Positions 1 to 64,000 of a DNA stretch of 64,000 nt are shown here, piece after piece. Within the stretch, counting starts at the first letter, position 1. Each line of letters starts with the position of its first letter. Under the pieces are notes generated by a model. It was not told the origin of the DNA, did not search any database, and saw only the letters and a program-made list of their open reading frames with translations. Origin of the DNA: Yersinia hibernica (GTDB lineage Bacteria > Pseudomonadota > Gammaproteobacteria > Enterobacterales > Enterobacteriaceae); contig NZ_CP032487.1 in assembly GCF_004124235.1 (NCBI RefSeq), forward strand, positions 1,798,001 through 1,862,000. The letters are read 5' to 3'. A program made the position numbers and the translations under genes.

Positions 1-1
1 A

Positions 2-568
2 GGTAACATGCCGGTTCGTTGGCAGGGGCCGAAAGCCTCTTATCACGGCAATGTGGACAAACCACCGGTAGTTTGTGAAAGCAATGCTGAGCGAACTAAA
101 GATATTCCAACCTTGGCGGTCATGACTGAAAAGGCTATTGACCTCCTGAAAACCAATAAAAATGGTTTCTTCTTGCAAGTTGAAGGAGCCTCTATTGATA
201 AACAAGATCACGCCGCCAATCCTTGTGGCCAGTTTGGCGAGACCGTTGACTTAGACGAAGCGGTGCAAAAAGCATTGGAATTTGCCCGTGCGGATGGCAA
301 TACACTGGTCATCGTGACTGCGGATCATGCGCATTCCAGCCAAATAATTGAAGCGGATGCCAAAGCGCCGGGGTTAACCCAAGCATTGACCACCAAAGAT
401 GGCGCGGTGATGGCTATTAGCTACGGCAATTCTGAAGATGACTCTCAAGGGCATACCGGTACGCAATTACGTATCGCGGCTTATGGCCCACATGCAGCAA
501 ATGTTGTTGGTCTAACTGACCAAACTGACCTGTTCTTTACCCTGCGTGATGCCATGGCCATTAAATAA
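2..568 (+). CDS. phoA: Alkaline phosphatase, C-terminal part (left edge cuts the gene)
   Basis: Periplasmic Zn/Mg alkaline phosphatase that releases phosphate from phosphomonoesters. Only about 188 C-terminal residues are in the window; the frame is open to the left edge, so the ATG at 8 is internal. The stretch [20 protein letters not shown] holds the metal-ligand Asp and His that correspond to E. coli D327/H331. VTADHAHSS holds the D369/H370 equivalents, and EDSQGHTG supplies the third His (H412 equivalent). The end ([11 protein letters not shown]) also aligns with the E. coli C-terminus. Identity is very secure. A hairpin terminator follows. Promoter and signal peptide lie outside the window, so Pho regulation cannot be judged. 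Confidence 0.97.
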
Positions 569-590
569 ATCCCCTCTGTCTTATCGAATG

Positions 591-618
591 TCCCGGTGCA
601 GTAATGACCGGGATTTTT
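591..618 (+). terminator. Intrinsic terminator of phoA
   Basis: A seven-pair stem (TCCCGGT / ACCGGGA) with a nine-base loop is followed directly by five Ts, 22 bases after the phoA stop codon. Confidence 0.85.
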
Positions 619-689
619 CATTTCTGCTATTTGTTCATCTGCAAATATTCTCGATTTATATCATGAATGCTTACCAATTGTTATAATAA

Positions 690-803
690 TAACATTTTAG
701 TGATTGCACTTAAGGCTTAAAACCTCTATTTCGCATTTTCATTGGTGCGATCATTGTCACATACATAACATTCTCGCCCTGATAATGTTATTGAAATAAC
801 ATT
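690..803. promoter_or_regulatory. Cluster of TAACATT half-sites, probable repressor operators for deoKPX
   Basis: The heptamer TAACATT occurs directly at 690-696, 766-772 and 797-803 and inverted at 784-790. The pair 766-772/784-790 forms a dyad with an 11-base centre covering the proposed -10 box, so a bound repressor would block transcription. The TAACA core also appears in the E. coli DeoR operator half-site. The Salmonella deoxyribose operon is controlled by the DeoR-family protein DeoQ, but no deoQ is present in this window. Confidence 0.5.
746..761 (+). promoter_or_regulatory. CRP-cAMP site upstream of deoK
   Basis: TGCGA-N6-TCACA matches the CRP consensus TGTGA-N6-TCACA at nine of ten positions. 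The site is centred near 753.5. A GATAAT -10 candidate lies at 781-786, which would put the start near 793 and the CRP centre about 40 bases upstream. That is the spacing of a class II CRP-activated promoter without a good -35 box. This fits a catabolic sugar operon. Seen: the motif and the spacing. Inferred: its use. Confidence 0.7.
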
Positions 804-834
804 GAAAAATAAAAATAGCATAGAGGGATGGACA

Positions 835-1764
835 ATGGATATTGCAGTCATTGGCTCGAACATGGTTGACTTGATTACCTATATTGATGAAATGCCGCAA
901 GTGGGGGAAACCTTAGAAGCACCTGATTTTGAAATCGGATGCGGTGGTAAAGGCGCTAACCAGGCGGTCGCGGCTGCTCGATTAGGGGCCAATGTGATGA
1001 TGATTACCCGCGTAGGTGACGATCTTTTTGCAGAAAATACGATAAGAAACCTACAACAAGCGGGGGTTGATACTCAGTATGTTAAAGCGGTTGTCGGGGC
1101 CTCCAGTGGTGTAGCACCGATTTTTGTCGATAAATCGTCACAAAATCGCATTCTGATTATTAAAGGGGCCAACAATCATCTATTACCAGCAGATGTCGCC
1201 GCGGCGGCTGATGCTTTAAAACATTGCCAACTGATTATCCTACAACTTGAAATCCCACTGGAAACTGTCTACGCCGCAATTGATTTTGCCCGACAAAACA
1301 ATATCAAAGTTATTTTAAATCCCGCACCCGCTGCCAAAGCATTAGATATTGGTTACGCCTGCCAATGTGAATTTTTTATGCCGAACGAAACGGAATTGGC
1401 TATTTTGACCGGGATGCCGGTGGACAGCCTGGATAATATCTATCGGGCAGGGCGCAGTTTATTAGATAAAGGCCTGCATAATTTAATTATTACATTAGGA
1501 CACCGTGGTTCGTTATGGATGCACGGCGAAGAAATACATCATGTGCCGCCAGTGAGTGTCCATGCCATTGATACCAGTGGGGCAGGCGATGCTTTCATCG
1601 GGTGCTTCGCTCATGAGTATGTCCAGCATGGAAATATATTAAAAGCCATGGAAATGGCCTCTGCTTTTGCTGCATACAGTGTCACCGGCAAAGGAACGCA
1701 ACGTTCTTACCCTGACGCGTCGCAATTTATTGATTTTTTAAAAACCCTACACCAAGGAAAATAA
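835..1764 (+). CDS. deoK: Deoxyribokinase (PfkB/ribokinase family)
   Basis: Predicted to phosphorylate 2-deoxyribose to deoxyribose 5-phosphate in the cytoplasm. The 309-residue protein opens MDIAVIGSNMVDLITYIDEM. It has the ribokinase substrate-site GCGGKGANQAVAAARLG near residues 36-52 and the catalytic DTSGAGDAF motif near residue 250. Start: an in-frame TTG at 802 exists, but ATG 835 follows a TAGAGGG Shine-Dalgarno and begins exactly at the conserved N-terminus. The gene order kinase, FucP-like permease, DUF4432 epimerase is that of Salmonella deoKPX, which separates it from a plain ribokinase. Stop and next ATG are one base apart. Expression is probably CRP-activated and repressed through the TAACATT sites. 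Confidence 0.87.
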   Translation: MDIAVIGSNMVDLITYIDEMPQVGETLEAPDFEIGCGGKGANQAVAAARLGANVMMITRVGDDLFAENTIRNLQQAGVDTQYVKAVVGASSGVAPIFVDKSSQNRILIIKGANNHLLPADVAAAADALKHCQLIILQLEIPLETVYAAIDFARQNNIKVILNPAPAAKALDIGYACQCEFFMPNETELAILTGMPVDSLDNIYRAGRSLLDKGLHNLIITLGHRGSLWMHGEEIHHVPPVSVHAIDTSGAGDAFIGCFAHEYVQHGNILKAMEMASAFAAYSVTGKGTQRSYPDASQFIDFLKTLHQGK

Positions 1765-1765
1765 A

Positions 1766-3097
1766 ATGCGCCTTAATACCGTTCAACTGCCCGATGGCTA
1801 TTTAAATAAAACACCCTTATTTCAGTTTATTTTGCTTTCCTGCTTATTCCCACTTTGGGGATGCGCAGCCAGTCTGAATGATATTTTAATTACTCAATTT
1901 AAGAGTGTTTTTGCATTGAGTGATTTTGCCAGTGCACTGGTACAAAGCGCCTTTTATGGTGGCTATTTCCTGATAGCTATCCCGGCCTCATTAGTGATTA
2001 AAAAAAGTAGTTATAAAGTTGCTATATTAATCGGGTTAACACTTTATATTGTCGGCTGTACCTTGTTCTATCCGGCATCACATATGGCTACCTACACCAT
2101 GTTTCTGGCGGCTATTTTTGCCATTGCCATTGGTCTAAGTTTCCTTGAAACTGCGGCGAACACCTACAGTTCCATGATTGGTCATAAAGACTATGCCACA
2201 TTACGGCTTAATATCAGCCAGACGTTTTATCCCATCGGTGCATTAATGGGAATTGTATTAGGGAAATATCTGGTATTTCAGGAAGGGGACAGTTTAGAGA
2301 ATCAGATGGCATCCATGACGCCAGAACAGGTTCATGAATTCCGTCTTAGTATGCTAGAACACACCTTAGAACCTTATAAATACCTTATTTTCGTGTTATT
2401 ACTGGTGATGCTGCTCTTTATTATAACTCGCTACCCACATTGTAAACCGCAAGATGATAGCAATAAGAAAGTGGCGCAACCCTCATTAAAAGAAACACTG
2501 AAATACCTGGCAGGAAATAGCCGTTTTAAAAAAGGAATTGTGGCTCAGTTCCTTTATGTCGGTATGCAAGTCGCGGTATGGTCATTTACTATTCGCTTGG
2601 CATTGAACTTGGGAGCATCCAATGAGCGAGACGCTTCAAACTTTATGATCTATAGCTTTATTTGCTTCTTTATTGGTAAGTTTGTGGCCAATTTCTTGAT
2701 GACCCGCTTTAAAGCAGAGAAAGTATTAATTGCTTATTCTATCTTAGGGGCATTAACCCTGCTCTATGTGGTATGTGTTCCTAACTTTACCGCAGTTTAT
2801 GCAGCGGTATTTGTCAGCGTTTTATTCGGGCCTTGCTGGGCGACTATTTATGCCGGCACACTGGATACTGTGGACAATAAATATACTGAAGTCGCTGGGG
2901 CTATTATTGTTATGTCAATCGTTGGTGCCGCCGTCGTGCCAGCATTGCAAGGCTTTGTCTCTGACCACTTAGGTTCAATGCAACATGCCTTCATGGTGTC
3001 ATTATTGTGCTTCGTCTATGTTGGTTTCTATTTTTGGGGTGAACTGCGCAATAAACAGCGGGTCAATGCGGCAACATTGGCAAATAATGAATCCTAA
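1766..3097 (+). CDS. deoP: Deoxyribose permease, FucP-like MFS symporter
   Basis: A 443-residue inner-membrane sugar:proton symporter of the fucose permease group, expected to import deoxyribose. About twelve hydrophobic segments are visible, beginning at residues 19-40 (FILLSCLFPLWGCAASLNDI). A family-typical stretch FLETAANTYSSMIG lies near residue 127, and a hydrophilic loop near residues 220-245 separates the halves. It starts one base after the deoK stop with AAGGAAAA as ribosome site, so the two are co-transcribed. DeoP is chosen over FucP because of the flanking kinase and epimerase genes. Confidence 0.85.
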   Translation: MRLNTVQLPDGYLNKTPLFQFILLSCLFPLWGCAASLNDILITQFKSVFALSDFASALVQSAFYGGYFLIAIPASLVIKKSSYKVAILIGLTLYIVGCTLFYPASHMATYTMFLAAIFAIAIGLSFLETAANTYSSMIGHKDYATLRLNISQTFYPIGALMGIVLGKYLVFQEGDSLENQMASMTPEQVHEFRLSMLEHTLEPYKYLIFVLLLVMLLFIITRYPHCKPQDDSNKKVAQPSLKETLKYLAGNSRFKKGIVAQFLYVGMQVAVWSFTIRLALNLGASNERDASNFMIYSFICFFIGKFVANFLMTRFKAEKVLIAYSILGALTLLYVVCVPNFTAVYAAVFVSVLFGPCWATIYAGTLDTVDNKYTEVAGAIIVMSIVGAAVVPALQGFVSDHLGSMQHAFMVSLLCFVYVGFYFWGELRNKQRVNAATLANNES

Positions 3098-3118
3098 CGA
3101 AACGGGGAGTAACCATAA

Positions 3119-4132
3119 ATGACTGCCAAAATAGCGCTGTTCCGTGAACAATTCAGTCGTCATGAACAGGAAATTTATCACAGCGATAATTTTACTGTCA
3201 CCAGTTTTAAATATGCTTCAGGTATTGAAGCATTAAAAATGACTAACTCCCGCGGTTATATCACTGTCTTGCCTTATTATGGTCAGATGATTTGGGATGC
3301 AGAATTTGATGGTCATAATTTGAAGATGGATAACATGTTTTCTCAGCCTAAACGCGGAGAAAATATTGTTGATACCTACGGTTGTTTTGCTTTCCATTCA
3401 GGTTTGCTGCGTAACGGTTGCCCATCACCTGAAGATGACCATGTATTGCATGGTGAAATGCCTTGCGCCGAAATAGATCAGGCCTGGTTACTTATTGAGG
3501 GTGAACAGCTAGCACTGACGGGCAGTGTGGAATATGTGAAAGGGTTTGGTGACCATTATTGTGCTCAGCCATTAGTCAGACTAACGGCAGGCAGTGCGCA
3601 ATTCGATATTGAAATGAAGGTCACAAATTTAGCCAGCACTGCCATGCCTCTGCAATATATGTGTCATATGAATTACGCTTATATTCCCGGGGCCACTTTC
3701 CGTCAAAACTTGCCGGGTTCAGCTCTAAAATTACGTGAGACAGTACCTGCGCATGTTCATCCAACGCCGCAATGGTTGCAGTATAACCAGCAATTACGCG
3801 AGCGTCCGGCGGGGCTAACAGATTTAAATGAACCGGAGTTTTATGATCCTGAGATAGTTTTCTTTGCAGATGATCTGTCGCAATATGTTGATAAAGCAGA
3901 GTTCTTTATGTTGTCGCCGGCTGGGCATCGCTTTGTGACGCGGTTTTCAACTGAGCAGTTTAATTATGGTACTCGCTGGATACTTTATAATGGTGATCAG
4001 AAAGTGGCTGCATTTATTTTACCAGCCACCTGTCGCCCTGAAGGATATTTAGCTGCAAAAGAAAAGGGCACATTACTGATGTTACCGGCAGGAGAAAGTC
4101 GCCATTTTAGTGTTACCACCGGGGTAGTCTAA
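3119..4132 (+). CDS. deoX: DeoX-like DUF4432/aldose 1-epimerase-family protein
   Basis: A 337-residue cytoplasmic protein of the galactose-mutarotase-like fold (DUF4432), the third gene of the deoxyribose operon. It probably interconverts sugar anomers before phosphorylation; the exact reaction of DeoX is less well established than that of DeoK and DeoP. Visible features are HSGLLRNGCPSPEDDHVLHGE (about residues 91-111), with conserved His and acidic residues as in the family, and the central PLQYMCHMNYAY. Length equals that of the Salmonella protein. A GGGGAG ribosome site precedes the ATG, 21 bases after deoP. A strong GC stem follows the gene. Confidence 0.83.
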   Translation: MTAKIALFREQFSRHEQEIYHSDNFTVTSFKYASGIEALKMTNSRGYITVLPYYGQMIWDAEFDGHNLKMDNMFSQPKRGENIVDTYGCFAFHSGLLRNGCPSPEDDHVLHGEMPCAEIDQAWLLIEGEQLALTGSVEYVKGFGDHYCAQPLVRLTAGSAQFDIEMKVTNLASTAMPLQYMCHMNYAYIPGATFRQNLPGSALKLRETVPAHVHPTPQWLQYNQQLRERPAGLTDLNEPEFYDPEIVFFADDLSQYVDKAEFFMLSPAGHRFVTRFSTEQFNYGTRWILYNGDQKVAAFILPATCRPEGYLAAKEKGTLLMLPAGESRHFSVTTGVV

Positions 4133-4153
4133 TCAGTTGTTTGCTTTATTATC

Positions 4154-4171
4154 GCGGGCAAGGATGCCCGC
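4154..4171. terminator. GC-rich hairpin between convergent genes
   Basis: GCGGGCA-AGGA-TGCCCGC forms a perfect seven-pair stem with a four-base loop, between deoX (+) and the oxygenase gene (-). There is no T run on either side, so termination would be imperfect or Rho-assisted; the position is what suggests the function. Confidence 0.45.
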
Positions 4172-4193
4172 ACTTTAGCAATTAAATTAGCAA

Positions 4194-4973
4194 CTAAATA
4201 CGGCCATAAAACGTCATTCGAGCCGTTTCAGATAATGAGATATCAGGCTGCGCATTATAAGCCAGTACCACCAGCATCCGGGTGATATCACCTTGTGTTG
4301 GCGTGACTCGGTGAATGGCATTCCTGCCACGAAATAGCACCAAATCCCCCGGTTCAATACCTAACGTTTTAGGCGTAATTTGCTGGTCTAATAGTTTTTC
4401 TACCTCGGTATAATTCATCTCTCCGTTATCGGCATCCCTCATCTCTTCAATGTATTCAAAAACGCCACCCGCCAAGGGTTTCTGTACCAATAAGGTGATG
4501 GCAAATGACGAGTTATCAAAATGCCAGCCTAACTCTTGGCCCTGACTGGCATAGTGCAAATTGATGGAAGACAAGGTGTCAGCATATGGATAGAGCTTTT
4601 TTTCACCTAAAACAGCACACAGAAAATCTTGAAAATCGGTGGCGTTATACAGTGTCCGCAGTATCGAATGCGGCGGGATATCTTCATCGGTAATACAGCC
4701 TTTTGATGAAGTGACCAACCGATTCCGAGGATGGTCAACAGCAAATTGCGTATCCGTTTTGGCCAGATATACATTGTGCTGATTGGCGGCATAGTAAGCC
4801 AGATGTTGATGATCTAACCCCTCGCGCTTAATACTGTTCAGTGCCGGCGGCAAGATGAAATCAGATAAAACCAACGCCCCGTATGTTGCTAAGGTACTCT
4901 TGCTTTGTGCAATAAATGTCGCATCGTTGATAGGATTGGTGGCCATGTTAATTATTTCAGCGAGTTTCTGCAT
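4194..4973 (-). CDS. 2-oxoglutarate/Fe(II)-dependent oxygenase, substrate unknown
   Basis: A 259-residue cytoplasmic non-haem iron oxygenase. The iron triad is visible as H151-F-D153 (GWHFDNSSFA) and H221 (AIHRV), and R232 is placed to bind 2-oxoglutarate. The core continues with AGGVFEYI and PGDLVLFRGRNA. Related proteins include free amino-acid hydroxylases and halogenases of the BesD type. Halogenases replace the Asp by Gly, so the Asp here predicts hydroxylation. Start: the longest ORF begins with TTG at 4985; ATG 4973 after GGGGA is preferred. It is divergent from a LysR gene 148 bases away, which probably controls it. Confidence 0.75.
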   Translation of the reverse strand: MQKLAEIINMATNPINDATFIAQSKSTLATYGALVLSDFILPPALNSIKREGLDHQHLAYYAANQHNVYLAKTDTQFAVDHPRNRLVTSSKGCITDEDIPPHSILRTLYNATDFQDFLCAVLGEKKLYPYADTLSSINLHYASQGQELGWHFDNSSFAITLLVQKPLAGGVFEYIEEMRDADNGEMNYTEVEKLLDQQITPKTLGIEPGDLVLFRGRNAIHRVTPTQGDITRMLVVLAYNAQPDISLSETARMTFYGRI

Positions 4974-5121
4974 ATTTCCCCACAATCATGCTAAATGTTA
5001 CTTGGTTTCCACATTCAACTGTATAGGATAATTTGTAGCTGAAATAACAATAAAACGTTACTGATAGGTTAAGTTTGGCTATCGATATCACCATCATGCG
5101 CCATGGGAAAGAGGTCGGATA

Positions 5122-6024
5122 ATGAATAATCTCGCCACAGTTCGCTTGCCAAAATTAACCGCTATATTAGCCTTTGAAACCGCCGCAAATACTGGCAGCC
5201 TGGCCAGTGCAGCGATACGTTTGTCATTAACTCCAGCGGCGGTAAGCCAACAAATTCGCCAACTAGAACAGCATTTAGGCATTCAACTCTTTGCTCGTTC
5301 CAAGACAGGTGTTGAACTGACTCCGCAAGGCAGTGCTTATTTGGCTTATGTACAACAAGCCTTTGAAACATTGCGTATGGCGCAGCAAGGTATTGCGCGG
5401 GATAAAGGCGACTTATCCCTGAATATATTCGCATTGCCGGCGTTGGCCAGCCGCTGGCTTAATCCCCATCTCAACCAGTGGTTATTACACTACCCAGATG
5501 TCGATATCCATATTCACGCCACACATTCCGCGGTAGATTTCAATCGTTGCGCCGCCGATTTTTATCTGGCTTTTGGTCATGAGCATTACCCGCAACAAGA
5601 GCAAGAGATTTTATTTCAAGATTGGGTTTTTCCTGTTGCCAGCCCCAAATTATTAACAGCTCCTTGGTTGGAGAGTCAGCACCAGATTGATTATCCGATG
5701 ATCCATGTCGATTGGGGTAAAGAAGGGCAGTTTTTACCGGATTGGCATGAATGGCTTTTGTCAGCACAATGGGGCGCGAGTGTGCCTAACCGGGGGCCAA
5801 TTTATAATCTAACGTCAATGGCAATTGACTCAGCAATAGCAGGCAATGGCATTTTACTGGGGCAACAACATTTGATTAAGAAAGAAATAGCCGAAGGAAG
5901 TTTAATTCCATTATCTGAGCACAAATTGCCGGTGACTAAACCTTATTATTTAATTTATCCCAAACGCACACTGGACAAACCAAAGGCGAGGGAGTTTATC
6001 CAGTGGTTGCATAGTCTTTGCTAG
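5122..6024 (+). CDS. LysR-family regulator, GcvA-like
   Basis: A 300-residue transcription regulator. The N-terminal winged helix-turn-helix spans about residues 9-68 (ASAAIRLSLTPAAVSQQIRQ is the HTH). A periplasmic-binding-protein-like effector domain follows, with the GcvA-type signature LPALASRWLNPHL. A GAGG ribosome site precedes the ATG. The gene is divergent from the 2-oxoglutarate oxygenase gene, the classic arrangement for a LysR regulator and its target. The effector is unknown. Confidence 0.85.
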   Translation: MNNLATVRLPKLTAILAFETAANTGSLASAAIRLSLTPAAVSQQIRQLEQHLGIQLFARSKTGVELTPQGSAYLAYVQQAFETLRMAQQGIARDKGDLSLNIFALPALASRWLNPHLNQWLLHYPDVDIHIHATHSAVDFNRCAADFYLAFGHEHYPQQEQEILFQDWVFPVASPKLLTAPWLESQHQIDYPMIHVDWGKEGQFLPDWHEWLLSAQWGASVPNRGPIYNLTSMAIDSAIAGNGILLGQQHLIKKEIAEGSLIPLSEHKLPVTKPYYLIYPKRTLDKPKAREFIQWLHSLC

Positions 6025-6124
6025 CTGAATGCATAATGAACTGGCATAATTGATTTACTGAGTGTTTTAGTACGCCATTCTGCCGAATGGGCCGTTATTA
6101 AAATAAAATTCTGACTTATTATTT

Positions 6125-6160
6125 AACCTATAAATTGGACTTAAGTGCAATTTATAGGTT
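6125..6160. repeat. 36-bp near-perfect palindrome
   Basis: A 13-base arm (AACCTATAAATTG) at 6125-6137 is repeated exactly inverted at 6148-6160. The ten bases between contain a further 8-base palindrome, ACTTAAGT, flanked by a single G/G mismatch. It lies about 100 bases after the LysR gene and 125 before the TerB gene. The following sequence has Ts but not an uninterrupted run. It could be an A+T-rich terminator of the LysR gene or an operator for the TerB gene. Confidence 0.7.
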
Positions 6161-6285
6161 TCGTCTGTGGTTTTTACTGTGTTTTATTTGTGTGAGAAGT
6201 CCTGTTAAGAAGCATTATTTATTAAAAATTGCCATTAAAGGCAGAATAAAAATTATTATTTTAAGATAGGGGCATATAAACCATC

Positions 6286-8664
6286 GTGGCTAAGAGAAAA
6301 TCTACTGGTACCGGCTGGGTTATCCTACTGATTGTGGTTTTAGGGCTCATTAGTGGTATCCCAAGAGAAGTGTGGATTGCACTGAGTGCGGCTATCTTAT
6401 GCCTGTATTTTGTCTGGCAAAACCTTAAGGGCACCAAAAGGCATCTGGGCACGGCGATGAATACTGATATGCAAAAAGCCTCGGCGGTGCCTGACCTGGG
6501 GGATTACCAAGTTGCGCCGTCTCAGTTGGAATTAGAACCCGCGACGGTACCTGATGAATTGGTGAAAGAATCCCCGGTCAATGAAGCCAAAAAATCTAAA
6601 GTAAAACAACCAGATGTATCACGTGGGTCGCTAGCTCGTGCCTCTTGGCTTCGTCCTGGTGAATTGGCGGTGGTCGCCGGTATAAACTTACCTGATGGTA
6701 TGGTTTACATTGGTAATAAATATAAAAGCAATCGTACCGGTGCCGAGCCCGCATTTATTAATCCCTCCATGGATGTGGCATCCGAAGAAATAGATATCTC
6801 ATTACCCCTGATTGAATATGCGCCGGATTACTCAACTTGCTCACCGGAGGCGAGGCGGGCATATTTGCAGTGGTTATCGGAAGGCCGCAAGTCGCCAACC
6901 GCAGATATTGGTTATGTTTTCTTATTTTTCTATGGTTTAGAGCATCGAGTGCTCATTGATGCCGCGATAGATCCTATCGCTAAAAAAGAACTCCATATTA
7001 TTGAATCTGAAATTAATCGCCTGCTAAATATTTACGGAAGAAATAACGCATTCAATCATTATGCGCAGAATCTATTGGTTTATATCACTAGAGTGAATAT
7101 AGATGAGAAACTCTATCTTTCTGCGCCACCTGAAATCCGCGAGGCCTCAACTGAACTGCCGCTGGCGCTCTTGGTTGGATTGGGGCAATTAGCGCTTGAC
7201 CAGAAACCCTTACCGGCAGCTTGGGCACTGGCTTGGGGAGAGGCAGACCCGGCTATCAACCAAAATATCTCAATGGCACATTGTGCTGATATTTTTTCCA
7301 CCTTGTTCTGCCAACGCTATCAACAACAATATGGCGATGGATTTTTATTACCGGTTAATAAAACCAAACTACAAATATTCTATCGCCCAGCCTCTGCGGG
7401 CTTAATGGGACAAGAGTTTTTCCAACAAATTGCGGATCTGCCAAATGTCGCGGTGTGTAAAGCGCATCGAGATAAACTGCGAGCAATATTTGCCGCATGT
7501 CAGCAGGATCTTGATATTTATAACCGTTTTGCCAGTGTTAATCCGAAGAAAAAAATGTCGCTCGAAGGCCAGTTATTAATGCCGATGGCATTGTGGTCTG
7601 CGGCATTAACCACCGAATTAGCAAATATCAAGGCCAGAGTAGGCTATGGTTTATTGATGGTCACTTTGGGCGAGCTTTTTGTGCAACTCGGCGCGGCCTG
7701 TGGTACTAAGCCATTAGAGCGTTTATCGCGCAGCCATGTGATGGCATTGACCTATGCATTAGCCGCTTTGCAAGTGGGTATTGAGCCTGATGTCAGAGCC
7801 GATAATCGCACTCCCGTTTTGCAAGATACAGTGGCACTTTTTCCTATCGAATCGCTGGTTGCTGAGTCAGCAACCTTTGATACTTACCGCGTCACGATGC
7901 TAACGGTCGAACTGGCTTGTGCGGCGGTCATGTTTGATGGGCGTATTGGTGAGCCTGAATCTATAATATTGACCAGGCATATTGATGCATGGGGTTTTCT
8001 TAGCCCCGGCCAACGTATGCGCTTAAAAGCTTATTTGCAGCCGGGCATACGAAAAAACAATACATTATTGGCCCTGAAGAATAATTTGGAGCCGCTCTCG
8101 CTAGAACATCGCCGTGTTATTGCGCGCTTCCTGGCGCACCTGATTCAAGTCGAAGGGACAATCACACCACCAGAAGTGAAGTTTCTCGAGCGTGTATACC
8201 AACGTTTTGCACTGGACAGTAAATGGGTTTATACCGACCTTGATAGCCGAGCAACCCCCATGACATTGAGTTTACCGTCAGCGGCGGTTGAGGCGGTGAC
8301 TGATGCCGACCGCGTCAATTTGCTGAAAAAGGAAAGTCAGGAGCTGGCCAAATTACTGGAGGGCCTGTTTGTTACTGATACAGTTAAAGCTGACAGTGCG
8401 CCAGAGCTGAACCCGCAATCGATGGCAGCAATCACCGCTGATTTGCCTGAAACAACGGTTACCTTCTTGAAATTATTGATGTCACGGGATGCATGGGAAC
8501 GCGAAAAATTGCAGGATATCGCCGCTGATATGGAGATAAAGCTTGATGACACGTTGATTGAGATTAACCGAAAAGTATTAGCCGCGTTTGATAACCCGCT
8601 TATCACCGGTGACAGTGATTTGGTGATAAACCGCGAAATATCCACCGCACTATTAATGGTGTAA
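6286..8664 (+). CDS. Membrane-anchored TerB-domain protein (TerB_N, TerB, TerB_C)
   Basis: A 792-residue protein. Two hydrophobic segments near residues 9-43 anchor it in the inner membrane. A linker with charged residues follows, then a TerB_N-like domain from about residue 115 (ASWLRPGELAVVAGINL, then SPEARRAYLQWLSEGRKSP and GYVFLFFYGLEHR). A TerB-like helical domain lies near residues 540-610 (ELACAAVMFDGRIGEPES), and a TerB_C-like region closes the protein. TerB-family proteins are linked to tellurite resistance and to proposed membrane stress or defence complexes. No other ter genes are nearby, so its role is open. It starts with GTG; the nearest GGGG is 15 bases upstream, so the start is uncertain. 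Confidence 0.75.
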   Translation: MAKRKSTGTGWVILLIVVLGLISGIPREVWIALSAAILCLYFVWQNLKGTKRHLGTAMNTDMQKASAVPDLGDYQVAPSQLELEPATVPDELVKESPVNEAKKSKVKQPDVSRGSLARASWLRPGELAVVAGINLPDGMVYIGNKYKSNRTGAEPAFINPSMDVASEEIDISLPLIEYAPDYSTCSPEARRAYLQWLSEGRKSPTADIGYVFLFFYGLEHRVLIDAAIDPIAKKELHIIESEINRLLNIYGRNNAFNHYAQNLLVYITRVNIDEKLYLSAPPEIREASTELPLALLVGLGQLALDQKPLPAAWALAWGEADPAINQNISMAHCADIFSTLFCQRYQQQYGDGFLLPVNKTKLQIFYRPASAGLMGQEFFQQIADLPNVAVCKAHRDKLRAIFAACQQDLDIYNRFASVNPKKKMSLEGQLLMPMALWSAALTTELANIKARVGYGLLMVTLGELFVQLGAACGTKPLERLSRSHVMALTYALAALQVGIEPDVRADNRTPVLQDTVALFPIESLVAESATFDTYRVTMLTVELACAAVMFDGRIGEPESIILTRHIDAWGFLSPGQRMRLKAYLQPGIRKNNTLLALKNNLEPLSLEHRRVIARFLAHLIQVEGTITPPEVKFLERVYQRFALDSKWVYTDLDSRATPMTLSLPSAAVEAVTDADRVNLLKKESQELAKLLEGLFVTDTVKADSAPELNPQSMAAITADLPETTVTFLKLLMSRDAWEREKLQDIAADMEIKLDDTLIEINRKVLAAFDNPLITGDSDLVINREISTALLMV

Positions 8665-8705
8665 CGGCAATTAATGGTGTAACGGCGATTAATAGTGTAA
8701 CGGCC
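8652..8705 (+). repeat. Three 18-bp tandem repeats spanning the stop codon of the TerB gene
   Basis: The unit ATTAATGGTGTAACGGCA (8652-8669) recurs at 8670-8687 and, with one internal change, at 8688-8705; only the last base varies otherwise. Each unit is exactly six codons, and each carries an in-frame TAA. The TerB gene stops in the first copy. Confidence 0.9.
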
Positions 8706-8785
8706 ATGAAAAAGTAGCTTGGCTTGAGCTGAGTCACAATTATCGCTACCATAACGCGCCTAATAATGTCTAAGAGATGAGCGTA

Positions 8786-9460
8786 ATGAAATACCAATGG
8801 ATACTGTTCGATGCAGATGAAACTCTATTTCACTTTGATGCTTATCAAGGGCTAAAGCTGATGTTTTCGCGCTTTAATGTGGATTTCTCTGTACAAGATT
8901 TCGACCATTATCAGTTGGTTAATAAACCGCTCTGGGTGGATTATCAAGACGGTAAAATATCGGCAGCCGAATTACAAAATACGCGCTTTGCCATGTGGGC
9001 TGAAAAGCTGGGTGTGACAGCGCCGCGCCTCAACAGTGAGTTTTTGATAGCCATGGCCGATATTTGTTCACTATTACCCGGGGCGCGCGAATTAGTGGAT
9101 GCCCTCAGTGGCAAAGTGAACATGGGCATCATTACCAATGGTTTCACTGAGTTACAAACTATTCGCTTGGAACGTACTGGGTTGAGAAATGTTTTTTCTC
9201 CTCTAATTATTTCAGAGCAAGTCGGGGCGGCTAAACCTGATGTTGCTATTTTTGAGCATGCCTTCCATTTAATGAATAACCCTGCAAAAGAAGATATTCT
9301 GATGGTGGGCGATAACCTTCATTCGGATATTCAGGGCGGTATTAATGCTGGCATTGATACTTGCTGGCTTAATACCAGCGGCGCTATCGCCGATGATAAT
9401 ATTGCGCCACGTTATCAGGTCAGTTCACTGGCAGAGTTACAACAATTACTGCTGGCGTAA
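8786..9460 (+). CDS. yjjG: Pyrimidine 5'-nucleotidase (HAD family)
   Basis: A 224-residue cytoplasmic nucleotidase that hydrolyses dUMP, UMP and dTMP and helps clear non-canonical pyrimidine nucleotides. The HAD nucleophile motif is D9-A-D11-E-T; the second motif is the Thr in GIITNGF, the Lys lies in AAKPD, and the metal-binding acids are in MVGDNLHSD. Similarity to E. coli YjjG runs end to end (NKPLWVDYQ, RLERTGLR, GGINAG). ATG 8786 is preferred to 8777 because AAGAG at 8772-8776 touches 8777 but is correctly spaced from 8786. Confidence 0.95.
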   Translation: MKYQWILFDADETLFHFDAYQGLKLMFSRFNVDFSVQDFDHYQLVNKPLWVDYQDGKISAAELQNTRFAMWAEKLGVTAPRLNSEFLIAMADICSLLPGARELVDALSGKVNMGIITNGFTELQTIRLERTGLRNVFSPLIISEQVGAAKPDVAIFEHAFHLMNNPAKEDILMVGDNLHSDIQGGINAGIDTCWLNTSGAIADDNIAPRYQVSSLAELQQLLLA

Positions 9461-9480
9461 TGCCGTGCTATTTAATGAAA

Positions 9481-9524
9481 TAAGGGGGCGTTAGCGATAT
9501 ATTGTCGATAATGCCCCTTATTCT
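9481..9524 (+). terminator. Terminator of yjjG
   Basis: TAAGGGG at 9481-9487 pairs with CCCCTTA at 9514-9520. The stem extends inward by five more pairs after one bulged G, and TTCTT follows. Confidence 0.7.
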
Positions 9525-9567
9525 TGCAGTCATCCTTTATTTATTGCCATAGAGCAGCCAGCATTCA

Positions 9568-9861
9568 TCATCCCTGATGGGGCATTAATGATGGTGTACC
9601 TACCACTGCGGGTTTATTGCTTTGTAGGGCTTGCTCATCCTGATGAATACTTCCGCTATTGGCAGCCCAAACACCTTCTTGTGTTTTAGTGACCGCTTGA
9701 TGCTGAGCATTCAAGTCTTGCCCAACGGCGGCGATATGAGTGGTTTCAGTTGCGCCGCTGTTATCAGCCCAGGGTATTTGGGGATCGGCCGCGCGAGCCA
9801 TATTAGTGCTCGCTAATGTCATGATGGCTATGGCGAATGCATATTTGATTTGAGTGTTCAT
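9568..9861 (-). CDS. Small exported protein, unknown function
   Basis: A 97-residue protein, not recognised. A signal peptide is clear (MNTQIKYAFAIAIMTLAS, probable cleavage after ARA near residue 25). The mature part is hydrophilic and rich in Ala, Gln and Thr, with two related phrases (PWADNSGA and VWAANSGS) and no cysteine. The longest ORF starts at 9921, but ATG 9861 has an AGCAGG ribosome site and starts the signal peptide. It stands alone, convergent with yjjG. Confidence 0.75.
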   Translation of the reverse strand: MNTQIKYAFAIAIMTLASTNMARAADPQIPWADNSGATETTHIAAVGQDLNAQHQAVTKTQEGVWAANSGSIHQDEQALQSNKPAVVGTPSLMPHQG

Positions 9862-10082
9862 AATATACCTGCTTATTGGGGTCGCAAATACGTTGTCTGC
9901 CATGCGGCAGAACCCTCTCACTCAGGCGAATAATTGTCGGGGGAGATACTGCTCAGCTTATGCCCGTGTCATGCATCAGATTTAGCAATGGATGCGGTAT
10001 GTTGCATTTTTGTATATTAAAATGTAATTAATATTGCCATTAAGTAATTTAATGTGTGCCACAGCAATGTCAATTAAAACAT

Positions 10083-10137
10083 GGGCAAACTGAAGAGAAC
10101 TTTGCCCGACACTGCCATTTATTCGCCGCAGTGTCGG
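10083..10137 (-). terminator. Double hairpin terminator of ilvBN
   Basis: Reading the minus strand after ilvN, a ten-pair stem (CCGACACTGC / GCAGTGTCGG, 10106-10137) is followed by a second stem GGGCAAA / TTTGCCC (10083-10107), then ATGTTTTAATT. The second hairpin with its T-rich tail is the likely terminator. Confidence 0.7.
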
Positions 10138-10155
10138 CCGGTAATAACTGTGGCA

Positions 10156-10476
10156 TTAGCGCTGATTGGCGACTAAATCCTCAACCCTATCAAAAATAGG
10201 CATTTCAGCGTCAAAGCGACAAACCTGAAGCACATCCTCGAGCTTTTCAAGCTGGCTTATCATTTGCTGTAAACGTTGGTCATCTAAGACTTGCAACCAG
10301 ATTCGGCTTTCTTCGCCGCCAGCCAGCGGCATACATAATATCCCATCAACGTTAAATGCGCGGCGGGCGAATAAACCGCAAATATGGGACATCACCCCCG
10401 GGTGGTTGCGCACGGTTAGCTGCAGTGTGACGCGCGCAGCCGTGGCTGGTTGTGGCGCTATGTGTGGGTTAGTCAT
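10156..10476 (-). CDS. ilvN: Acetolactate synthase isozyme I small subunit
   Basis: A 106-residue regulatory subunit that confers valine feedback inhibition on IlvB. The ACT domain is visible as [20 protein letters not shown] and [11 protein letters not shown], ending with [11 protein letters not shown] as in E. coli IlvN. It is about ten residues longer at the N-terminus than the E. coli protein. ATG 10476 follows a very strong GGAGGTGAG site located at the end of ilvB, one base after the ilvB stop, so translation is probably coupled. The TTG at 10491 is rejected. Confidence 0.95.
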
Positions 10477-10477
10477 A

Positions 10478-12145
10478 TTACTCACCTCCAATCATATCAA
10501 TATTTGCCGCACCCGGTGGCACCATGGGGTACACTTTTTCATCCACATCGATCAGGGCATGGATCAAGACCGGGCCAGGGCGGTTTAATGCCTCATGCAA
10601 TGCGCTATAAGGATCATCGGCAGCATTGAGATCACAAGTCGAGAAGCCAAAGCCTTCAGCGATATGAATAAAATTAGTGCGATAAGGGTAATCCGCGGCA
10701 AAGATCCTTTTGCCGAAGAACAATTCCTGTTGTTGATGAACTAAGCCTAATGATTGGTTATTCATCAAAATAATCTTAACGTTAAGTTGCTCTTCTGCTG
10801 CGGTGGCCATCTCTTGAATATTCATCATCAAGCTGCCGTCGCCTGAAAAACACACCACTTTAGCTTGTGGTTTGGCCAGCGCAGCACCAATGGCCGCGGG
10901 CAGGCCAAACCCCATGGTGCCTAGTCCGCCAGAGGTTAACCACTGGCGCGGGCGATGCAGAGGATAGGCTTGTGCGACCCACATCTGATGCTGGCCGACA
11001 TCGGTGGTAATGATAGTGTCGTCATCCAGTGCCGCCGCGGCTGCTCGAATCAAGCCATAGTGGCACAATGGATTGGCACTGTTGGGTTGATTGAACGGAA
11101 ATTCGCGCTGCATCTCACTGACCACGCGCCGCCACTCACGGCGCGCTTGTGTGTCAATCAAGGGCAGCAAATGGGTTAATGCCTGCTTGATATCCGCATT
11201 TATCGCCAGATGCGGGCGGCGAATCTTCCCCAATTCTGCCGGGTCAATATCAATATGAATAATACTGGCATCAGGGCAGAACTGTTCGGCTTTTCCGATA
11301 GCCCGATCATCAAATCGCGCCCCCAGTACAATCAATAAATCGGCTTGTTGCATAATGAAATTGGTTGAACGCGCGGCATGCATCCCCAACATTCCCAATG
11401 ATAATGGGTGGTCAACCGGCATCGTGCCTAATGCCATTAATGTCATGGTGGTGGGTAAGTCGGCTTGTTCCGCCAGTTGTATGGCCTGCTGATGGGCCTC
11501 GGAGCTGATGATACCGCCGCCCAAATAGAGCACCGGGCGCACAGCGCTGTTGATCATCGCGGCGGCTTGTGCCATCGCCAGCGGATCAATGGGGCAGGGG
11601 TTATCAGCGAAACCGGGCTCTGGCAGGGCATCAAGCTCGATTTCCGCGGTTTGCACATCTTTAGGAATATCAACCCATACTGGGCCTGGGCGTCCAGACT
11701 GCGCGATACGGAATGCGGCCGGGATAACTCGCGTCAGTTCGCTAATATCCCGCACCAAATAATTGTGTTTGGTGATGGGAATCGACATGCCGTAAGTATC
11801 GACTTCCTGAAACGCGTCGGTACCAATCATTGAAGATGATACTTGGCCGGTAATACAAACCAGTGGGATGGAGTCGAGTTTGGCATCCGCAATCGCGGTC
11901 ACCAGATTGGTTGCCCCCGGGCCACTGGAGGCTAGACAGACAGCGGTTTGCCCAGAGGCTCGCGCCATTCCCTGAGCCATAAAACCAGCACCTTGCTCAT
12001 GGCGCGCCAACACATGGCGAATAATGCGGCTTTGTCCCAGAGCATCATACAGCGGTAGTGCGGCTCCACCAGGAATGCCCGCAACAGTGGTGATGCCTTG
12101 CTGTTCCAGCAAACGAACGATTAATTGGGCGCCTGTATAACGCAT
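10478..12145 (-). CDS. ilvB: Acetolactate synthase isozyme I large subunit
   Basis: The catalytic subunit (555 residues) makes 2-acetolactate and 2-aceto-2-hydroxybutyrate, the first common step of valine, leucine and isoleucine synthesis. It needs thiamine diphosphate, Mg and FAD. Visible are the catalytic-Glu region [30 protein letters not shown], and the thiamine diphosphate motif [12 protein letters not shown] ending in NN. ATG 12145 is chosen over ATG 12160 because AAGGAT stands just upstream of it; 12160 has no ribosome site. Expression is controlled by the valine-rich leader and attenuator upstream. Confidence 0.95.
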
Positions 12146-12186
12146 GGTTATATCCTTCATCAGGGCCGGCAGCTAACAGAGTGGGG

Positions 12187-12225
12187 CTAAAAAGAAACCC
12201 CGCTCGGCTGGCGCCGGCGGGGTTT
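12187..12225 (-). terminator. ilvB attenuator (transcription-terminating hairpin)
   Basis: On the minus strand AAACCCCGC pairs perfectly with GCGGGGTTT. The inner CGGC/GCCG extends the stem to 13 pairs, and the sequence CTTTTT follows. It lies between the leader peptide stop (12252) and the ilvB start, the position of the attenuator in E. coli ilvBN. Confidence 0.92.
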
Positions 12226-12251
12226 GGGAATCTTGCTGGATTCGGTACCCG

Positions 12252-12359
12252 TTACGGCGCGCTGCCGACCACCACCACGCGCACGACGACTACCGCGTCA
12301 ACATGCGCGGTGTTTAGTAGAGCGAAATTGGCAGAGGAATAGTTCACGAGGTATCTCAT
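12252..12359 (-). CDS. ivbL: ilvBN operon leader peptide
   Basis: A 35-residue ORF on the minus strand ends in AVVVVRVVVVGSAP, nearly identical to the end of E. coli IvbL. Eight of eleven consecutive codons near the end are valine. When charged valyl-tRNA is scarce the ribosome stalls on these codons and the downstream terminator does not form; when it is plentiful, transcription stops. Leu codons (CTC, CTA CTA) occur in the first half. The ATG at 12359 has no clear ribosome site; a GTG four codons later is an alternative start. The valine run is beyond doubt, the start is not. Confidence 0.9.
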   Translation of the reverse strand: MRYLVNYSSANFALLNTAHVDAVVVVRVVVVGSAP

Positions 12360-12694
12360 CAATAAGTGTAATAAGCATTAAAAGATAACCACGATTTGTA
12401 AAAAGGCACAAGCATGCTGAATGAGAAGAGTGCAAAAATCCAAGATTGATCACAAAGTGACTCGAAGCGGTCTGATTAAGTGTTTTGTTTAATTATTTGA
12501 TAAATATGAAATTAATTGATTTTCTGACTCTGCTCGACCTGATATTTGGGGGCAAAAAAAGTGAGCCAACTTAAGTGCTATTCTCTGCTAATTCCCACAA
12601 ATAAGATTTTGTTTATGCCTTGTTTAAATTTTAAACATTAAGGTAACAACTCTTAGCTTGAATGGAAATATCTGATAAGACGCAGAAGGGACTT
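12360..12694. promoter_or_regulatory. Divergent control region between ivbL-ilvBN and the DUF1460 gene
   Basis: For ilvBN (minus strand) a CRP half-site TGTGA-N6-TTGGA lies at 12439-12454, upstream of a weak -35/-10 pair (TTGTGC, 17 bases, TTATCT/TATCTT). E. coli ilvB is also CRP-activated. For the DUF1460 gene, a perfect dyad TGTTTAAA-T-TTTAAACA sits at 12621-12637, 58 bases before its ATG, a possible operator. No further gene is seen. Confidence 0.45.
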
Positions 12695-13489
12695 ATGCAT
12701 AAATCGTTATCTTTGGTTTTACTTGCTGTTTTAGCGGGCTGCAGTGCGCAAAACAGCGCCCATCAACCCGCCAATATTGACAGTTATACGGCTAATCGAA
12801 TCAATGACATCATAGAGAATCAAGTTAAAACATCGGATAATCGCAATCCCGGCGAGGTCATTAATAAAGTCTCGGCTGAGTTTTTGGCAACCCCCTATAA
12901 AGCCGACATGCTGATTGGGTCACCGACAAAACCCGAAGAATTAGTGATAGATTTCCGTGGGCTGGATTGTTTTACTTATCTTGATTATGTTAATTCATTG
13001 CGCAAGGCAAAAAAGAAGACAGACTTTGTGCAACAGCTGATAATTACCCGCTATATTAATAGCGATATTAGTTACAAAAATCGCAAACATTTCTTCACTG
13101 ATTGGTCACACCAACCACCATTAAATGCGCAAGATATTACGGCAAAAATAAGCTCTCATACCGTGACCGTAACCAAGTTCTTGAATCAAAAAAAGGATGG
13201 TGGTGAGTTTATTCCAACATTAGGAATAGTTAAACGGGATATTGCTTATATCCCCGCACAGTTCATTAATGAAGCCGTTATTAGCCAATTAAAAACCGGC
13301 GATTACATTGGTATTTATACAAAAATTGATGGCTTGGATGTCACTCATACCGGTATTTTTATTATGACTGCTGATGGGCCAATGTTGCGTAATGCCTCTT
13401 CGTTGCAAAAGAATATGAAAGTTGTTGATTCACCTTTTATCCAATATATCAAAGATAAGCCGGGGATTATTGTACTGCGAGCGTTATAG
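12695..13489 (+). CDS. DUF1460 lipoprotein, probable amidase-like cysteine enzyme
   Basis: A 264-residue lipoprotein. The signal peptide MHKSLSLVLLAVLAGC ends in a lipobox (LAGC). The mature protein has the N-terminal cysteine of the NlpC/P60-like DUF1460 fold in FRGLDCFTYLDYV, and the histidine in DVTHTGIF. These would form the catalytic pair of an N-acetylmuramoyl-alanine-amidase-like enzyme acting in the periplasm. ATG 12695 follows AGAAGGG with a four-base gap; the ORF extension to 12662 adds a hydrophilic tail before the signal peptide and is rejected. The substrate is unknown. Confidence 0.82.
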   Translation: MHKSLSLVLLAVLAGCSAQNSAHQPANIDSYTANRINDIIENQVKTSDNRNPGEVINKVSAEFLATPYKADMLIGSPTKPEELVIDFRGLDCFTYLDYVNSLRKAKKKTDFVQQLIITRYINSDISYKNRKHFFTDWSHQPPLNAQDITAKISSHTVTVTKFLNQKKDGGEFIPTLGIVKRDIAYIPAQFINEAVISQLKTGDYIGIYTKIDGLDVTHTGIFIMTADGPMLRNASSLQKNMKVVDSPFIQYIKDKPGIIVLRAL

Positions 13490-13960
13490 CGTTGATATAT
13501 TAAATCATGCATTCATCAGTACACAGTAATCACTAACAACCCGTGGTCGGGAATATCCACTGGCAACCGGATATTCCAGACCTGAGCAGTTTAGCCCCTC
13601 TCAAATCATCCCTTCTGCATTGTTTCATCTTCTGCTGTGTATTCATTTAATTATTCAGTATGATTTCACATTTATTAATAGATCTAAATTAATTAAGAGA
13701 GCCACGGTGTGAATATTGCACCCTTGCCTGAATTTAGGTGATTAATAAACAATATTATTAATATTTTCAATTTAAATCAATGTGTTGCGTTGATACTGGG
13801 AATGAGCATTAATTAGGGTAGATAACTAAAAATGGAGAGTACCTATCTTAACTGTATATATTTTGCTAGTTAAGAGTTAATTAAAACTGTTTTATTTTAT
13901 TTTTTCCAGACATGAAGTAATAATTCCGCCTCTTAAAAATCGAAGAGTGGAAGTTTAGTT
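13490..13960. other. A+T-rich intergenic region upstream of the fimbrial operon
   Basis: No gene is seen. A long hairpin (13545-13582) has arms GGTC-G-GGAATATCC and GGATATTCC-A-GACC around a ten-base loop. It has no T tail, so it may be a structural or transcript-processing element after the DUF1460 gene. The rest, very A+T-rich, must hold the fimbrial promoter; I could not fix a convincing -35/-10 pair. No recombinase gene or flanking inverted repeat indicating a phase switch was seen. Confidence 0.6.
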
Positions 13961-14560
13961 ATGTATAAAAGGAAAAAAGATATTATTAAGGATGGCGGTA
14001 ATTTAAAAACAAAAATTGCTCCAATTATGTGTTTAGCATTTTCAGTACTCTCTACTTCACCTCATGCTGCGGCTGAAGATGGCACTATTACTTTTACGGG
14101 AGCAGTCTCTGCTGTTACTTGTGAAATAACTGGCGGAACAGAAGAAGGGGGGGCCGGGACTAATGATTTTACCGTTCCTCTTAAAACTGTCAGTACTTCT
14201 GCATTATCAAGTATTGGTCAACGTGCGCAAGCAACTAAATTTTATATCGCATTAAGTGGAGCACAATGTACTGATGGTGCAACAGCAAATGTAAGTTTTG
14301 AAAGAGCCAGAGGCACAATTGACGATAGCACTGGCAATTTGAAAAACTCCGCTACAGGCGCTGCTGCTAATGTGCAAATTAGTATTCTAAATAAAGATGC
14401 TACGCCTTTAAATTTAGCGGAACCAAATGATAAACATCAAGAGCAAACTATTTCAGGTAACAGTGCTCGATTTGATTATTGGGCAGAATATGTAGCCACA
14501 GGTGTGGTGACTGCAGGTAATGTAGAGTCGAGTCTTATTTATTCTATAGTTTATAACTAA
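13961..14560 (+). CDS. Type 1-family fimbrial major subunit
   Basis: A 199-residue pilin. A long N-terminal signal region with basic residues ends near AAA (about residue 39). The mature start DGTITFTGAVSAVTCEI is typical of the donor strand of chaperone-usher pilins. Two cysteines (CEI... and AQCTDG) give the conserved disulfide, and the C-terminus IVYN has the usual penultimate aromatic residue. It is first of an operon with chaperone, usher and adhesin genes. A GTGGAAG ribosome site precedes the ATG. The operon is distinct from the characterised Myf and Psa fimbriae of Yersinia as far as I recognise. Confidence 0.85.
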   Translation: MYKRKKDIIKDGGNLKTKIAPIMCLAFSVLSTSPHAAAEDGTITFTGAVSAVTCEITGGTEEGGAGTNDFTVPLKTVSTSALSSIGQRAQATKFYIALSGAQCTDGATANVSFERARGTIDDSTGNLKNSATGAAANVQISILNKDATPLNLAEPNDKHQEQTISGNSARFDYWAEYVATGVVTAGNVESSLIYSIVYN

Positions 14561-14630
14561 TTTTGGGGGGCTTGCTCTTTAAGAGCCTGTCCCCGATGAT
14601 TATTTTTGCAATGGTTTTAAGGTGTGGAAA

Positions 14631-15371
14631 ATGAGGTTATTAAAAATACTTCTAATAGGCTTTTTTGCGTGTGGTGGATATTCGGCCTATGCCTCTATTC
14701 AAATTATGGCAACACGCATAATTTTTGATGAAAAAAGCAAAGAACAAGTTATTAGAGTCAATAATATTGGGGAACTCCCCTCTTTAGTCCAGGTATGGTT
14801 AGAATCCGATAGGGATTCCATGGACTTTAGTGATGTTGAAAAAGAAGATTTACCTTTTGTGATTAGCCCACCAGTTTCGCGAATAAATGCGGGGAAGGGA
14901 AAGTCGTTTAGAGTTTTTAAAACAGAAGAAGCAAAAGGAAAGTTTCCCCGTGACAGAGAGACATTGCTCTGGGTAAATGTGCTTGATATACCACCAGAGG
15001 TGGAAAACGATAATTCAAAAAATAAGCTAAATCTTGCGTTTCGTACACGCTTAAAGTTTTTATATCGTCCGATCGGCCTATCTTCAGACCCCAGAGTTGC
15101 AGCAGAAAGTGTTAGTTGGGTGGCAAAAAGGACAGGTAAGGCGATTAATATCAAAGGTGAGAATAAGTCACCGTATCACATATCAATCGGTAAATTTGTA
15201 GTAACTGATGGCAGCAAGAAAATTGATTTAGCGGGAGGAATGATCCTTCCATATTCGAACTATGAATTCAATTTTAAGGTTGCAGAACTTAGTAATCAAC
15301 CGGTTAAGCTATTTTATAGTTATATTACTGATTTAGGTGCATTTGTAGAAAAGGAAATAATATTGGAATAA
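14631..15371 (+). CDS. Periplasmic fimbrial chaperone (PapD-like)
   Basis: A 246-residue chaperone with a signal peptide (about residues 1-21). Two immunoglobulin-like domains are expected. The first holds ATRIIFDEKSKEQVIRV, the subunit-capping beta strand region, and the family signature RETLLWVNVLDIPP; the second contains NKSPYHISIGKF and LPYSNYEF. It binds subunits by donor-strand complementation and delivers them to the usher. The upstream GTG (14622) is rejected because AAGGTG is correctly spaced for ATG 14631. It lies 70 bases after the pilin gene. Confidence 0.92.
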   Translation: MRLLKILLIGFFACGGYSAYASIQIMATRIIFDEKSKEQVIRVNNIGELPSLVQVWLESDRDSMDFSDVEKEDLPFVISPPVSRINAGKGKSFRVFKTEEAKGKFPRDRETLLWVNVLDIPPEVENDNSKNKLNLAFRTRLKFLYRPIGLSSDPRVAAESVSWVAKRTGKAINIKGENKSPYHISIGKFVVTDGSKKIDLAGGMILPYSNYEFNFKVAELSNQPVKLFYSYITDLGAFVEKEIILE

Positions 15372-15403
15372 TAAATTAAATATAAAATAACAATACAGGC
15401 GCT

Positions 15404-17959
15404 ATGATTATAATGAAACCTTTCATTTTTAGTATTACTCTATGTTTTTTTCCACTACAGTCATTTTCTGCGGTAAAACATAATGTTATTCCTCAGGGAC
15501 AGGTTAAATTTAAGTCTGGCTTTATGAGGTTTTATGAGCATGGAATTAATTTAGAGGATTTTGATGGAGAAGATACAGTAAAAGCTGGAAAGTATTATGT
15601 AGAAATCAACTTAAACTCCAAAAATATTGAAAGTTCAAATGTAAACTTTATTGAAACAGATAAAGAACCAGGTATTCAACCATGTTTCACACCGAAAGAT
15701 ATACTGGCTTTTGGTGTCAGACAGAACATGCTCCCGCCGGAGTGGCAAAACAAAGATTGCATCTTAATTAACGATATTATCCCAGAGGCAACAATAAATT
15801 TTGACGATGACGAACAGAAGTTATATCTAACGATACCGCAGGCCTACGTGGAGAGTATGCCGAATGGATATATTAGACCAGAGTTATGGGACGAGGGGGT
15901 TCCAGCATTAACCTTAGCTTATAGTTTGAATGCATCTAATTATAAAAACTCATCTGAATACAGTAACCAGAAAAAAAACAAACAATTTTATTATGGCAGC
16001 TTGAATACATCAGCAAAGCTAGGGTCATGGCGACTCTTTACTAATGGCACGGCAAATAGTAGTAGCGATGAGAGTGTAAAGTGGAATAATCAATCTGCTT
16101 ATATACAGCGATCTCTAGCGGCCAGTCAGTCACAATTAATTCTTGGCGATGTGAATACCAATGGTGTTATGTTTAATACAACGCCACTTCGTGGGGCCAG
16201 TGTATATACTGATGATCGCATGCTGCCGCATTCTATGCGGGGATATGCACCTGTTATCCGAGGGGTCGCCGACAGTAATGCCTTGGTCACCATCCGACAA
16301 AATGGCAATGTTATCCATGAAACAAATGTTCCTCCTGGCGAGTTTATTATAAATGATTTAAATACAGCTGGTTATGGTGGGAATATTGAAGTCACTATCA
16401 GAGAGGCAAACGGGAATATAAGAGTACAAGTTGTGCCTTATTCTAGTATCCCTCAACTTTTACGTGAAGGATACTCAAAATATACCGCCACATTAGGTGA
16501 AGTAAGAACCTCAAATCTTAGTGACCCCCCAATGTTATTTGAGGGGAGCTATCAATATGGATTTAACAATTACATCACTGGCTATGGTGGTGTACAAAAA
16601 ACTATATCAAATGATTATTTTGCATTACTTGGTGGGGTGGCATTTAATACGCCAGTCGGTGCGCTGAGTTTTGATGCGACACGCTCTTCAACTTTAGTTA
16701 AAGCAGATGATGAATCGCAGTGTCACTCTACATTTTGCAATATGAGTTTTAAAGTAAGCCTGGCGAAGGTCGTTGAACCAACAAAAACAAATTTTAGCTT
16801 AATGGCCTATCGCTACTCAAGTAGTAATTATTTTACATTAATGGATGCACTAAATACGGTTGAAGCCCAAAAGAGTGGCAACGGTATTCGTCCTGAAAAT
16901 TATCGCGAAGTACTTGAGGCAAATATAAATCAAAATCTATCCCCTGGTTGGGGAAGCCTCTTTTTAACAACCTATTATGGTCGATACTGGAATAAAGATG
17001 TTGATGAGAAAAATACGTTAAACTACCAAGTTGGTTATGCAAACTCGCTAGGAACAGTCAACTATAGCTTAGGTTTTAATCGGTTAAATAATCGCTATGG
17101 TAATAGTGATAATACCTTACGTTTATCACTCAGCATTCCATTAGATACCGCATCAAGTTATCGTAATAGGCCAAGATTAACGTCGACAATAAGTCATAAT
17201 GATCGTGAGTCCCGCTTAAAAACAGCGATTAGTGGCACAGTTGGCGAACATCAAGAATATAGCTATGGGACCTGGGTTGATGGAACAAGCAATAGTGATC
17301 GCAATTTTGGTGTTAACGGTGGATATACTGGCAACACATCATTAATAAACCTTGGTTATAGCCAAGGTAGATCAAACTCTATGGCTTCAGTAAATTTAAG
17401 CAGTGGCGTTGTCGTGCATGCGGGCGGTGTGAATCTATCGCACTCGATTAGCGATACCCTAGGTATTATTGAAGCCAAAGGTGCAACGGGAGCCAGTGTT
17501 TATCCTTATACAAATGCACGGGTTGCTAAAAATGGATATGCTATTTTACCGTATTTGTCACCATTTCAATACAATGATATCTCACTTAATGTAAAAGATA
17601 TGCCAACTAATATAGAGATTGAAGAGGATAGAATTAAAATAGTACCAACAGCAGGTGCTTCTATATTGGTGAAATTTGATACTAAAAATGTTAATAACCA
17701 AATTCTTAAGATTAAGAGTGAAGCAGGAAACTATATTCCCTTTGGGGCCAACGCCTATAATGCTGCTGGTGATTCACTAGGTGTGGTTGGTCAAGGTGGG
17801 AATATCATTCTCTCGAATGAAGAATCGCAGAGTATTTCTATTGTTTGGAATAGTAAAGAAGGTACACAGAAATGTTTTATCAATTATATACCTGAATCCT
17901 ATTCTGAAGATGAAAATATAAAGATCGTCAACACTATTTGTCGTAATGAAATTATCTAA
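15404..17959 (+). CDS. Outer-membrane fimbrial usher (FimD/PapC family)
   Basis: An 851-residue usher, normal length for the family. A signal peptide ends near residue 22 (QSFSA). The N-terminal domain contains the expected cysteine pair (QPCFTPKD and NKDCILIND). The family signature GSLNTSAKLGSWRLFTNG is near residues 198-215, and the plug and barrel region follows with MRGYAPVIRGVADSNALVTI. C-terminal domains close with a second cysteine pair. It forms the pore through which the pilus grows. It starts 32 bases after the chaperone gene. Confidence 0.93.
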   Translation: MIIMKPFIFSITLCFFPLQSFSAVKHNVIPQGQVKFKSGFMRFYEHGINLEDFDGEDTVKAGKYYVEINLNSKNIESSNVNFIETDKEPGIQPCFTPKDILAFGVRQNMLPPEWQNKDCILINDIIPEATINFDDDEQKLYLTIPQAYVESMPNGYIRPELWDEGVPALTLAYSLNASNYKNSSEYSNQKKNKQFYYGSLNTSAKLGSWRLFTNGTANSSSDESVKWNNQSAYIQRSLAASQSQLILGDVNTNGVMFNTTPLRGASVYTDDRMLPHSMRGYAPVIRGVADSNALVTIRQNGNVIHETNVPPGEFIINDLNTAGYGGNIEVTIREANGNIRVQVVPYSSIPQLLREGYSKYTATLGEVRTSNLSDPPMLFEGSYQYGFNNYITGYGGVQKTISNDYFALLGGVAFNTPVGALSFDATRSSTLVKADDESQCHSTFCNMSFKVSLAKVVEPTKTNFSLMAYRYSSSNYFTLMDALNTVEAQKSGNGIRPENYREVLEANINQNLSPGWGSLFLTTYYGRYWNKDVDEKNTLNYQVGYANSLGTVNYSLGFNRLNNRYGNSDNTLRLSLSIPLDTASSYRNRPRLTSTISHNDRESRLKTAISGTVGEHQEYSYGTWVDGTSNSDRNFGVNGGYTGNTSLINLGYSQGRSNSMASVNLSSGVVVHAGGVNLSHSISDTLGIIEAKGATGASVYPYTNARVAKNGYAILPYLSPFQYNDISLNVKDMPTNIEIEEDRIKIVPTAGASILVKFDTKNVNNQILKIKSEAGNYIPFGANAYNAAGDSLGVVGQGGNIILSNEESQSISIVWNSKEGTQKCFINYIPESYSEDENIKIVNTICRNEII

Positions 17960-17980
17960 CCTAATTGAGGTGAGTATTAG

Positions 17981-18955
17981 ATGTTAATTATTAGGATGTT
18001 AGCCATTGTTATTTTATCGTTAGGTTGGATAAGTTCGGGGGCAATAGCGGCAACTTGTTCGGGGAATATAGCAACGGCCTCTATGCTGCCATTGGTTCTT
18101 AACCCAGCAGAGAATGGGGGGATAGGTACAGTTCTTGGCACACAGCTTATTTCCGTCAATGCATTAAATTATACCTGTGGGTCAAATATAAAGACCCGAC
18201 TAACGTCTACTTATACACGTGGTAACTCTTTATCAGCTCTGCCTGATGTATATAATACTGAAATTGGTGGGGTAGGAATCAGAATAAAATGGCCCGTTAG
18301 CCGTGCCACTGCCTATTTACCAACTATTCAAGATTGTCAGTCGCCTTGCACCATAAATAAAGATGATTTATTAATCGAATTTGTTCAAACCGGAAAAGTC
18401 ATTGCAGGCGATATCCCTCTGGGTGAAATTGCAGAGGTTGTTCTTACGGCAGCTGAAGAAACAAGCAATAGTGTAAAATTATTATCTGTAGTGTTAGTAG
18501 CCAATACTTCAGTTGTTGTACGATCCTGCATGATCGCAAATTCAAATTTAAATATTGATTTGGGTAGTTACCCTCTTTCTGATTTCAATACCGGTAATAA
18601 ACATGGAAATAAAATCCCTTTTTCAATTTCAGTATATTGTCCACAAGAGTCCTCCGTGAAAATAGCCTTTACTACTGTTGAACAACAACCTGTAGGTTCA
18701 TCTAGAGGGGTTATTCAAAATACTATTCCCGTAGAGAGCGGTGGTGCCAAAGGAATAGGGACAAGGATGTTAACTGAGAATGGAGTTATTCCTCAACAGG
18801 TAGATGGTACAGTGTCATCAAAAATTTTAGTTAATGCAGATGAACATAAAGATCTGAAGTATTCCGCTCAAATATACATAGTGGATACAGATAGAAAAAA
18901 TATCACATCAGGCAATATTTCTGGCCAAGTTTATTTTAATCTAACGATAGAGTAA
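17981..18955 (+). CDS. Two-domain fimbrial tip adhesin
   Basis: A 324-residue exported protein with a signal peptide (residues 1-23) ending in AIAA. The N-terminal half has four cysteines (ATCSGN, YTCGSN, DCQSPC) and would be the receptor-binding lectin domain. The second half (CMIANSNLNIDLGSYPLSDF to the C-terminal VYFNLTIE) is a pilin domain. This architecture and its position at the end of the operon match FimH/MrkD-type adhesins. A GAGGTGAG ribosome site is present. The receptor cannot be told from sequence. TpsB begins four bases later. Confidence 0.8.
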   Translation: MLIIRMLAIVILSLGWISSGAIAATCSGNIATASMLPLVLNPAENGGIGTVLGTQLISVNALNYTCGSNIKTRLTSTYTRGNSLSALPDVYNTEIGGVGIRIKWPVSRATAYLPTIQDCQSPCTINKDDLLIEFVQTGKVIAGDIPLGEIAEVVLTAAEETSNSVKLLSVVLVANTSVVVRSCMIANSNLNIDLGSYPLSDFNTGNKHGNKIPFSISVYCPQESSVKIAFTTVEQQPVGSSRGVIQNTIPVESGGAKGIGTRMLTENGVIPQQVDGTVSSKILVNADEHKDLKYSAQIYIVDTDRKNITSGNISGQVYFNLTIE

Positions 18956-18959
18956 TATC

Positions 18960-20738
18960 ATGTTTGGTATAGTCAGAATGGTTATCATTAATAGGATGTA
19001 TTTGACAGGCTGCATTGTCGCGCCATTTGCATTTATATGTGCACACGTTAATGCTCAAATACAGCCACCGCAACTAAATACTCAGGCATCAAACGCATCC
19101 AGAGAATTAGATAGACTGGAGCGAAGTCGCACACGCTCAATGATTCAAGATGAAAAACGTCGAGAGAGTGAAATAAGACGTCAGAATAATATTCTCAATG
19201 AGCAGCACGAGAATAATCTTTTGAAGTCAAAACATATGTTTTTTATTCATCACATCAGTATTGAAAACGATGATATCTATGCCCATTCACCACAAAGGCA
19301 GAAGATTATCATGCAATTCTTAAATACTGAGATGGGGCAAAAGGAGATAATGGAATTGGTTAAAGATTTGACCAATTTCTATGTTGGCAAGGGTTATGCG
19401 ACAACTCTGGTAACAGTTCAACCGGGCAGTTTACGCGAGGGAGTGCTTAAATTAGAGGTATTATGGGGGAAGATTGCCGGGTTTAGTGTTGATGGGAATC
19501 CACCCACATTCTTTGAAAAGACCAGGCTGTTTAGTGCCATTCCTTTTGCCCAAGGGAATAAGCTTAAAATGTCAGATATTGACCAAGGTTTGGATAACTT
19601 ACTTCGAGTTTCAAGAACTGATAAATTACAAATTGTTCCAGCGGATGACTTTGGCTACTCAACGTTAGACCTTCATAATTCAACTTATTCTCCTATTTCG
19701 TTCTCGGTAGGGATGAATAACTCAGGCCGTGAAGATGATGGTTGGCATCAATACAATTCGACTTTGACAGTAAATAATTTTTCCGGATTTAATGATTCTT
19801 TGTCTGTCTATTATGCTTACAATGATTTGCATGCCAAAACTGATACTCAAAATTCTTGGTCTGTAAATTACAGTTTGCCACTTGGCTATTGGTTGCTAGA
19901 TGCATCCTTATATCGTTCTGAATATGAAAAGGTGATTGGTGGATACTTTGGTGGCTATCACAGCGAAGGGACTTCCCAGCGAGCTTCTACTAAGCTAAGC
20001 CGAGTCATTTTTCGAGACTCAGTGGGGAAGTTTAGTGCTTATACAAAAGTAGAAGGCCGCGATAACACCAATAAAATAGAAGATATAAAAATAGGAGTTA
20101 GTAGTAAAAAATACAGCAGCATTGCCTTTGGGGTAACTCGAGTTGGTACACTTGGGGGAGGCGGTTTATTTTGGGATTTGAGCTCGACAGCGGGCGTTCC
20201 CTGGTTTGGTGCAGCATGGAAAAATGAACCTGACTTAAAGGGGTTTGATCTAAACTACATAAAATATAATGGCATCGTTAGCTGGTCTAAGGCATTGGCC
20301 CAATATGGTCCAGTGAGTTTAACATATGAACTTAATTCAGGATTTCAATTTACAAAAGATATATTAGTGAGTGATGGTAAACAATCAATTGGCGATGAAT
20401 ATACGGTCCGCGGCTACAAAGAGAGTTCAGTATCGGGACATAACGGTGGCTACATTTCCAATACAGTTCAACTGCCCATTGCTATCAATAAATTGGGGAT
20501 ATGGCAGCTGTCGCCTTTTGCTGGCTATGATCTTGGTTTTATTAAAAACAACTGTACTGATGATATGGGCTCATGCCCCGCAGAGTATTTAACTGGAGCT
20601 GCTCTTGGTCTTAAGGCTGTAGGTAACCATTTCTCCACTTCATTAACATTAGGTTATCCCCTAACCAAACCATCAATATTAAGGAATTCTGATATTGACT
20701 CTAGAACACTAAGCTACAGGTTTGATTTGCGATTCTAA
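18960..20738 (+). CDS. TpsB outer-membrane transporter (FhaC/ShlB family)
   Basis: A 592-residue two-partner secretion transporter that exports the adjacent TpsA. A signal peptide (about residues 1-31, ending VNA) is followed by a highly charged helical segment (residues 45-80, SRELDRLERSRTRS), equivalent to the plug helix. Two POTRA-type domains follow (FFIHHISIEN... and KLEVLWGKIAGFSVDG), then a beta barrel. The conserved loop-6 motif appears as YTVRGYKE near residue 483, and the C-terminal residue is Phe, as usual for Omp85 barrels. Only four bases separate it from the fimbrial adhesin gene, implying one transcript. Confidence 0.92.
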   Translation: MFGIVRMVIINRMYLTGCIVAPFAFICAHVNAQIQPPQLNTQASNASRELDRLERSRTRSMIQDEKRRESEIRRQNNILNEQHENNLLKSKHMFFIHHISIENDDIYAHSPQRQKIIMQFLNTEMGQKEIMELVKDLTNFYVGKGYATTLVTVQPGSLREGVLKLEVLWGKIAGFSVDGNPPTFFEKTRLFSAIPFAQGNKLKMSDIDQGLDNLLRVSRTDKLQIVPADDFGYSTLDLHNSTYSPISFSVGMNNSGREDDGWHQYNSTLTVNNFSGFNDSLSVYYAYNDLHAKTDTQNSWSVNYSLPLGYWLLDASLYRSEYEKVIGGYFGGYHSEGTSQRASTKLSRVIFRDSVGKFSAYTKVEGRDNTNKIEDIKIGVSSKKYSSIAFGVTRVGTLGGGGLFWDLSSTAGVPWFGAAWKNEPDLKGFDLNYIKYNGIVSWSKALAQYGPVSLTYELNSGFQFTKDILVSDGKQSIGDEYTVRGYKESSVSGHNGGYISNTVQLPIAINKLGIWQLSPFAGYDLGFIKNNCTDDMGSCPAEYLTGAALGLKAVGNHFSTSLTLGYPLTKPSILRNSDIDSRTLSYRFDLRF

Positions 20739-20797
20739 ATAAATAATAAATTCTATCTTAATAAAGTTATATCCAGCAAACTGCAGGAGTTTTACGT

Positions 20798-23700
20798 ATG
20801 AGTAAAAATAAAGTTAAGACCAATAATTATGCATCATCTTTTATTGGCAAACTAACTCAAGAAAATCTACATAAGAAGTTGTGCCCTATTTATTTGGCCT
20901 TGGTTGCAGTATTGCCTAGTTTGTCTTATGCGAACTTAGTTCCCGATACAAATTCAAATGCACCAACGATTTCAGAGTCAGCCAATGGAACACCAACAGT
21001 CAATATTATTAATCCAAACGATAATGGGATTTCTCACAATAAATTTGAAGACTTTAATGTTGGCCCAGATGGTTTGATTTTTAATAACAGCATACAGGAT
21101 GGTGTTAGTAGTATAGGTGGTTATATAATTAAAAACGGCCAGCTACAACAAGAGGCTAGCGCTATCATTAGTGAGGTTACGGGTGCCAAGGGATCGTATT
21201 TGAATGGCACAATGGAAGTATTTGGGAAAAAAGCCGACCTTATCATTGCGAATGAAAATGGTATATCTGTCAATGGCGTTTCGACCATTAATGCCAATAA
21301 TTTGACTCTCAGTACCGGTCGAGTGGAATATGGTGAAAATGGTAATGTTCAATTAAATGTTAATAGGGGTTTGATTGCAGTAGAAGGACAGGGCCTGTCT
21401 ACTGAAGGATTAACCCATTTTGATATGATCAGCCGTACAGTAAAACTCGATGGTGAAGTATCTGGGAGTGCCGATATTAAAGTTGTTGCGGGCCTCAATA
21501 CTTACGACACAAAAACGCGACAGCACCAGGTGCGTGATTTATCGGCTGCAGATACCCCTAAAGTTGCTATTGATGGCAGTTCATTGGGTTCCATGTATGG
21601 GGGAAAAATACAGCTAATTAGTACCGAAAGCGGTGTTGGGGTTAGACATAAAGGTAGCTTAGTCGGTAATCAGACTGTTGAGATATCGGCCGATGGTGAT
21701 TTAGTGCTGACTGCCATTAGCAGCAAGTCAGGTGATGTTAATTTATCCGGCAACAATATCGATATTTCAGTTAATGAAAATACAGGTTTTGGTGGTGTCA
21801 TCAGTAATGGCTCTCTAATTATTAGAGCTTTATCTCAAGTAACACTCAGCGCTGATGCCGTATCAAATAATGGCAATATTAGAATTACTGCTGATTCATT
21901 ATTGCAAAATGCCGCACGTATTTTTGCAATGAGCGGTGATAGTGACAAAATAGATGTAACATCAATTTTTATTGATGTTAAGGGTGAATATGAAATAACG
22001 GGGACACTTTTCGCTCTTGATGCTTCAGGAAAAAAAATAGATAATGCGATTATCTCCCTTGTAGATGGTAATTATGTTGTATCAATTAATGGTGAAGCTA
22101 TTGATTCCGCGACTATAATTTCTGATGCGGCTATTAGCAGCCAGTCAGGCAATGTTGTAGTCAATGCTAATTCATTTTTAAATCAAGGCGGTGGAGTTAA
22201 TAGCCAGAACGGGACGTTAAGTTTTACCATTAACGAACTATTTGACAATGATGGTGTTGTCAATGCGAGTGGTCCGCTGAGCATTATTGCTAATAATTTA
22301 CATAATAAAGGTGTTTTATATACTGATCAAAACGCAAATGTTATTGTTGGGTCTTTAGTTAATAAAGGTCTGCTACAATCTGAAAAAAACAACACTATTA
22401 AGTCAAATAGCATTCACAATAGTGGCAATATCACTGCAGCTAAAGATTTATCACTCAATGTCAGTGAGGAAATTAATAATCAAAATGGGGGTAATATACT
22501 CTCAGGTGCCAACCTGAAAATAAATAGCGACGGATTGCAAGCTGTTAATATAAATAATAACAACAGTTTAATTCAAGGTGGTGCTATTGAAATTAGTAAT
22601 GCTAACACAATTACAAACAGTAATGATGCAAAACTAATCTCAGAAAACTCTATTAAGCTCAATGATATTAAAGAGTTAAATAATAAAGGTGGTTTGTCAC
22701 TCATTCAAGCGAACGAGATTCAATTAACGAATGTTGATAGTATTAAAAATACGGATGAAGCAAAAATACTCGCCGCTGACCAACTATCAATTAGTCATTC
22801 GTCAGAGTTAATTAATCAGAACTCATCTATACTCTCCTCTGGTGATATTTATTTGAGTGATATAGAAACGATAAAGAATGTAGATGGATTTATTAATGCG
22901 GATGGGACTGTAAGCATAAATAACAGCACTAATTTGCTTAATATAGGAACTGGAGCGGTACAATATTCAGGTTCAGGAATAATCGCGAACAATATTGATA
23001 TTCATTCTGTTAGCAATGTGGAAAATTCCGGTGGAAGTTATATTTCAGCATTGGGAGAATGGTTAAAGTTAGAACTCATTAATAGCATTATTAGTGATGA
23101 GAGTAGTGTTATAACATCAGATAATGATCTAATGATATCTAATGTAGATAATCTAAATAACAAAGGTGTTATTTACTCCGGTGCTGACATGTCTCTAGCT
23201 AATATTGGGGTTTTATCCAATGTAGGTGATGGCACGGGGAATATCGGTATTATTAATTCGGGAAGGAATTTATACGTCAGTTATGTCAGTAGTTTTATTA
23301 ATTCCATTGCGGCAATTATTAATTCTGATGGTGATGCCATCTTCAAAAACATCAATAAACTAGATAATGTTAATGCGATAATTCAGGCATCAGGATTATT
23401 ATCCGTAGAAGCAAAAACTATCGTAAACAGTAGCGGTAAAGGGGTATCTACTGGCGATGCTATCATTATCGGTGTCGGTGGGCTTGCAATAGAGTCAGAC
23501 TCTATTTCTAACCTGAATGGCGCGACCTTATTTTCCGATGCTGATATTTCTATTAAAGCAAAAGATGTCAATAACAGTGAATCTAATATCATTGGTGATA
23601 ATGTTGACATTCAAGGTGACAACTTAAATAACAGTGTCGGTTATATCTACTCAGCTAACAGCCTATTAATTAAGCTAGCCGAGTCGTTGAATAATTTATC

Positions 23701-26700
23701 TGGTGATATTTTTAGTGATAATAACCTCTCATTGATTCTCTCTAACGATTATCACTACAATGATGATAGTGGGGATATTAATTCTCGAGGTGAGTTCTCT
23801 ATTAATACTACGGGATCCATCATTATTGATCGCATTCTGGAAAGTGCGGCAAGCATACTGCTTAACGCGGACCAGAACATTAAAATATCAAGCAATCAAT
23901 CTATTTTGAGTCTTAAGGATATCATTCTTAAGGCAATTAATATTACTAACAGTAGCGGAGCTTTGATTTTCTCCTCGCAAAATATTGTTCTTGACGCTGA
24001 GAAAGGTAATTTTCTAAATGAAGATAATGCTAATGTTCTTAGTATGGGTAAAATTGATATTGTTGCGGAGAATATAAAGAATGACGGTGGTCATATTAGT
24101 TCTCAAGGCGACATGGCATTAGATGCTAAAGTTATTGATAATATTAGCAAATATGATAACCCTGGATGGGTTGCAGGCCCTGCGCAAAATGCTGTAGGTT
24201 CGCATGAATGGAAACAAGGTTTTGGAAGTTTCGCATATTATAGTGCAAGCCTGTCAGGTTCAATTCCAACGTGGATTGGCGATTTAAAATTAACGACAAT
24301 GGCCGAAATCTCATCCGGCGGTAACTTAAATATTAATCAAAAGAATATTTATGCTGATAAAACAGTAAATAATACAGGTGGTATTATTCAAGCAAGCAAA
24401 GATATGACAATAACTGGAACTGTTAATAACTCACCAGAATATAATGAAATGTCAGTTTACGATTATCTGACGGAGACACTTAGCACCCCGATTACACTAG
24501 AAGTGTATAGAAAATTCATGAGTGGCAAATCTCACTATGCTGAATTTGACTCGCTATATCAATTACTGGACTTTTTCTTAGGCAATGGAAGCCCGGCCTC
24601 GATCTCTGGAAAGGAGTCCATAATACTTGATACACAGTCCAATAGCTTTAATAGCTTAAAAGAAATGGCTAAGCAGAGTGAACAATTAAACAGTATTATG
24701 AAAAGAGTGTTTGGTGATGCGTGGCTGTCAGATAGCCAAGAGAAGCTATCACAAGATTGGGCCAAAATAACGGATGCAAATAATTCGTCTTTGAAAGGTT
24801 TAAAAGATTATGGCTTGTCAGATAATAACGGTGGAATTATCGCAGGGGGTAACCTGACTCACAATGGTGGAGCATTTAACAATGGATTGTTCGATTCGAA
24901 TCTCGACGCTAATAAAATAATAGTTAATATTGGTGATAAGGAGGTTGTGGTCACTCAGAATCCTTACGAAATTAATATTGGCTTGAAAACCATTGCCGAA
25001 CTGACTAAAGGATTAAGTACCACAAAAACCTATACTGAACTCGCGAAAATTCAAGGGTTATTTGTTTCTAACCAGAAATGGAAAGATGTTGATTTCACTG
25101 CCAAGGTCGGGGATGGTGCCAGTAACCCTATTTATCCGTTTTATGAAACGCGAACGGAGATGATTGATCAGAGCCTTTTCTTTGGATCACAGTATTTCTT
25201 TGACCAAATTGGTTATATTCCAGAAACACCTGTTTTGGTTGTGGGCGATAATTATTTTATTAGTGAAGTTATTCGCCGTCAATTAAACGAGTCTGTTGGC
25301 ACCTTTTTCAGCGTGCGCGATGGTGTTGATGGTACCGAGTTGGTTGAGAAATTAATGTCCAATGCGGCAACTGTAAATGGTGTAGAAGATTTTACCGTCG
25401 GTAAAGCGTTAACTGATGAGCAGATTGCCGGACTGGATAAAGATATCGTTTGGTTTGTAACGGAAAATATTGATGGGCACGATGTACTCACCCCTAAAAT
25501 TTATTTCGCCACAACAACGTTAGAACAATTAGAAAGTGGCCGCTATGATGGTTCTGCCGTAGTCCATGCGGGCGGTAATATAGATATTGATGCATCCTCC
25601 TTTAACAATGTTAATGGCCAGGTCAGTGCCGGTGGCAATATTAATATTCAATCAGAAGGGAATATTAATAATAGTAGTGTCGGGATGAATGGCGGTATCA
25701 CCTCTGGTGGAGATTTATCATTGGTCTCCAGTGGCGGTTCTATAACCAATAGTGGCGCAGCTCTTAGTGCCGGTAATGATATTACTTTACAGGCGGATAA
25801 TGGTTCCATTGAGCTTACTGCCAGCCAAGGCGCTAACGTTTCCGGTAATCAAGAACTGCATTATTATGATGATGGTGTCACTGCCGGTGGCAGCATTGAC
25901 ATGAGTGCCAAAGATATCACTGTTAACGCTGTTGATATTGCTGCGGGAAAAGATATTAGCCTGACTTCAACTGAAGGTGATGTCACCTTCAATAATATGT
26001 ATGAGGTTGAGGGTAATTATGAATACAGCCATAAGTCTACGGGGATACTAAGTCACGAATCGACAGAAACTATTAGCTCTAGCGCGACAAGTGTCGATAG
26101 TTCAGTCAACGCCGGCGGCAAGTTTACCGTTAATTCCGCGAATGATATTGTTCTCAAAGGTGGTGAATATAATGCGCAATCTGGTGAATTGAAGGCTGCT
26201 GGCGATATAGACATCCAAACATCACAAGATTACAGTTATTCTGAAACCACGGTTGAAAGTACTGACCTAAAATTTGGCGCAGGTGCGAGTGGTTTAGGGC
26301 AATCGGTAGCTTATGATATTAGCGGTCTGGATGGGGAAAGCACCAGTAGTAGCACGGGTGAACATAATAATCTTGGGTCGGATATCACCAATGCCGGGTC
26401 TAGGCCGGGTCGAGCTCCAACATCTTCCTCTGGTAATTTCCAAGCCGGGTTAGAAACCGTCACGACAGTTGATACGCAGCAAACGACGACTAATAATAAT
26501 GCTTCACTTAACTTTACCGATTCTATGACATTAGAAGCGGGCAATGTGGTTGATATTGGCGGCGGTAATTTTAGCACCGAAGGGGCGTTAAATATTGTTG
26601 CCGATGAAGTTAAGTCGACAAAATATGAAGATGAAGTGATAACGACCAGTGAGGAAACCGTATCATTTTATGGCGTAAAGGGTGAAGCTCATAGTTCATT

Positions 26701-28699
26701 GGTTGATGCTTTTGATAAAGCCGGTAATTTGGCTGAAAAGAGCAATGACGGGCAAGAAATTAATGCCGGTTTAACGGCGCTAGAAACGGCAGGTAGTGCC
26801 TCTAACCTTATATTCAATGATTTACTTGGAGGCTCAGTCACCGCTGGATTCGATACCACCACGACCAGTAGTTCATCGACGACTAAAAGTGAAAACATTA
26901 CTAATATAAATGCGGGTAATGTATCAATTACTAGTAATGGCGATACTACGTTAAAAGGTGTTGAATTATCGGCAGAAAGTGTCGCGATCACTACTGGTGG
27001 TGATTTGAATATTTTAGCCGCCGAGTCTTCAACTGAAGATTGGTCGCAAAAAGATACCCATTCTGCGGGCGTCAGTGCTGGGGCTTCCGTCGCACCGACA
27101 GGGTCTGGTGTGGGAGTATCTGTTGATTACCATGGCAGCACTTCAACCTCAACTGGCTCAAGCCATACATATACCAACTCCAACCTTAATAGCGGTGATA
27201 TCAGCATTAACACTGGCGGAGATATGACTTTAGCTGGCGGTAATATTCAGTCAGAAACCGCAGACCTTAATATTACTGGCGATCTGAATGTGCAGAGTGT
27301 GCAAGACACAGTCAATAACCAGACTAATAGCAAGGAGTGGGGGGGATCAGTCGGGGTTGCTGTTGCAACCAATGGCGGCCTTATTCCAACAGTGGCAGGG
27401 AACTACGGTCAAGGTGGCGAACATTATGATTCGAAGACTACCGGGACCCAGACCGGTATTAATACCAGCGGTGAGCTGAATATCGCTACTGGAGGGGACC
27501 TCAATCTTACTGGCGCGCACATTGTCTCTGATTCCAAAACCGGAACTGTAGATGTTGCGGGCAATATTAATGCAGTCGAGTTATCAGATACTATTGATCA
27601 AGATGGTGCCTACGGTGGTGGTGGTGGCGGTATTTCTAAAACAGGCATACCGACAGTCAATGGCTATTACAACACGGTAGAAAAAGTTGAATATCAGGAA
27701 GATCAAAAAGCGACAATCGATGTTGGTAATATTAACGGAAATGTACAAGGTGAATTGAATACCGATGGTGAAACACTTTCTCAAGTGAATGTGGATAAAG
27801 TGACCGCATCAAATAGTATTTCATTTACTGCTGGCAGTTTATCGAGTTCAAATAAACCGGCAAAAAATAGCAATACATCCAAACCATCGAAAACCACTGC
27901 GGCGCAAACCGACAAACCGACACCGCCGAAAACCAAGCCGGTAGAAACGGACAAACCGACACCGCCGAAAACCAAGCCGGCAGAAACCGATAAACCGACA
28001 CCGCCGAAAACCAAGCCGGTAGAAACGGACAAACCGACACCGCCGAAAACCAAACCGGTAGAAACGGATAAACCGACACCGCCGAAAACCAAACCGGTAG
28101 AAACGGATAAACCGACACCGCCGAAAACCAAGCCGGCAGAAACGGATAAACCGACACCGCCGAAAACCAAGCCGGTAGAAACGGATAAACCGACACCGCC
28201 GAAAACCAAGCCGGTAGAAACGGATAAACCGACACCGCCGAAAAGCAAGCCGGCAGAAACGGATAAACCGACACCGCCGAAAACCAAGCCGGTAGAAACG
28301 GATAAACCGACAGCACCAAAGAATCGTCCATCAAAACCAGTGAAAGGAGAGGAGAGGCCAAATCATATGAGCCCTAGTTATCCGGGCTCTAAATTGGGGG
28401 GTGATTTCAAAGGTCATTTACCTAAAGATGATAAAAACTCTTCTCAGTGGATCAAAAAAACCACCACAGGAGCTGAACCAATATCCTACCCTAAACCATC
28501 CGAGATTCGGCAGCCTACAGCGCCGTCTAAAACACCAGTGTCTTCGGTTAAATCACCGGTAGAAAGCAATCCAAATCATATAAGCCCAAGTTACCCAGGC
28601 TCGAAACAGGATGGCAGTTTTATTGGCAATTTACCTAAAGATGATGGTACATCGTCAGGTTGGATCAAACACCCGACAACTGATTCGTCCAAACGATAG
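20798..28699 (+). CDS. TpsA filamentous-haemagglutinin-like exoprotein with repetitive Pro/Lys-rich tail
   Basis: A 2,633-residue secreted protein, probably a large beta-helical adhesin. Layout: an extended signal peptide (about 1-47); the TPS domain (about 48-300) with NPNDNGISHNKF and IIANENGISVNG, a variant of the family's NPNGI-type motif; a long beta-helix region of loose Asn/Ser/Ile-rich repeats; haemagglutinin repeats near 1590-2340 that include the phrase NAGNVSITSNGD; ten 13-residue Pro/Lys-rich repeats (2371-2500); and two 38-residue modules (2521-2558 and 2592-2629). No VENN motif, recognisable toxin domain or immunity gene was found, so a contact-inhibition toxin is unlikely. CAGGAG precedes the ATG, 59 bases after TpsB. 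Confidence 0.93.
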   Translation: MSKNKVKTNNYASSFIGKLTQENLHKKLCPIYLALVAVLPSLSYANLVPDTNSNAPTISESANGTPTVNIINPNDNGISHNKFEDFNVGPDGLIFNNSIQDGVSSIGGYIIKNGQLQQEASAIISEVTGAKGSYLNGTMEVFGKKADLIIANENGISVNGVSTINANNLTLSTGRVEYGENGNVQLNVNRGLIAVEGQGLSTEGLTHFDMISRTVKLDGEVSGSADIKVVAGLNTYDTKTRQHQVRDLSAADTPKVAIDGSSLGSMYGGKIQLISTESGVGVRHKGSLVGNQTVEISADGDLVLTAISSKSGDVNLSGNNIDISVNENTGFGGVISNGSLIIRALSQVTLSADAVSNNGNIRITADSLLQNAARIFAMSGDSDKIDVTSIFIDVKGEYEITGTLFALDASGKKIDNAIISLVDGNYVVSINGEAIDSATIISDAAISSQSGNVVVNANSFLNQGGGVNSQNGTLSFTINELFDNDGVVNASGPLSIIANNLHNKGVLYTDQNANVIVGSLVNKGLLQSEKNNTIKSNSIHNSGNITAAKDLSLNVSEEINNQNGGNILSGANLKINSDGLQAVNINNNNSLIQGGAIEISNANTITNSNDAKLISENSIKLNDIKELNNKGGLSLIQANEIQLTNVDSIKNTDEAKILAADQLSISHSSELINQNSSILSSGDIYLSDIETIKNVDGFINADGTVSINNSTNLLNIGTGAVQYSGSGIIANNIDIHSVSNVENSGGSYISALGEWLKLELINSIISDESSVITSDNDLMISNVDNLNNKGVIYSGADMSLANIGVLSNVGDGTGNIGIINSGRNLYVSYVSSFINSIAAIINSDGDAIFKNINKLDNVNAIIQASGLLSVEAKTIVNSSGKGVSTGDAIIIGVGGLAIESDSISNLNGATLFSDADISIKAKDVNNSESNIIGDNVDIQGDNLNNSVGYIYSANSLLIKLAESLNNLSGDIFSDNNLSLILSNDYHYNDDSGDINSRGEFSINTTGSIIIDRILESAASILLNADQNIKISSNQSILSLKDIILKAINITNSSGALIFSSQNIVLDAEKGNFLNEDNANVLSMGKIDIVAENIKNDGGHISSQGDMALDAKVIDNISKYDNPGWVAGPAQNAVGSHEWKQGFGSFAYYSASLSGSIPTWIGDLKLTTMAEISSGGNLNINQKNIYADKTVNNTGGIIQASKDMTITGTVNNSPEYNEMSVYDYLTETLSTPITLEVYRKFMSGKSHYAEFDSLYQLLDFFLGNGSPASISGKESIILDTQSNSFNSLKEMAKQSEQLNSIMKRVFGDAWLSDSQEKLSQDWAKITDANNSSLKGLKDYGLSDNNGGIIAGGNLTHNGGAFNNGLFDSNLDANKIIVNIGDKEVVVTQNPYEINIGLKTIAELTKGLSTTKTYTELAKIQGLFVSNQKWKDVDFTAKVGDGASNPIYPFYETRTEMIDQSLFFGSQYFFDQIGYIPETPVLVVGDNYFISEVIRRQLNESVGTFFSVRDGVDGTELVEKLMSNAATVNGVEDFTVGKALTDEQIAGLDKDIVWFVTENIDGHDVLTPKIYFATTTLEQLESGRYDGSAVVHAGGNIDIDASSFNNVNGQVSAGGNINIQSEGNINNSSVGMNGGITSGGDLSLVSSGGSITNSGAALSAGNDITLQADNGSIELTASQGANVSGNQELHYYDDGVTAGGSIDMSAKDITVNAVDIAAGKDISLTSTEGDVTFNNMYEVEGNYEYSHKSTGILSHESTETISSSATSVDSSVNAGGKFTVNSANDIVLKGGEYNAQSGELKAAGDIDIQTSQDYSYSETTVESTDLKFGAGASGLGQSVAYDISGLDGESTSSSTGEHNNLGSDITNAGSRPGRAPTSSSGNFQAGLETVTTVDTQQTTTNNNASLNFTDSMTLEAGNVVDIGGGNFSTEGALNIVADEVKSTKYEDEVITTSEETVSFYGVKGEAHSSLVDAFDKAGNLAEKSNDGQEINAGLTALETAGSASNLIFNDLLGGSVTAGFDTTTTSSSSTTKSENITNINAGNVSITSNGDTTLKGVELSAESVAITTGGDLNILAAESSTEDWSQKDTHSAGVSAGASVAPTGSGVGVSVDYHGSTSTSTGSSHTYTNSNLNSGDISINTGGDMTLAGGNIQSETADLNITGDLNVQSVQDTVNNQTNSKEWGGSVGVAVATNGGLIPTVAGNYGQGGEHYDSKTTGTQTGINTSGELNIATGGDLNLTGAHIVSDSKTGTVDVAGNINAVELSDTIDQDGAYGGGGGGISKTGIPTVNGYYNTVEKVEYQEDQKATIDVGNINGNVQGELNTDGETLSQVNVDKVTASNSISFTAGSLSSSNKPAKNSNTSKPSKTTAAQTDKPTPPKTKPVETDKPTPPKTKPAETDKPTPPKTKPVETDKPTPPKTKPVETDKPTPPKTKPVETDKPTPPKTKPAETDKPTPPKTKPVETDKPTPPKTKPVETDKPTPPKSKPAETDKPTPPKTKPVETDKPTAPKNRPSKPVKGEERPNHMSPSYPGSKLGGDFKGHLPKDDKNSSQWIKKTTTGAEPISYPKPSEIRQPTAPSKTPVSSVKSPVESNPNHISPSYPGSKQDGSFIGNLPKDDGTSSGWIKHPTTDSSKR
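27908..28330 (+). repeat. Ten 39-bp tandem repeats in TpsA plus a degenerate eleventh
   Basis: Each 39-base unit encodes TDKPTPPKTKPVE or the variant ending AE. Ten full units occupy 27908-28297, and a diverged eleventh (TDKPTAPKNRP) runs to 28330. Nucleotide divergence is minimal: a few third-base changes, V/A alternation, and one T-to-S change (KSKP). The unit is in frame, so copy-number change would lengthen or shorten the tail without a frameshift. Confidence 0.97.
28358..28684 (+). repeat. Duplicated 38-residue C-terminal module in TpsA
   Basis: Copy one is at 28358-28471 and copy two at 28571-28684, 99 bases apart. Both read PNH(M/I)SPSYPGSK, then G-x-F, LPKDD, a Ser pair and WIK. The second ends four residues before the stop. 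The copies differ at many third positions, so the duplication is older than the 39-base repeats. Confidence 0.9.
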
Positions 28700-28727
28700 C
28701 TTAGACTAGGTTTATCGAGATAATACT

Positions 28728-28766
28728 AATAACAGGCTGTCATTACTTGGCAGCCGGTTATTTATT
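28728..28766 (+). terminator. Terminator of the fimbrial-TPS operon
   Basis: AATAAC and GTTATT form the outer stem, and GGCTGTC pairs with GGCAGCC inside (one G-T pair). TTATTTATTC follows. It lies 29 bases after the TpsA stop. Confidence 0.75.
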
Positions 28767-28897
28767 CTCCATTCTTTCTACTGCTGCTGAGTTTTAACGC
28801 AATGGCGATAGTTCGGTATATAAAAGCCGAACAAATTTCACCTACTTAACTATAAGGGAATGTACAATCATCGGAACGAGATGAAAATAGAATATTT

Positions 28898-29047
28898 ATG
28901 AAAAACACACTCGCCGTTATTTCAAGTTGTGGTGAGAATCCTAGTTCGTCGTTGTTCCATCCGAGTCAGATTAACCTTTGTGACGAACTGCTAATTCTTG
29001 GTAGATTTGCCATCGCAATGTTCTCTTTTATTGATTATTATTGCTGA
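28898..29047 (+). CDS. Possible 49-residue ORF in front of the MarT-like gene
   Basis: An ATG ORF encodes MKNTLAVISSCGENPSSS and continues to a TGA at 29045-29047. It is not recognised. No good ribosome site precedes it (AATAGAATATTT), and its 3' end overlaps the -35 box proposed for the next gene. It may be a leader ORF, a remnant of a lost regulator, or chance. The rest of the 28767-29092 gap shows no gene. Confidence 0.25.
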   Translation: MKNTLAVISSCGENPSSSLFHPSQINLCDELLILGRFAIAMFSFIDYYC

Positions 29048-29077
29048 CTATCTATAATAAATTTTTGATACGTATCA
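29031..29077 (+). promoter_or_regulatory. Promoter and palindromic operator of the MarT-like gene
   Basis: -35 TTGATT (29031-29036), 16-base spacer, perfect -10 TATAAT (29053-29058). The start is expected near 29065. A perfect 12-base palindrome TGATACGTATCA (29066-29077) lies immediately at or after the start, between the promoter and the ribosome site, where a bound protein would repress. Confidence 0.6.
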
Positions 29078-29092
29078 TTGGAAATAATTGGC

Positions 29093-29899
29093 ATGAGTAA
29101 ATGTTATACTATAAATGATAATATTACATTTTACCCTGAAAGTGGTATCCTTTCATCCTCTTCGGGGGCTCGCATTAAGATCAACGTGCCAACAGCACAA
29201 TTACTAGAGGCATTTGTTAATAGAGTTGGTTTGATCATATCGCAAAGTGATTTGTATTCAATTGCTTGGGGTGACAATGGTGTGAATGTCACACCGAACA
29301 CTCTGTATCAGAACATTTCATTGTTACGTAAGGCATTGCAAGATATCGGGTTATCTGGTGAAACCATCACGACTGTCAGAGGAAAAGGTTTTATCTTTAC
29401 GGTCACTCAAGTTGCAGAATGCGAAGTCAATATTGATCCTGAAGATGAGGTCGCTGAAGTTATTCTCGAGAATAGTGCCCCTGAGCAACAAGATGAAAAG
29501 TCAGCAACCAAAAATAGCTATAAAATATATAATATAGTATTGCTGTTTGCATTGGTATTAATTTTCTTTGGCGCTGTATTTTATTTTATTCATAAAAGTA
29601 TTCCTAAACGTATACTTGATTATCCTAAAAACTTCACCTTTTTATCAAAAATTGATGGGTGCAGTATCTTCACCAGCACTGAATTACATAACTTAGAAAA
29701 TCAGGAGAAAGTCAATGCGTTTCTCAGTGCCCAATCATTAGAATGTAATACTTACCCCTACATTTACTTAAACCATACAATAAGACACCCTACAATATCA
29801 GTCATTTCTTGTGAGTTTGAAGTTAACTACAGTAAGAAGAATAATTGTAGAACTGAAATATTCATTAATCATGGTGGTTTTAATGAAGTTAAATACTAA
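29093..29899 (+). CDS. ToxR/MarT-like membrane-anchored transcription regulator
   Basis: A 268-residue regulator. The N-terminal OmpR-type winged helix spans about residues 8-106, including LYQNISLLRKALQ (recognition helix) and TVRGKGFIF (wing). An acidic linker (110-140) leads to one transmembrane helix (about 144-167), and a periplasmic domain with three cysteines (CSIF, LECNT, CEFE, plus NNCRTE) may sense disulfides or stress. This is the ToxR/CadC/MarT design. ATG 29093 (after GGAAA) is preferred to TTG 29078. It overlaps the FidL-like gene by 17 bases, like the Salmonella marT-fidL pair, and lies just after the adhesin operon, its likely target. Confidence 0.85.
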   Translation: MSKCYTINDNITFYPESGILSSSSGARIKINVPTAQLLEAFVNRVGLIISQSDLYSIAWGDNGVNVTPNTLYQNISLLRKALQDIGLSGETITTVRGKGFIFTVTQVAECEVNIDPEDEVAEVILENSAPEQQDEKSATKNSYKIYNIVLLFALVLIFFGAVFYFIHKSIPKRILDYPKNFTFLSKIDGCSIFTSTELHNLENQEKVNAFLSAQSLECNTYPYIYLNHTIRHPTISVISCEFEVNYSKKNNCRTEIFINHGGFNEVKY

Positions 29900-30359
29900 A
29901 TACATACTACTGATTTTCATATCAGTCATCATGATTGTTTCCGCTATTGCTTATGCTTACTTTTTAGTGGATAACAACAATAAAAAACTAAATTGCCATG
30001 GCTTGCATTATACATATAGTAAAGATTTTAACATAAAGTCCAACATTGAAATAAACCTATATAACAAAAATGGTTATATGATAATAAACGGAATTGTGAC
30101 TAACAATAACATACCATATCAATTAACCAGGAAGACACTATTTAATATCTCTGATGTTGATAATAAAACCATTCTGACTTTTACTGGTATTGAAATTAGT
30201 CTTTCAGACGAAGTGAGCCGAACTAATCTTGAGCAGATGCTACCTAACTTTATGTCTCAAATCGGGAGTAACCTCTTAATTTCCATTTATAGAGTTAACG
30301 ATAATAACTATATTATTGAGTCTAATGGCGTGGCAAGTTTTCTGTGCAATAAGGATTAG
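29883..30359 (+). CDS. FidL-like inner-membrane protein
   Basis: A 158-residue protein with one N-terminal transmembrane helix (about residues 7-28, YILLIFISVIMIVSAIAYAY) and a periplasmic domain bearing two cysteines (LNCHGL and SFLCNKD at the end). It matches the size and layout of FidL-type partners of MarT. It probably stabilises or tunes the upstream regulator, as ToxS does for ToxR; this is inference. ATG 29883 (after GGTGG) lies inside the end of the regulator gene, so translation is coupled; the earlier GTG at 29811 is rejected. Confidence 0.75.
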   Translation: MKLNTKYILLIFISVIMIVSAIAYAYFLVDNNNKKLNCHGLHYTYSKDFNIKSNIEINLYNKNGYMIINGIVTNNNIPYQLTRKTLFNISDVDNKTILTFTGIEISLSDEVSRTNLEQMLPNFMSQIGSNLLISIYRVNDNNYIIESNGVASFLCNKD

Positions 30360-30734
30360 TTTATTGGCTACTCTGCTTAAACGTCACCGTGATTTTGACT
30401 ATGACAAACTGTGATATTTAAGCATTTTTTCTAGATTCCATGCCTTTATTTGTTCTTTTTAAGGTTATATTCATTATTCTGAATATTAACCAAGTCTTAA
30501 CTGGGCTAAATTTCGCTCAACTAAAGCCCATCCGCCTCCCACAGTTGCTGTAAAATCCCCATAAAAAAACCACATAATTTATTTTTATTTCAATGGGTTA
30601 TGCTGTTCTTGAAGCGCTTTGATATGGCCCTATCTGCATAATTTCATTAATTAATTTTTATTAAGACCTTATGATTTATATTGTTATTTAGCTTGTGTTT
30701 TAATTGTCGTCCTAATTTTTTAGAGTCTATTTTT
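30360..30734. other. A+T-rich intergenic region before the LuxR gene
   Basis: No gene, clear terminator or convincing promoter box was found in these 375 bases. The region is very A+T-rich throughout, with T runs near 30425 and 30650. It presumably holds the end of the marT-like transcript and the promoter of the LuxR gene. Confidence 0.5.
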
Positions 30735-31268
30735 ATGCGCTGCATGATAACTATATCTGACCACGATAAATTTTTTTCGCATGGGTTGTATCATATATTT
30801 AAAAACCACCTTAAGGCTTGTTTATTGGTTAAGGCTACCAACCTGGGCAATGAAACTGATGATGACTTTATCACTATATCCTTTTTTGAGGATGTCAGTG
30901 TGATTCTCAAAATTAGGGAAAAAAAACATATGGTAAAAGAACTGGTTTCAGAAGTTGTACTTTTTAGGAGTGACAGTAGTCATCAATTAATCCGTAAAGT
31001 TGAATCTGTAATCGCCAAAATGAAAAAGCATGGTCACCAGTATAGTGCCCCCAATAATAGTCATGAAACTATTCAATTAACGCCAACTCAAATAAAAATT
31101 TGCAAATTTTTTTATAATGGGATTACCACGAAGACAGCGGCTATATTGTTGAATCTAAGTGAGAAAACCATTAGCACTCACAAACGAAATGTTATGAGGA
31201 AGATAAATGTTATGAATAATCAAGATTTTTACCGGTGGATTAAAAAGAATAAGAATCACTATTTTTAA
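30735..31268 (+). CDS. LuxR-type helix-turn-helix regulator
   Basis: A 177-residue regulator with a C-terminal LuxR/GerE DNA-binding domain (about residues 112-168). LTPTQIKICKFFYNGITTKT is followed by LSEKTISTHKRNVMRKI, the recognition helix. The N-terminal part (SDHDKFFSHGLYHIFK) resembles the short, non-phosphorylated receiver-like domains of fimbrial LuxR regulators; the classic phospho-acceptor arrangement is not evident. ATG 30735 is preferred to the upstream TTG at 30681; TAGAG stands nine bases before it. Lying next to a fimbrial-TPS locus, it may control adhesin expression. Confidence 0.82.
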   Translation: MRCMITISDHDKFFSHGLYHIFKNHLKACLLVKATNLGNETDDDFITISFFEDVSVILKIREKKHMVKELVSEVVLFRSDSSHQLIRKVESVIAKMKKHGHQYSAPNNSHETIQLTPTQIKICKFFYNGITTKTAAILLNLSEKTISTHKRNVMRKINVMNNQDFYRWIKKNKNHYF

Positions 31269-31311
31269 ATGGAAGTGAGAATAAGTTAACTTCAAACAAT
31301 AAGGTTTTACT

Positions 31312-31818
31312 TTGATAAACGATGTTGCTCTTTCGAATAAAATTCATCTGATATTAAAAATAATGCTGTCTATCGTATTTGTTTTTTTGCTTTCATTTTT
31401 ACTGCTAAAATTTAGACATGATAAAATTGATATTATTAATTGTAATGCGAATCTTACCATTCATAGAGAAGAATTGGGGCTCACAACAAAACTTATGGTC
31501 GAGTTTTCCATGAATAATAAAAATGGAATTGTCTATATTGATGGTGTTGTTTATAAAAACCATGAAAAAGTAGGCACGGTAAGTCGTAGAACTTTTTTTG
31601 ATGTCACCGAGGTTAATGATGATTTGTTATTAACATCGAAAAAAAACTGGGTGACTGAAACGAATAATGTGAGTGAGTCTTTATTTGCAGATCTGATGCT
31701 ATCTAAATTTTATTTCGTCGATGGTCATCCTATGGCGGCTTTCTTCACTAAAAGTCGTAACGGAAGTTATTATATTTCGACTCGAACAATGCCCCATGTG
31801 TACTGCTCTGAACGCTAG
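31312..31818 (+). CDS. Second FidL-like membrane protein
   Basis: A 168-residue protein with a transmembrane helix near residues 12-32 (LILKIMLSIVFVFLLSFLL) and a periplasmic domain. It shares a cysteine near the helix (IINCNAN) and one close to the end (HVYCSER) with the other FidL-like protein, and both have a central phrase of the form YIDGVVYKN / IINGIVTNN, then RRTFFDVTEV / RKTLFNISDV. TTG at 31312 is accepted as start because AAGG lies seven bases upstream; the first ATG would fall inside the helix. It follows the LuxR gene by 43 bases. Confidence 0.7.
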   Translation: MINDVALSNKIHLILKIMLSIVFVFLLSFLLLKFRHDKIDIINCNANLTIHREELGLTTKLMVEFSMNNKNGIVYIDGVVYKNHEKVGTVSRRTFFDVTEVNDDLLLTSKKNWVTETNNVSESLFADLMLSKFYFVDGHPMAAFFTKSRNGSYYISTRTMPHVYCSER

Positions 31819-32039
31819 AGTTAGACTTTTAACAATAGTGATCAATTATCATACTGAGGGTATAATTGCTGGTTAGCCTGCGGTGAGTAACCCGTCAGCG
31901 CGCACTCTTCATTGCGGCATACTGATTATATCCCTTGGGAGGGATGGTCATGTGTCAGCGCCATTATCTGTTAATTGTCTTTATACCGATCAGGCTCCGC
32001 CTGTATAAAAAGCCGCTGTCTGGCATACCTGCAATGCAT

Positions 32040-32067
32040 CCACTGTGTATTCAGGAATACACAGTGG
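32040..32067. repeat. 28-bp palindrome after srfC
   Basis: The arm CCACTGTGTATTC (32040-32052) is perfectly inverted at 32055-32067 around two bases. It lies nine bases beyond the srfC stop. No T run follows on either strand. It could end or protect the srfABC transcript, or bind a protein. Confidence 0.75.
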
Positions 32068-32075
32068 CGGTGAGC

Positions 32076-34502
32076 TTAATGAGTATCAGTGGGCTTGACC
32101 AAAGCGAGTATCGCGGCTAAATGTTGCCGTTGCTGTTCAGTGATTTCAGTGCTGGCCGAATAGCCCTCATTGTGAATAATCATTTGCCCTAAACCCACTA
32201 GCCAGTCATAAATATAAAATGCGGTATTATTCGTCGGTGTGAGGGCCAGTTTAGTCAGGCGCTGAGATGCCCCCAAAGGAGAGGTTGATGTGGGCGGTTG
32301 AGCAAAAATTTTATAGCCGCGATTAATTCGGCTGTCTGGCCGCTGGGCTTCAGTGATTTGCAAGAATCCCAACCAGGCAGTGAAATCTCCCAATACGGTC
32401 AGGGCGCGCGACACTTGGCGCTCAGCTTTAATATCACGATGCAAACCCACTTGCTCATTATCGGCCAATATTGTGACCAATTGCCCGGTGATATCCAATC
32501 TGATGCTGGCGGTGATTAACTCAGCCACCAGTAACTCAAGAGTGGGTTTGGTGATGCCCAATAGCGCAATGAGTGGGCTGTTATCCGGTAGCTGCCGCAG
32601 GTGATTAACCCAGTAACGTTGCACATTGGCGGCATACTGCGCCTCATAATCGCCGCCGGTGGCGATTGCCTGCGCGCCTGGCCGCGCTGGAGATAAAGGT
32701 TGGTCGCTAAATAAGTCGATATCAACCCCAATACTGAATGACTCATTATTATTTATCGCCGTGGCAGCGGTTATCTCCACCGCCCGATTTGGCTGCTGCA
32801 AATAGAGGGCGCGCAACTCATCACGCGACGGTAATAAGCGCTCTAACAGCTCGCCATGCAGGCCGGTGCGGGTTTGTAATGCTTTGAGTAGCGTTTCGGC
32901 GATGCGCTGTTTTTGCTGTAATTCATGACTGCCAGGCTGAGCCCAGCCCGCCAGCACATTGTCAGTCAGATCACGTTGTAGCTCACTCAGTTGTTCAGCT
33001 ATCCGTTCCGCCTTAATATCACGGCGAATTTCTTGGCTCAGATAAGTCACCATGCGCTCAATACCCCGCGCATCTAGTGCCAGCAAGCTGCCCCAGCTAT
33101 CACCGGGGTGGCCGACATAGCGCTGTACCGCTTCGTCATGGTTTTTCGCGCCAGCTGAAGTTATCCGCTGGTCAAAAGGTGTCAACGCCCAGATAAGCCC
33201 CGGATTGCGCCGTGAGCGCACCGGGGTATTTTCGCCCTGAGACTGTTTAACCCAATAATGGAGGGCTTTGCCCACGGTTTTGACATCGGCACGGCTGCTG
33301 GCGGCATTGCACACCAACAACAAGTTTATTTGTTGCTGCTCGGTATAGCGCTCAAGTAAATAGGCATTCTTGGCCAGTGATAATGACGAGGCCAATGCAT
33401 ATGGCGCAGGCTCAAGGGGCGTCGGGCTTGTGAACACGTCGCTAAAATTGGGAAAGTCCAATAAATCAGTGGCTGCAAAGGCATTTTCTGCCGCAGATTT
33501 GGGCAGGGGGATCTGTAACTCAACCGACAGGAGAGTTAACTCCGCCAGTGACACTGTCACGGGGGCGCCGACCTGGCTGTCTTTCAGCGGCAGCACTTGT
33601 ATCTGGCTATCCGCCGCGGTGTTGAGATAGTTAAGTGCGGTAACATTCATGATGCCATTAGCCGGCAGCAACATATCATCAACTAACAAGCTAAGCGGGG
33701 CCAGCAATCGCGATGCGCCAGTTAAGTGCTGCAAAGTATAGGCAAAATGGCGATAAGCATCCGTCAGTGGCGCCGACTCTGCCCACAAAAGTGAGAATAA
33801 AATAGCACGGTCATCAATGGTTAAATAAGGGGCCAATTCCACCGCGATAGGCCAGAAATGCGCCGCCAAATACTTTTGGCGCACGGCGTCATGGCGCACT
33901 AAATAATCCCAAAGACTGATGACATCATCACTGGTGACTCCGGCCATGGCCAGCGGCTGCTTGCGCATCACCAATTGTTGTAGATGCTCGGCAATATGCT
34001 GCTCATCCAGTGAATGCTGACGGATGTCTGGCGGATTATCCTGTAGATAGGCACCCGCCACGATTTTAGCCATATCCACTTCATTGAGCAGCGCCAGCTG
34101 TACCGGATGGCTGGCGTGATTTATCGCCGTTTGATGACTAAAACGGACCACCAACCCACAGGATTGATAGCCAGGTTTGATCTGCTGCCAGAAATTGAGG
34201 GTTTTTCCCGCCAGCGTGGTGGTCAATTGCCCATATTCATCAGCAATCAAGGCCGCAATCAGATGCTGTTTTCCGCCTGAGGATTGCCCGATAAAACCGA
34301 TACCCATCGGGGCTAACGCCATCTCAGACAAATAGCGCGCTTGGTGACGATGACGGCGCAGCTTGACCAGCAATGGGTCGGCTTCGGTATCCAGACGGAC
34401 GGCATGCTGGCGGGTATGGTTAATCCAATCAATCGCTTGATCAATACCTTGAGTCACTTGTTGCAGCTGGTCATTAAGCTGGCGGTGAGTTAATGATGTC
34501 AT
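32076..34502 (-). CDS. srfC: SrfC-like putative virulence factor with degenerate P-loop
   Basis: An 808-residue protein of the SrfC family, the last gene of srfABC. A helical N-terminus precedes GIGFIGQSSGGKQHLIAAL (residues 68-86), a Walker A-like loop in which the usual Ser/Thr after GK is Gln (Q79). The rest is largely helical. In Salmonella srfABC are SsrB-regulated genes of unclear biochemical role. The start ATG overlaps the srfB stop by four bases (ATGA), showing tight coupling. No signal peptide or membrane helix was seen, so it is cytoplasmic unless exported by another system. Confidence 0.85.
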   Translation of the reverse strand: MTSLTHRQLNDQLQQVTQGIDQAIDWINHTRQHAVRLDTEADPLLVKLRRHRHQARYLSEMALAPMGIGFIGQSSGGKQHLIAALIADEYGQLTTTLAGKTLNFWQQIKPGYQSCGLVVRFSHQTAINHASHPVQLALLNEVDMAKIVAGAYLQDNPPDIRQHSLDEQHIAEHLQQLVMRKQPLAMAGVTSDDVISLWDYLVRHDAVRQKYLAAHFWPIAVELAPYLTIDDRAILFSLLWAESAPLTDAYRHFAYTLQHLTGASRLLAPLSLLVDDMLLPANGIMNVTALNYLNTAADSQIQVLPLKDSQVGAPVTVSLAELTLLSVELQIPLPKSAAENAFAATDLLDFPNFSDVFTSPTPLEPAPYALASSLSLAKNAYLLERYTEQQQINLLLVCNAASSRADVKTVGKALHYWVKQSQGENTPVRSRRNPGLIWALTPFDQRITSAGAKNHDEAVQRYVGHPGDSWGSLLALDARGIERMVTYLSQEIRRDIKAERIAEQLSELQRDLTDNVLAGWAQPGSHELQQKQRIAETLLKALQTRTGLHGELLERLLPSRDELRALYLQQPNRAVEITAATAINNNESFSIGVDIDLFSDQPLSPARPGAQAIATGGDYEAQYAANVQRYWVNHLRQLPDNSPLIALLGITKPTLELLVAELITASIRLDITGQLVTILADNEQVGLHRDIKAERQVSRALTVLGDFTAWLGFLQITEAQRPDSRINRGYKIFAQPPTSTSPLGASQRLTKLALTPTNNTAFYIYDWLVGLGQMIIHNEGYSASTEITEQQRQHLAAILALVKPTDTH

Positions 34503-37500
34503 TTTTTAAATACACTCCCACTATCAATCCAATAATGGGTTGATGCTGAACCATTGCTGGCTAATGTGTTTAGTTTGAGACGCAAATGATGCAATGGCAC
34601 ACGGCTGCCATCTTGCAGCACGGCATCCGCTATCTCAAAACGTGCCGGGCGACTGTGTTTATCCATGACGGTTTTATCATTAGCCAGCTTAACCGTACTG
34701 GCCAGTTTCAATCTGACATGCAACGCACTGTCACCGGCGACTTTTCGTGCCAGTTCTTGATCCACAATCGACAAAGTATAAAGGGGAGATGCTGGCCAGC
34801 GGTCATTATCAAGCTGGCGGAATCCTAAGCATAATGTTCCTCTTACCTGAAAACGCGTATCGGCTGGCAGGGTGAAATCAGCGCCGTCCAGATCAATATC
34901 ACGGTAATAAACATGGTCATCAGTCAGGGTCTCGCGGCTGTCTAACATCCCGAGATAGCGTATGGTCGAATAGGGCTGAAAATCACCGGCTTTAAAGTAA
35001 AAACCGGCTAGGCGTAAATCCAGTGACAATAAACACAGCATCGCCCCTACTGCGGCCGTCGATTTAGGATTATCAATTCGCCCTTGTTGATTAAAAGGAT
35101 ACCAATCGCTGGTATGGTATCCATCCAAAGAGATAATACGGTTATTGGGCAGCGGTTGCAGATGGCGGAATAATGCTTGAATCCCCGGGAAGCGCGAAGG
35201 GCGGCCGGTTAATAACAGCACATCACAGTGATAAAGTGACACCACTTCGGACAGCGAGCGCAGGTTTTGCGTAATACTCATGCGGTGAGATAAAAACTCG
35301 CCGTGTAATTGACTTAATTTCAACACCAATGGCACGTGCAAAATATCAAATTCACCCGCCTCGGCGGGCAATTCGCGTTGGATTTCACTGTTGATATATT
35401 CCAATACTTTTGCCGTGGGGCGCTGGGATAATAACTCAGCGAAACTGGCGTCTATTTCTGCGCTAATATCCAGTGGGTCAAAACGTTCATAGGCGGCAAG
35501 AATGGCGTGTCCTATGGGCATAAATATCTGTAGCGTGGTTTGCTGGCGCAGTGCTGATTGACCATCCATTCGGCCATCATTGCCGAACAATTTATCCATC
35601 AGAATATCAGTATTGGCCACCGCCGCTTTTTTAAGCCAGGCCTGCAACGCGGGTAAAATATAAAGCTGGATAACATCGAGCAATATATCATCGCCTGCGA
35701 CTTTAAACCCTTCGCGAAATAGCAGGCGAGGGCTGATTTTGACATTATTCCCCATGCCATCATCCAGCCAATATTGCGTGATAGCCAAATCTGTTGTGCC
35801 GCCGCCAATATCAATTGAAGCAATACGCAAGGTTTTCCCGGCAGTTTCTCCGGCATCGAGTTGTTTGTCCGGCCGCGCCATACTGGCAAAAAAAGCGGCA
35901 GTTCGGCCACCAAAGTTAACTTGCGTTTCGTTATACAGATAAACCATCTGACCACAGGTGGCCTCGTCCCACTCCATTTGGACGCTAGGGACGGGCACCT
36001 GGCTTTTAGCGCGGTCGGCTTCAGAGACAAAGTTATCATCAGTCGGATGCCAACCCATTGATTTCCAGACCAGAGCAATAGCTTCATTCATCCGCTGGCG
36101 GAAAATATCGCGCTCGGGTTTTGGCATTGCGGACGGCAAAGTCAGAATAATGGCCCGTAATTGCCGTGGGGCGTTGGCATGGGTCATTTTCAAGCGCTGG
36201 GCCGCACTGTTAATCTGCATCAGCGCCTGGGCTAACAGCTCAGAGAGCATAAATGTCATTAATGAACTGCGGCTATAATGCGGCGAAAATACCGGCAATC
36301 GCTCATCCACCGGCAGGCTATACAGCGGCTGGCCTTCATCATTGACCAGATTTGTCAGCGGCGATGCCGTGGCGAGCGGCTCCGGTGTCGCTGGGTTTGC
36401 GCTGCCATTAAAGCGCCAACCAGGGGGATACATTTCTTCATCCCACAGATAACGACGTGGGCTGGAGATACCGGTCGCCCCCTCGCTCCCCAAGCGGTGT
36501 AACGCCATGCGGCTGGCTTCACGGCCAACGCGGATAATTGATGGCCAGATAAAGGCATCATCACGGCCGCTTTCAACGGAAAAGTTCTGCTTGCCGAATT
36601 TCGCGGCGGCGAACTCAACCCGGCTATCAAATAATTCGTTATAGAGATAGTGAGGCTCGCTCAAATCGCGAATTTGCAATTCATAGGTTTGTTTAAGACC
36701 ATGACTTTCATCGCTGCTGTCTTCCACCAAAATACCGCAGGTATGTGAGTTCCCGACATCCAGAATAAGGTCAACATTCACTGCTGGCTCTTGCAATGTA
36801 CTGGTCTTGATTTTGATTTCAGGTACACCCACTTGGCTGCCCAGTAATTCCAGCACATTAAGATAGTGGGCTTGATATTCAAATTCGCGCAGTGAAGCAC
36901 TAATATGGCGCGCGGTGCGCTCTTCCTGCTCGCCAGCTTGCTGAATAAAGACTTCCCGCAGCCAACCATCCACCCAAGTCAAATCAAGAAACTCAGCTAA
37001 TTCTTCATTGTGGTAGGCCAAGGCGAAACTTAATCCGCTTTTGATGTCATTTTCATTCGGGGCCAAATATTCGTTGGCATGACCCTCAGCATAAACTTGA
37101 GTGTCAAAGGCCAACGTGACTCGCAAAGTATTGCCATCTTGGTCTGGGTTATCCAACACTAAAATTTGCACTCTGGCCCAATTATCTGGCCCATTGACGA
37201 AGGAGCGCGGTGGATTAAAACGCAGAAAAGGCAAGGGCAGCCAAATCTTATTCAGCAGCTTCAGGGATTGCGCCAAGGGAAAACTAAATTCCGGTTTAAC
37301 AATCTCTGGGGCCGCTCCGGGCACCAAGAGCGAATATTTACCATTATGTTGCTGGTAATTGAGGCGCAATAGCGGGCCATTGGCACTTTTGCGCACAAAT
37401 TTATTCGCCAGCTCGGCATCTAATTGCGGTGTTAATGCAAAGTCCAGAAACTGAATGCCACTATTCTGAATCAGGGTGATGCTCTGTTTATAATCAGTGA

Positions 37501-37513
37501 TCGTTGCCAGCAT
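34499..37513 (-). CDS. srfB: SrfB-like protein with actin/Hsp70-type ATPase fold
   Basis: A 1,004-residue SrfB-family protein. Residues 251-263 (LDVGNSHTCGILV) form a phosphate-1 loop and 564-578 (IASIDIGGGTTDLAI) a phosphate-2 loop of the actin/Hsp70/FtsA superfamily. LLLTGRPSRFPGIQALF near residue 780 fits the adenosine motif. It is therefore predicted to bind and hydrolyse ATP. The N-terminal 240 residues are a separate unknown domain. Start: GTG 37531 would overlap srfA by 14 bases; ATG 37513, four bases after the srfA stop, begins with the family-like MLATITDYKQS and is preferred. Confidence 0.88.
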   Translation of the reverse strand: MLATITDYKQSITLIQNSGIQFLDFALTPQLDAELANKFVRKSANGPLLRLNYQQHNGKYSLLVPGAAPEIVKPEFSFPLAQSLKLLNKIWLPLPFLRFNPPRSFVNGPDNWARVQILVLDNPDQDGNTLRVTLAFDTQVYAEGHANEYLAPNENDIKSGLSFALAYHNEELAEFLDLTWVDGWLREVFIQQAGEQEERTARHISASLREFEYQAHYLNVLELLGSQVGVPEIKIKTSTLQEPAVNVDLILDVGNSHTCGILVEDSSDESHGLKQTYELQIRDLSEPHYLYNELFDSRVEFAAAKFGKQNFSVESGRDDAFIWPSIIRVGREASRMALHRLGSEGATGISSPRRYLWDEEMYPPGWRFNGSANPATPEPLATASPLTNLVNDEGQPLYSLPVDERLPVFSPHYSRSSLMTFMLSELLAQALMQINSAAQRLKMTHANAPRQLRAIILTLPSAMPKPERDIFRQRMNEAIALVWKSMGWHPTDDNFVSEADRAKSQVPVPSVQMEWDEATCGQMVYLYNETQVNFGGRTAAFFASMARPDKQLDAGETAGKTLRIASIDIGGGTTDLAITQYWLDDGMGNNVKISPRLLFREGFKVAGDDILLDVIQLYILPALQAWLKKAAVANTDILMDKLFGNDGRMDGQSALRQQTTLQIFMPIGHAILAAYERFDPLDISAEIDASFAELLSQRPTAKVLEYINSEIQRELPAEAGEFDILHVPLVLKLSQLHGEFLSHRMSITQNLRSLSEVVSLYHCDVLLLTGRPSRFPGIQALFRHLQPLPNNRIISLDGYHTSDWYPFNQQGRIDNPKSTAAVGAMLCLLSLDLRLAGFYFKAGDFQPYSTIRYLGMLDSRETLTDDHVYYRDIDLDGADFTLPADTRFQVRGTLCLGFRQLDNDRWPASPLYTLSIVDQELARKVAGDSALHVRLKLASTVKLANDKTVMDKHSRPARFEIADAVLQDGSRVPLHHLRLKLNTLASNGSASTHYWIDSGSVFKK

Positions 37514-37517
37514 AATA

Positions 37518-38840
37518 TTATTTACTCTCACGCTTCATCGTCATGGGAAGTGTTGTATTGGCATCGTAGCGGCCTTTGCAATCAGCAATACCGCTAACGC
37601 CTTGCTTACAGACGATCTCTGGCATTTGATATTTTGAACCATCACTGCACTGTGCTCGATAGCGGCTGTTAATCACCAAATTGCCCGATTTCATTAGCCC
37701 GGCGGTAATATTGGCCTGGCAGGTAACATTGTCACCATGGGTAATTTTGACCGTGCCTTTACCCTGTTTAATCTGATATTTCAGGCTCGGGGCTCTCCCG
37801 GTTTGGGCGGCTTTAATATCCGGGCTGACGCGCCAATGGCCATTAAGGAATGTGGTTGACCCCACTTTTACCGCATCGGGCGGCAGTATTAGCGCACTTT
37901 TCAGCTGTGTTGCGCTGAGCTCGACAACCGGTTCGGCGACGGCCGGGGTGGGTGGTGTGACGGTGGCGTTATCCAATGGCAGTTGCGGCGCAATGGTGGG
38001 CGGTATAATTTTGCGGGCCGGGCGGCTCAGCACTGGCGCGGTTTCTGGCCCCGCTGGGGCAGGCTCGGCCTTATTCTCAGCCGCCGGTTTCGGCTCGGGA
38101 GCCGCCAGCGCGGTTTCTGGCATGCCCCCACTGAACTGCACGATTAAGGCGATGATCAAGGCCAGCGCCGGCAATATCCAGCTTAATCGCCACCATCGGG
38201 CTCTGGGCTTTTCTGTGCTGAGTGGCGCGGCTGAGGTTATCACCGTCGTGACGGGTATTGCAGGGGCAATGTCGGCTTGTGGTGCCGGTTCCACCGCGGC
38301 GGTGACGGGGGCTAGCGCTGGCGCACTCAGGGGGGTGAAAGTCGGCTCAATAGCTTCAGCGGTTTGTCGTAAACAATCAAGTGGGTCACTGCGCGTTTTT
38401 TGATCCTGACTGACAAAGCCCCAGAAGGTCAGTACCGGCTTGCCAGCCACGAGGTAGACATGATTCTGGTCGGGAAACTGCATGGCTTTAGCCAGCAACA
38501 CCCCTAATAACCGCTGGGCGGCGTTATCTGATTCTTGCGCGCGCTGACATAATTCATTGGCACTGGACAGGCAGGCAGACAGTTGCTTTATGGCGGATTT
38601 TCGCTCTGTGGTGCTGGCCGCCAGCCATGAGGTCACTTTCCCCGCAATCGGGGTATACCAGTCAATGCGGTCTCCTTGCTCATTGAGCTGAGGAATGGCC
38701 AGACAATCCGCGATATGTTGCTGTTGCTTCAGGCGCAATGCCTCTCTAATCTGCAGTGCGCAAGCATAAACCGGTTGCCCGTTCTCGCCCAACGCCAGAA
38801 TATCGTCCAAACTACCACTGCGTAAAAATGATTTCGCCAC
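37518..38840 (-). CDS. srfA: SrfA-family membrane protein
   Basis: A 440-residue protein, first gene of srfABC. A cytoplasmic N-terminal domain (MAKSFLRSGSLDDILALGEN to about residue 165) is followed by an Ala/Pro-rich linker, one transmembrane helix (about 219-236, LSWILPALALIIALIVQF), another Pro/Ala-rich linker and a periplasmic C-terminal domain with four cysteines. It starts with GTG; AAGG lies twelve bases upstream, a loose spacing. SrfA may anchor the SrfB/SrfC pair at the membrane; this is inference from topology and operon order. Confidence 0.83.
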   Translation of the reverse strand: MAKSFLRSGSLDDILALGENGQPVYACALQIREALRLKQQQHIADCLAIPQLNEQGDRIDWYTPIAGKVTSWLAASTTERKSAIKQLSACLSSANELCQRAQESDNAAQRLLGVLLAKAMQFPDQNHVYLVAGKPVLTFWGFVSQDQKTRSDPLDCLRQTAEAIEPTFTPLSAPALAPVTAAVEPAPQADIAPAIPVTTVITSAAPLSTEKPRARWWRLSWILPALALIIALIVQFSGGMPETALAAPEPKPAAENKAEPAPAGPETAPVLSRPARKIIPPTIAPQLPLDNATVTPPTPAVAEPVVELSATQLKSALILPPDAVKVGSTTFLNGHWRVSPDIKAAQTGRAPSLKYQIKQGKGTVKITHGDNVTCQANITAGLMKSGNLVINSRYRAQCSDGSKYQMPEIVCKQGVSGIADCKGRYDANTTLPMTMKRESK

Positions 38841-38995
38841 GCAAAAGAGACCTTTTCAAAGCAGAAAATAAAGTGTTATCTGCGACAGTGACTATTTTAA
38901 TGTTAATAAGAGTGAATCAAACGCGGGAATAAGTGCCAAAATGGTACGTTGTTTATTTGCTATTCACCGCCTTACACGTATTGAAAGGAGATACC

Positions 38996-40456
38996 TTGAA
39001 TCAATCACAAGCGACCCCCCATCTCTCGGCCGTTGCGGCGATAGAAAAACTGGAAGCATTATACGAGGCGGCGCTCACGGCCTTGCGTGATGCTATCAGT
39101 GCTTATATTCGGGACGGTGCGTTGCCGGATGTGGGTGACCGGGCGAAAGGCTTATTCTCGTATCCACAGCTCAGTGTCAGTTGGGATGGCCGTTTTCGTG
39201 ACCATCAGCGCACGCGTGCTTACGGGCGTTTCGCACGCACCGGCCAATACAGCACCACCATTACCCGGCCCGCATTATTTAGCGAATATCTTACCGAGCA
39301 ACTGACCTTGCTTGAAACGGAGTATGGTGCGGTGTTCGAAGTGACACCGTCACAGCAAGAAATGCCGTATCCCTTTGTTATTGATGGCTCCGACCTGATT
39401 CTTGACCGCTCGATGACCGCCGGGCTGGCCCAGCATTTCCCGACCACTGATCTGGCCAAAATCGGCGATGACATCACTGACGGCATTGATATTGCCGGTG
39501 CTGATTTCCCGCTCTCGCATTTTGATGCATTGCGCACGGATTTTTCACTGGCCCGGCTTAAACACTATACCGGCACGCCAGCTGAACATATTCAGCCCTA
39601 TATTTTGTTTACCAATTACAGCCGCTATGTTGATGAGTTTGTCAGTTGGGCCTGCGAGCAAATCCTTGACCCTGCCAGCCCTTACACCGCCTTATCTTGC
39701 GCCGGTGGCAGCTATATAACCGCGGACAATGCGGATCCAGAGAAGACCACATCGGATCTGGCGTGGAAAAAACACCAAATGCCGGCTTACCATCTCATCG
39801 CCGAGAGCGGGCACGGTATTACGCTGGTGAATATTGGGGTTGGCCCATCCAATGCCAAAACTATTTGTGACCATCTGGCGGTGCTGCGGCCGCACGCGTG
39901 GTTGATGATAGGGCATTGTGGCGGTTTGCGTGAAAGTCAGGCGATTGGCGATTATGTATTGGCGCATGCTTATTTACGCGATGACCATGTGTTGGATGCG
40001 GTGCTGCCGCCGGATATCCCGATCCCGAGCATTGCTGAGGTCCAGCGCGCGTTATATGACGCCACCAAAGCCGTGAGTGGCATGCCGGGCGTGGAAGTTA
40101 AACAGCGGTTGCGTACCGGAACCGTGGTCACGTCCGACGATCGTAACTGGGAATTGCGTTTTTCTGCCTCCGCCCGGCGTTTTAGCCTCAGTCGCGCGGT
40201 GGCCGTTGATATGGAAAGCGCCACTATTGCGGCACAGGGTTATCGATTCAGAGTGCCTTACGGCACATTACTGTGTGTTTCAGATAAACCATTGCATGGC
40301 GAAATAAAACTGCCGGGGCAAGCCAACCATTTCTATGAAGGCGCAATTTCCGAACATTTACAGATTGGTATTCGGGCGATAGATTTACTGCGTGCGGAAG
40401 GTGACCAACTGCATTCACGTAAATTACGCACCTTTAACGAGCCGCCGTTCCGTTAA
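38996..40456 (+). CDS. amn: AMP nucleosidase
   Basis: A 486-residue cytoplasmic enzyme that splits AMP into adenine and ribose 5-phosphate. The N-terminal regulatory domain includes RPALFSEYLTEQLTLL and PYPFVIDGSDLILDRSM. The catalytic nucleoside phosphorylase-like domain carries GVGPSNAKTICDHLAVLRP, IGHCGGLRESQAIGDYVLAH and AVDMESATIAAQGYRF. Near-identity to E. coli Amn runs to the last residues, RTFNEPPFR. Start: TTG 38996 stands five bases after AAAGGAGA, and the protein then aligns with the E. coli N-terminus. The upstream in-frame TTG-type extension to 38933 is rejected. It is divergent from srfABC. Confidence 0.96.
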   Translation: MNQSQATPHLSAVAAIEKLEALYEAALTALRDAISAYIRDGALPDVGDRAKGLFSYPQLSVSWDGRFRDHQRTRAYGRFARTGQYSTTITRPALFSEYLTEQLTLLETEYGAVFEVTPSQQEMPYPFVIDGSDLILDRSMTAGLAQHFPTTDLAKIGDDITDGIDIAGADFPLSHFDALRTDFSLARLKHYTGTPAEHIQPYILFTNYSRYVDEFVSWACEQILDPASPYTALSCAGGSYITADNADPEKTTSDLAWKKHQMPAYHLIAESGHGITLVNIGVGPSNAKTICDHLAVLRPHAWLMIGHCGGLRESQAIGDYVLAHAYLRDDHVLDAVLPPDIPIPSIAEVQRALYDATKAVSGMPGVEVKQRLRTGTVVTSDDRNWELRFSASARRFSLSRAVAVDMESATIAAQGYRFRVPYGTLLCVSDKPLHGEIKLPGQANHFYEGAISEHLQIGIRAIDLLRAEGDQLHSRKLRTFNEPPFR

Positions 40457-40468
40457 TATTCTCCGCCA

Positions 40469-41356
40469 TCACTGGCAAAGTATCGGGCGATATTTTGTCA
40501 GTGATTCACGGCTCACCGTCTGAATAAAATTATCCCGCACTAAATCCTCAATGGCACTATTCCAGGCGATGCCCACTTGCCAATTGAGGTGATGCCCGCT
40601 GAGTGGAAGAATATGCATGCCAGATGGTGCGATATGCACCACACTCTGGGGTAATAGCGCCACGCCGATGCCGGCAATCACCAGCGCCAATATGGTTTGG
40701 ATATCCTCGACTTCTTGTGTCTGCGCGGCATACAGTTGATTTTGCTGTAAAAAAAGGTCGATTTGCGCATTTAATCCACTCCCGCGTTCAGTATATAAAC
40801 GCAGTAATGGCAAATGTTTTAACCACTCATCAACAGAAAATGCATTATCTGACGGGGTCACTAATACCAAGCGGTCTTCAAATAAAGGGGAATATGCCAA
40901 TGGCGCTTTTGCGGGCCGGCGAACAAAGCCTATTTGCAATTCACCGGTGGTTAATAATGCATATTGTTGGGTGGAGGGAATATCTTCTAATGTGATGGCA
41001 ATCGCCGGGAATTGTTGCCTAAATTGCGCGATACAGTGGGGGGCCAGATAAAAAGTCGACAAGCCAAATCCTATCGCGATAAACCCCTCCGCGCCACGGG
41101 ACACTCGGGCCGCGCGTTGCAAAAAACCGTCAGATTGACTGACGGTTTTCTCCGCCTCGGCCAGTAATTGTTGCCCACTGGGGGTCAGCACGGCACCATG
41201 GCGGCCGCGGCTGAATAAGTGAATATTAAGCATTGATTCCAATAAGTTAATTTGCTTGGTCAGGGCGGGTTGTGTCACACAAAGGGCCTGTGCGGCAGCA
41301 CCATAGTGGCCTTTGTGTGCCAGCATCACAAAGGCTTTCAGCAACTTAATATTCAT
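40469..41356 (-). CDS. LysR-family regulator of the neighbouring nitrilase gene
   Basis: A 295-residue regulator. The winged helix-turn-helix lies at residues 4-62 (HYGAAAQALCVTQPALTKQI). The effector domain has the usual segments (GFIAIGFGLSTFYLAPH and ALVIAGIGVALLPQSV). ATG 41356 after GGGAA is preferred to the longer ORF from 41455, which adds a non-homologous N-terminus. It is divergent from the carbon-nitrogen hydrolase gene with 112 bases between starts, the standard layout for control of that gene. It converges on amn, 12 bases away. Confidence 0.85.
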   Translation of the reverse strand: MNIKLLKAFVMLAHKGHYGAAAQALCVTQPALTKQINLLESMLNIHLFSRGRHGAVLTPSGQQLLAEAEKTVSQSDGFLQRAARVSRGAEGFIAIGFGLSTFYLAPHCIAQFRQQFPAIAITLEDIPSTQQYALLTTGELQIGFVRRPAKAPLAYSPLFEDRLVLVTPSDNAFSVDEWLKHLPLLRLYTERGSGLNAQIDLFLQQNQLYAAQTQEVEDIQTILALVIAGIGVALLPQSVVHIAPSGMHILPLSGHHLNWQVGIAWNSAIEDLVRDNFIQTVSRESLTKYRPILCQ

Positions 41357-41468
41357 ATTTTCATTCCCATTGGTAATCAATAAAGGAAAATAATTCATTA
41401 TAAAGTTATCAATACGGCTGCTGTAATAGCAATAGTAAAAATCAACAGTGGGCATCCGGGAGAAGAGT

Positions 41469-42458
41469 ATGACTGAGTCATCATTGATACGTGCAGCAAC
41501 CGTGCAATTCCAGCATCAGGCCAACAACAAGCCCTATAACCTGTTCGTTATTGAGAAGTTTATTGAGCAGGCCGCCGGGCAAAATATCAACATATTGGTG
41601 TTCCCGGAGATGTGTATTACCGGATATTGGCATGTGCCTAAATTGACTGCGCCACAAGTGACAGCGCTGGCTGAGCCTATTGAAAGTGGCCCATCCATTG
41701 CTTTAGTGCGGGCTTTAGCCGTGAAACATCAAATGTTGATTGGTGTCGGGCTGATTGAACTGGCTGATGATGGGCGACTGTATAATGCCTATGTGGCCTG
41801 CATGCCAGATGGCAGTTATCACACCCATCGCAAGTTGCATGCTTTTGAACATCCAGCCATTAGCAGCGGTGATTCTTACACGGTGTTTGCTACGCCATGG
41901 GGGGTAAAAGTCGGGATTCTTATCTGCTGGGATAATAATTTGGTCGAGAATGTTCGTGCCACCACCTTGCTCGGTGCCGATATATTATTAGCGCCGCATC
42001 AAACTGGCGGAACTCACTCCCGCAGCCCTTATGGTATGAAGCCGATTGCACTTGATCTTTGGCAGCAACGTGCTGAAAGGCCAGCGGAAATGACTGCGGC
42101 GATCCGCGGGATAAATGGCCGCGAATGGTTAATGCGTTGGCTACCGGCTCGGGCGCATGATAATGGCCTATTTATTCTGTTCAGCAATGGTATTGGAGCC
42201 GATGATGATGAAGTTCGCACCGGCAATGCCATGATATTGGATCCCTATGGCCGCATTATCAATGAAACCTGGGTCGCGGCAGACGCTATGGTCTGCGCCG
42301 AGTTAGATCTCAGTTTGATTCCACTGAGCACCGGACGGCGTTGGATCTATGGCCGCCGCCCTGAATTGTATTCCATTTTAACCCAGCGCCAAGGCTATGA
42401 GCGCGATGCTATTTCAGCGCGCTTTTCGCCTGATATTCCGCCGCTAAAAGGCCGTTAA
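41469..42458 (+). CDS. Carbon-nitrogen hydrolase (nitrilase superfamily)
   Basis: A 329-residue cytoplasmic amidase-like enzyme. The catalytic triad is visible: E47 in VFPEMCITGY, K122 in HRKLHAFEHPA and C153 in ILICWDNN. The family includes aliphatic amidases, N-carbamoyl amino-acid and beta-ureidopropionate hydrolases; the sequence does not decide between them. ATG 41469 follows GGGAGAAGAG; the earlier GTG 41448 is rejected. The divergent LysR gene probably controls it. The nearby dimethylargininase operon suggests nitrogen scavenging as a shared theme, but no direct link is shown. Confidence 0.82.
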   Translation: MTESSLIRAATVQFQHQANNKPYNLFVIEKFIEQAAGQNINILVFPEMCITGYWHVPKLTAPQVTALAEPIESGPSIALVRALAVKHQMLIGVGLIELADDGRLYNAYVACMPDGSYHTHRKLHAFEHPAISSGDSYTVFATPWGVKVGILICWDNNLVENVRATTLLGADILLAPHQTGGTHSRSPYGMKPIALDLWQQRAERPAEMTAAIRGINGREWLMRWLPARAHDNGLFILFSNGIGADDDEVRTGNAMILDPYGRIINETWVAADAMVCAELDLSLIPLSTGRRWIYGRRPELYSILTQRQGYERDAISARFSPDIPPLKGR

Positions 42459-42488
42459 ATTCGCGATAAAGGGGCCAGGCCCGCCAGT

Positions 42489-42617
42489 TTACCGACGAAC
42501 GCCGGTGCCAATACTGATACTGGATATACCGCTCGAACCGCCACTCACCCCGACGTGGCCAGTATTGGCACAGGCCACCAGTAAGCAGGCTAGCAGCACG
42601 AGAGTTAATTTTTTCAT
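42489..42617 (-). CDS. 42-residue lipoprotein
   Basis: A short ORF reads MKKLTLVLLACLLVAC, then a Gly/Ser-rich mature part (about 27 residues) that includes VGVSGGSSGISS. The signal peptide has two lysines, a hydrophobic core and the lipobox LVAC. AAGGG stands six bases before the ATG. It is not recognised beyond this and has no partner gene. It converges on the nitrilase gene, whose stop is 30 bases away. Confidence 0.72.
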   Translation of the reverse strand: MKKLTLVLLACLLVACANTGHVGVSGGSSGISSISIGTGVRR

Positions 42618-42846
42618 TTGACGCCCTTGGTTAGGTCAATATCAACAGCTTGTATCATAGCATTCAGTATATAACTAAAGCTGCTGGCGACCGACAGTTC
42701 AGTCATGCGTGACAGCGGAATAGGTCGCCTGACTGACCATATACAGCGCAAATGTATAGCCGAAGTGGGCTTATTCAACCTGATTGGTGACAGTATCTGT
42801 TTAATAATCAGATTAATAGTTTCGCCCCCAATCATGAGAACCGCTT

Positions 42847-43605
42847 ATGCACTTTACTCAAGCCATTGCCAGACTTCCTGCGGATACCTGCGGTCACGGC
42901 CAAACCACTGCCCAACTGGGCGCACCGGATATTGCCGCCACCGGGCAACAATTTCTGGCCTATGTGGACACCTTGCTGCGTCTGGGCCTGAAAGTCACCA
43001 TCCTGCCTGCGGCGTCGGACTTCCCCGATGCGCACTTTGTCGAAGATACCGCGGTCATCATGCCAGAACTGGCGGTGATAACCCACCCCGGTGCGCCGAG
43101 CCGCCAGGGGGAAGTGGACACCATTGCGCCGCTGTTGACTGACCGCCCGGTTTTTCGCATGAACCAGCATGGGCATCTGGATGGCGGTGATGTGTTATTG
43201 GTTGATAAACAATTTTTCATCGGGCTGACGTCGCGCACTGATGCCGAGGGCATTCGCCAATTTACTGCGGCGGTGGGGCGCTACGGCTACAGTGTGACGG
43301 CGATTGAAGTGAGTGCCGGGTTACACCTGAAATCGATTGTTAATTATGTGGGCCACAATACCTTATTGCTGACAGAAGATTATCAGCACCATCCGGCCTT
43401 TGCGGCCTTTAATACTATTGTGATTCCGCAAGCCGAATCCTATGCCGGTAATACCTTATGGATCAATGACACGCTGATTACCCCGCAAGGTTATCCTGCT
43501 ACATTAGCGCAGATTGAACAGCTGGGAATGCCGGTTGTGCAGCTTGACACCAGCGAATTTAAAAAAATGGATGGCGGCTTAACCTGCCTCTCACTTCGTT
43601 TCTAA
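42847..43605 (+). CDS. Dimethylargininase-like hydrolase (DDAH family)
   Basis: A 252-residue guanidino-modifying enzyme, almost the length of Pseudomonas DDAH. Candidate catalytic residues are H160 (GLHLKS) and C247 (GGLTCLSLRF), with acidic substrate contacts E66/D67 (HFVEDTAV) and D115 (LDGGD). DDAH turns N-methylated arginines into citrulline and methylamines; a related activity on citrulline or arginine cannot be excluded. GAGAA precedes the ATG. It heads an operon with an amino-acid ABC transporter, which suggests the substrate is imported. Confidence 0.85.
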   Translation: MHFTQAIARLPADTCGHGQTTAQLGAPDIAATGQQFLAYVDTLLRLGLKVTILPAASDFPDAHFVEDTAVIMPELAVITHPGAPSRQGEVDTIAPLLTDRPVFRMNQHGHLDGGDVLLVDKQFFIGLTSRTDAEGIRQFTAAVGRYGYSVTAIEVSAGLHLKSIVNYVGHNTLLLTEDYQHHPAFAAFNTIVIPQAESYAGNTLWINDTLITPQGYPATLAQIEQLGMPVVQLDTSEFKKMDGGLTCLSLRF

Positions 43606-43660
43606 CGATTTCTTGTTTCTCACGGCCAGCGATGGCTGGCCAACATCGGGGTTCAACATC

Positions 43661-44434
43661 ATGAAAAAGACCATAGCGGCATTACTGACTGGCTTGATAC
43701 TTTCCGCGCCAGTGGCGGCTCAGGCGCTAGAGACTATCAGCTTTGGCGTGGATGGCGGCTATCCACCTTTTGATGTGCTCGCACCCAACGGCGAGATAAC
43801 CGGCTTTGATATTGATATCGCCAATGCCTTATGTGCCAACCTGCATGCCAAATGCGTTTTCGTCAAACAGCCATTTGAAAGTATGATTGCGGCCCTGAAC
43901 GCGCATAAGTTTGATGCCATTATTGCCTCACTGAGCATTACTGATGAGCGCAAAAAAGAAGTTGATTTTACTGACCGCTATTACCGCAGTGCTGCACAGT
44001 TAGTGGCGCGCAAAGGCAGCCCATTACAACCTGATGTTGCCAGCCTCAAAGGGAAAACCGTGGGGGTTCAGACCGGCTCTATCCATGAAACTTACGCGAA
44101 AAAACATTGGGGTGGGCAGGGGGTGAAAATTGTCTCTTATGCCAACCAAGATAATGTGTATCTGGATTTGATGTCAGGGCGCATTAATGCCTCGCTGCAA
44201 GATAACATTCAGGCCGCCAGCAGCTTCATTGATACCCCGCGCGGGCAGAAATTTGCGTTTGCCGGCCCGGTGATTCAGGACGAGACTATCTCCTCTGATG
44301 TCGGTATCGCCGTGGGTAAAGATAACCCGGCACTGCGCGATGCCCTCAATGGCGCACTTAAAGCGATTCGTGCCGATGGCACCTATGACGCCATCCAGAA
44401 AAAGTATTTTAGTTTCGATATTTACGGCAATTGA
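43661..44434 (+). CDS. Periplasmic amino-acid-binding protein of an ABC transporter
   Basis: A 257-residue solute-binding protein of the Lys/Arg/Orn/His group (SBP_bac_3). A signal peptide covers about residues 1-22 (ending AQA). The ligand fold is shown by ISFGVDGGYPPFDVLAPNGE, GFDIDIANALC and FDAIIASLSITDERKKEVDFT. It probably binds arginine or methylated arginine, judged from the dimethylargininase gene 56 bases upstream. ATG 43661 begins the signal peptide; the upstream in-frame extension is rejected. Confidence 0.9.
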   Translation: MKKTIAALLTGLILSAPVAAQALETISFGVDGGYPPFDVLAPNGEITGFDIDIANALCANLHAKCVFVKQPFESMIAALNAHKFDAIIASLSITDERKKEVDFTDRYYRSAAQLVARKGSPLQPDVASLKGKTVGVQTGSIHETYAKKHWGGQGVKIVSYANQDNVYLDLMSGRINASLQDNIQAASSFIDTPRGQKFAFAGPVIQDETISSDVGIAVGKDNPALRDALNGALKAIRADGTYDAIQKKYFSFDIYGN

Positions 44435-44487
44435 TTGCTTGCCGTGATTTTTGCGACCACCGGGCGTTGACACCGATGCCCAGTGGT
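44424..44487 (+). terminator. Two intercistronic hairpins between binding-protein and permease genes
   Basis: ACGGCAA / TTGCCGT (44424-44445, overlapping the stop codon) is followed by GATTTTT, terminator-like. A second imperfect stem pairs ACCAC-C-GGGC with GCCC-A-GTGGT (44456-44487). Such elements typically let only part of the transcripts continue and protect the upstream mRNA, giving an excess of binding protein over permease. Confidence 0.55.
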
Positions 44488-44513
44488 TATTGGTCCGCCT
44501 CGGGAGGTCAATA

Positions 44514-45209
44514 ATGGTCATCGACTATTTGCCGATATTGGCTCAGGGAGCAGGGTTGTCGCTGTGTGTGATGCTGCTATCACTGGCCGTGGCACTGGTA
44601 CTCGGCCTTATCAATGCGGTCATCAAGCTTTTTGGCCCGGCGTGGTTGCGTTGGATCTCGACGGGCTACACCACCTTGGTGCGCGGCATTCCTGAGCTGG
44701 TGATTATGCTGCTGCTGTTTTTTGGTGGCGAAATGCTGGTTAATGGTGTTCTCGGCCTCTTGGGGCTTGGGCCGGTGCGCTTTAATACCTTTATTTCCGG
44801 GGTGCTGGCCATCGGCATCGTCTTTGGCGCGTATTACACCGAAACCTTCCGCGGCGCTTTTCAAACCGTGGATCGCGGCCAGTTAGAAGCGGCGGTGGCT
44901 TACGGCATGCGCCCGGGGCAAATCTTCCGCCGTATTATGCTGCCGCAGATGCTGAGTTTTGCCATTCCTGGCATCAATAATAACTGGCTCGGCTTGATGA
45001 AAGCCTCGGCCCTGATATCCATTCTCGGATTGGAAGATATGGTGTGGTTGGCGGAACAAGCCGGGCGCGCGACGCAAAAACCGTTTTTGTTCTACTTCTT
45101 GGTGGCGCTGATTTATATGGTCATCACCGCGCTGTCCAGTTGGGGCTTTAGTCTGTTGGCACGGCGCTATGCGCTATCAACCTCTACTGCGGCGAGGGCG
45201 CGCGGATGA
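44514..45209 (+). CDS. Polar amino-acid ABC transporter permease (HisQ/ArtQ-like)
   Basis: A 231-residue inner-membrane subunit with about five transmembrane helices, starting with the one in LAQGAGLSLCVMLLSLAVAL. The cytoplasmic EAA loop reads EAAVAYGMRPGQIFRRIMLP and would contact the ATPase. GGGAGGT precedes ATG 44514, so the longer ORF from 44451 is rejected. Its stop overlaps the next permease start by four bases. Confidence 0.9.
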   Translation: MVIDYLPILAQGAGLSLCVMLLSLAVALVLGLINAVIKLFGPAWLRWISTGYTTLVRGIPELVIMLLLFFGGEMLVNGVLGLLGLGPVRFNTFISGVLAIGIVFGAYYTETFRGAFQTVDRGQLEAAVAYGMRPGQIFRRIMLPQMLSFAIPGINNNWLGLMKASALISILGLEDMVWLAEQAGRATQKPFLFYFLVALIYMVITALSSWGFSLLARRYALSTSTAARARG

Positions 45210-45928
45210 ATCTGCAAACCGTACTGGAAGCGGTGCCAACATTCTTATACAGCGACGGCTCTGACACCACCGGCTTAGCCATGACGGCCAAATTATTTTT
45301 ATTGTCGGTGGTGCCCGGTTTATTGCTGGCATTGCTTATGGCCATCGGCCAAGCATTCGGCCCACGCCCGCTGGCTTGGCTGATCCGCAGTGTGACTTAT
45401 TTCTTTCGCAGCACGCCGCTCTATCTGCAATTAATGCTGATTTATTATGGTCTTTCGCAGTTTGATATCGTGCAGTTGGGCTGGCAGGACGAGCAACCGT
45501 TTTGGTTGCTGTTCCGTGATGCGACGTTCTGCGCCACCCTGGCTTTAGTGCTCAATACCAGTGCGTATGTCGCGGAGTTATTGGCCGGCATGATGATAAC
45601 GTTCCCGCGCCAAGAGTGGCTGGCGGGCGAGGCATTCGGTATGAGTCAATGGCAAATCATTCGTCGTTTGGTGCTACCGGCGACACTGCGCCGGGGCATT
45701 CCGGCACTGAATAATGAAATGGTATTCTTGCTGCATGCCACCTCCCTGGCCAGCACCGTCACACTGTTGGATATCACTGGCGTGGCGCGGGCTTTCTATG
45801 CGGCCACCTATTCGCCGTTTATCCCGTTTTTGATGGCAGCAGCGCTGTATTTGCTGTGTACTTTCGTCTTAATTTTTGCCTTTTCACGTGCAGAACGGCG
45901 CTGGCTGGCCTTTGCCCGCCATGATTGA
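45206..45928 (+). CDS. Polar amino-acid ABC transporter permease (HisM/ArtM-like)
   Basis: A 240-residue second permease subunit. The loop GEAFGMSQWQIIRRLVLP is the EAA motif, and FFRSTPLYLQLMLIYYGLSQ is typical of HisM/ArtM. It begins within the last codons of the first permease (ATGA overlap). No ATP-binding subunit gene follows; the next gene is on the other strand. The complex must use an ATPase encoded elsewhere, for example one shared with another arginine or histidine transporter. Confidence 0.9.
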   Translation: MNLQTVLEAVPTFLYSDGSDTTGLAMTAKLFLLSVVPGLLLALLMAIGQAFGPRPLAWLIRSVTYFFRSTPLYLQLMLIYYGLSQFDIVQLGWQDEQPFWLLFRDATFCATLALVLNTSAYVAELLAGMMITFPRQEWLAGEAFGMSQWQIIRRLVLPATLRRGIPALNNEMVFLLHATSLASTVTLLDITGVARAFYAATYSPFIPFLMAAALYLLCTFVLIFAFSRAERRWLAFARHD

Positions 45929-45949
45929 ATCTGGTAGGTCAAGCCCGCG

Positions 45950-46405
45950 TCAGGCGCGCTTGATCGCCTGTAACTCGGTGATGGTGACGATTTTATCCAC
46001 CCGGAATTTTTTGCTGGTCAACCAGGTGTCGGCCAGCAATCGGTAATGTTCCATATTGCGACAACCAATGCGCAGCAGAAAATCAAAGCTACCCCCGACC
46101 AGCCAGCAATCCAGCACTTCTGGCGTTTTGCGTACCTCTTGCTCAAAGGCGGCTTGAGAATGGCCATGGTCAGCCAAAGCAATCTGCGCTTGGATAACAA
46201 ACGCATGCTCGGGTTCCGGCAACGCAATTATGGCGCTGTAGCCACGAATAATACCGGCGCGCTCCAGCAGCCGAACCCGCTCCAGACAGGGGCGGGCGGT
46301 CAAATTGACCTGCTCAGACAGCTTTTGATAAGAGATACGGCCATCCTGGCTCAGGATTTCCAGGATTTTTTTGTCAATTCGGTCAAGCCGGGGTTTCTTT
46401 TCCAC
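45950..46405 (-). CDS. Lrp/AsnC-family regulator
   Basis: About 151 residues. An N-terminal AsnC-type helix-turn-helix (RIDKKILEILSQDGRISYQK and LTARPCLERVRLLERAGII) is followed by a ligand-binding RAM domain (ITELQAIKRA near the end). Such proteins sense amino acids. The ORF extends to a TTG at 46420, which shares bases with the start codon of the divergent gene; GTG 46405 with a weak GGAC upstream is a more plausible start, though neither is strong. It sits between the transporter operon and the aspartoacylase-like gene and may control both. Confidence 0.85.
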   Translation of the reverse strand: MEKKPRLDRIDKKILEILSQDGRISYQKLSEQVNLTARPCLERVRLLERAGIIRGYSAIIALPEPEHAFVIQAQIALADHGHSQAAFEQEVRKTPEVLDCWLVGGSFDFLLRIGCRNMEHYRLLADTWLTSKKFRVDKIVTITELQAIKRA

Positions 46406-46419
46406 AGATAGGACGTCCA

Positions 46420-47529
46420 ATGAAAATCAATAACCATAAGTTACCTGAACATGCCCTAGGTGGGCAGCGTCAATTAACCAGTTTTCATTTCGGCCAACCG
46501 GGTGTGGGCGAGAAAATTTACCTACAAGCTGGCCTACATGCCGATGAACGACCCGGAATGCTGGTATTACATTATCTTAAAAGATTACTGAGTCAGGCGG
46601 AACGGCGCGGAGAAATTCAGAGTGAAATAATTATTGTGCCCATCGCTAACCCGGTCGGTATGGCGCAAGTGCTACTTCACAGTGGAATAGGCCGCTTTGA
46701 TTTGGTCAGTGGGCGTAATTTTAATCGCGATTTCCCTGATTTGGCCCAAGCGGCCCAGCAACGGTTGGAGCCGAGTACATTAAGTGAAGCCCCGCCGACG
46801 CGCCAAAAAATCCGCCGCGCGATGGTCGAGGCATTACAGGCTTTACCCGCCCGCAGTGAAGTTGATGCCTTGCGCCAACATTTACTGATGCTGGCGTGTG
46901 ATGCGGATTTGGTGCTGGACTTACATTGCGATGACAATGCCATTTTGCATTTGTATGCCGACCCGGCCTGGCAATCAGCGGTGGAAATTCTCGCGCGTTT
47001 TTTACATATCGACACCGTGCTACTGTCGCAAGACAGCGGCGGCGGCTCCTTTGATGAGGCCTGTGGCTTGCCTTGGCATCGGCTGGCAGCGCACTATCCG
47101 CAGTTGACGCCCGCTTGTATGGCCGTGACCGTTGAATTACGCGGGCAGCAGGATGTCAATCACGCACTGGCCAGTGCGGATGCCGAAGCTATTTATCAGT
47201 ATCTGCAATATCGTCGGGCCATTAGCGGCCCGCCGGCACAGATTCCCACGCGCGAGGTAATGATGTTGCCTTTTGCCGCCGGGGAAATTGTCAATGCCCC
47301 GGCCAGTGGTCTGTTAGTGCCATTACGTCAACCGGGCGACTGGGTGGCAAAAGATGAGGCGGTGGCGGAAATCATCGACCCGATTACCGATACGGTGCAA
47401 GCGGTACGGGCCAAAGCGGGCGGGATAATCTATGCCAGTCGGCGCGCACCTTTTGTTACCTTGGGGGCAGAGATTATGAAGATTGCCGGGAAAACGCCCT
47501 ACGCCGGCGGTGGCGGGCTGGCATCCTGA
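46420..47529 (+). CDS. Succinylglutamate desuccinylase/aspartoacylase-family metalloenzyme
   Basis: A 369-residue zinc-dependent deacylase-like protein (M14 fold). The zinc ligands are suggested by GLHADERPG (H39/E42) and LDLHCDD (His near residue 167). A C-terminal beta domain resembling a biotinyl/lipoyl fold is suggested by APASGLLVPLRQPGDWVAKD. The family removes acyl groups from amino acids or related small substrates; here the acyl-amino acid is unknown. It is divergent from the Lrp-type gene, with almost no gap. Confidence 0.82.
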   Translation: MKINNHKLPEHALGGQRQLTSFHFGQPGVGEKIYLQAGLHADERPGMLVLHYLKRLLSQAERRGEIQSEIIIVPIANPVGMAQVLLHSGIGRFDLVSGRNFNRDFPDLAQAAQQRLEPSTLSEAPPTRQKIRRAMVEALQALPARSEVDALRQHLLMLACDADLVLDLHCDDNAILHLYADPAWQSAVEILARFLHIDTVLLSQDSGGGSFDEACGLPWHRLAAHYPQLTPACMAVTVELRGQQDVNHALASADAEAIYQYLQYRRAISGPPAQIPTREVMMLPFAAGEIVNAPASGLLVPLRQPGDWVAKDEAVAEIIDPITDTVQAVRAKAGGIIYASRRAPFVTLGAEIMKIAGKTPYAGGGGLAS

Positions 47530-47538
47530 CAAAATAAT

Positions 47539-47572
47539 CGCCCTCAAGGCGATAAAACAAAACTTGAGGGCG
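47539..47572. terminator. Bidirectional terminator between aspartoacylase-like gene and yghU
   Basis: A perfect ten-pair stem, CGCCCTCAAG / CTTGAGGGCG, with a 14-base loop. On the minus strand ATTATTTTG follows, so it serves yghU well; on the plus strand the tail is poor in T. Confidence 0.75.
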
Positions 47573-47579
47573 ATGTTAG

Positions 47580-48434
47580 TTACTTGATAAGACGGTCAAA
47601 ATCCGCTGCATCATGGCGCTCAGCTAACTGTTCTGCTGGCTCGCCCCAGGTTTTATTGACGATACGGCCGCGCTGTACTGCCGGGCGCTTAGCAATGGCT
47701 TCGGTCCACCGTATCAGGTGGGTATAGGATTTCACATCCAAGAATTCACCCGCCTCATATTGCAAGCCCAGCACCAAATTGCCGTACCATGGCCAGATAG
47801 CCATATCCGCGATGGAATATTCATCACCGGCAATATATTCATGGGTGGCCAGCTGGTTATCGAGCAGCGAGAGCTGGCGCTTGGCCTCCATGGCGAAACG
47901 GTCGATGGCATATTCGATTTTCACCGGCGCATAGTGATAAAAATGACCAAAGCCGCCGCCCAAATACGGGGCCGCGCCCTGTAACCAGAACAGCCAATTG
48001 AGCGCTTCGGTTCGTCCTGCCACCGAGCGGGGCAGGAAATGGCCAAATTTATCCGCCAAATACAGCAAAATGGCACCAGATTCAAACACCCTGACCGGCG
48101 GCGTGGTTGAATGGTCCATCAGTGCCGGAATTTTTGAATTCGGATTAACCGCCACAAAACCGCTCGAGAACTGATCACCATCACCGATCCGAATCAGATG
48201 GGCATCATATTCTGCCCCTGTTTCGCCCAATGCCAACAACTCTTCCAGCAAAATAGTGACCTTCTGACCATTCGGCGTCCCCATGGAATAGAGCTGCAAT
48301 GGGTGTTTGCCGACGGGCAGGGTAGCCTCATATCGGGCGCCCGCCGTCGGGCGGTTGATCTTAGACCAGACACCGCCGCTGGCGTGGTTTTCTGTCCATA
48401 CTTTCGGTGGCTGATATTCACTGTCTTTCATCAT
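47580..48434 (-). CDS. yghU: Glutathione S-transferase-like disulfide-bond reductase
   Basis: A 284-residue cytoplasmic protein of the Nu-class GST group, known to bind two glutathiones and reduce disulfides and organic peroxides. The family run LPVGKHPLQLYSMGTPNGQK, then VAVNPNSKIPAL, VFESGAILLYLADKFG and LQGAAPYLGGGFGHFYHYAP, is almost identical to E. coli YghU. Two ATGs stand in tandem; the first has AAGG eight bases upstream. Confidence 0.96.
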   Translation of the reverse strand: MMKDSEYQPPKVWTENHASGGVWSKINRPTAGARYEATLPVGKHPLQLYSMGTPNGQKVTILLEELLALGETGAEYDAHLIRIGDGDQFSSGFVAVNPNSKIPALMDHSTTPPVRVFESGAILLYLADKFGHFLPRSVAGRTEALNWLFWLQGAAPYLGGGFGHFYHYAPVKIEYAIDRFAMEAKRQLSLLDNQLATHEYIAGDEYSIADMAIWPWYGNLVLGLQYEAGEFLDVKSYTHLIRWTEAIAKRPAVQRGRIVNKTWGEPAEQLAERHDAADFDRLIK

Positions 48435-48523
48435 GGATGACCTTATTTGAGAATGAATACGAACTTAATAATGCGCATAGTGATGATGCTCAATCATAAA
48501 GAATAACAGGGATAATATTTCTG

Positions 48524-49693
48524 TCACCCCAACACCGTGGCGGCGGCTTTGACTTGCCGTTCAAGAATATTCAGGGTCTTGGCTAACATATTCTCTTGCT
48601 CAGTGAACCAGTGGTCTTTATCCGGCAAAGAGGTGGCGAGCCGCCATGACTCTTCCGCGTCCAGCGCGTCCAGCTCCTGCAAGAGGGTGTCAATGTGCTT
48701 TTTGACCTGATCAATTTTCTGGCGCAACCGGCCAAGGTCATCAATAACATCACTGGCCATCAGCGGCTCTAGCCCTTGCATCAAACTGGCCAATAAAGCA
48801 TGGATCGCCGGGAAATCACCACGTTGGCGGGCCTGATTGAGCTGAACCATCAGTTGATGCGCTTGCTCTTTAAACTCATCCGCCACTAAATCGGGATGGC
48901 ACAGCCGGCTGGCTTGTCGCCACAATCGTTTCAGTTCCTGGCGCTGTTCCGCCGACAGTTTGCCTTCATGAGTGAGACGTTGCTCCGCATCAGTTTGTTG
49001 TTCTTGATAACTTTCGTATTTCTCTTTTGCCTCTTCACGGGCTTGGCGGGTGGACTCGGTATTGCGGGTACAAAAGCTATTTTCCAGCTCTTTTATCTCG
49101 GCCAGCAGGGCGCTAATTAACTCGCTTTGTTGCTGAATTTTATGCCGAATTTCAATGGCTTCGCTGGCGATAGTCGGCAGCGCCAACCAGCGCTGTTTTA
49201 GCGCGGCAAGTTTATCGATGGCTTGAGAAATATACTGCTGACAGTGGCGATAATCGCGCTCTCTGCGGCGGGCTTCCGCCTCGGCTTTACGCAAGCTGCT
49301 TTCGGCTAACTGCTTGCGTAAATTGAGAATTTGTTTCATCAATGGGCCAAGGCGCACCAGGTACAGGTCATTAAAATCATCCAGCAACTGAATGCGCTCA
49401 TTACGTTTATCAATTAAATCGCTTAATTGTTGCTCCAGCGCTTTCAGCTCAAGTTTGCAAGCCGACAACTCAATATCCTGCCACTGGGTGACCCCTTGCT
49501 GACTGGTGAGCCAGGCGGAAATGGCCTCTAATGCCTGGGTAAATTTCCCCTGTTCAATCGCCGTGACGATAAAAACCAGCACCGCGTCCTGAGTCTCACT
49601 TTTAAGATAAGGGAGTTGATGGCGAATAATGTCGTCATCTTCAAGCTCGATACCGCTTTTGATGATCTCCAGTCGTTTAATGAGTTTTTTCAT
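48524..49693 (-). CDS. Coiled-coil protein with C-terminal J-domain-like segment
   Basis: A 389-residue cytoplasmic protein. Long heptad-like helices (about residues 85-240, rich in Glu, Gln, Arg and Leu) form coiled coils. Near residue 255 comes QELKRLWRQASRLCHPDLVA, a J-domain helix with the invariant HPD, so it can be expected to stimulate an Hsp70/DnaK ATPase. No zinc-finger or G/F region is present, so it is a specialised J protein (class C) with unknown clients. ATG 49693 is used because the longer ORF starts with TTG at 49723; no strong ribosome site is seen. Confidence 0.75.
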   Translation of the reverse strand: MKKLIKRLEIIKSGIELEDDDIIRHQLPYLKSETQDAVLVFIVTAIEQGKFTQALEAISAWLTSQQGVTQWQDIELSACKLELKALEQQLSDLIDKRNERIQLLDDFNDLYLVRLGPLMKQILNLRKQLAESSLRKAEAEARRRERDYRHCQQYISQAIDKLAALKQRWLALPTIASEAIEIRHKIQQQSELISALLAEIKELENSFCTRNTESTRQAREEAKEKYESYQEQQTDAEQRLTHEGKLSAEQRQELKRLWRQASRLCHPDLVADEFKEQAHQLMVQLNQARQRGDFPAIHALLASLMQGLEPLMASDVIDDLGRLRQKIDQVKKHIDTLLQELDALDAEESWRLATSLPDKDHWFTEQENMLAKTLNILERQVKAAATVLG

Positions 49694-50108
49694 AAATATA
49701 GGATTTGCTGATAGCGAAAACAAGTTACCTACATACTAAACAAGGGTTTCATTTTGTTCCAGATGAATGAGCGCCGATCGCGTCAGGAAAGTCAGAGATA
49801 AACCGGCATGTGCGATAAATCACATTCAACACTTGGCGGGCAACATCGGCCAGAATAACGGGCAGGGACGTTTTGTCGGTCACAATCCAGCTCTCTTTAT
49901 CCTTATGCGGCCCCGGTTAAGCCCAATCCGACGCAAAATGGCGCGGCGAAAATATTGAAATGGCGTTTTAAAAAACGTAAGATCACCACGTTAACCATCA
50001 TGCTCAGTGACTAAAAGTTGCCAAAATGAACCAAACAAAAAAGAGTGAGTGCAGGGCAACCCAGCGTCAGACTCGAACAGACATCAAAATCAGTTTGGGG
50101 CAAAGTGA
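49694..50108. other. Intergenic region without a convincing gene
   Basis: Divergent promoters for the J-domain gene and the MFS gene must be here. A minus-strand frame at about 49770-49910 reads WIVTDKTSLPVILADVARQV, which looks protein-like but lacks a start and is cut by stops. It may be a remnant of a lost gene. Nothing else was recognised. Confidence 0.4.
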
Positions 50109-51356
50109 GTGAATGCGACGACCGCAGTGCCATATTCCCGCCATGTATTTCACTACGCACCCTTTCGAAACTTATTTTTCGCCCGGCTGCTAACCGTATT
50201 AGGCAATGGCATTGCGCCCATTGCCTTGGCTTTTGCCGTGCTGGATATCGGTGGCTCGGCCACTGACTTAGGGGTGGTGATCGCCGCGCGTTCTATTTTC
50301 AATGTGGCTTTTTTATTGATTGGTGGGGTACTTGCCGATCGCTATTCCCGCAGCCTGGTTTTATTGTCTTCATCGCTGATTGCCGCGTTATCCCAAGCGG
50401 TGGTTGCTTGGCTGGTGCTGGACGGAGCCGCCACGGTGATGGGGCTGGCGCTACTGGGCACCCTTAATGGTGCGGCGGCCGGCATCGCATTACCCGCCTC
50501 CTCGGCTATGGTTCCGCAAACCGTCCCGGCGTCTAACCTCAGGGCGGCCAACGCTTTTATTCAAGTCGCTATCTATGGCGGAACGGTGATTGGGGCCTCA
50601 TTGGGCGGCGTGTTGATAAGCACCATTGGGCCTGGCTGGGGCTTGGCCGTCGATGCCTTAGGTTTTGCGGCTGCGGCACCGCTCTATTTCTTGATACGCA
50701 CTCATCCCGCCGTGGGGCTGTCATCCAACAGCAACATCTTGCAGGACTTGCGCGCGGGCTGGCAAGAATTCATTGCTCGCTCATGGGTGTGGGCTATTGT
50801 TGCTCAGTTCACCATAATTAATGCTGCTTTCAGTGGCGTCGTGATGATCCTTGGGCCGATAGTGGCTGATGCGTCATTTGGGCGAGCAGGTTGGGGCATC
50901 ATTGTAGCGGCCCAAAGCATGGGATTGATTATCGGCTCTTTTATTGCACTGCGCTGGCGGCCAAGACGTGATCTGTTTATTGGTGTCATGCTGGTTTCGC
51001 TGTGTGCCGTGCCCATTGTGCTGCTCAGTATGGTTTCTTCGATAGCCATGCTGATGGGCGGCTTTTTTGTCGCCGGCATCGGGTTTGGCCAATTCGGCGT
51101 TGTTTGGGCCAATTCGCTGCAAACTCACATTCCTGCCGATAAACTTGCGCGCGTTTATGCCTATGATGCGATGGGTTCATTTGTGGCCATCCCGGTCGGA
51201 GAACTGGCCGCCGGCCCACTTGCTGTACAATATGGCAACAGCGCGGTTTTATCGGCCGCCGCCATTGCCGTGGTGATAGCCACCATCGCGACCAGTTTGA
51301 CCCCCGCGATTAGACAACTCGATAATGGCCCTAAAGTGAAGCCCTATGATGCGTAA
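50109..51356 (+). CDS. MFS transporter, drug-efflux type
   Basis: A 415-residue inner-membrane carrier with about twelve transmembrane segments. The MFS signature between helices 2 and 3 is GGVLADRYSRSLVLL, and the second-half copy is weaker. The family (MFS_3/enterobactin-exporter-like) includes macrolide and siderophore exporters; the substrate is unknown. It begins with GTG, with GGGG about eight bases upstream. The sequence is more G+C-rich than its 5' flank. It stands alone. Confidence 0.82.
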   Translation: MNATTAVPYSRHVFHYAPFRNLFFARLLTVLGNGIAPIALAFAVLDIGGSATDLGVVIAARSIFNVAFLLIGGVLADRYSRSLVLLSSSLIAALSQAVVAWLVLDGAATVMGLALLGTLNGAAAGIALPASSAMVPQTVPASNLRAANAFIQVAIYGGTVIGASLGGVLISTIGPGWGLAVDALGFAAAAPLYFLIRTHPAVGLSSNSNILQDLRAGWQEFIARSWVWAIVAQFTIINAAFSGVVMILGPIVADASFGRAGWGIIVAAQSMGLIIGSFIALRWRPRRDLFIGVMLVSLCAVPIVLLSMVSSIAMLMGGFFVAGIGFGQFGVVWANSLQTHIPADKLARVYAYDAMGSFVAIPVGELAAGPLAVQYGNSAVLSAAAIAVVIATIATSLTPAIRQLDNGPKVKPYDA

Positions 51357-51421
51357 CATTCACCACGATAGCGGCAACATTGGGATGGATTCAAGGGCAG
51401 GGAGTGCCCCTATTTAAACAT

Positions 51422-51478
51422 CGCTACGTGAATTCTGCTGACCCTATGTACTGATAAAAACCCAGAATTCACGTAGCG
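51422..51478. repeat. 57-bp element with perfect 16-bp inverted ends
   Basis: CGCTACGTGAATTCTG (51422-51437) is exactly inverted at 51463-51478 around 25 bases. It lies 65 bases after the MFS gene and about 130 before the toxin promoter. No T run follows. The long perfect arms are typical of small palindromic mobile or structural elements, but one copy cannot prove mobility. Confidence 0.75.
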
Positions 51479-51604
51479 CGATCGGTGGTATATTATTATT
51501 TAAATTCAACAAGTTAATCAGAACAGCCCGTCATAATGCTGATTCAACCATCGATAATCATAAAAACCATACGCACATCACGGGTTTTTTACCCGACAGC
51601 GACA

Positions 51605-51633
51605 TTGACACATGGTAACGAATTCGTTACCGT
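51605..51633 (+). promoter_or_regulatory. Toxin-antitoxin promoter with palindromic operator
   Basis: A perfect -35 box TTGACA (51605-51610) is followed 17 bases later by a weak -10 (TACCGT). A perfect 18-base palindrome GGTAACGAATTCGTTACC (51614-51631) fills the spacer and the -10, the place where an antitoxin dimer would repress. The predicted start falls close to the toxin ATG at 51640, so the mRNA may be leaderless or nearly so. Confidence 0.75.
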
Positions 51634-51639
51634 TAGTTT

Positions 51640-51960
51640 ATGAAGATAAAATATTACACCACATCAGATGACGTAATACCGCTGCAAAAATGGTTATCAA
51701 AAAATCGTACTGCCATCAGTAAAGTATTAGCCATTGAAGAGCGTTTAAGGCTCGGGAATTTATCCTCAGTGAAGTGGTTATCCGGTCGGCCCGGTATCGG
51801 GGAATATCGAGTTAATTGGGGGGCTGGCTTACGGGTTTATTTGATGAAAGAAGGTGATGAGATAATTATTTTATTGTGTGCCGGATTCAAAGATATGCAA
51901 GACAGCGATTTAGACAAGGCGCAAAGTTACCGCGCCGATTATTTAAAAAGAAGGAGTTAA
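51640..51960 (+). CDS. RelE/HigB-like toxin of a type II toxin-antitoxin system
   Basis: A 106-residue small basic protein of the phage Gp49-like/HigB group of the RelE/ParE superfamily. Typical core: KVLAIEERLRLGNLSSVKWL, GEYRVNWGAGLRVYLMKEGD and IILLCAGFKDMQ, with basic residues suited to cut mRNA on the ribosome. No good ribosome site precedes the ATG. The antitoxin gene follows after two bases; toxin-first order is the HigBA arrangement. Confidence 0.85.
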   Translation: MKIKYYTTSDDVIPLQKWLSKNRTAISKVLAIEERLRLGNLSSVKWLSGRPGIGEYRVNWGAGLRVYLMKEGDEIIILLCAGFKDMQDSDLDKAQSYRADYLKRRS

Positions 51961-51962
51961 TT

Positions 51963-52259
51963 ATGCCAGCAACAGACAGTCATAAAATGTGGGCTGACTT
52001 GCTCCATGATGACCCGACAGCCAGTCAGGATATTTTGGCCGAAGTGCGTCAGCGTATTCTTGAGGGTGAAATAGAAGTCGCCAAGGGAATGTTGAGAACA
52101 TTAATTAAGGCTACCTGTGGTTATCCGGCAATTTCTGACGACGTAGGTCGCAACTCAAAATCTATTATGAGAATGTTGTCGCCAGATGTTGATCCCGGTA
52201 TTAAGGCGTTTATGAGCGTCGTCAATGCCGCGGAGCGACATTCACATAAACCCGCATAA
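51963..52259 (+). CDS. Helix-turn-helix antitoxin
   Basis: A 98-residue probable antitoxin. The middle section (RTLIKATCGYPAISDDVGRNSKSIMRMLSPD) resembles the DNA-binding domain of HigA/XRE-like antitoxins of this module. AGAAGGAG lies inside the toxin's last codons, eight bases before ATG 51963, a much stronger site than that of the toxin; this favours an excess of antitoxin. It should bind the palindrome at 51614-51631. A strong terminator follows directly. Confidence 0.83.
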   Translation: MPATDSHKMWADLLHDDPTASQDILAEVRQRILEGEIEVAKGMLRTLIKATCGYPAISDDVGRNSKSIMRMLSPDVDPGIKAFMSVVNAAERHSHKPA

Positions 52260-52264
52260 ATAGA

Positions 52265-52289
52265 AGCCCGCATAAGTGCGGGCTTTTTT
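52265..52289 (+). terminator. Terminator of the toxin-antitoxin operon
   Basis: AGCCCGCA-TAAG-TGCGGGCT forms an eight-pair stem with a four-base loop, and its final T begins a run of six Ts. Confidence 0.93.
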
Positions 52290-52633
52290 GTCTCGGTTAT
52301 TGGGTGCAATCTGCCGGGCCATCATGCTGTCAGCGCGATGGATTTCACCTAGCGTCACCGGTCAATAATGAGGGCAGGGATTTGATTTGTCGTTTTGCTG
52401 CTGGTCATTGAAGTCGCCGCTGTGGCTTTGACTGCATTGGATTCAATTTAACATAATATACATTATGCGCACCAAAGTAGAGATAAGCGGTTTTTAACGG
52501 ATTTCGGTTATGGTTGATGGTTGCTCACAGGCTGACGCGCCTGCGGTTTGTCCAACTCGGCGGAATTCAACGCCGCTGGCGTAAATAATATTATACAATG
52601 CTCAGAGTAAAGCCTTTTTGAGGAGCGATAGCC
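52290..52633. other. Intergenic region before the small membrane protein
   Basis: No gene was found. A near-perfect dyad CATAATATACATTATG at 52452-52467 (one mismatched pair at the centre region) could be a regulator site. GAGGAGCG directly before the next ATG is a good ribosome site. Confidence 0.45.
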
Positions 52634-52840
52634 ATGTATGAATCAAAAAATATGCCACTCATTCCATTCGGTGCATTTTTAAAAAGAATACTCGTGCATG
52701 TGAGTTATGCGTTTATTCTTATCATCATCACGTTGCTCATTGGTATAGCTGGACATATGGCTTTTGACGCCGAAATAAATTGGCATGATGCAATATTAAA
52801 CAGTGCATTTATCGCCAATGGTATTGGCCCTTATATATGA
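52634..52840 (+). CDS. 68-residue membrane protein coupled to the MFS pump
   Basis: A small inner-membrane protein with one strong transmembrane helix (about residues 22-44, VSYAFILIIITLLIGIAGHM) and a second weak hydrophobic stretch at the end. The sequence before the end (FDAEINWHDAILNSAF) resembles the first part of pore-loop potassium-channel-like proteins, so it may be a truncated member; this is a weak impression. Its stop overlaps the MFS start (ATGA), and that MFS gene has no ribosome site of its own, so its translation probably depends on this ORF. Confidence 0.6.
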   Translation: MYESKNMPLIPFGAFLKRILVHVSYAFILIIITLLIGIAGHMAFDAEINWHDAILNSAFIANGIGPYI

Positions 52841-54249
52841 GCCAGACTGCCTTACCCAGCGCTGCTCTGCCACTGTTGGTCGCCGGTGCCTTCTTTATGG
52901 AAAACCTTGATGGCACCGTGATTGTCACTGCGATGCCACAAATGGCTGCGGCATTTGGCGTACATCCCATTGATATGAATATCGGTATTTCTGCTTATAT
53001 TCTTACCCTAACGGTATTTATTCCTGCCAGCGGCTGGATTGCCAATCGTTTTGGCGCACGAAATATTTTTACCGCCGCTATGGTGGTGTTTACCTTGGCA
53101 TCAGTATTTTGTGCATTAAGTTCTGATCTTGCGACATTCACTGCCGCCCGAATTTTACAGGGTATTGGCGGTGCCATGATGGTGCCCGTCGGCCGCTTGA
53201 TTGTATTGCGCAATACCTCTAAAGCTGACCTGATTAAAGCCATCGCGACGATTACCTGGCCGGGATTAGTCGCCCCGATCCTTGGGCCGCCGCTGGGCGG
53301 TTTTCTGACCACTTATGCTTCTTGGCATTGGATATTTATTTTAAATGTCCCGCTGGGGATGGTCGGGCTATGGCTGGCGTGGCGTTTGATTCCGCTGGAA
53401 CCGACCCCGAAAGCCACCCGTTTCGATCTGCTGGGTTTTGTGCTGACCGGTTCAGCCTGTTTCAGCCTGATGTTTGGCTTGGAATTATTCAATCACCAAA
53501 CCCTGTCACACTGGGTTCCTGTGCTGTGTCTGGCCGCGAGTCTGCTGTTGGGGATTTGGGCGGTTTATCATGCCAGACGGCAGATTTCTCCGTTGGTCGA
53601 CCTGTGGGCGCTGCGGATAAAAAGTTACAGTGTCACCATCTGGAGTGGCAGTTTATACCGCATCGCTATTGGTGCTGTGCCTTTTCTGTTGCCATTACTG
53701 TTCCAACTCGGGTTTGGCATGAGCGCGTTTGATGCAGGCTTATTAGTGTTAGCGGTTTTTGCCGGCAACTTGGCGATGAAACCCTTTACTTCGGCTATCT
53801 TATATCGCTGCCCTTTTCGTTCAACCTTGCTGGTGAATGGCTTACTGAATGCCGTGTCTATTTTCGCCTGTGCGCTGATTACCCCGGACACCCCTCATAT
53901 CCTGATTATATTGCTGCTTTTTATCAGCGGGTTAACGCGTTCAATGCAGTTCACCGCGCTCAATACTTTGGCTTACTCTGAGATTCCCAGTGATAAAATG
54001 GGTGGCGCGAATACGTTTTCAAATATGGTGCAACAACTGGCTATGGGGCTTGGGATAGCGATTGGGGCCTTAGCGCTGCGCATTGCCGAATGGTTCCATC
54101 CTTATCGTGCTGGCGTTATTCCGTTGGAAAATTTCCAGATAGCATTTGTGGTTATTGGCGTGGTCGCATTACTATCGATGGTTAATGCCTTAACACTCAG
54201 CCCTGATGCGGGTGATGAAGTGCGTAAGCGAGCATCCACGCGGAAGTGA
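52837..54249 (+). CDS. MdtD-like multidrug MFS transporter (DHA2 type)
   Basis: A 470-residue drug:proton antiporter candidate with about fourteen membrane segments. Family motifs: ENLDGTVIVTAMPQ in helix 1 (the acidic proton-relay site), SGWIANRFGARNIF between helices 2 and 3, and RILQGIGGAMMVPVGRL and TWPGLVAPILGPPLGG (antiporter motif C-like). Clear similarity to E. coli MdtD (YASWHWIFILNVPLG). Substrates are unknown. It starts by ATGA overlap with the small membrane gene. Confidence 0.85.
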   Translation: MSQTALPSAALPLLVAGAFFMENLDGTVIVTAMPQMAAAFGVHPIDMNIGISAYILTLTVFIPASGWIANRFGARNIFTAAMVVFTLASVFCALSSDLATFTAARILQGIGGAMMVPVGRLIVLRNTSKADLIKAIATITWPGLVAPILGPPLGGFLTTYASWHWIFILNVPLGMVGLWLAWRLIPLEPTPKATRFDLLGFVLTGSACFSLMFGLELFNHQTLSHWVPVLCLAASLLLGIWAVYHARRQISPLVDLWALRIKSYSVTIWSGSLYRIAIGAVPFLLPLLFQLGFGMSAFDAGLLVLAVFAGNLAMKPFTSAILYRCPFRSTLLVNGLLNAVSIFACALITPDTPHILIILLLFISGLTRSMQFTALNTLAYSEIPSDKMGGANTFSNMVQQLAMGLGIAIGALALRIAEWFHPYRAGVIPLENFQIAFVVIGVVALLSMVNALTLSPDAGDEVRKRASTRK

Positions 54250-54341
54250 AAGATAGCTTATGGCGCATGGCGCGCTGCGGTACTGAAGAGTATGTTAGTC
54301 ATATCAATGATATTATTGGCAACGAAAAACAAGGAATGCAT

Positions 54342-55091
54342 ATGATCATTTTCGTCACCGGCGCGACCTCCGGGTTTGGTGAGGCTATTGCCCGCAGATT
54401 CATCAACCAGGGCCACCAAGTTATCGCCGCTGGCCGTCGTCAAGAACGGCTGGTTGCGTTGAAAGCGGAACTGGGCGAGCAACTGCATATTGTGCGCTTA
54501 GATGTGCGCAATCGTGCGGCGATTCAACAAGCGATTGATGAGCTACCTAACGCGCTGAAAAATATTGATGTGCTGGTGAATAATGCCGGGTTAGCTTTGG
54601 GGTTAGAGCCGGCGCACAAAGCCAATATTGACGATTGGGATACGATGATTGACACCAATACCAAAGGTTTGGTGAATATGACGCGCGCTTTACTCCCAGC
54701 CATGGTGGCACGCGATGTCGGCCATATCATTAATATTGGTTCTACCGCCGCCAACTGGCCGTATGCCGGGGGGAATGTGTATGGCGCAACCAAAGCCTTT
54801 GTTAAACAGTTCAGTTTAGGTCTGCGGGCTGACCTGCATGGCACCCGAGTGCGCGTCACCGATATTGAGCCCGGTATGGTCGGCGGCACCGAATTCTCGG
54901 CGGTGCGCTTTAAAGGCGATGGCGATAAAGTCAATAAAACCTATGATGGCGCTAACCCATTGACCCCAGAAGATGTGGCTGAAGCGGTATATTGGGTCGC
55001 CACTTTACCGGCGCGGGTGAATATCAATACTTTGGAAATGATGCCCGTCAGCCAATCTTTTGCTGGCCTGAGTATTCACCGCGGAAATTAA
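54342..55091 (+). CDS. ydfG: NADP-dependent 3-hydroxy acid dehydrogenase
   Basis: A 249-residue cytoplasmic short-chain dehydrogenase that oxidises L-allo-threonine and serine and reduces malonic semialdehyde. The nucleotide site is VTGATSGFGEAIARRF. NNAGLALG is the structural motif, and the catalytic Ser, Tyr and Lys are in NIGSTAANWPYAGGNVYGATK. The sequence parallels E. coli YdfG throughout. ATG 54342 follows AAGGA; the ORF extension to 54246 overlaps the MFS gene and is rejected. Confidence 0.95.
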   Translation: MIIFVTGATSGFGEAIARRFINQGHQVIAAGRRQERLVALKAELGEQLHIVRLDVRNRAAIQQAIDELPNALKNIDVLVNNAGLALGLEPAHKANIDDWDTMIDTNTKGLVNMTRALLPAMVARDVGHIINIGSTAANWPYAGGNVYGATKAFVKQFSLGLRADLHGTRVRVTDIEPGMVGGTEFSAVRFKGDGDKVNKTYDGANPLTPEDVAEAVYWVATLPARVNINTLEMMPVSQSFAGLSIHRGN

Positions 55092-55139
55092 CCGTTTGCA
55101 GCAGTAATGAAAGTCCCCGGGGCGTACACCGCCCCACCC

Positions 55140-55466
55140 CTAATTGACGCGCCATCCTGCGACAATAATCAACATCCCGGCTAACGCCACGCCAGCACCC
55201 AGCCAATCAAATACTGACAGCTTCACACCATCAACCACGCGTAGCCAAATTAATGCCGTCGCGACATACACGCCACCATAGGCCGCATAAACACGGCCGC
55301 TGGCGGCCGGATGCAAGGTTAATAGCCAGACAAACAGGGCTAAACTAGCGGCGGCGGGCAGTAATAACCACATTGAACCGCCTTTGCGTAGCCATAAATA
55401 AGGCAAAAAGCAGCCAATAATCTCGGCCAGTGCCGTGACAAAAAACAGTAACGATACCTTTAACAC
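55140..55466 (-). CDS. ynfA: UPF0060 inner-membrane protein
   Basis: A 108-residue protein with four transmembrane helices, similar in size to small multidrug resistance proteins. The run [20 protein letters not shown] is identical to E. coli YnfA, and [20 protein letters not shown] follows as in that protein. It begins with GTG; AAGAGA stands about eight bases upstream. It is convergent with ydfG. Confidence 0.95.
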
Positions 55467-55654
55467 GGCAACATCTCTTGTAGGCTAGACAATGGCTTAG
55501 CGCCAATTGTCAGTGGGATTAACATCAGGTTACTCTACAGAGTCTCAACAAACCTGTCGCTAACTAGTCTATCAGCTATCAGCAGTGATATAATTTTACT
55601 GACTGATAATGACATAATGATTTTGTATCACCGACTCATAAAGGATTTAAGACG

Positions 55655-56026
55655 ATGAAAATAACCAGCCTGCCCCGCCTAATACGCGCTGTTCTGCCCA
55701 TTGCCGTACTGGCTTTACCGCTGGCATGGCAGGCACCTGCGTTGGCGCAATCGGCCAACTGTACGCAGGGCAGCACCTGTGTTTCGGTGGGTGGCAACAA
55801 TGATCCGATGGCAAAAGAGCAATCACGCCAAAGCCAACAGCAATGGGATGATACCCAGCGCCTGCGCAATAAAGTGAATAATCGGGTCGAAAAGAATTTT
55901 GATAAAGATGACCGCGCTGAAGATGCCAAAGATAATTGTGATCGCAGCGAGAATATCAATGCCTACTGGGAACCTAACACCCAACGTTGTCTGGATCGTC
56001 TGTCCGGTCGCCGGATTAATCCGTAA
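55655..56026 (+). CDS. ynfB: DUF1283 exported protein
   Basis: A 123-residue protein of unknown function. A signal peptide ends near ALA (about residue 31). The mature part is hydrophilic, with [20 protein letters not shown] and the family end [20 protein letters not shown], matching E. coli YnfB. Four cysteines may form two disulfides. AAAGGA lies nine bases before the ATG. Confidence 0.93.
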
Positions 56027-56113
56027 TGGGCAATAATGGCTCAGATTAACTTGAGGTTATGGGAACCAGAGCTATCCTTAGCGTAGCAAACTATTCATCC
56101 ACATAAGGATTTC

Positions 56114-56362
56114 ATGATGAAAAAAACGCTTATTATCAGTACATTGTTATTATCTCTGGCCCCTATAGCGGCGTTGGCATCCTGTGAAAGTGTCAAGGCC
56201 GATATTACACAAAAGATTATCAGTAATGGCGTGCCTGAGTCTGGCTTTAAACTGGACATTGTGCCTAATGATCAGGTGCAACAAGCGGGCGGGCAAGTCG
56301 TTGGGCATTGTGAAAATGATACTCAGAAGATTGTCTATACCCGCATCACTGACAGCGAATAA
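56114..56362 (+). CDS. ynfD: DUF1161 exported protein
   Basis: An 82-residue periplasmic protein. A signal peptide (about residues 1-22, ending ALA) precedes SCESVKADITQKIISNGVPE and GGQVVGHCENDTQKIVYTR, nearly identical to E. coli YnfD. Two cysteines probably bond. Tandem ATGs: AAGGA is four bases before the first and seven before the second (56117), so either may be used. Function unknown. Confidence 0.93.
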   Translation: MMKKTLIISTLLLSLAPIAALASCESVKADITQKIISNGVPESGFKLDIVPNDQVQQAGGQVVGHCENDTQKIVYTRITDSE

Positions 56363-56438
56363 TCTTTTAACACCAATAGGGTGCACTAATGGGTGCGCCC
56401 GACTGTTTTCCCCTCCGCTGTCAGCGACGCAAGGTTAA

Positions 56439-56720
56439 TCAATGATGCCAGAGCCCCATCTGCGGCCCCACCGCTTGAGTTTGGCTGAAGTTATTAACGA
56501 TTTTTTCCATTTCATCGCCGGATAATCCCTTATTGTGCAGATATGTCGCTGAATGTGGCACTGGTGGTGTTTGGCCTAAATCACAGAAAAACTCGCCGGC
56601 CGGATTATGGGGAAATGCGGCCCGGCAATTCTTATAGCAGGCCGGCCCTTGATGCATACAGGCAAATGCAGGTACAGCAAAGGGTAACAGAGCAAATAAC
56701 ACGAGCATTCTATATTTCAT
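56439..56720 (-). CDS. Small exported cysteine-containing protein
   Basis: A 93-residue protein, not recognised. A signal peptide ends near AFA (residue 20). The mature part has four cysteines (CMHQGPACYKNC and FFCDLG), suggesting disulfides in the periplasm. GAGG stands five bases before the ATG. It is convergent with ynfD and occupies part of the place held by ynfEFGH-dmsD in E. coli. Confidence 0.72.
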   Translation of the reverse strand: MKYRMLVLFALLPFAVPAFACMHQGPACYKNCRAAFPHNPAGEFFCDLGQTPPVPHSATYLHNKGLSGDEMEKIVNNFSQTQAVGPQMGLWHH

Positions 56721-56825
56721 AGCAACCTCGATTTTCTTGTTTATATAAAACTTAATGAAACGGCTTCAACTCCGTTTTAAATGTTACGCCCTGCACTCAT
56801 CGGTTCTTCTGAAATAACAAACTAT

Positions 56826-56863
56826 CTATCAATAATGCTTTTAACTATCAATAATGCTTTTAA
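56826..56863. repeat. 19-bp tandem duplication
   Basis: CTATCAATAATGCTTTTAA occurs twice without change at 56826-56844 and 56845-56863, in the region upstream of clcB. Confidence 0.9.
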
Positions 56864-56970
56864 TCTCTGCGCCCGAATAAGCACCTGGTGAAAAGAATAA
56901 ATATTCGCTAGCCTTTCCCTTATTCACACGTAACAATGGTCGCCCCTAAATTTAGCGCCAGTGGCTTTGT

Positions 56971-58251
56971 ATGAGATGGCCTGCCCATATATATGACTAC
57001 CGTGCCATGTTACGCCGGTTGATGATTGCCATCATGCTGGGCATGATATCTGCGGTGATTGTTTGGTTATTCCATCAAGCCATGCTGGCCATCGAGTGGC
57101 TGTTATTTGCGCGAACTGACGGCAGTTTGGTGGCCGCCGCCGCGTCCATTGGTGGCTGGCGCCGCGCAATAACCCCGGCCTTGGGTGGGTTAGCGGCGGG
57201 CTCATTATTGTGGTTTTATCAGCGTTATCAACAGCGTAAGCCCAGTGCGCCAACCGATTATATGGAAGCTATCGAAACCGGTGATGGCCGATTAGACGTT
57301 TCCGCCAGCCTGATCAAATCCTTAGCCTCACTATTGGTGGTTGCCAGCGGCAGTGCCATTGGCCGAGAAGGTGCCATGGTGCTTTTGGCGGCATTATTTG
57401 CCTCGGTTTTCGCCCAGCGCTATGCCAAACCCCAAGAGTGGAAACTCTGGGTCGCTTGTGGTGCCGCCGCTGGGATGGCCAGCGCCTATCATGCGCCCTT
57501 AGCGGGTAGTTTATTTATTGCAGAAATTCTGTTCGGGACATTAATGCTGGCGTCCTTGGGGCCGGTGGTGATCGCGGCGGTCAGTGCATTACTCACCACC
57601 AACCTATTACACGGCGGTCAGGAAACACTTTATCAAGTCCAGACACTAACATCCCCTTGGCCAATACAGTATTTCCTAATGGCTTTATTGGGGCTGATCG
57701 CCGGCTTCAGTGGGCCACTGTTTCTTAACGCCATGTCCGCCAGTGGCCGTGCTTTCCGCGCCTTGAAGCTATCACCACCACTCCAGTTAGCCTTGGGCGG
57801 GATGATTGTCGGGCTATTATCACTTATTTTCCCTGAAGTTTGGGGGAATGGTTACAGTGTCGTGCAATCACTGTTGACCACGCCGCCGGGGATTTTATTG
57901 ATAGGCGGGATATTGATTTGCAAACTATTGGCGGTACTGGCCAGCAGCGGCTCGGGAGCGCCCGGCGGGGTCTTCACCCCCACCCTGTTTGTTGGCGCGG
58001 CATTGGGCATGTTATGCGGCCAGATATTTGCTTGGTGGCCGCTGTTTGGTGACAATATCGCCCTGTTAATGGCGCTAACCGGAATGGCAACCTTGCTGGC
58101 GGCAACCACTCACGCGCCCATTATGGCCGCGCTGATGGTGTGTGAAATGACCGGCGGATATGCCTTGCTGCCCGGGCTATTATTGGCCTGTGTTATTTCG
58201 ACCACCATCGCCCGCGGGTTACGCCCTGACTCGGTATATCACTCTCGCTAA
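56971..58251 (+). CDS. clcB: ClC-family chloride channel/transporter ClcB
   Basis: A 426-residue inner-membrane ClC protein, probably a chloride/proton transporter involved in extreme acid tolerance. The anion-selectivity loops are visible as [10 protein letters not shown] (near residue 132) and [14 protein letters not shown] (near 330). About ten or more helices are seen, and no C-terminal CBS domain, as in E. coli ClcB (418 residues). The ribosome site is weak. It converges on bioD2. Confidence 0.94.
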
Positions 58252-58259
58252 AATAGGCT

Positions 58260-58282
58260 GATAATAGCATTGCGCTATTATC
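58260..58282. terminator. Hairpin between clcB and bioD2
   Basis: GATAATAGC-ATTGC-GCTATTATC is a nine-pair stem; CTATATTTAAG follows on the plus strand. It lies nine bases after clcB. Confidence 0.55.
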
Positions 58283-58352
58283 CTATATTTAAGCAATATT
58301 GTTATTGAGCGGCCAATAGCGTTAGCCACAAAATAGCCAAGCGTAAAATAGA

Positions 58353-59021
58353 TTATTGCGCCATTGCGGTGAGGTCTAAATATTTTGCCAACGGCTTTTG
58401 TTCTGGATGGGGCAAATAAGGCAATTGCCCTAATTGGGGGGCCGGTAACCGTTCGCGCAGCATGGCAATGGTTTCCGCATAATGTGCCAGCCCCGGATTA
58501 ATCCTATTCGCCACCCAACCTAATAAAGGTAACCCATCGTTGATAATTGCTTGCGCGGTTAATAAGGCATGATTAATACAGCCTAATTTAATTCCGACGA
58601 CTAAAATTACCGGCAATTGTTCTTGTATCACCCAATCAGAATAAAAACGCTGGTCATTCATCATGACTTTCCAGCCCCCGCAGCCTTCGACTACCACGGT
58701 ATCGGCTTTAGCGGATAAGCGCTGCAATCCTTCGGTCATTTTATTGTAATTAATCAGGGTATCCGAGCAAGCATGGATAACATCCCCGACCAGTGGGTAT
58801 GGGTTAACCTCTTGATAATCAAGCTCAATTGAGGATGAATCTTGTAAAATCAGGGCATCCTGGTTACGCAGTCCATTCGGCGTTTCTTGACTCTCTGTCG
58901 CCACCGGCTTATAGCCTACAGCGGTTCTGCCATTTTGGCTTAAGGCCTGAAGTAAGGCCCGTGACACCACGGTTTTACCAACAGCTGTGTCGGTACCCGT
59001 CACAAAAACACGCGTTAACAT
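58353..59021 (-). CDS. bioD2: Dethiobiotin synthetase-like protein
   Basis: A 222-residue ATP-dependent enzyme that closes the ureido ring of dethiobiotin; the E. coli paralogue (BioD2/YnfK) is poorly expressed or redundant with BioD. The P-loop is VTGTDTAVGKTVVSRALL; VVVEGCGGWKVMMNDQ replaces the more usual VEGAGG motif, with Cys in it. ATG 59021 follows GGAG eight bases upstream; the ORF extension to 59045 is rejected. It is followed by the mlc gene in the same direction upstream, as in E. coli. Confidence 0.93.
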   Translation of the reverse strand: MLTRVFVTGTDTAVGKTVVSRALLQALSQNGRTAVGYKPVATESQETPNGLRNQDALILQDSSSIELDYQEVNPYPLVGDVIHACSDTLINYNKMTEGLQRLSAKADTVVVEGCGGWKVMMNDQRFYSDWVIQEQLPVILVVGIKLGCINHALLTAQAIINDGLPLLGWVANRINPGLAHYAETIAMLRERLPAPQLGQLPYLPHPEQKPLAKYLDLTAMAQ

Positions 59022-59243
59022 AACAATACTCCGCAATCTGGCCACTTCGACTCACGTCTTTCCGCCTAATATTAGCGAAATGGGTAACATGGATAAAAGT
59101 CTAGGCGATGCCGACAGCAAACAGCTTGCGTTAGCGCAATGTTTTGCTGAACTGAGCGCGGTTTTTAACAAATAGTGCGCAATAATAGGGGGAATAGATC
59201 CCATATACCCATTATTAATTAACGCTTTATGATTAGTATTGCC

Positions 59244-60461
59244 CTAGCCTTGCAATAATTTCACCAATAAAGAGCCATTATATAATGCCTCTTTTACCAG
59301 CGCCGCACCGGGCATGGTGCCCTGATTAAAAAATGCCGTTGGCTCCACCAGAATATGTTCACTGTAAGCCGGTAGTGCTTGCTGACGAATACAAGAGGCA
59401 ATGGCGGGATGCAGAATAGCCGCGGCTTTATTTAAGGGAGAGCCGACCAAAATCTTTTCCGGATTAAATAAATTGACCATGATGGCAATAATACGGCCGA
59501 CACTGTGACCAACGCCCAAGATAATATCTTTGGCTAGTTGGTCACCAGCCAATGCCGCATCACATAATGACTCAACATTCAGTGGTGAGCCGTGTAATAA
59601 CGAACTCATGGAGCCATTTAATCTTTGCTGGGCAATTTCCAGCATATTTTCAATACTGGCCACCGTTTCCAGGCAGCCATGATTGCCGCAATAACAGCGT
59701 TTGCCATAGGGATCAACTTGAGTGTGGCCAATCTCAACCACACTGCGGCTGCCGGCATGCAATACCCGGCCGGCACTAATCACCCCGGCCCCGACGTTAT
59801 GGTCAATCACCACTTGAATCACATTCTGGCAACCGCGCGACGCGCCATATAAGGCCTCAGCCATCGTCCAGGCACAAATGTCGTGTTGCAAATAGACCGG
59901 CAATCCGGTGCGTTGCTCGAGCGCCGGGCCAAGTTGCATCTCATCAACATCATAAAATGGCATTTTATGCACGATACCGGCGGGCGCATCGATGATGCCT
60001 GGCATGGTAATGGCGATAGCGGTCAGTCGTTCCAGTTTTTGCTGATGACGGATAAAAAACTGGTCAACTTCGCTCAGAATGCGCTGGAGCAACGGCTGCG
60101 GATGGCTATCAGGCAGTGGGATGTTATCTTCAACCACCAGTTTACTGCTGAGGTCGCGTAGCGCAAGGGTAATGGCCCCCCGGCTGATGCGTCCGGAGAC
60201 ATAGTGCCAAGCTTCGGTATCAAGCACCAAACCAATGGCTGGCCGCCCACGGCTACCCACATCTTGATATTCGGTTTCTTTGACCAGATGCGCTTCGACC
60301 AATTCCCGCACAATCTTGGTGATGCTGGCGGGGGCCAGTTGCGCCCTCTTAGACAGTTCAATACGCGATATCGGGCCGAACAAATCAATCAGCCGATAAA
60401 CGGCCCCTGCATTGGTCTGCTTGATTTGATCAATATGCCCAGGCTGCCCATCCGTTATCAC
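59244..60461 (-). CDS. mlc: Global sugar repressor Mlc
   Basis: A 405-residue ROK-family repressor (DgsA) of pts, manXYZ and malT genes; it is released from DNA by binding dephosphorylated PtsG (EIICB-Glc). The helix-turn-helix is RIELSKRAQLAPASITKIVR, the ROK signature is VVIDHNVGAGVI, and the zinc motif is CYCGNHGCLE. The end, KEALYNGSLLVKLLQG, matches E. coli. GTG 60461 follows AAGGAG with an eight-base gap and yields the E. coli length; the ORF extension to 60551 is rejected. Confidence 0.96.
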   Translation of the reverse strand: MITDGQPGHIDQIKQTNAGAVYRLIDLFGPISRIELSKRAQLAPASITKIVRELVEAHLVKETEYQDVGSRGRPAIGLVLDTEAWHYVSGRISRGAITLALRDLSSKLVVEDNIPLPDSHPQPLLQRILSEVDQFFIRHQQKLERLTAIAITMPGIIDAPAGIVHKMPFYDVDEMQLGPALEQRTGLPVYLQHDICAWTMAEALYGASRGCQNVIQVVIDHNVGAGVISAGRVLHAGSRSVVEIGHTQVDPYGKRCYCGNHGCLETVASIENMLEIAQQRLNGSMSSLLHGSPLNVESLCDAALAGDQLAKDIILGVGHSVGRIIAIMVNLFNPEKILVGSPLNKAAAILHPAIASCIRQQALPAYSEHILVEPTAFFNQGTMPGAALVKEALYNGSLLVKLLQG

Positions 60462-60563
60462 CAAACCGGCTCCTTCTCTGTCACCGAGTATTTTTCGCGC
60501 TTCTAAATAAAGATTATCGGCTATGTTGCGGCTTTTAGTATATGGCGTCAACTATTTGATTAG

Positions 60564-60585
60564 TTATGTGATTTAACGCACATAA
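60564..60585 (-). promoter_or_regulatory. CRP-cAMP site upstream of mlc
   Basis: The symmetrical TTATGTGA-TTTAAC-GCACATAA matches the CRP consensus with a single change in the core (GCACA for TCACA). It lies about 100 bases upstream of the mlc GTG. E. coli mlc is also controlled by CRP. Confidence 0.7.
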
Positions 60586-60680
60586 TCGCCGATGTCCTGC
60601 GCCTTGCTGCGGGTTATTTATACGAAGCTTGGATAAAGCCTGTCCATCGTATTGATGGACTCCGCGCGGTCAATGCCGCA

Positions 60681-61592
60681 TCAGGCGGTTTCCGGTGGCG
60701 TATCCGCAACCATCAGGTCAATCAATGCTTGCGCCGGGGCGGTCACTGGGCGATGTTTATGATTCACCAACCACACCTCGGTGGTCGCGCTGGCCTCTGC
60801 GAGGGGTAAATATTTCACCCCGTCCACTTTGACCCGAGTAAAAGACGCCGGCAGGATAGAAACGCCTAAACCGGAGGAGACCAAACCCACAATGGTCATC
60901 GCCTCGCCCACTTCTTGCGTGATGTAGGGGGTAATTCCGGCCCGCGCTAACAGCGTGAGGATTTCGTCATAAAGTGCCGTGCCCACCTCGCGGGCAAAGA
61001 ACACAAAAGGTTGCTCGGCTAACGCGCTAAATTTGATACTGCCGGTGGGCAAGGCGGCTAACGGGCTTTCTTGGTGGACGACCGCCACTAATGGCTCACG
61101 CAGTAGCACGCGGTATTGTAGTGCATCGGGCAAACGGGTGTTGCGCATCACCCCCAGATCAAGCCGCCCATCCAGCAACGGCTCAATTTGCTGTTTGGTG
61201 TTAACCTCCTGCATTTTAATATGAACTTGTGGATGGCGCTGGCGAAATATGCGCAAATTTTTAGACACGGTACTGATAAACGGAGCCGACGAAGTAAAGC
61301 CAATGGTTAACTCGCCAGATTCGCCACGATGCAAGCGCGCGGCTTTCTCCGCCGCCGAATTCACTTGTGCCAGAATTTGGTAAGCCTCTTTTAAAAACAG
61401 TGCCCCTGCTTGTGTAAGGCTGACATTGCGGTTATTGCGAGTCAACAGCCGAGCGCCAATTTGCTCCTCCAAAATTTGAATTTGTTGGCTCAGCGGGGGT
61501 TGAGAAATGCGCAAACGCTCGGCGGCGCGGCCAAAATGCAACTCTTCGGCGACCGCAATAAAATAACGTAAATGTCTGAGTTCAATACTCAT
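60681..61592 (-). CDS. ynfL: LysR-family regulator YnfL
   Basis: A 303-residue regulator. The winged helix-turn-helix is near residues 3-60 (FGRAAERLRISQPPLSQQIQ), as in the CatR/BenM branch, with an effector-binding domain after residue 90. It is divergent from ynfM as in E. coli, so that MFS gene is the likely target. GGGGCG precedes the ATG. The effector is unknown. Confidence 0.92.
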   Translation of the reverse strand: MSIELRHLRYFIAVAEELHFGRAAERLRISQPPLSQQIQILEEQIGARLLTRNNRNVSLTQAGALFLKEAYQILAQVNSAAEKAARLHRGESGELTIGFTSSAPFISTVSKNLRIFRQRHPQVHIKMQEVNTKQQIEPLLDGRLDLGVMRNTRLPDALQYRVLLREPLVAVVHQESPLAALPTGSIKFSALAEQPFVFFAREVGTALYDEILTLLARAGITPYITQEVGEAMTIVGLVSSGLGVSILPASFTRVKVDGVKYLPLAEASATTEVWLVNHKHRPVTAPAQALIDLMVADTPPETA

Positions 61593-61771
61593 CTCGCCCC
61601 ATTGATACTTTTAACGTCTTATTGTGAATGATTAATATATTAGACAAAAAACTTAGCTATTTCTACTATCGACAGATAGCGCCGAATAGCCGTTGAACCA
61701 GGGTGCCGGCGGCGAGTAACTTGTTTTTGACTGTGTATGACTTTTGACTGTGTTATGACTAAGGAAATACC

Positions 61772-63070
61772 GTGACCACCTCTTTGCGCACGCCTGATAG
61801 CCAAGTGCCAACCCCCGCAGCAAATGATGATGCCACGGCCGTTAGCCCGAATAAACCCGTCACTCGCTTAACGAAAAAACCTTATATTCAACGCGGTTCG
61901 CCAGAATTTATCCGCGTGACGCTGGCTTTCTTTTCCGCCGGATTAGCCACTTTCGCGCTGCTTTATTGCGTTCAACCCATTCTGCCCATGTTATCGCAGG
62001 ATTTTATGATTTCCCCTGCCGGCAGCAGTTTATCGCTTTCGGCCGCCACCGGGATGTTGGCGGTTGGCTTGATGTTTACCGGCCCATTGTCGGATGCCAT
62101 TGGCCGTAAGTCAGTGATGGTGGTCGCCTTAATGTTGGCGGCTATCTGCACGCTAATCTGCTCGGTGATGACCAGTTGGCAGGGCATTTTGCTGATGCGC
62201 GCCTTGATTGGCTTATCCTTAAGCGGTGTGGCTGCCGTGGCGATGACCTATCTGAGTGAAGAGATCCATCCCAGTTTTGTCGCGTTATCCATGGGGCTGT
62301 ATATTAGTGGCAATTCGATAGGCGGGATGAGTGGCCGTTTGGTGACTGGGGTGCTGAGCGATTTCTTTTCCTGGCGTATTGCATTGGCGGTGATTGGTTT
62401 ATTTGCCTTAGCCGCCGCGGCGATGTTCTGGCGTATTCTGCCGGCGTCTAAACACTTCCGCCCGACCTCATTGCGCCCCAGGACATTGGCAATTAATTTC
62501 AAACTGCACTGGCGCGACCCCGGTTTACCGCTGCTGTTTGCCGAAGGTTTTTTGATTATGGGCAGTTTTGTGACGTTATTTAATTACATTGGCTATCGTT
62601 TATTAGCGCCGCCCTATAATCTCACTCAAGCCGTCGTCGGTTTATTATCGATAGTTTATCTCACCGGGTCTTATAGCTCCCCGAAAGCGGGCGCATTAAC
62701 CAGCCGCTATGGTCGAGGGCCGGTATTAATGGCATCAATCGGCATGATGTTAATTGGGGTCATTATTAGCGGATTCTCGCCGCTAATCGCAATCTTTATC
62801 GGTATGATGGTATTTACTGCCGGTTTTTTTGCCGCGCATTCCGTGGCCAGCAGTTGGATTGGCCGCCGCGCTCGGCGTGCTAAAGCTCAGGCTTCATCAC
62901 TTTATCTATTTTGCTATTATGCCGGTTCAAGTATTGCGGGAACATTAGGCGGTATTTTCTGGCTTAATTTAGGCTGGCTTGGTGTGGTTTCATTTATCGC
63001 CCTGCTGTTGTTAACGGCATTGTATGTTGGCCAGCGCTTGCGTCAATTGCCCGAAGCGGCCAGAATTTAA
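61772..63070 (+). CDS. ynfM: MFS transporter YnfM
   Basis: A 432-residue inner-membrane carrier, about twelve transmembrane segments. An N-terminal hydrophilic tail (about 45 residues) precedes RVTLAFFSAGLATFALLYCV, and the MFS motif is TGPLSDAIGRKSVMV. The whole chain parallels E. coli YnfM (ALIGLSLSGVAAVAMTYLSE; FFAAHSVASSWIG). GTG start after AAGGA (six-base gap). The E. coli protein is linked to arabinose or drug efflux; the substrate here is not known. Probably regulated by the divergent ynfL. Confidence 0.93.
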   Translation: MTTSLRTPDSQVPTPAANDDATAVSPNKPVTRLTKKPYIQRGSPEFIRVTLAFFSAGLATFALLYCVQPILPMLSQDFMISPAGSSLSLSAATGMLAVGLMFTGPLSDAIGRKSVMVVALMLAAICTLICSVMTSWQGILLMRALIGLSLSGVAAVAMTYLSEEIHPSFVALSMGLYISGNSIGGMSGRLVTGVLSDFFSWRIALAVIGLFALAAAAMFWRILPASKHFRPTSLRPRTLAINFKLHWRDPGLPLLFAEGFLIMGSFVTLFNYIGYRLLAPPYNLTQAVVGLLSIVYLTGSYSSPKAGALTSRYGRGPVLMASIGMMLIGVIISGFSPLIAIFIGMMVFTAGFFAAHSVASSWIGRRARRAKAQASSLYLFCYYAGSSIAGTLGGIFWLNLGWLGVVSFIALLLLTALYVGQRLRQLPEAARI

Positions 63071-63094
63071 TCTCAAATTAACTTAATACGCTAA

Positions 63095-63118
63095 GACGTC
63101 AAATTACAATTTGACGTC
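63095..63118 (+). terminator. Hairpin after ynfM
   Basis: GACGTCAAATT-AC-AATTTGACGTC, a perfect eleven-pair stem, 25 bases after the ynfM stop. The tail CTCTCTG is pyrimidine-rich but not a T run. Confidence 0.55.
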
Positions 63119-63209
63119 CTCTCTGCTATGTACCTATGATTAACAGGAACCATATTAGGGGATTTTATTACCAGATATTTCCTTAGTTTATTTAATGTCA
63201 GGAGAAAAT

Positions 63210-63599
63210 ATGACAAACCACTTTCTTACCCTTTGGGATATATTGGCGACAACCTTTTCAATCTTCTTTTTCATCGCCTATCTGCTGATTCTGTTCCAGG
63301 TCATTTCTGACCTGTTTAGGGATCATGAGCTGGGTGGATTTTATAAAGCAATTTGGATTTTGTTCTTACTCTTCATCCCACTACTGACCTCTCTGGTATA
63401 TCTGATTACCCGTGGCAAAGGTATGGCACAGCGCTATCGGGCGTCAGTGCAAAAATCGGTTTCGGATACTAACGAGTATATCCGCCATGTGGCCGGTAAA
63501 TCTCCCGCAGAGCAGATTGCTGATGCCAAAAAATTATTGGATGAAGGCACCATCACTGACAGCGAATATCAGCAATTAAAAGCGAAAGCGCTGTCCTGA
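63210..63599 (+). CDS. PLDc_N and SHOCT-domain membrane protein
   Basis: A 129-residue inner-membrane protein. Two helices (about residues 6-34 and 45-67) form the PLDc_N-type hairpin seen at the N-terminus of cardiolipin synthases, here without the catalytic domain. A C-terminal SHOCT segment (EQIADAKKLLDEGTITDSEY) is an oligomerisation or tethering helix. ATG 63210 has GGAG five bases upstream and is preferred to ATG 63195. Function unknown. A strong terminator follows. Confidence 0.85.
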   Translation: MTNHFLTLWDILATTFSIFFFIAYLLILFQVISDLFRDHELGGFYKAIWILFLLFIPLLTSLVYLITRGKGMAQRYRASVQKSVSDTNEYIRHVAGKSPAEQIADAKKLLDEGTITDSEYQQLKAKALS

Positions 63600-63617
63600 T
63601 ATTCTATTTGACGACTC

Positions 63618-63656
63618 AAGGCTAAATGTCATTCACCCTGCCATTTAGCCTTTTTT
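63618..63656 (+). terminator. Terminator of the PLDc_N/SHOCT gene
   Basis: AAGGCTAAATG pairs perfectly with CATTTAGCCTT over eleven bases, and four more Ts follow directly. Confidence 0.93.
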
Positions 63657-63712
63657 ATTGCCACCAGTTTCGCTGACAATAATAGGCAGTGGTGCTCAGC
63701 CGACACCGCGTT

Positions 63713-63718
63713 TATAAT
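63713..63718 (+). promoter_or_regulatory. Candidate -10 box of blaA
   Basis: A perfect TATAAT lies 36 bases before the blaA ATG. No good -35 hexamer is present at the right distance, so the promoter may be weak or activator-dependent. No ampR-like divergent gene is adjacent. Confidence 0.4.
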
Positions 63719-63753
63719 CCTCGTTTTATGCTTATTATTTGCGAGATTCAGGA

Positions 63754-64000
63754 ATGAAACACTCTGCGCTGCGGCGTTCGCTATTATTAGCCGGGATAAC
63801 ACTGCCCCTCACCCATTTTGCCTTGCCCGCCTGGGCAGACGCGCTACCGACCACAGTAGGTAAACAACTGGCTGAACTGGAACGCACCGCTAATGGCCGT
63901 TTAGGTATTGCGATGATTAATACTGCCAATGACCATAAAATTCAATATCGCGGCACTCAGCGCTTCCCATTCTGTAGCACGTTTAAGTTTATGTTGGCCG
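63754..64000 (+). CDS. blaA: Class A beta-lactamase, N-terminal part (right edge cuts the gene)
   Basis: The first 82 residues of a periplasmic serine beta-lactamase. A twin-arginine-containing signal region ([19 protein letters not shown]) ends near AWA. The mature part has [19 protein letters not shown] and then [10 protein letters not shown], the active-site S-x-x-K tetrad (STFK). The sequence resembles chromosomal BlaA of Y. enterocolitica. GAG stands about eight bases before the ATG. The gene is open to the window end; the SDN, Glu166 and KTG motifs lie outside. Confidence 0.93.

Follow-up and report, generated by a model that had tools for sequence, protein, structure and literature searches.

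A probable mobile operon pairing a chaperone–usher pilus with an FHA-like giant adhesin in Yersinia hibernica

In a 64,000-nucleotide stretch of Yersinia hibernica DNA (the window), genes for a pilin, chaperone, usher, adhesin, TpsB and TpsA follow one another on the + strand (13961–28699), with four regulatory genes 3′ of them (Table 1). This array is best read as a mobile six-gene operon that would produce, from one transcript, a chaperone–usher pilus together with an FHA-like giant adhesin and an FhaC-like exporter for that adhesin; based on comparative sequence analysis, we place the probability of this reading at about 0.78. The original prediction of six genes on one strand with regulators behind them was confirmed as real.

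Table 1. Features of the Yersinia hibernica island, in window coordinates
Feature	Position	Strand	Remarks
Island, 18.3 kb	13638..31984		shared with G008 and G019, which carry it elsewhere on the chromosome; foreign to its site in the window
Major pilin	13961..14560	+	PF16970/PF00419
RNA hairpin directly 3′ of the pilin stop codon	14560..14600	+	78 nt folded versus shuffles
Periplasmic pilus chaperone	14622..15371	+	PapD_N/PapD_C
Outer-membrane usher	15404..17959	+	without detected POTRA domain
Pilus adhesin, two domains, MrkD-like receptor-binding domain	17981..18955	+	
TpsB transporter, FhaC-like	18960..20738	+	among PDB entries, the family profile is closest to FhaC
TpsA giant exoprotein, 2633 aa	20798..28699	+	TPS domain, haemagglutinin repeats, proline-rich repeat tail
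39-nt tandem repeat, 10.4 copies	27906..28312	+	codes for the proline-rich tail of TpsA
Terminator-like hairpin 3′ of tpsA	28735..28755	+	
21-nt match to the start of the G008 fidL-like gene 3′ of tpsA	28892..28912	+	
MarT-like membrane regulator	29078..29899	+	ATG at 29094 possible start; gene of a second fimbrial operon in relatives
FidL-like membrane partner 1	29883..30359	+	overlaps marT-like gene; predicted ToxS/VtrC-like barrel
LuxR-type regulator	30681..31268	+	ATG at 30735 likelier start; fast divergence in window lineage
FidL-like membrane protein 2	31312..31818	+	label reflects weak similarity to the first FidL-like protein only

As in other chaperone–usher pilus operons, a pilin, a PapD-like chaperone, an usher and a tip adhesin were found in one array. 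For two-partner secretion (type Vb), TpsB gave matches to POTRA_2, POTRA_3 and ShlB (two POTRA domains and a barrel), and TpsA carries an N-terminal TPS domain (PF05860, E 1.3e-51). TpsA is built on a chassis of TPS and Fil_haemagg_2 domains, and the same chassis is used by CdiA. It is nevertheless extremely improbable that the pilus genes stand next to a contact-dependent growth inhibition (CdiBA) system: Pfam finds neither a toxin nor a pre-toxin domain in TpsA, which ends in a proline-rich repeat, the TpsB family profile ranks FhaC above CdiB, and the sole non-overlapping + strand open reading frame of at least 30 aa between tpsA and the marT-like gene is 49 aa long (28898–29047). The combination that marks a CdiBAI locus, a C-terminal toxin on TpsA followed by an immunity gene, was not found here.

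All six genes occur in the same order in 21 of the 23 named loci (L015–L037) with a TpsB at least 43% identical; the exceptions are L027, which ends at a contig edge, and L028, which lacks the pilus genes. The same gene order and strand were also seen on two plasmids. Carriers of the operon belong to Yersinia, Rahnella, Ewingella, Chimaeribacter, Erwinia, Citrobacter, Cedecea, Klebsiella, Enterobacter, Lelliottia, Providencia and Cupriavidus. Among 54 loci with a more distant TpsB, an usher lay nearby in five and the six-gene order was found in none. Spacing is tight, with 4 to 54 nt between TpsB and TpsA in 27 of 28 rows (L034, −76) and −5 to 45 nt between adhesin and TpsB in all 26 rows. A literature search of titles and abstract openings, with subscription journals thinly covered, did not find the six-gene operon described. 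In the available portion of the Chimaeribacter arupi genome paper (PMC10587679), a four-gene fimbrial operon is given with gene lengths equal to those of L026, and an ShlB/FhaC-family gene close by appears in a separate hemolysin table, where it is not linked to the fimbrial operon.

The last 300 residues of 22 stop-terminated family TpsA proteins had a median proline content of 0.14, compared with 0.03 in 21 others, these being the TpsA proteins from the 54 distant loci that matched on the + strand, ended at a stop and reached 1000 aa or more. The tails of two of the 22, L025 and the broken L036, were not proline-rich beyond the controls; the L036 tpsA, and that of G011, which spans an assembly gap, were kept as found. 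A C-terminal motif, W-x-x-(L/M/P)-(L/M/P/E), was matched beyond the proline-rich tail in 13 of the 22 proteins, and the same pattern search did not find it in the window TpsA; as a TpsA feature it is suggestive only.

In the usher tree, 25 rows of the six-gene family formed one clade against 21 others (support 100/100), and in the TpsB tree 27 family rows formed one clade against 9 others (100/99), with matching subgroups in the two clades. Of one set of 21 usher matches, five stand outside the tree's other ushers: two are family ushers entered under other names, and those of L125, L127 and L131 were left out as short or split. A Citrobacter clade, and an Enterobacteriaceae clade without Providencia, were each rejected by both usher and TpsB; a Yersiniaceae clade was rejected by TpsB (p 0.013) and not by usher (p 0.16). 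The matching subgroups, together with rejection of the same two groupings by both genes, indicate that the genes travel together. Pairwise distances co-varied in 15 of 15 gene pairs (rho 0.46–0.90, 0 of 999 permutations each), and the five operon genes other than tpsA are under purifying selection (dN/dS 0.08–0.27 against G008). Comparison thereby shows the six genes to be one inherited, transferred unit, consistent with a single origin, and the conserved order, gaps, trees and distance covariation bear out the proposal that pilus and giant exoprotein form one adhesin unit. A swap of the pilus cassette was suspected in the group of Providencia, Citrobacter JGM124, Cedecea and Klebsiella, as usher identity there falls to ~31%; it was rejected because these long-branched ushers fall inside the family clade, and the TpsB tree recovers the same group, again with a long branch.

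It is quite unlikely that two independent adhesin operons with separate promoters merely lie side by side. TpsB–TpsA does stand alone in L028, and distance correlations are mostly higher inside each block (pilus, 0.76–0.90; TPS, 0.87) than across the two (0.46–0.76), but the order is conserved, adhesin–TpsB gaps stay at or below 45 nt throughout, and the usher and TpsB trees are congruent and share departures from taxonomy. For the single operon, co-inheritance of pilus and TPS genes is linkage, not physical coupling, and because L028 has kept TpsB–TpsA without pilus genes, these are not necessarily required for TpsA export. That the pilus and TpsA filament make up one composite surface machine, with TpsA export or display depending on pilus assembly through a shared outer-membrane site or through TpsA engaging the pilus, seems unlikely. 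If true, such a machine would explain why usher and TpsB lineages have remained linked while moving from one family to another and as far as Cupriavidus.

Comparison also shows that the block reached its present site by horizontal transfer. Aligned upstream and downstream parts of the island are ~87–89% identical in DNA to G008 and G019, with one internal gap, and the corresponding site is empty in 16 other Yersinia genomes. Against G008 and G019, dS was 0.18–0.37 for the five operon genes and 1.16–2.6 for flanking genes where computable, a range computed without two G008 comparisons, that of amiA, which had frame problems, and that of the gene at 32076, for which dS was not computable. The 16 empty sites, with low dS inside and high dS in the flanks, agree with the original prediction of a transferred island. 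An 11-nt direct repeat is present at both edges (13635 and 32043). A shared 11-mer occurred in 5% of shuffled pairs, the repeat is absent from eight empty-site stretches at up to one mismatch, and a target-site duplication is not claimed.

The MarT-like protein has the parts of a ToxR-type regulator, namely a winged helix (PF00486), one hydrophobic segment as read from the translation, and a periplasmic part. FidL-like protein 1 is its co-encoded small membrane partner; no direct match to PF15941 (FidL_like) was found for it, and 3 of 15 homologues are annotated with that family. Because structure prediction gives this partner a ToxS/VtrC-like barrel, the marT–fidL–luxR–fidL2 set looks like a ToxR–ToxS-type sensor, probably that of another operon. 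A membrane sensor pair, as originally predicted, thus holds in kind; dedication to the six-gene operon found no support, and that the set serves as the operon's own envelope sensors is doubtful. The four genes adjoin the operon on the same strand with open frames, and marT and fidL1 are under purifying selection (dN/dS 0.11–0.14 against G008) even though this genome lacks the second fimbrial usher (best identity 40% among 12 usher matches). The modelled partner also fits this role, and the available text of PMC2827545 describes Salmonella marT as sharing a transcript with fidL and its product as an activator of the adhesin gene misL; the set may have been rewired to a new role.

Against dedication, the set precedes another chaperone–usher operon in G008, G024 and G011, where the second operon was confirmed by Pfam, and likewise in G019 as far as DNA was fetched. 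In G024 it occurs without the TpsB or usher of the six-gene family, and in G011 the set and the six-gene operon lie on different contigs. Among the 21 non-Yersinia loci (L014 and L018–L037, flanks as fetched, some ending at contig edges), a MarT-like gene was found in two (L025 and L032, Erwinia; 32–42% over 97–117 residues) and a weak LuxR match in L019 only. The luxR gene evolves faster here (dN/dS 0.46 against G008) than among relatives (0.15–0.19). In G008, G019 and G011 the operon instead has another MarT-like gene on its upstream side and another FidL-like gene 3′ of tpsA; both were missing from the window, which has the 21-nt match to the start of the latter but lacks the next 787 nt of G008. 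We infer that the four regulatory genes are remnants of another fimbrial operon. The leftover MarT–FidL pair may still control the six-gene operon, since both stay under purifying selection. Regulators adjoining an adhesin locus, it follows as a warning, need not be its own.

In 22 of 23 enterobacterial rows, L023 being the exception, the 78-nt stretch after the pilin gene folded better than its shuffles (z −2 or lower), which it did in none of three Cupriavidus rows; the shuffles were mononucleotide in all rows except the window. A promoter scan gave no more matches than chance (65, against 66.4 expected), so no promoter was identified and internal promoters may exist. For the mobile operon, transcription would start upstream of pilin and end after tpsA, with the post-pilin hairpin giving more pilin than usher, TpsB and TpsA. 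The usher would export pilins and adhesin, while TpsA would exit through TpsB and be displayed as a filament, its proline-rich tail perhaps acting as a late-secreted stalk or brake by analogy with Bordetella FhaB. The pilus could then provide long-range and TpsA close-range adhesion. What appeared to be a one-off is now a family of pilus-plus-giant-adhesin operons of apparently single origin, which makes a mechanical or regulatory reason for co-producing a pilus and an FHA-like filament testable in environmental species.

Among known systems, ToxR–ToxS, VtrA–VtrC, MarT–FidL, PsaE–PsaF and MyfE–MyfF share the combination of a membrane winged-helix regulator and a small membrane partner, to which the modelled VtrC/ToxS-like barrel of the first FidL-like protein corresponds. 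PsaE–PsaF and MyfE–MyfF control Yersinia fimbriae, according to the accessible part of PMC10269533; the window pair differs in that it appears inherited from a neighbouring fimbrial operon. KpFhaB/FhaC of Klebsiella pneumoniae is likewise an enteric FHA-like TPS pair of similar size with haemagglutinin repeats, but is described as a pair of neighbouring genes within a 10.7 kb region, with a PF13018 signal and a VENN domain; pilus genes are not named in the portion of its description available, on which the contrast with the window operon is based (PMC13272123). Pseudomonas aeruginosa CupB (P-usher, CupB5) also joins a chaperone–usher cluster with a TpsA-like protein, as far as given in the available text of PMC3031594. 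A CupB-type system, with TpsA leaving through the usher, is a very improbable reading of the window: CupB has an usher with POTRA and two chaperones, whereas the window has one chaperone, a plain usher in which no POTRA domain was found at E-values up to 1, and a POTRA-bearing TpsB within the operon.

The Bordetella fhaB–fim–fhaC locus is similar in combining an FHA-like TpsA, an FhaC-like TpsB and chaperone–usher pilus genes, and its TpsA likewise has a proline-rich C-terminal region, according to the accessible part of PMC13232309. The order differs, being tpsA, pilin, chaperone, usher, tpsB in L046, L047 and L051 (L056 is the same without a pilin match), and pilus genes were not found between tpsA and tpsB in the window operon. 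Bordetella usher and TpsB fall outside the six-gene family clades, although the window TpsB is still FhaC-like by profile. The Bordetella fha–fim pairing is therefore, on these trees, a convergence, reached separately; the convergent origin put forward in the original prediction is upheld, and the window operon is not derived from Bordetella.

A TpsB alignment was scanned against one genome per species, and 77 loci were retained among the best 80 matches. Within these, 23 loci (L015–L037) carried a TpsB at least 43% identical, the next locus standing at 33%. A tblastn search with the proteins of the window located all six genes (pilin, chaperone, usher, adhesin, tpsB and tpsA), with order and strand conserved, in 21 of the 23. 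The other two are L027, which begins at a contig end cutting inside tpsB, and L028, where the same search found TpsB and TpsA present and the pilus genes absent, the pilus half having probably been lost. The array was also found on two plasmids, from Y. enterocolitica and Providencia alcalifaciens. Measured from the most upstream start (G252 and L035 are a single locus), the adhesin–TpsB gap was −5 to 45 nt in all 26 rows. For 27 of 28 rows, TpsB and TpsA lay 4 to 54 nt apart (the exception, L034, gave −76 by the most-upstream-start rule). Among the best 80 TpsB matches, an usher accompanied 5 of the 54 distant loci (L038–L091). In four of these, all from Bordetella, the usher lies between tpsA and tpsB; in the fifth, from Pseudomonas, the pilus genes are on the opposite strand.

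Several loci showed features of their own. The Y. enterocolitica operon (L111/L013) adjoins two GH18 genes on a 135-kb plasmid (NZ_CP124250.1), near a type II secretion cluster, a YrIlm inverse autotransporter and another autotransporter. On the Providencia plasmid (L014, 28251–36257), a Wzz-like gene comes after the operon, with a CS1-type fimbrial cluster beyond it. In L036 (11718–19982) the tpsA frame is broken, with a second ORF next in the same region.

The usher tree, of 46 sequences, placed the 25 module ushers in one clade (100/100); outside it were four ushers from Bordetella, one from Pseudomonas and 16 others from the genomes of the window and of G008 (another Yersinia). The 27 module TpsB proteins likewise formed one clade (100/99) in a tree of 36, against nine others. 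The window's genome also has an usher gene broken across two frames (G000:C1:182347-184061; L127, L131). Both trees recovered the same subgroups: Cupriavidus; Erwinia; Enterobacter with Lelliottia and Citrobacter sedlakii; Chimaeribacter with Rahnella and Ewingella; Yersinia; and Providencia with Citrobacter JGM124, Cedecea and Klebsiella. The last of these paired with Yersinia in both, with weaker support in the usher (91/88 in one tree, 59/90 in another). A Citrobacter clade was rejected by both genes (p = 0.0004 and 3e-13), as was an Enterobacteriaceae clade excluding Providencia (p = 2e-6 and 2e-8); for Yersiniaceae, TpsB rejected a clade (p = 0.013) and the usher did not (p = 0.16). Distances were correlated for all 15 gene pairs of the operon (0.46 to 0.90). 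These clades, shared subgroups, shared rejections and correlations read most plainly as an array that arose once, was transferred between lineages as a unit and later settled. The conserved order, shared subgroups and correlated distances also support the original prediction of a single adhesin unit of pilus and giant exoprotein.

Neighbourhoods, judged from the ORFs adjoining the operon, were shared within subgroups. With gene names assigned by reading translations by eye, L023, L028 and L036 have neighbours that we take to be speB/speA-like, and the C. sedlakii operon presumably lies near such a site, behind a transketolase-like gene. L028, from Enterobacter, has a neighbourhood resembling the speA/speB site of relatives with pilus genes. 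The neighbours are presumably erpA and btuF-like in L021, L022 and L030, and phn- and nrd-like in L020 and L024.

The operon was carried by 5 of 25 Yersinia genomes, the same five being recovered by usher identity; a strict threshold was passed by 3 of 394 genomes sampled across the order. The window's island aligned with blocks lying elsewhere on the chromosomes of two other Yersinia (G008 and G019), with 87–89% DNA identity across long aligned stretches at each end. Its two flanking genes, 19.9 kb apart in the window, lay within 0.45 to 2.4 kb of each other in 16 of 24 other Yersinia genomes; a close copy of the left one was absent from the remaining eight. An 11-nt direct repeat stands at both island edges, and was not found, allowing at most one mismatch, in the eight of the 16 empty sites that were aligned. 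Against G008 and G019, dS was 0.18–0.37 for five operon genes (tpsA left out) and 0.28–0.37 for the four regulator genes, versus 1.16–2.6 for flanking genes where computable, values above 1 being near saturation. The block therefore passed between Yersinia species well after they split. The closely spaced flanks elsewhere and the dS contrast agree with the transferred island originally proposed, which is foreign to this site.

Features at the island site (window coordinates)
Feature	Position	Remark
Thiamine-pyrophosphate enzyme gene	10478–12160	left flank
Direct repeat CTGTGTATTCA, left copy	13635	
Block aligned with G008 and G019	13638–31984	
Match to fidL-like gene of relatives	28892–28912	21 nt
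Direct repeat CTGTGTATTCA, right copy	32043	within palindrome
PF10139 'Putative bacterial virulence factor' gene	32076–34502	right flank; adjoins srfB
PF10139 and SrfB genes together	32076–37531	right of island

The neighbouring marT-fidL-luxR-fidL2 set had been predicted to be dedicated to the operon, a claim that was not supported. In G008, G024 and G011 (all Yersinia) the set stands ahead of another fimbrial operon, which by Pfam analysis of the G024 copy opens with an unassigned ORF, a PapD chaperone and a fimbrial subunit; two further PapD chaperones come next, then an usher of 873 aa and a second unassigned ORF. G019 has the set followed by the same first genes. G024 carries the set (marT 86% and luxR 70% to the window's), and neither TpsB nor usher of the six-gene family was found there; in G011 the set is on a different contig from the six-gene operon, with one stop within marT. 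The second operon's usher was not found in the window's genome (best match 40%). Taken together, this makes the four regulators of the window look like remnants of that second operon, and they probably do not belong to the six-gene one.

Beside the six-gene operon, G008, G019 and G011 have a different MarT-like gene upstream (42–44% to the window's marT) and a FidL-like gene after tpsA. Only a 21-nt match to the latter persists in the window, and the former has no close copy in its genome, the best match (47%) being the window's own marT. A similar marT/fidL pair occurs on the Y. enterocolitica plasmid, two glycosyl hydrolase genes intervening before the operon; in G007 (also Yersinia) no such regulator gene was found downstream, and the contig stops short of the upstream side. 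Among 21 non-Yersinia loci, within the flanks fetched, a distant MarT-like gene was seen only in two Erwinia loci and a weak LuxR match in one Chimaeribacter locus. Against G008, dN/dS was 0.14 for MarT and 0.11 for FidL1, both still under purifying selection, and LuxR is looser (0.46 versus 0.15–0.19 among relatives); a new role of MarT and FidL1 on the six-gene operon is therefore possible.

The six genes would be carried on a single transcript, in which a hairpin immediately following the pilin stop codon would favour pilin over the distal genes. This hairpin gave z = −2.77 against dinucleotide shuffles in the window; with mononucleotide shuffles, z was −2 or below in 22 of 23 enterobacterial rows (all but L023), in none of three Cupriavidus and in one of three Bordetella rows. 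The usher is of the ordinary kind, no POTRA domain having been found on it, and TpsB is FhaC-like, so two separate outer-membrane exits would be expected. TpsA combines a body of haemagglutinin repeats with a variable tail rich in proline, which 39-nt repeats encode in the window. Proline made up a median 14% of the last 300 residues in 22 stop-terminated family proteins (2% in the frame-broken L036), versus 3% (highest 9%) in 21 non-family TpsA proteins, and this tail marks the family's TpsA. In Bordetella FhaB, a proline-rich region and C-terminal segment matter for colonisation (PMC13232309, preprint), which by analogy points to a comparable role here, in late secretion or as a stalk. Pfam gave no toxin domain in TpsA, and the sole + strand ORF of at least 30 aa lying between tpsA and the marT-like gene is of 49 aa, which excludes a growth-inhibition system.

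Pili joined with two-partner secretion are already known in Bordetella, whose usher stands between tpsA and tpsB, whereas that of the six-gene family stands upstream of both. No description of the six-gene unit was found among titles and abstract openings of the literature searched, with partial coverage. Membrane winged-helix regulators and their partners beside Yersinia fimbriae are known from PsaE-PsaF, MyfE-MyfF and MarT (PMC10269533), and pili joined with two-partner secretion from CupB (PMC3031594). The six-gene operon is a third pilus–two-partner secretion arrangement, with its own order and its own exporter.
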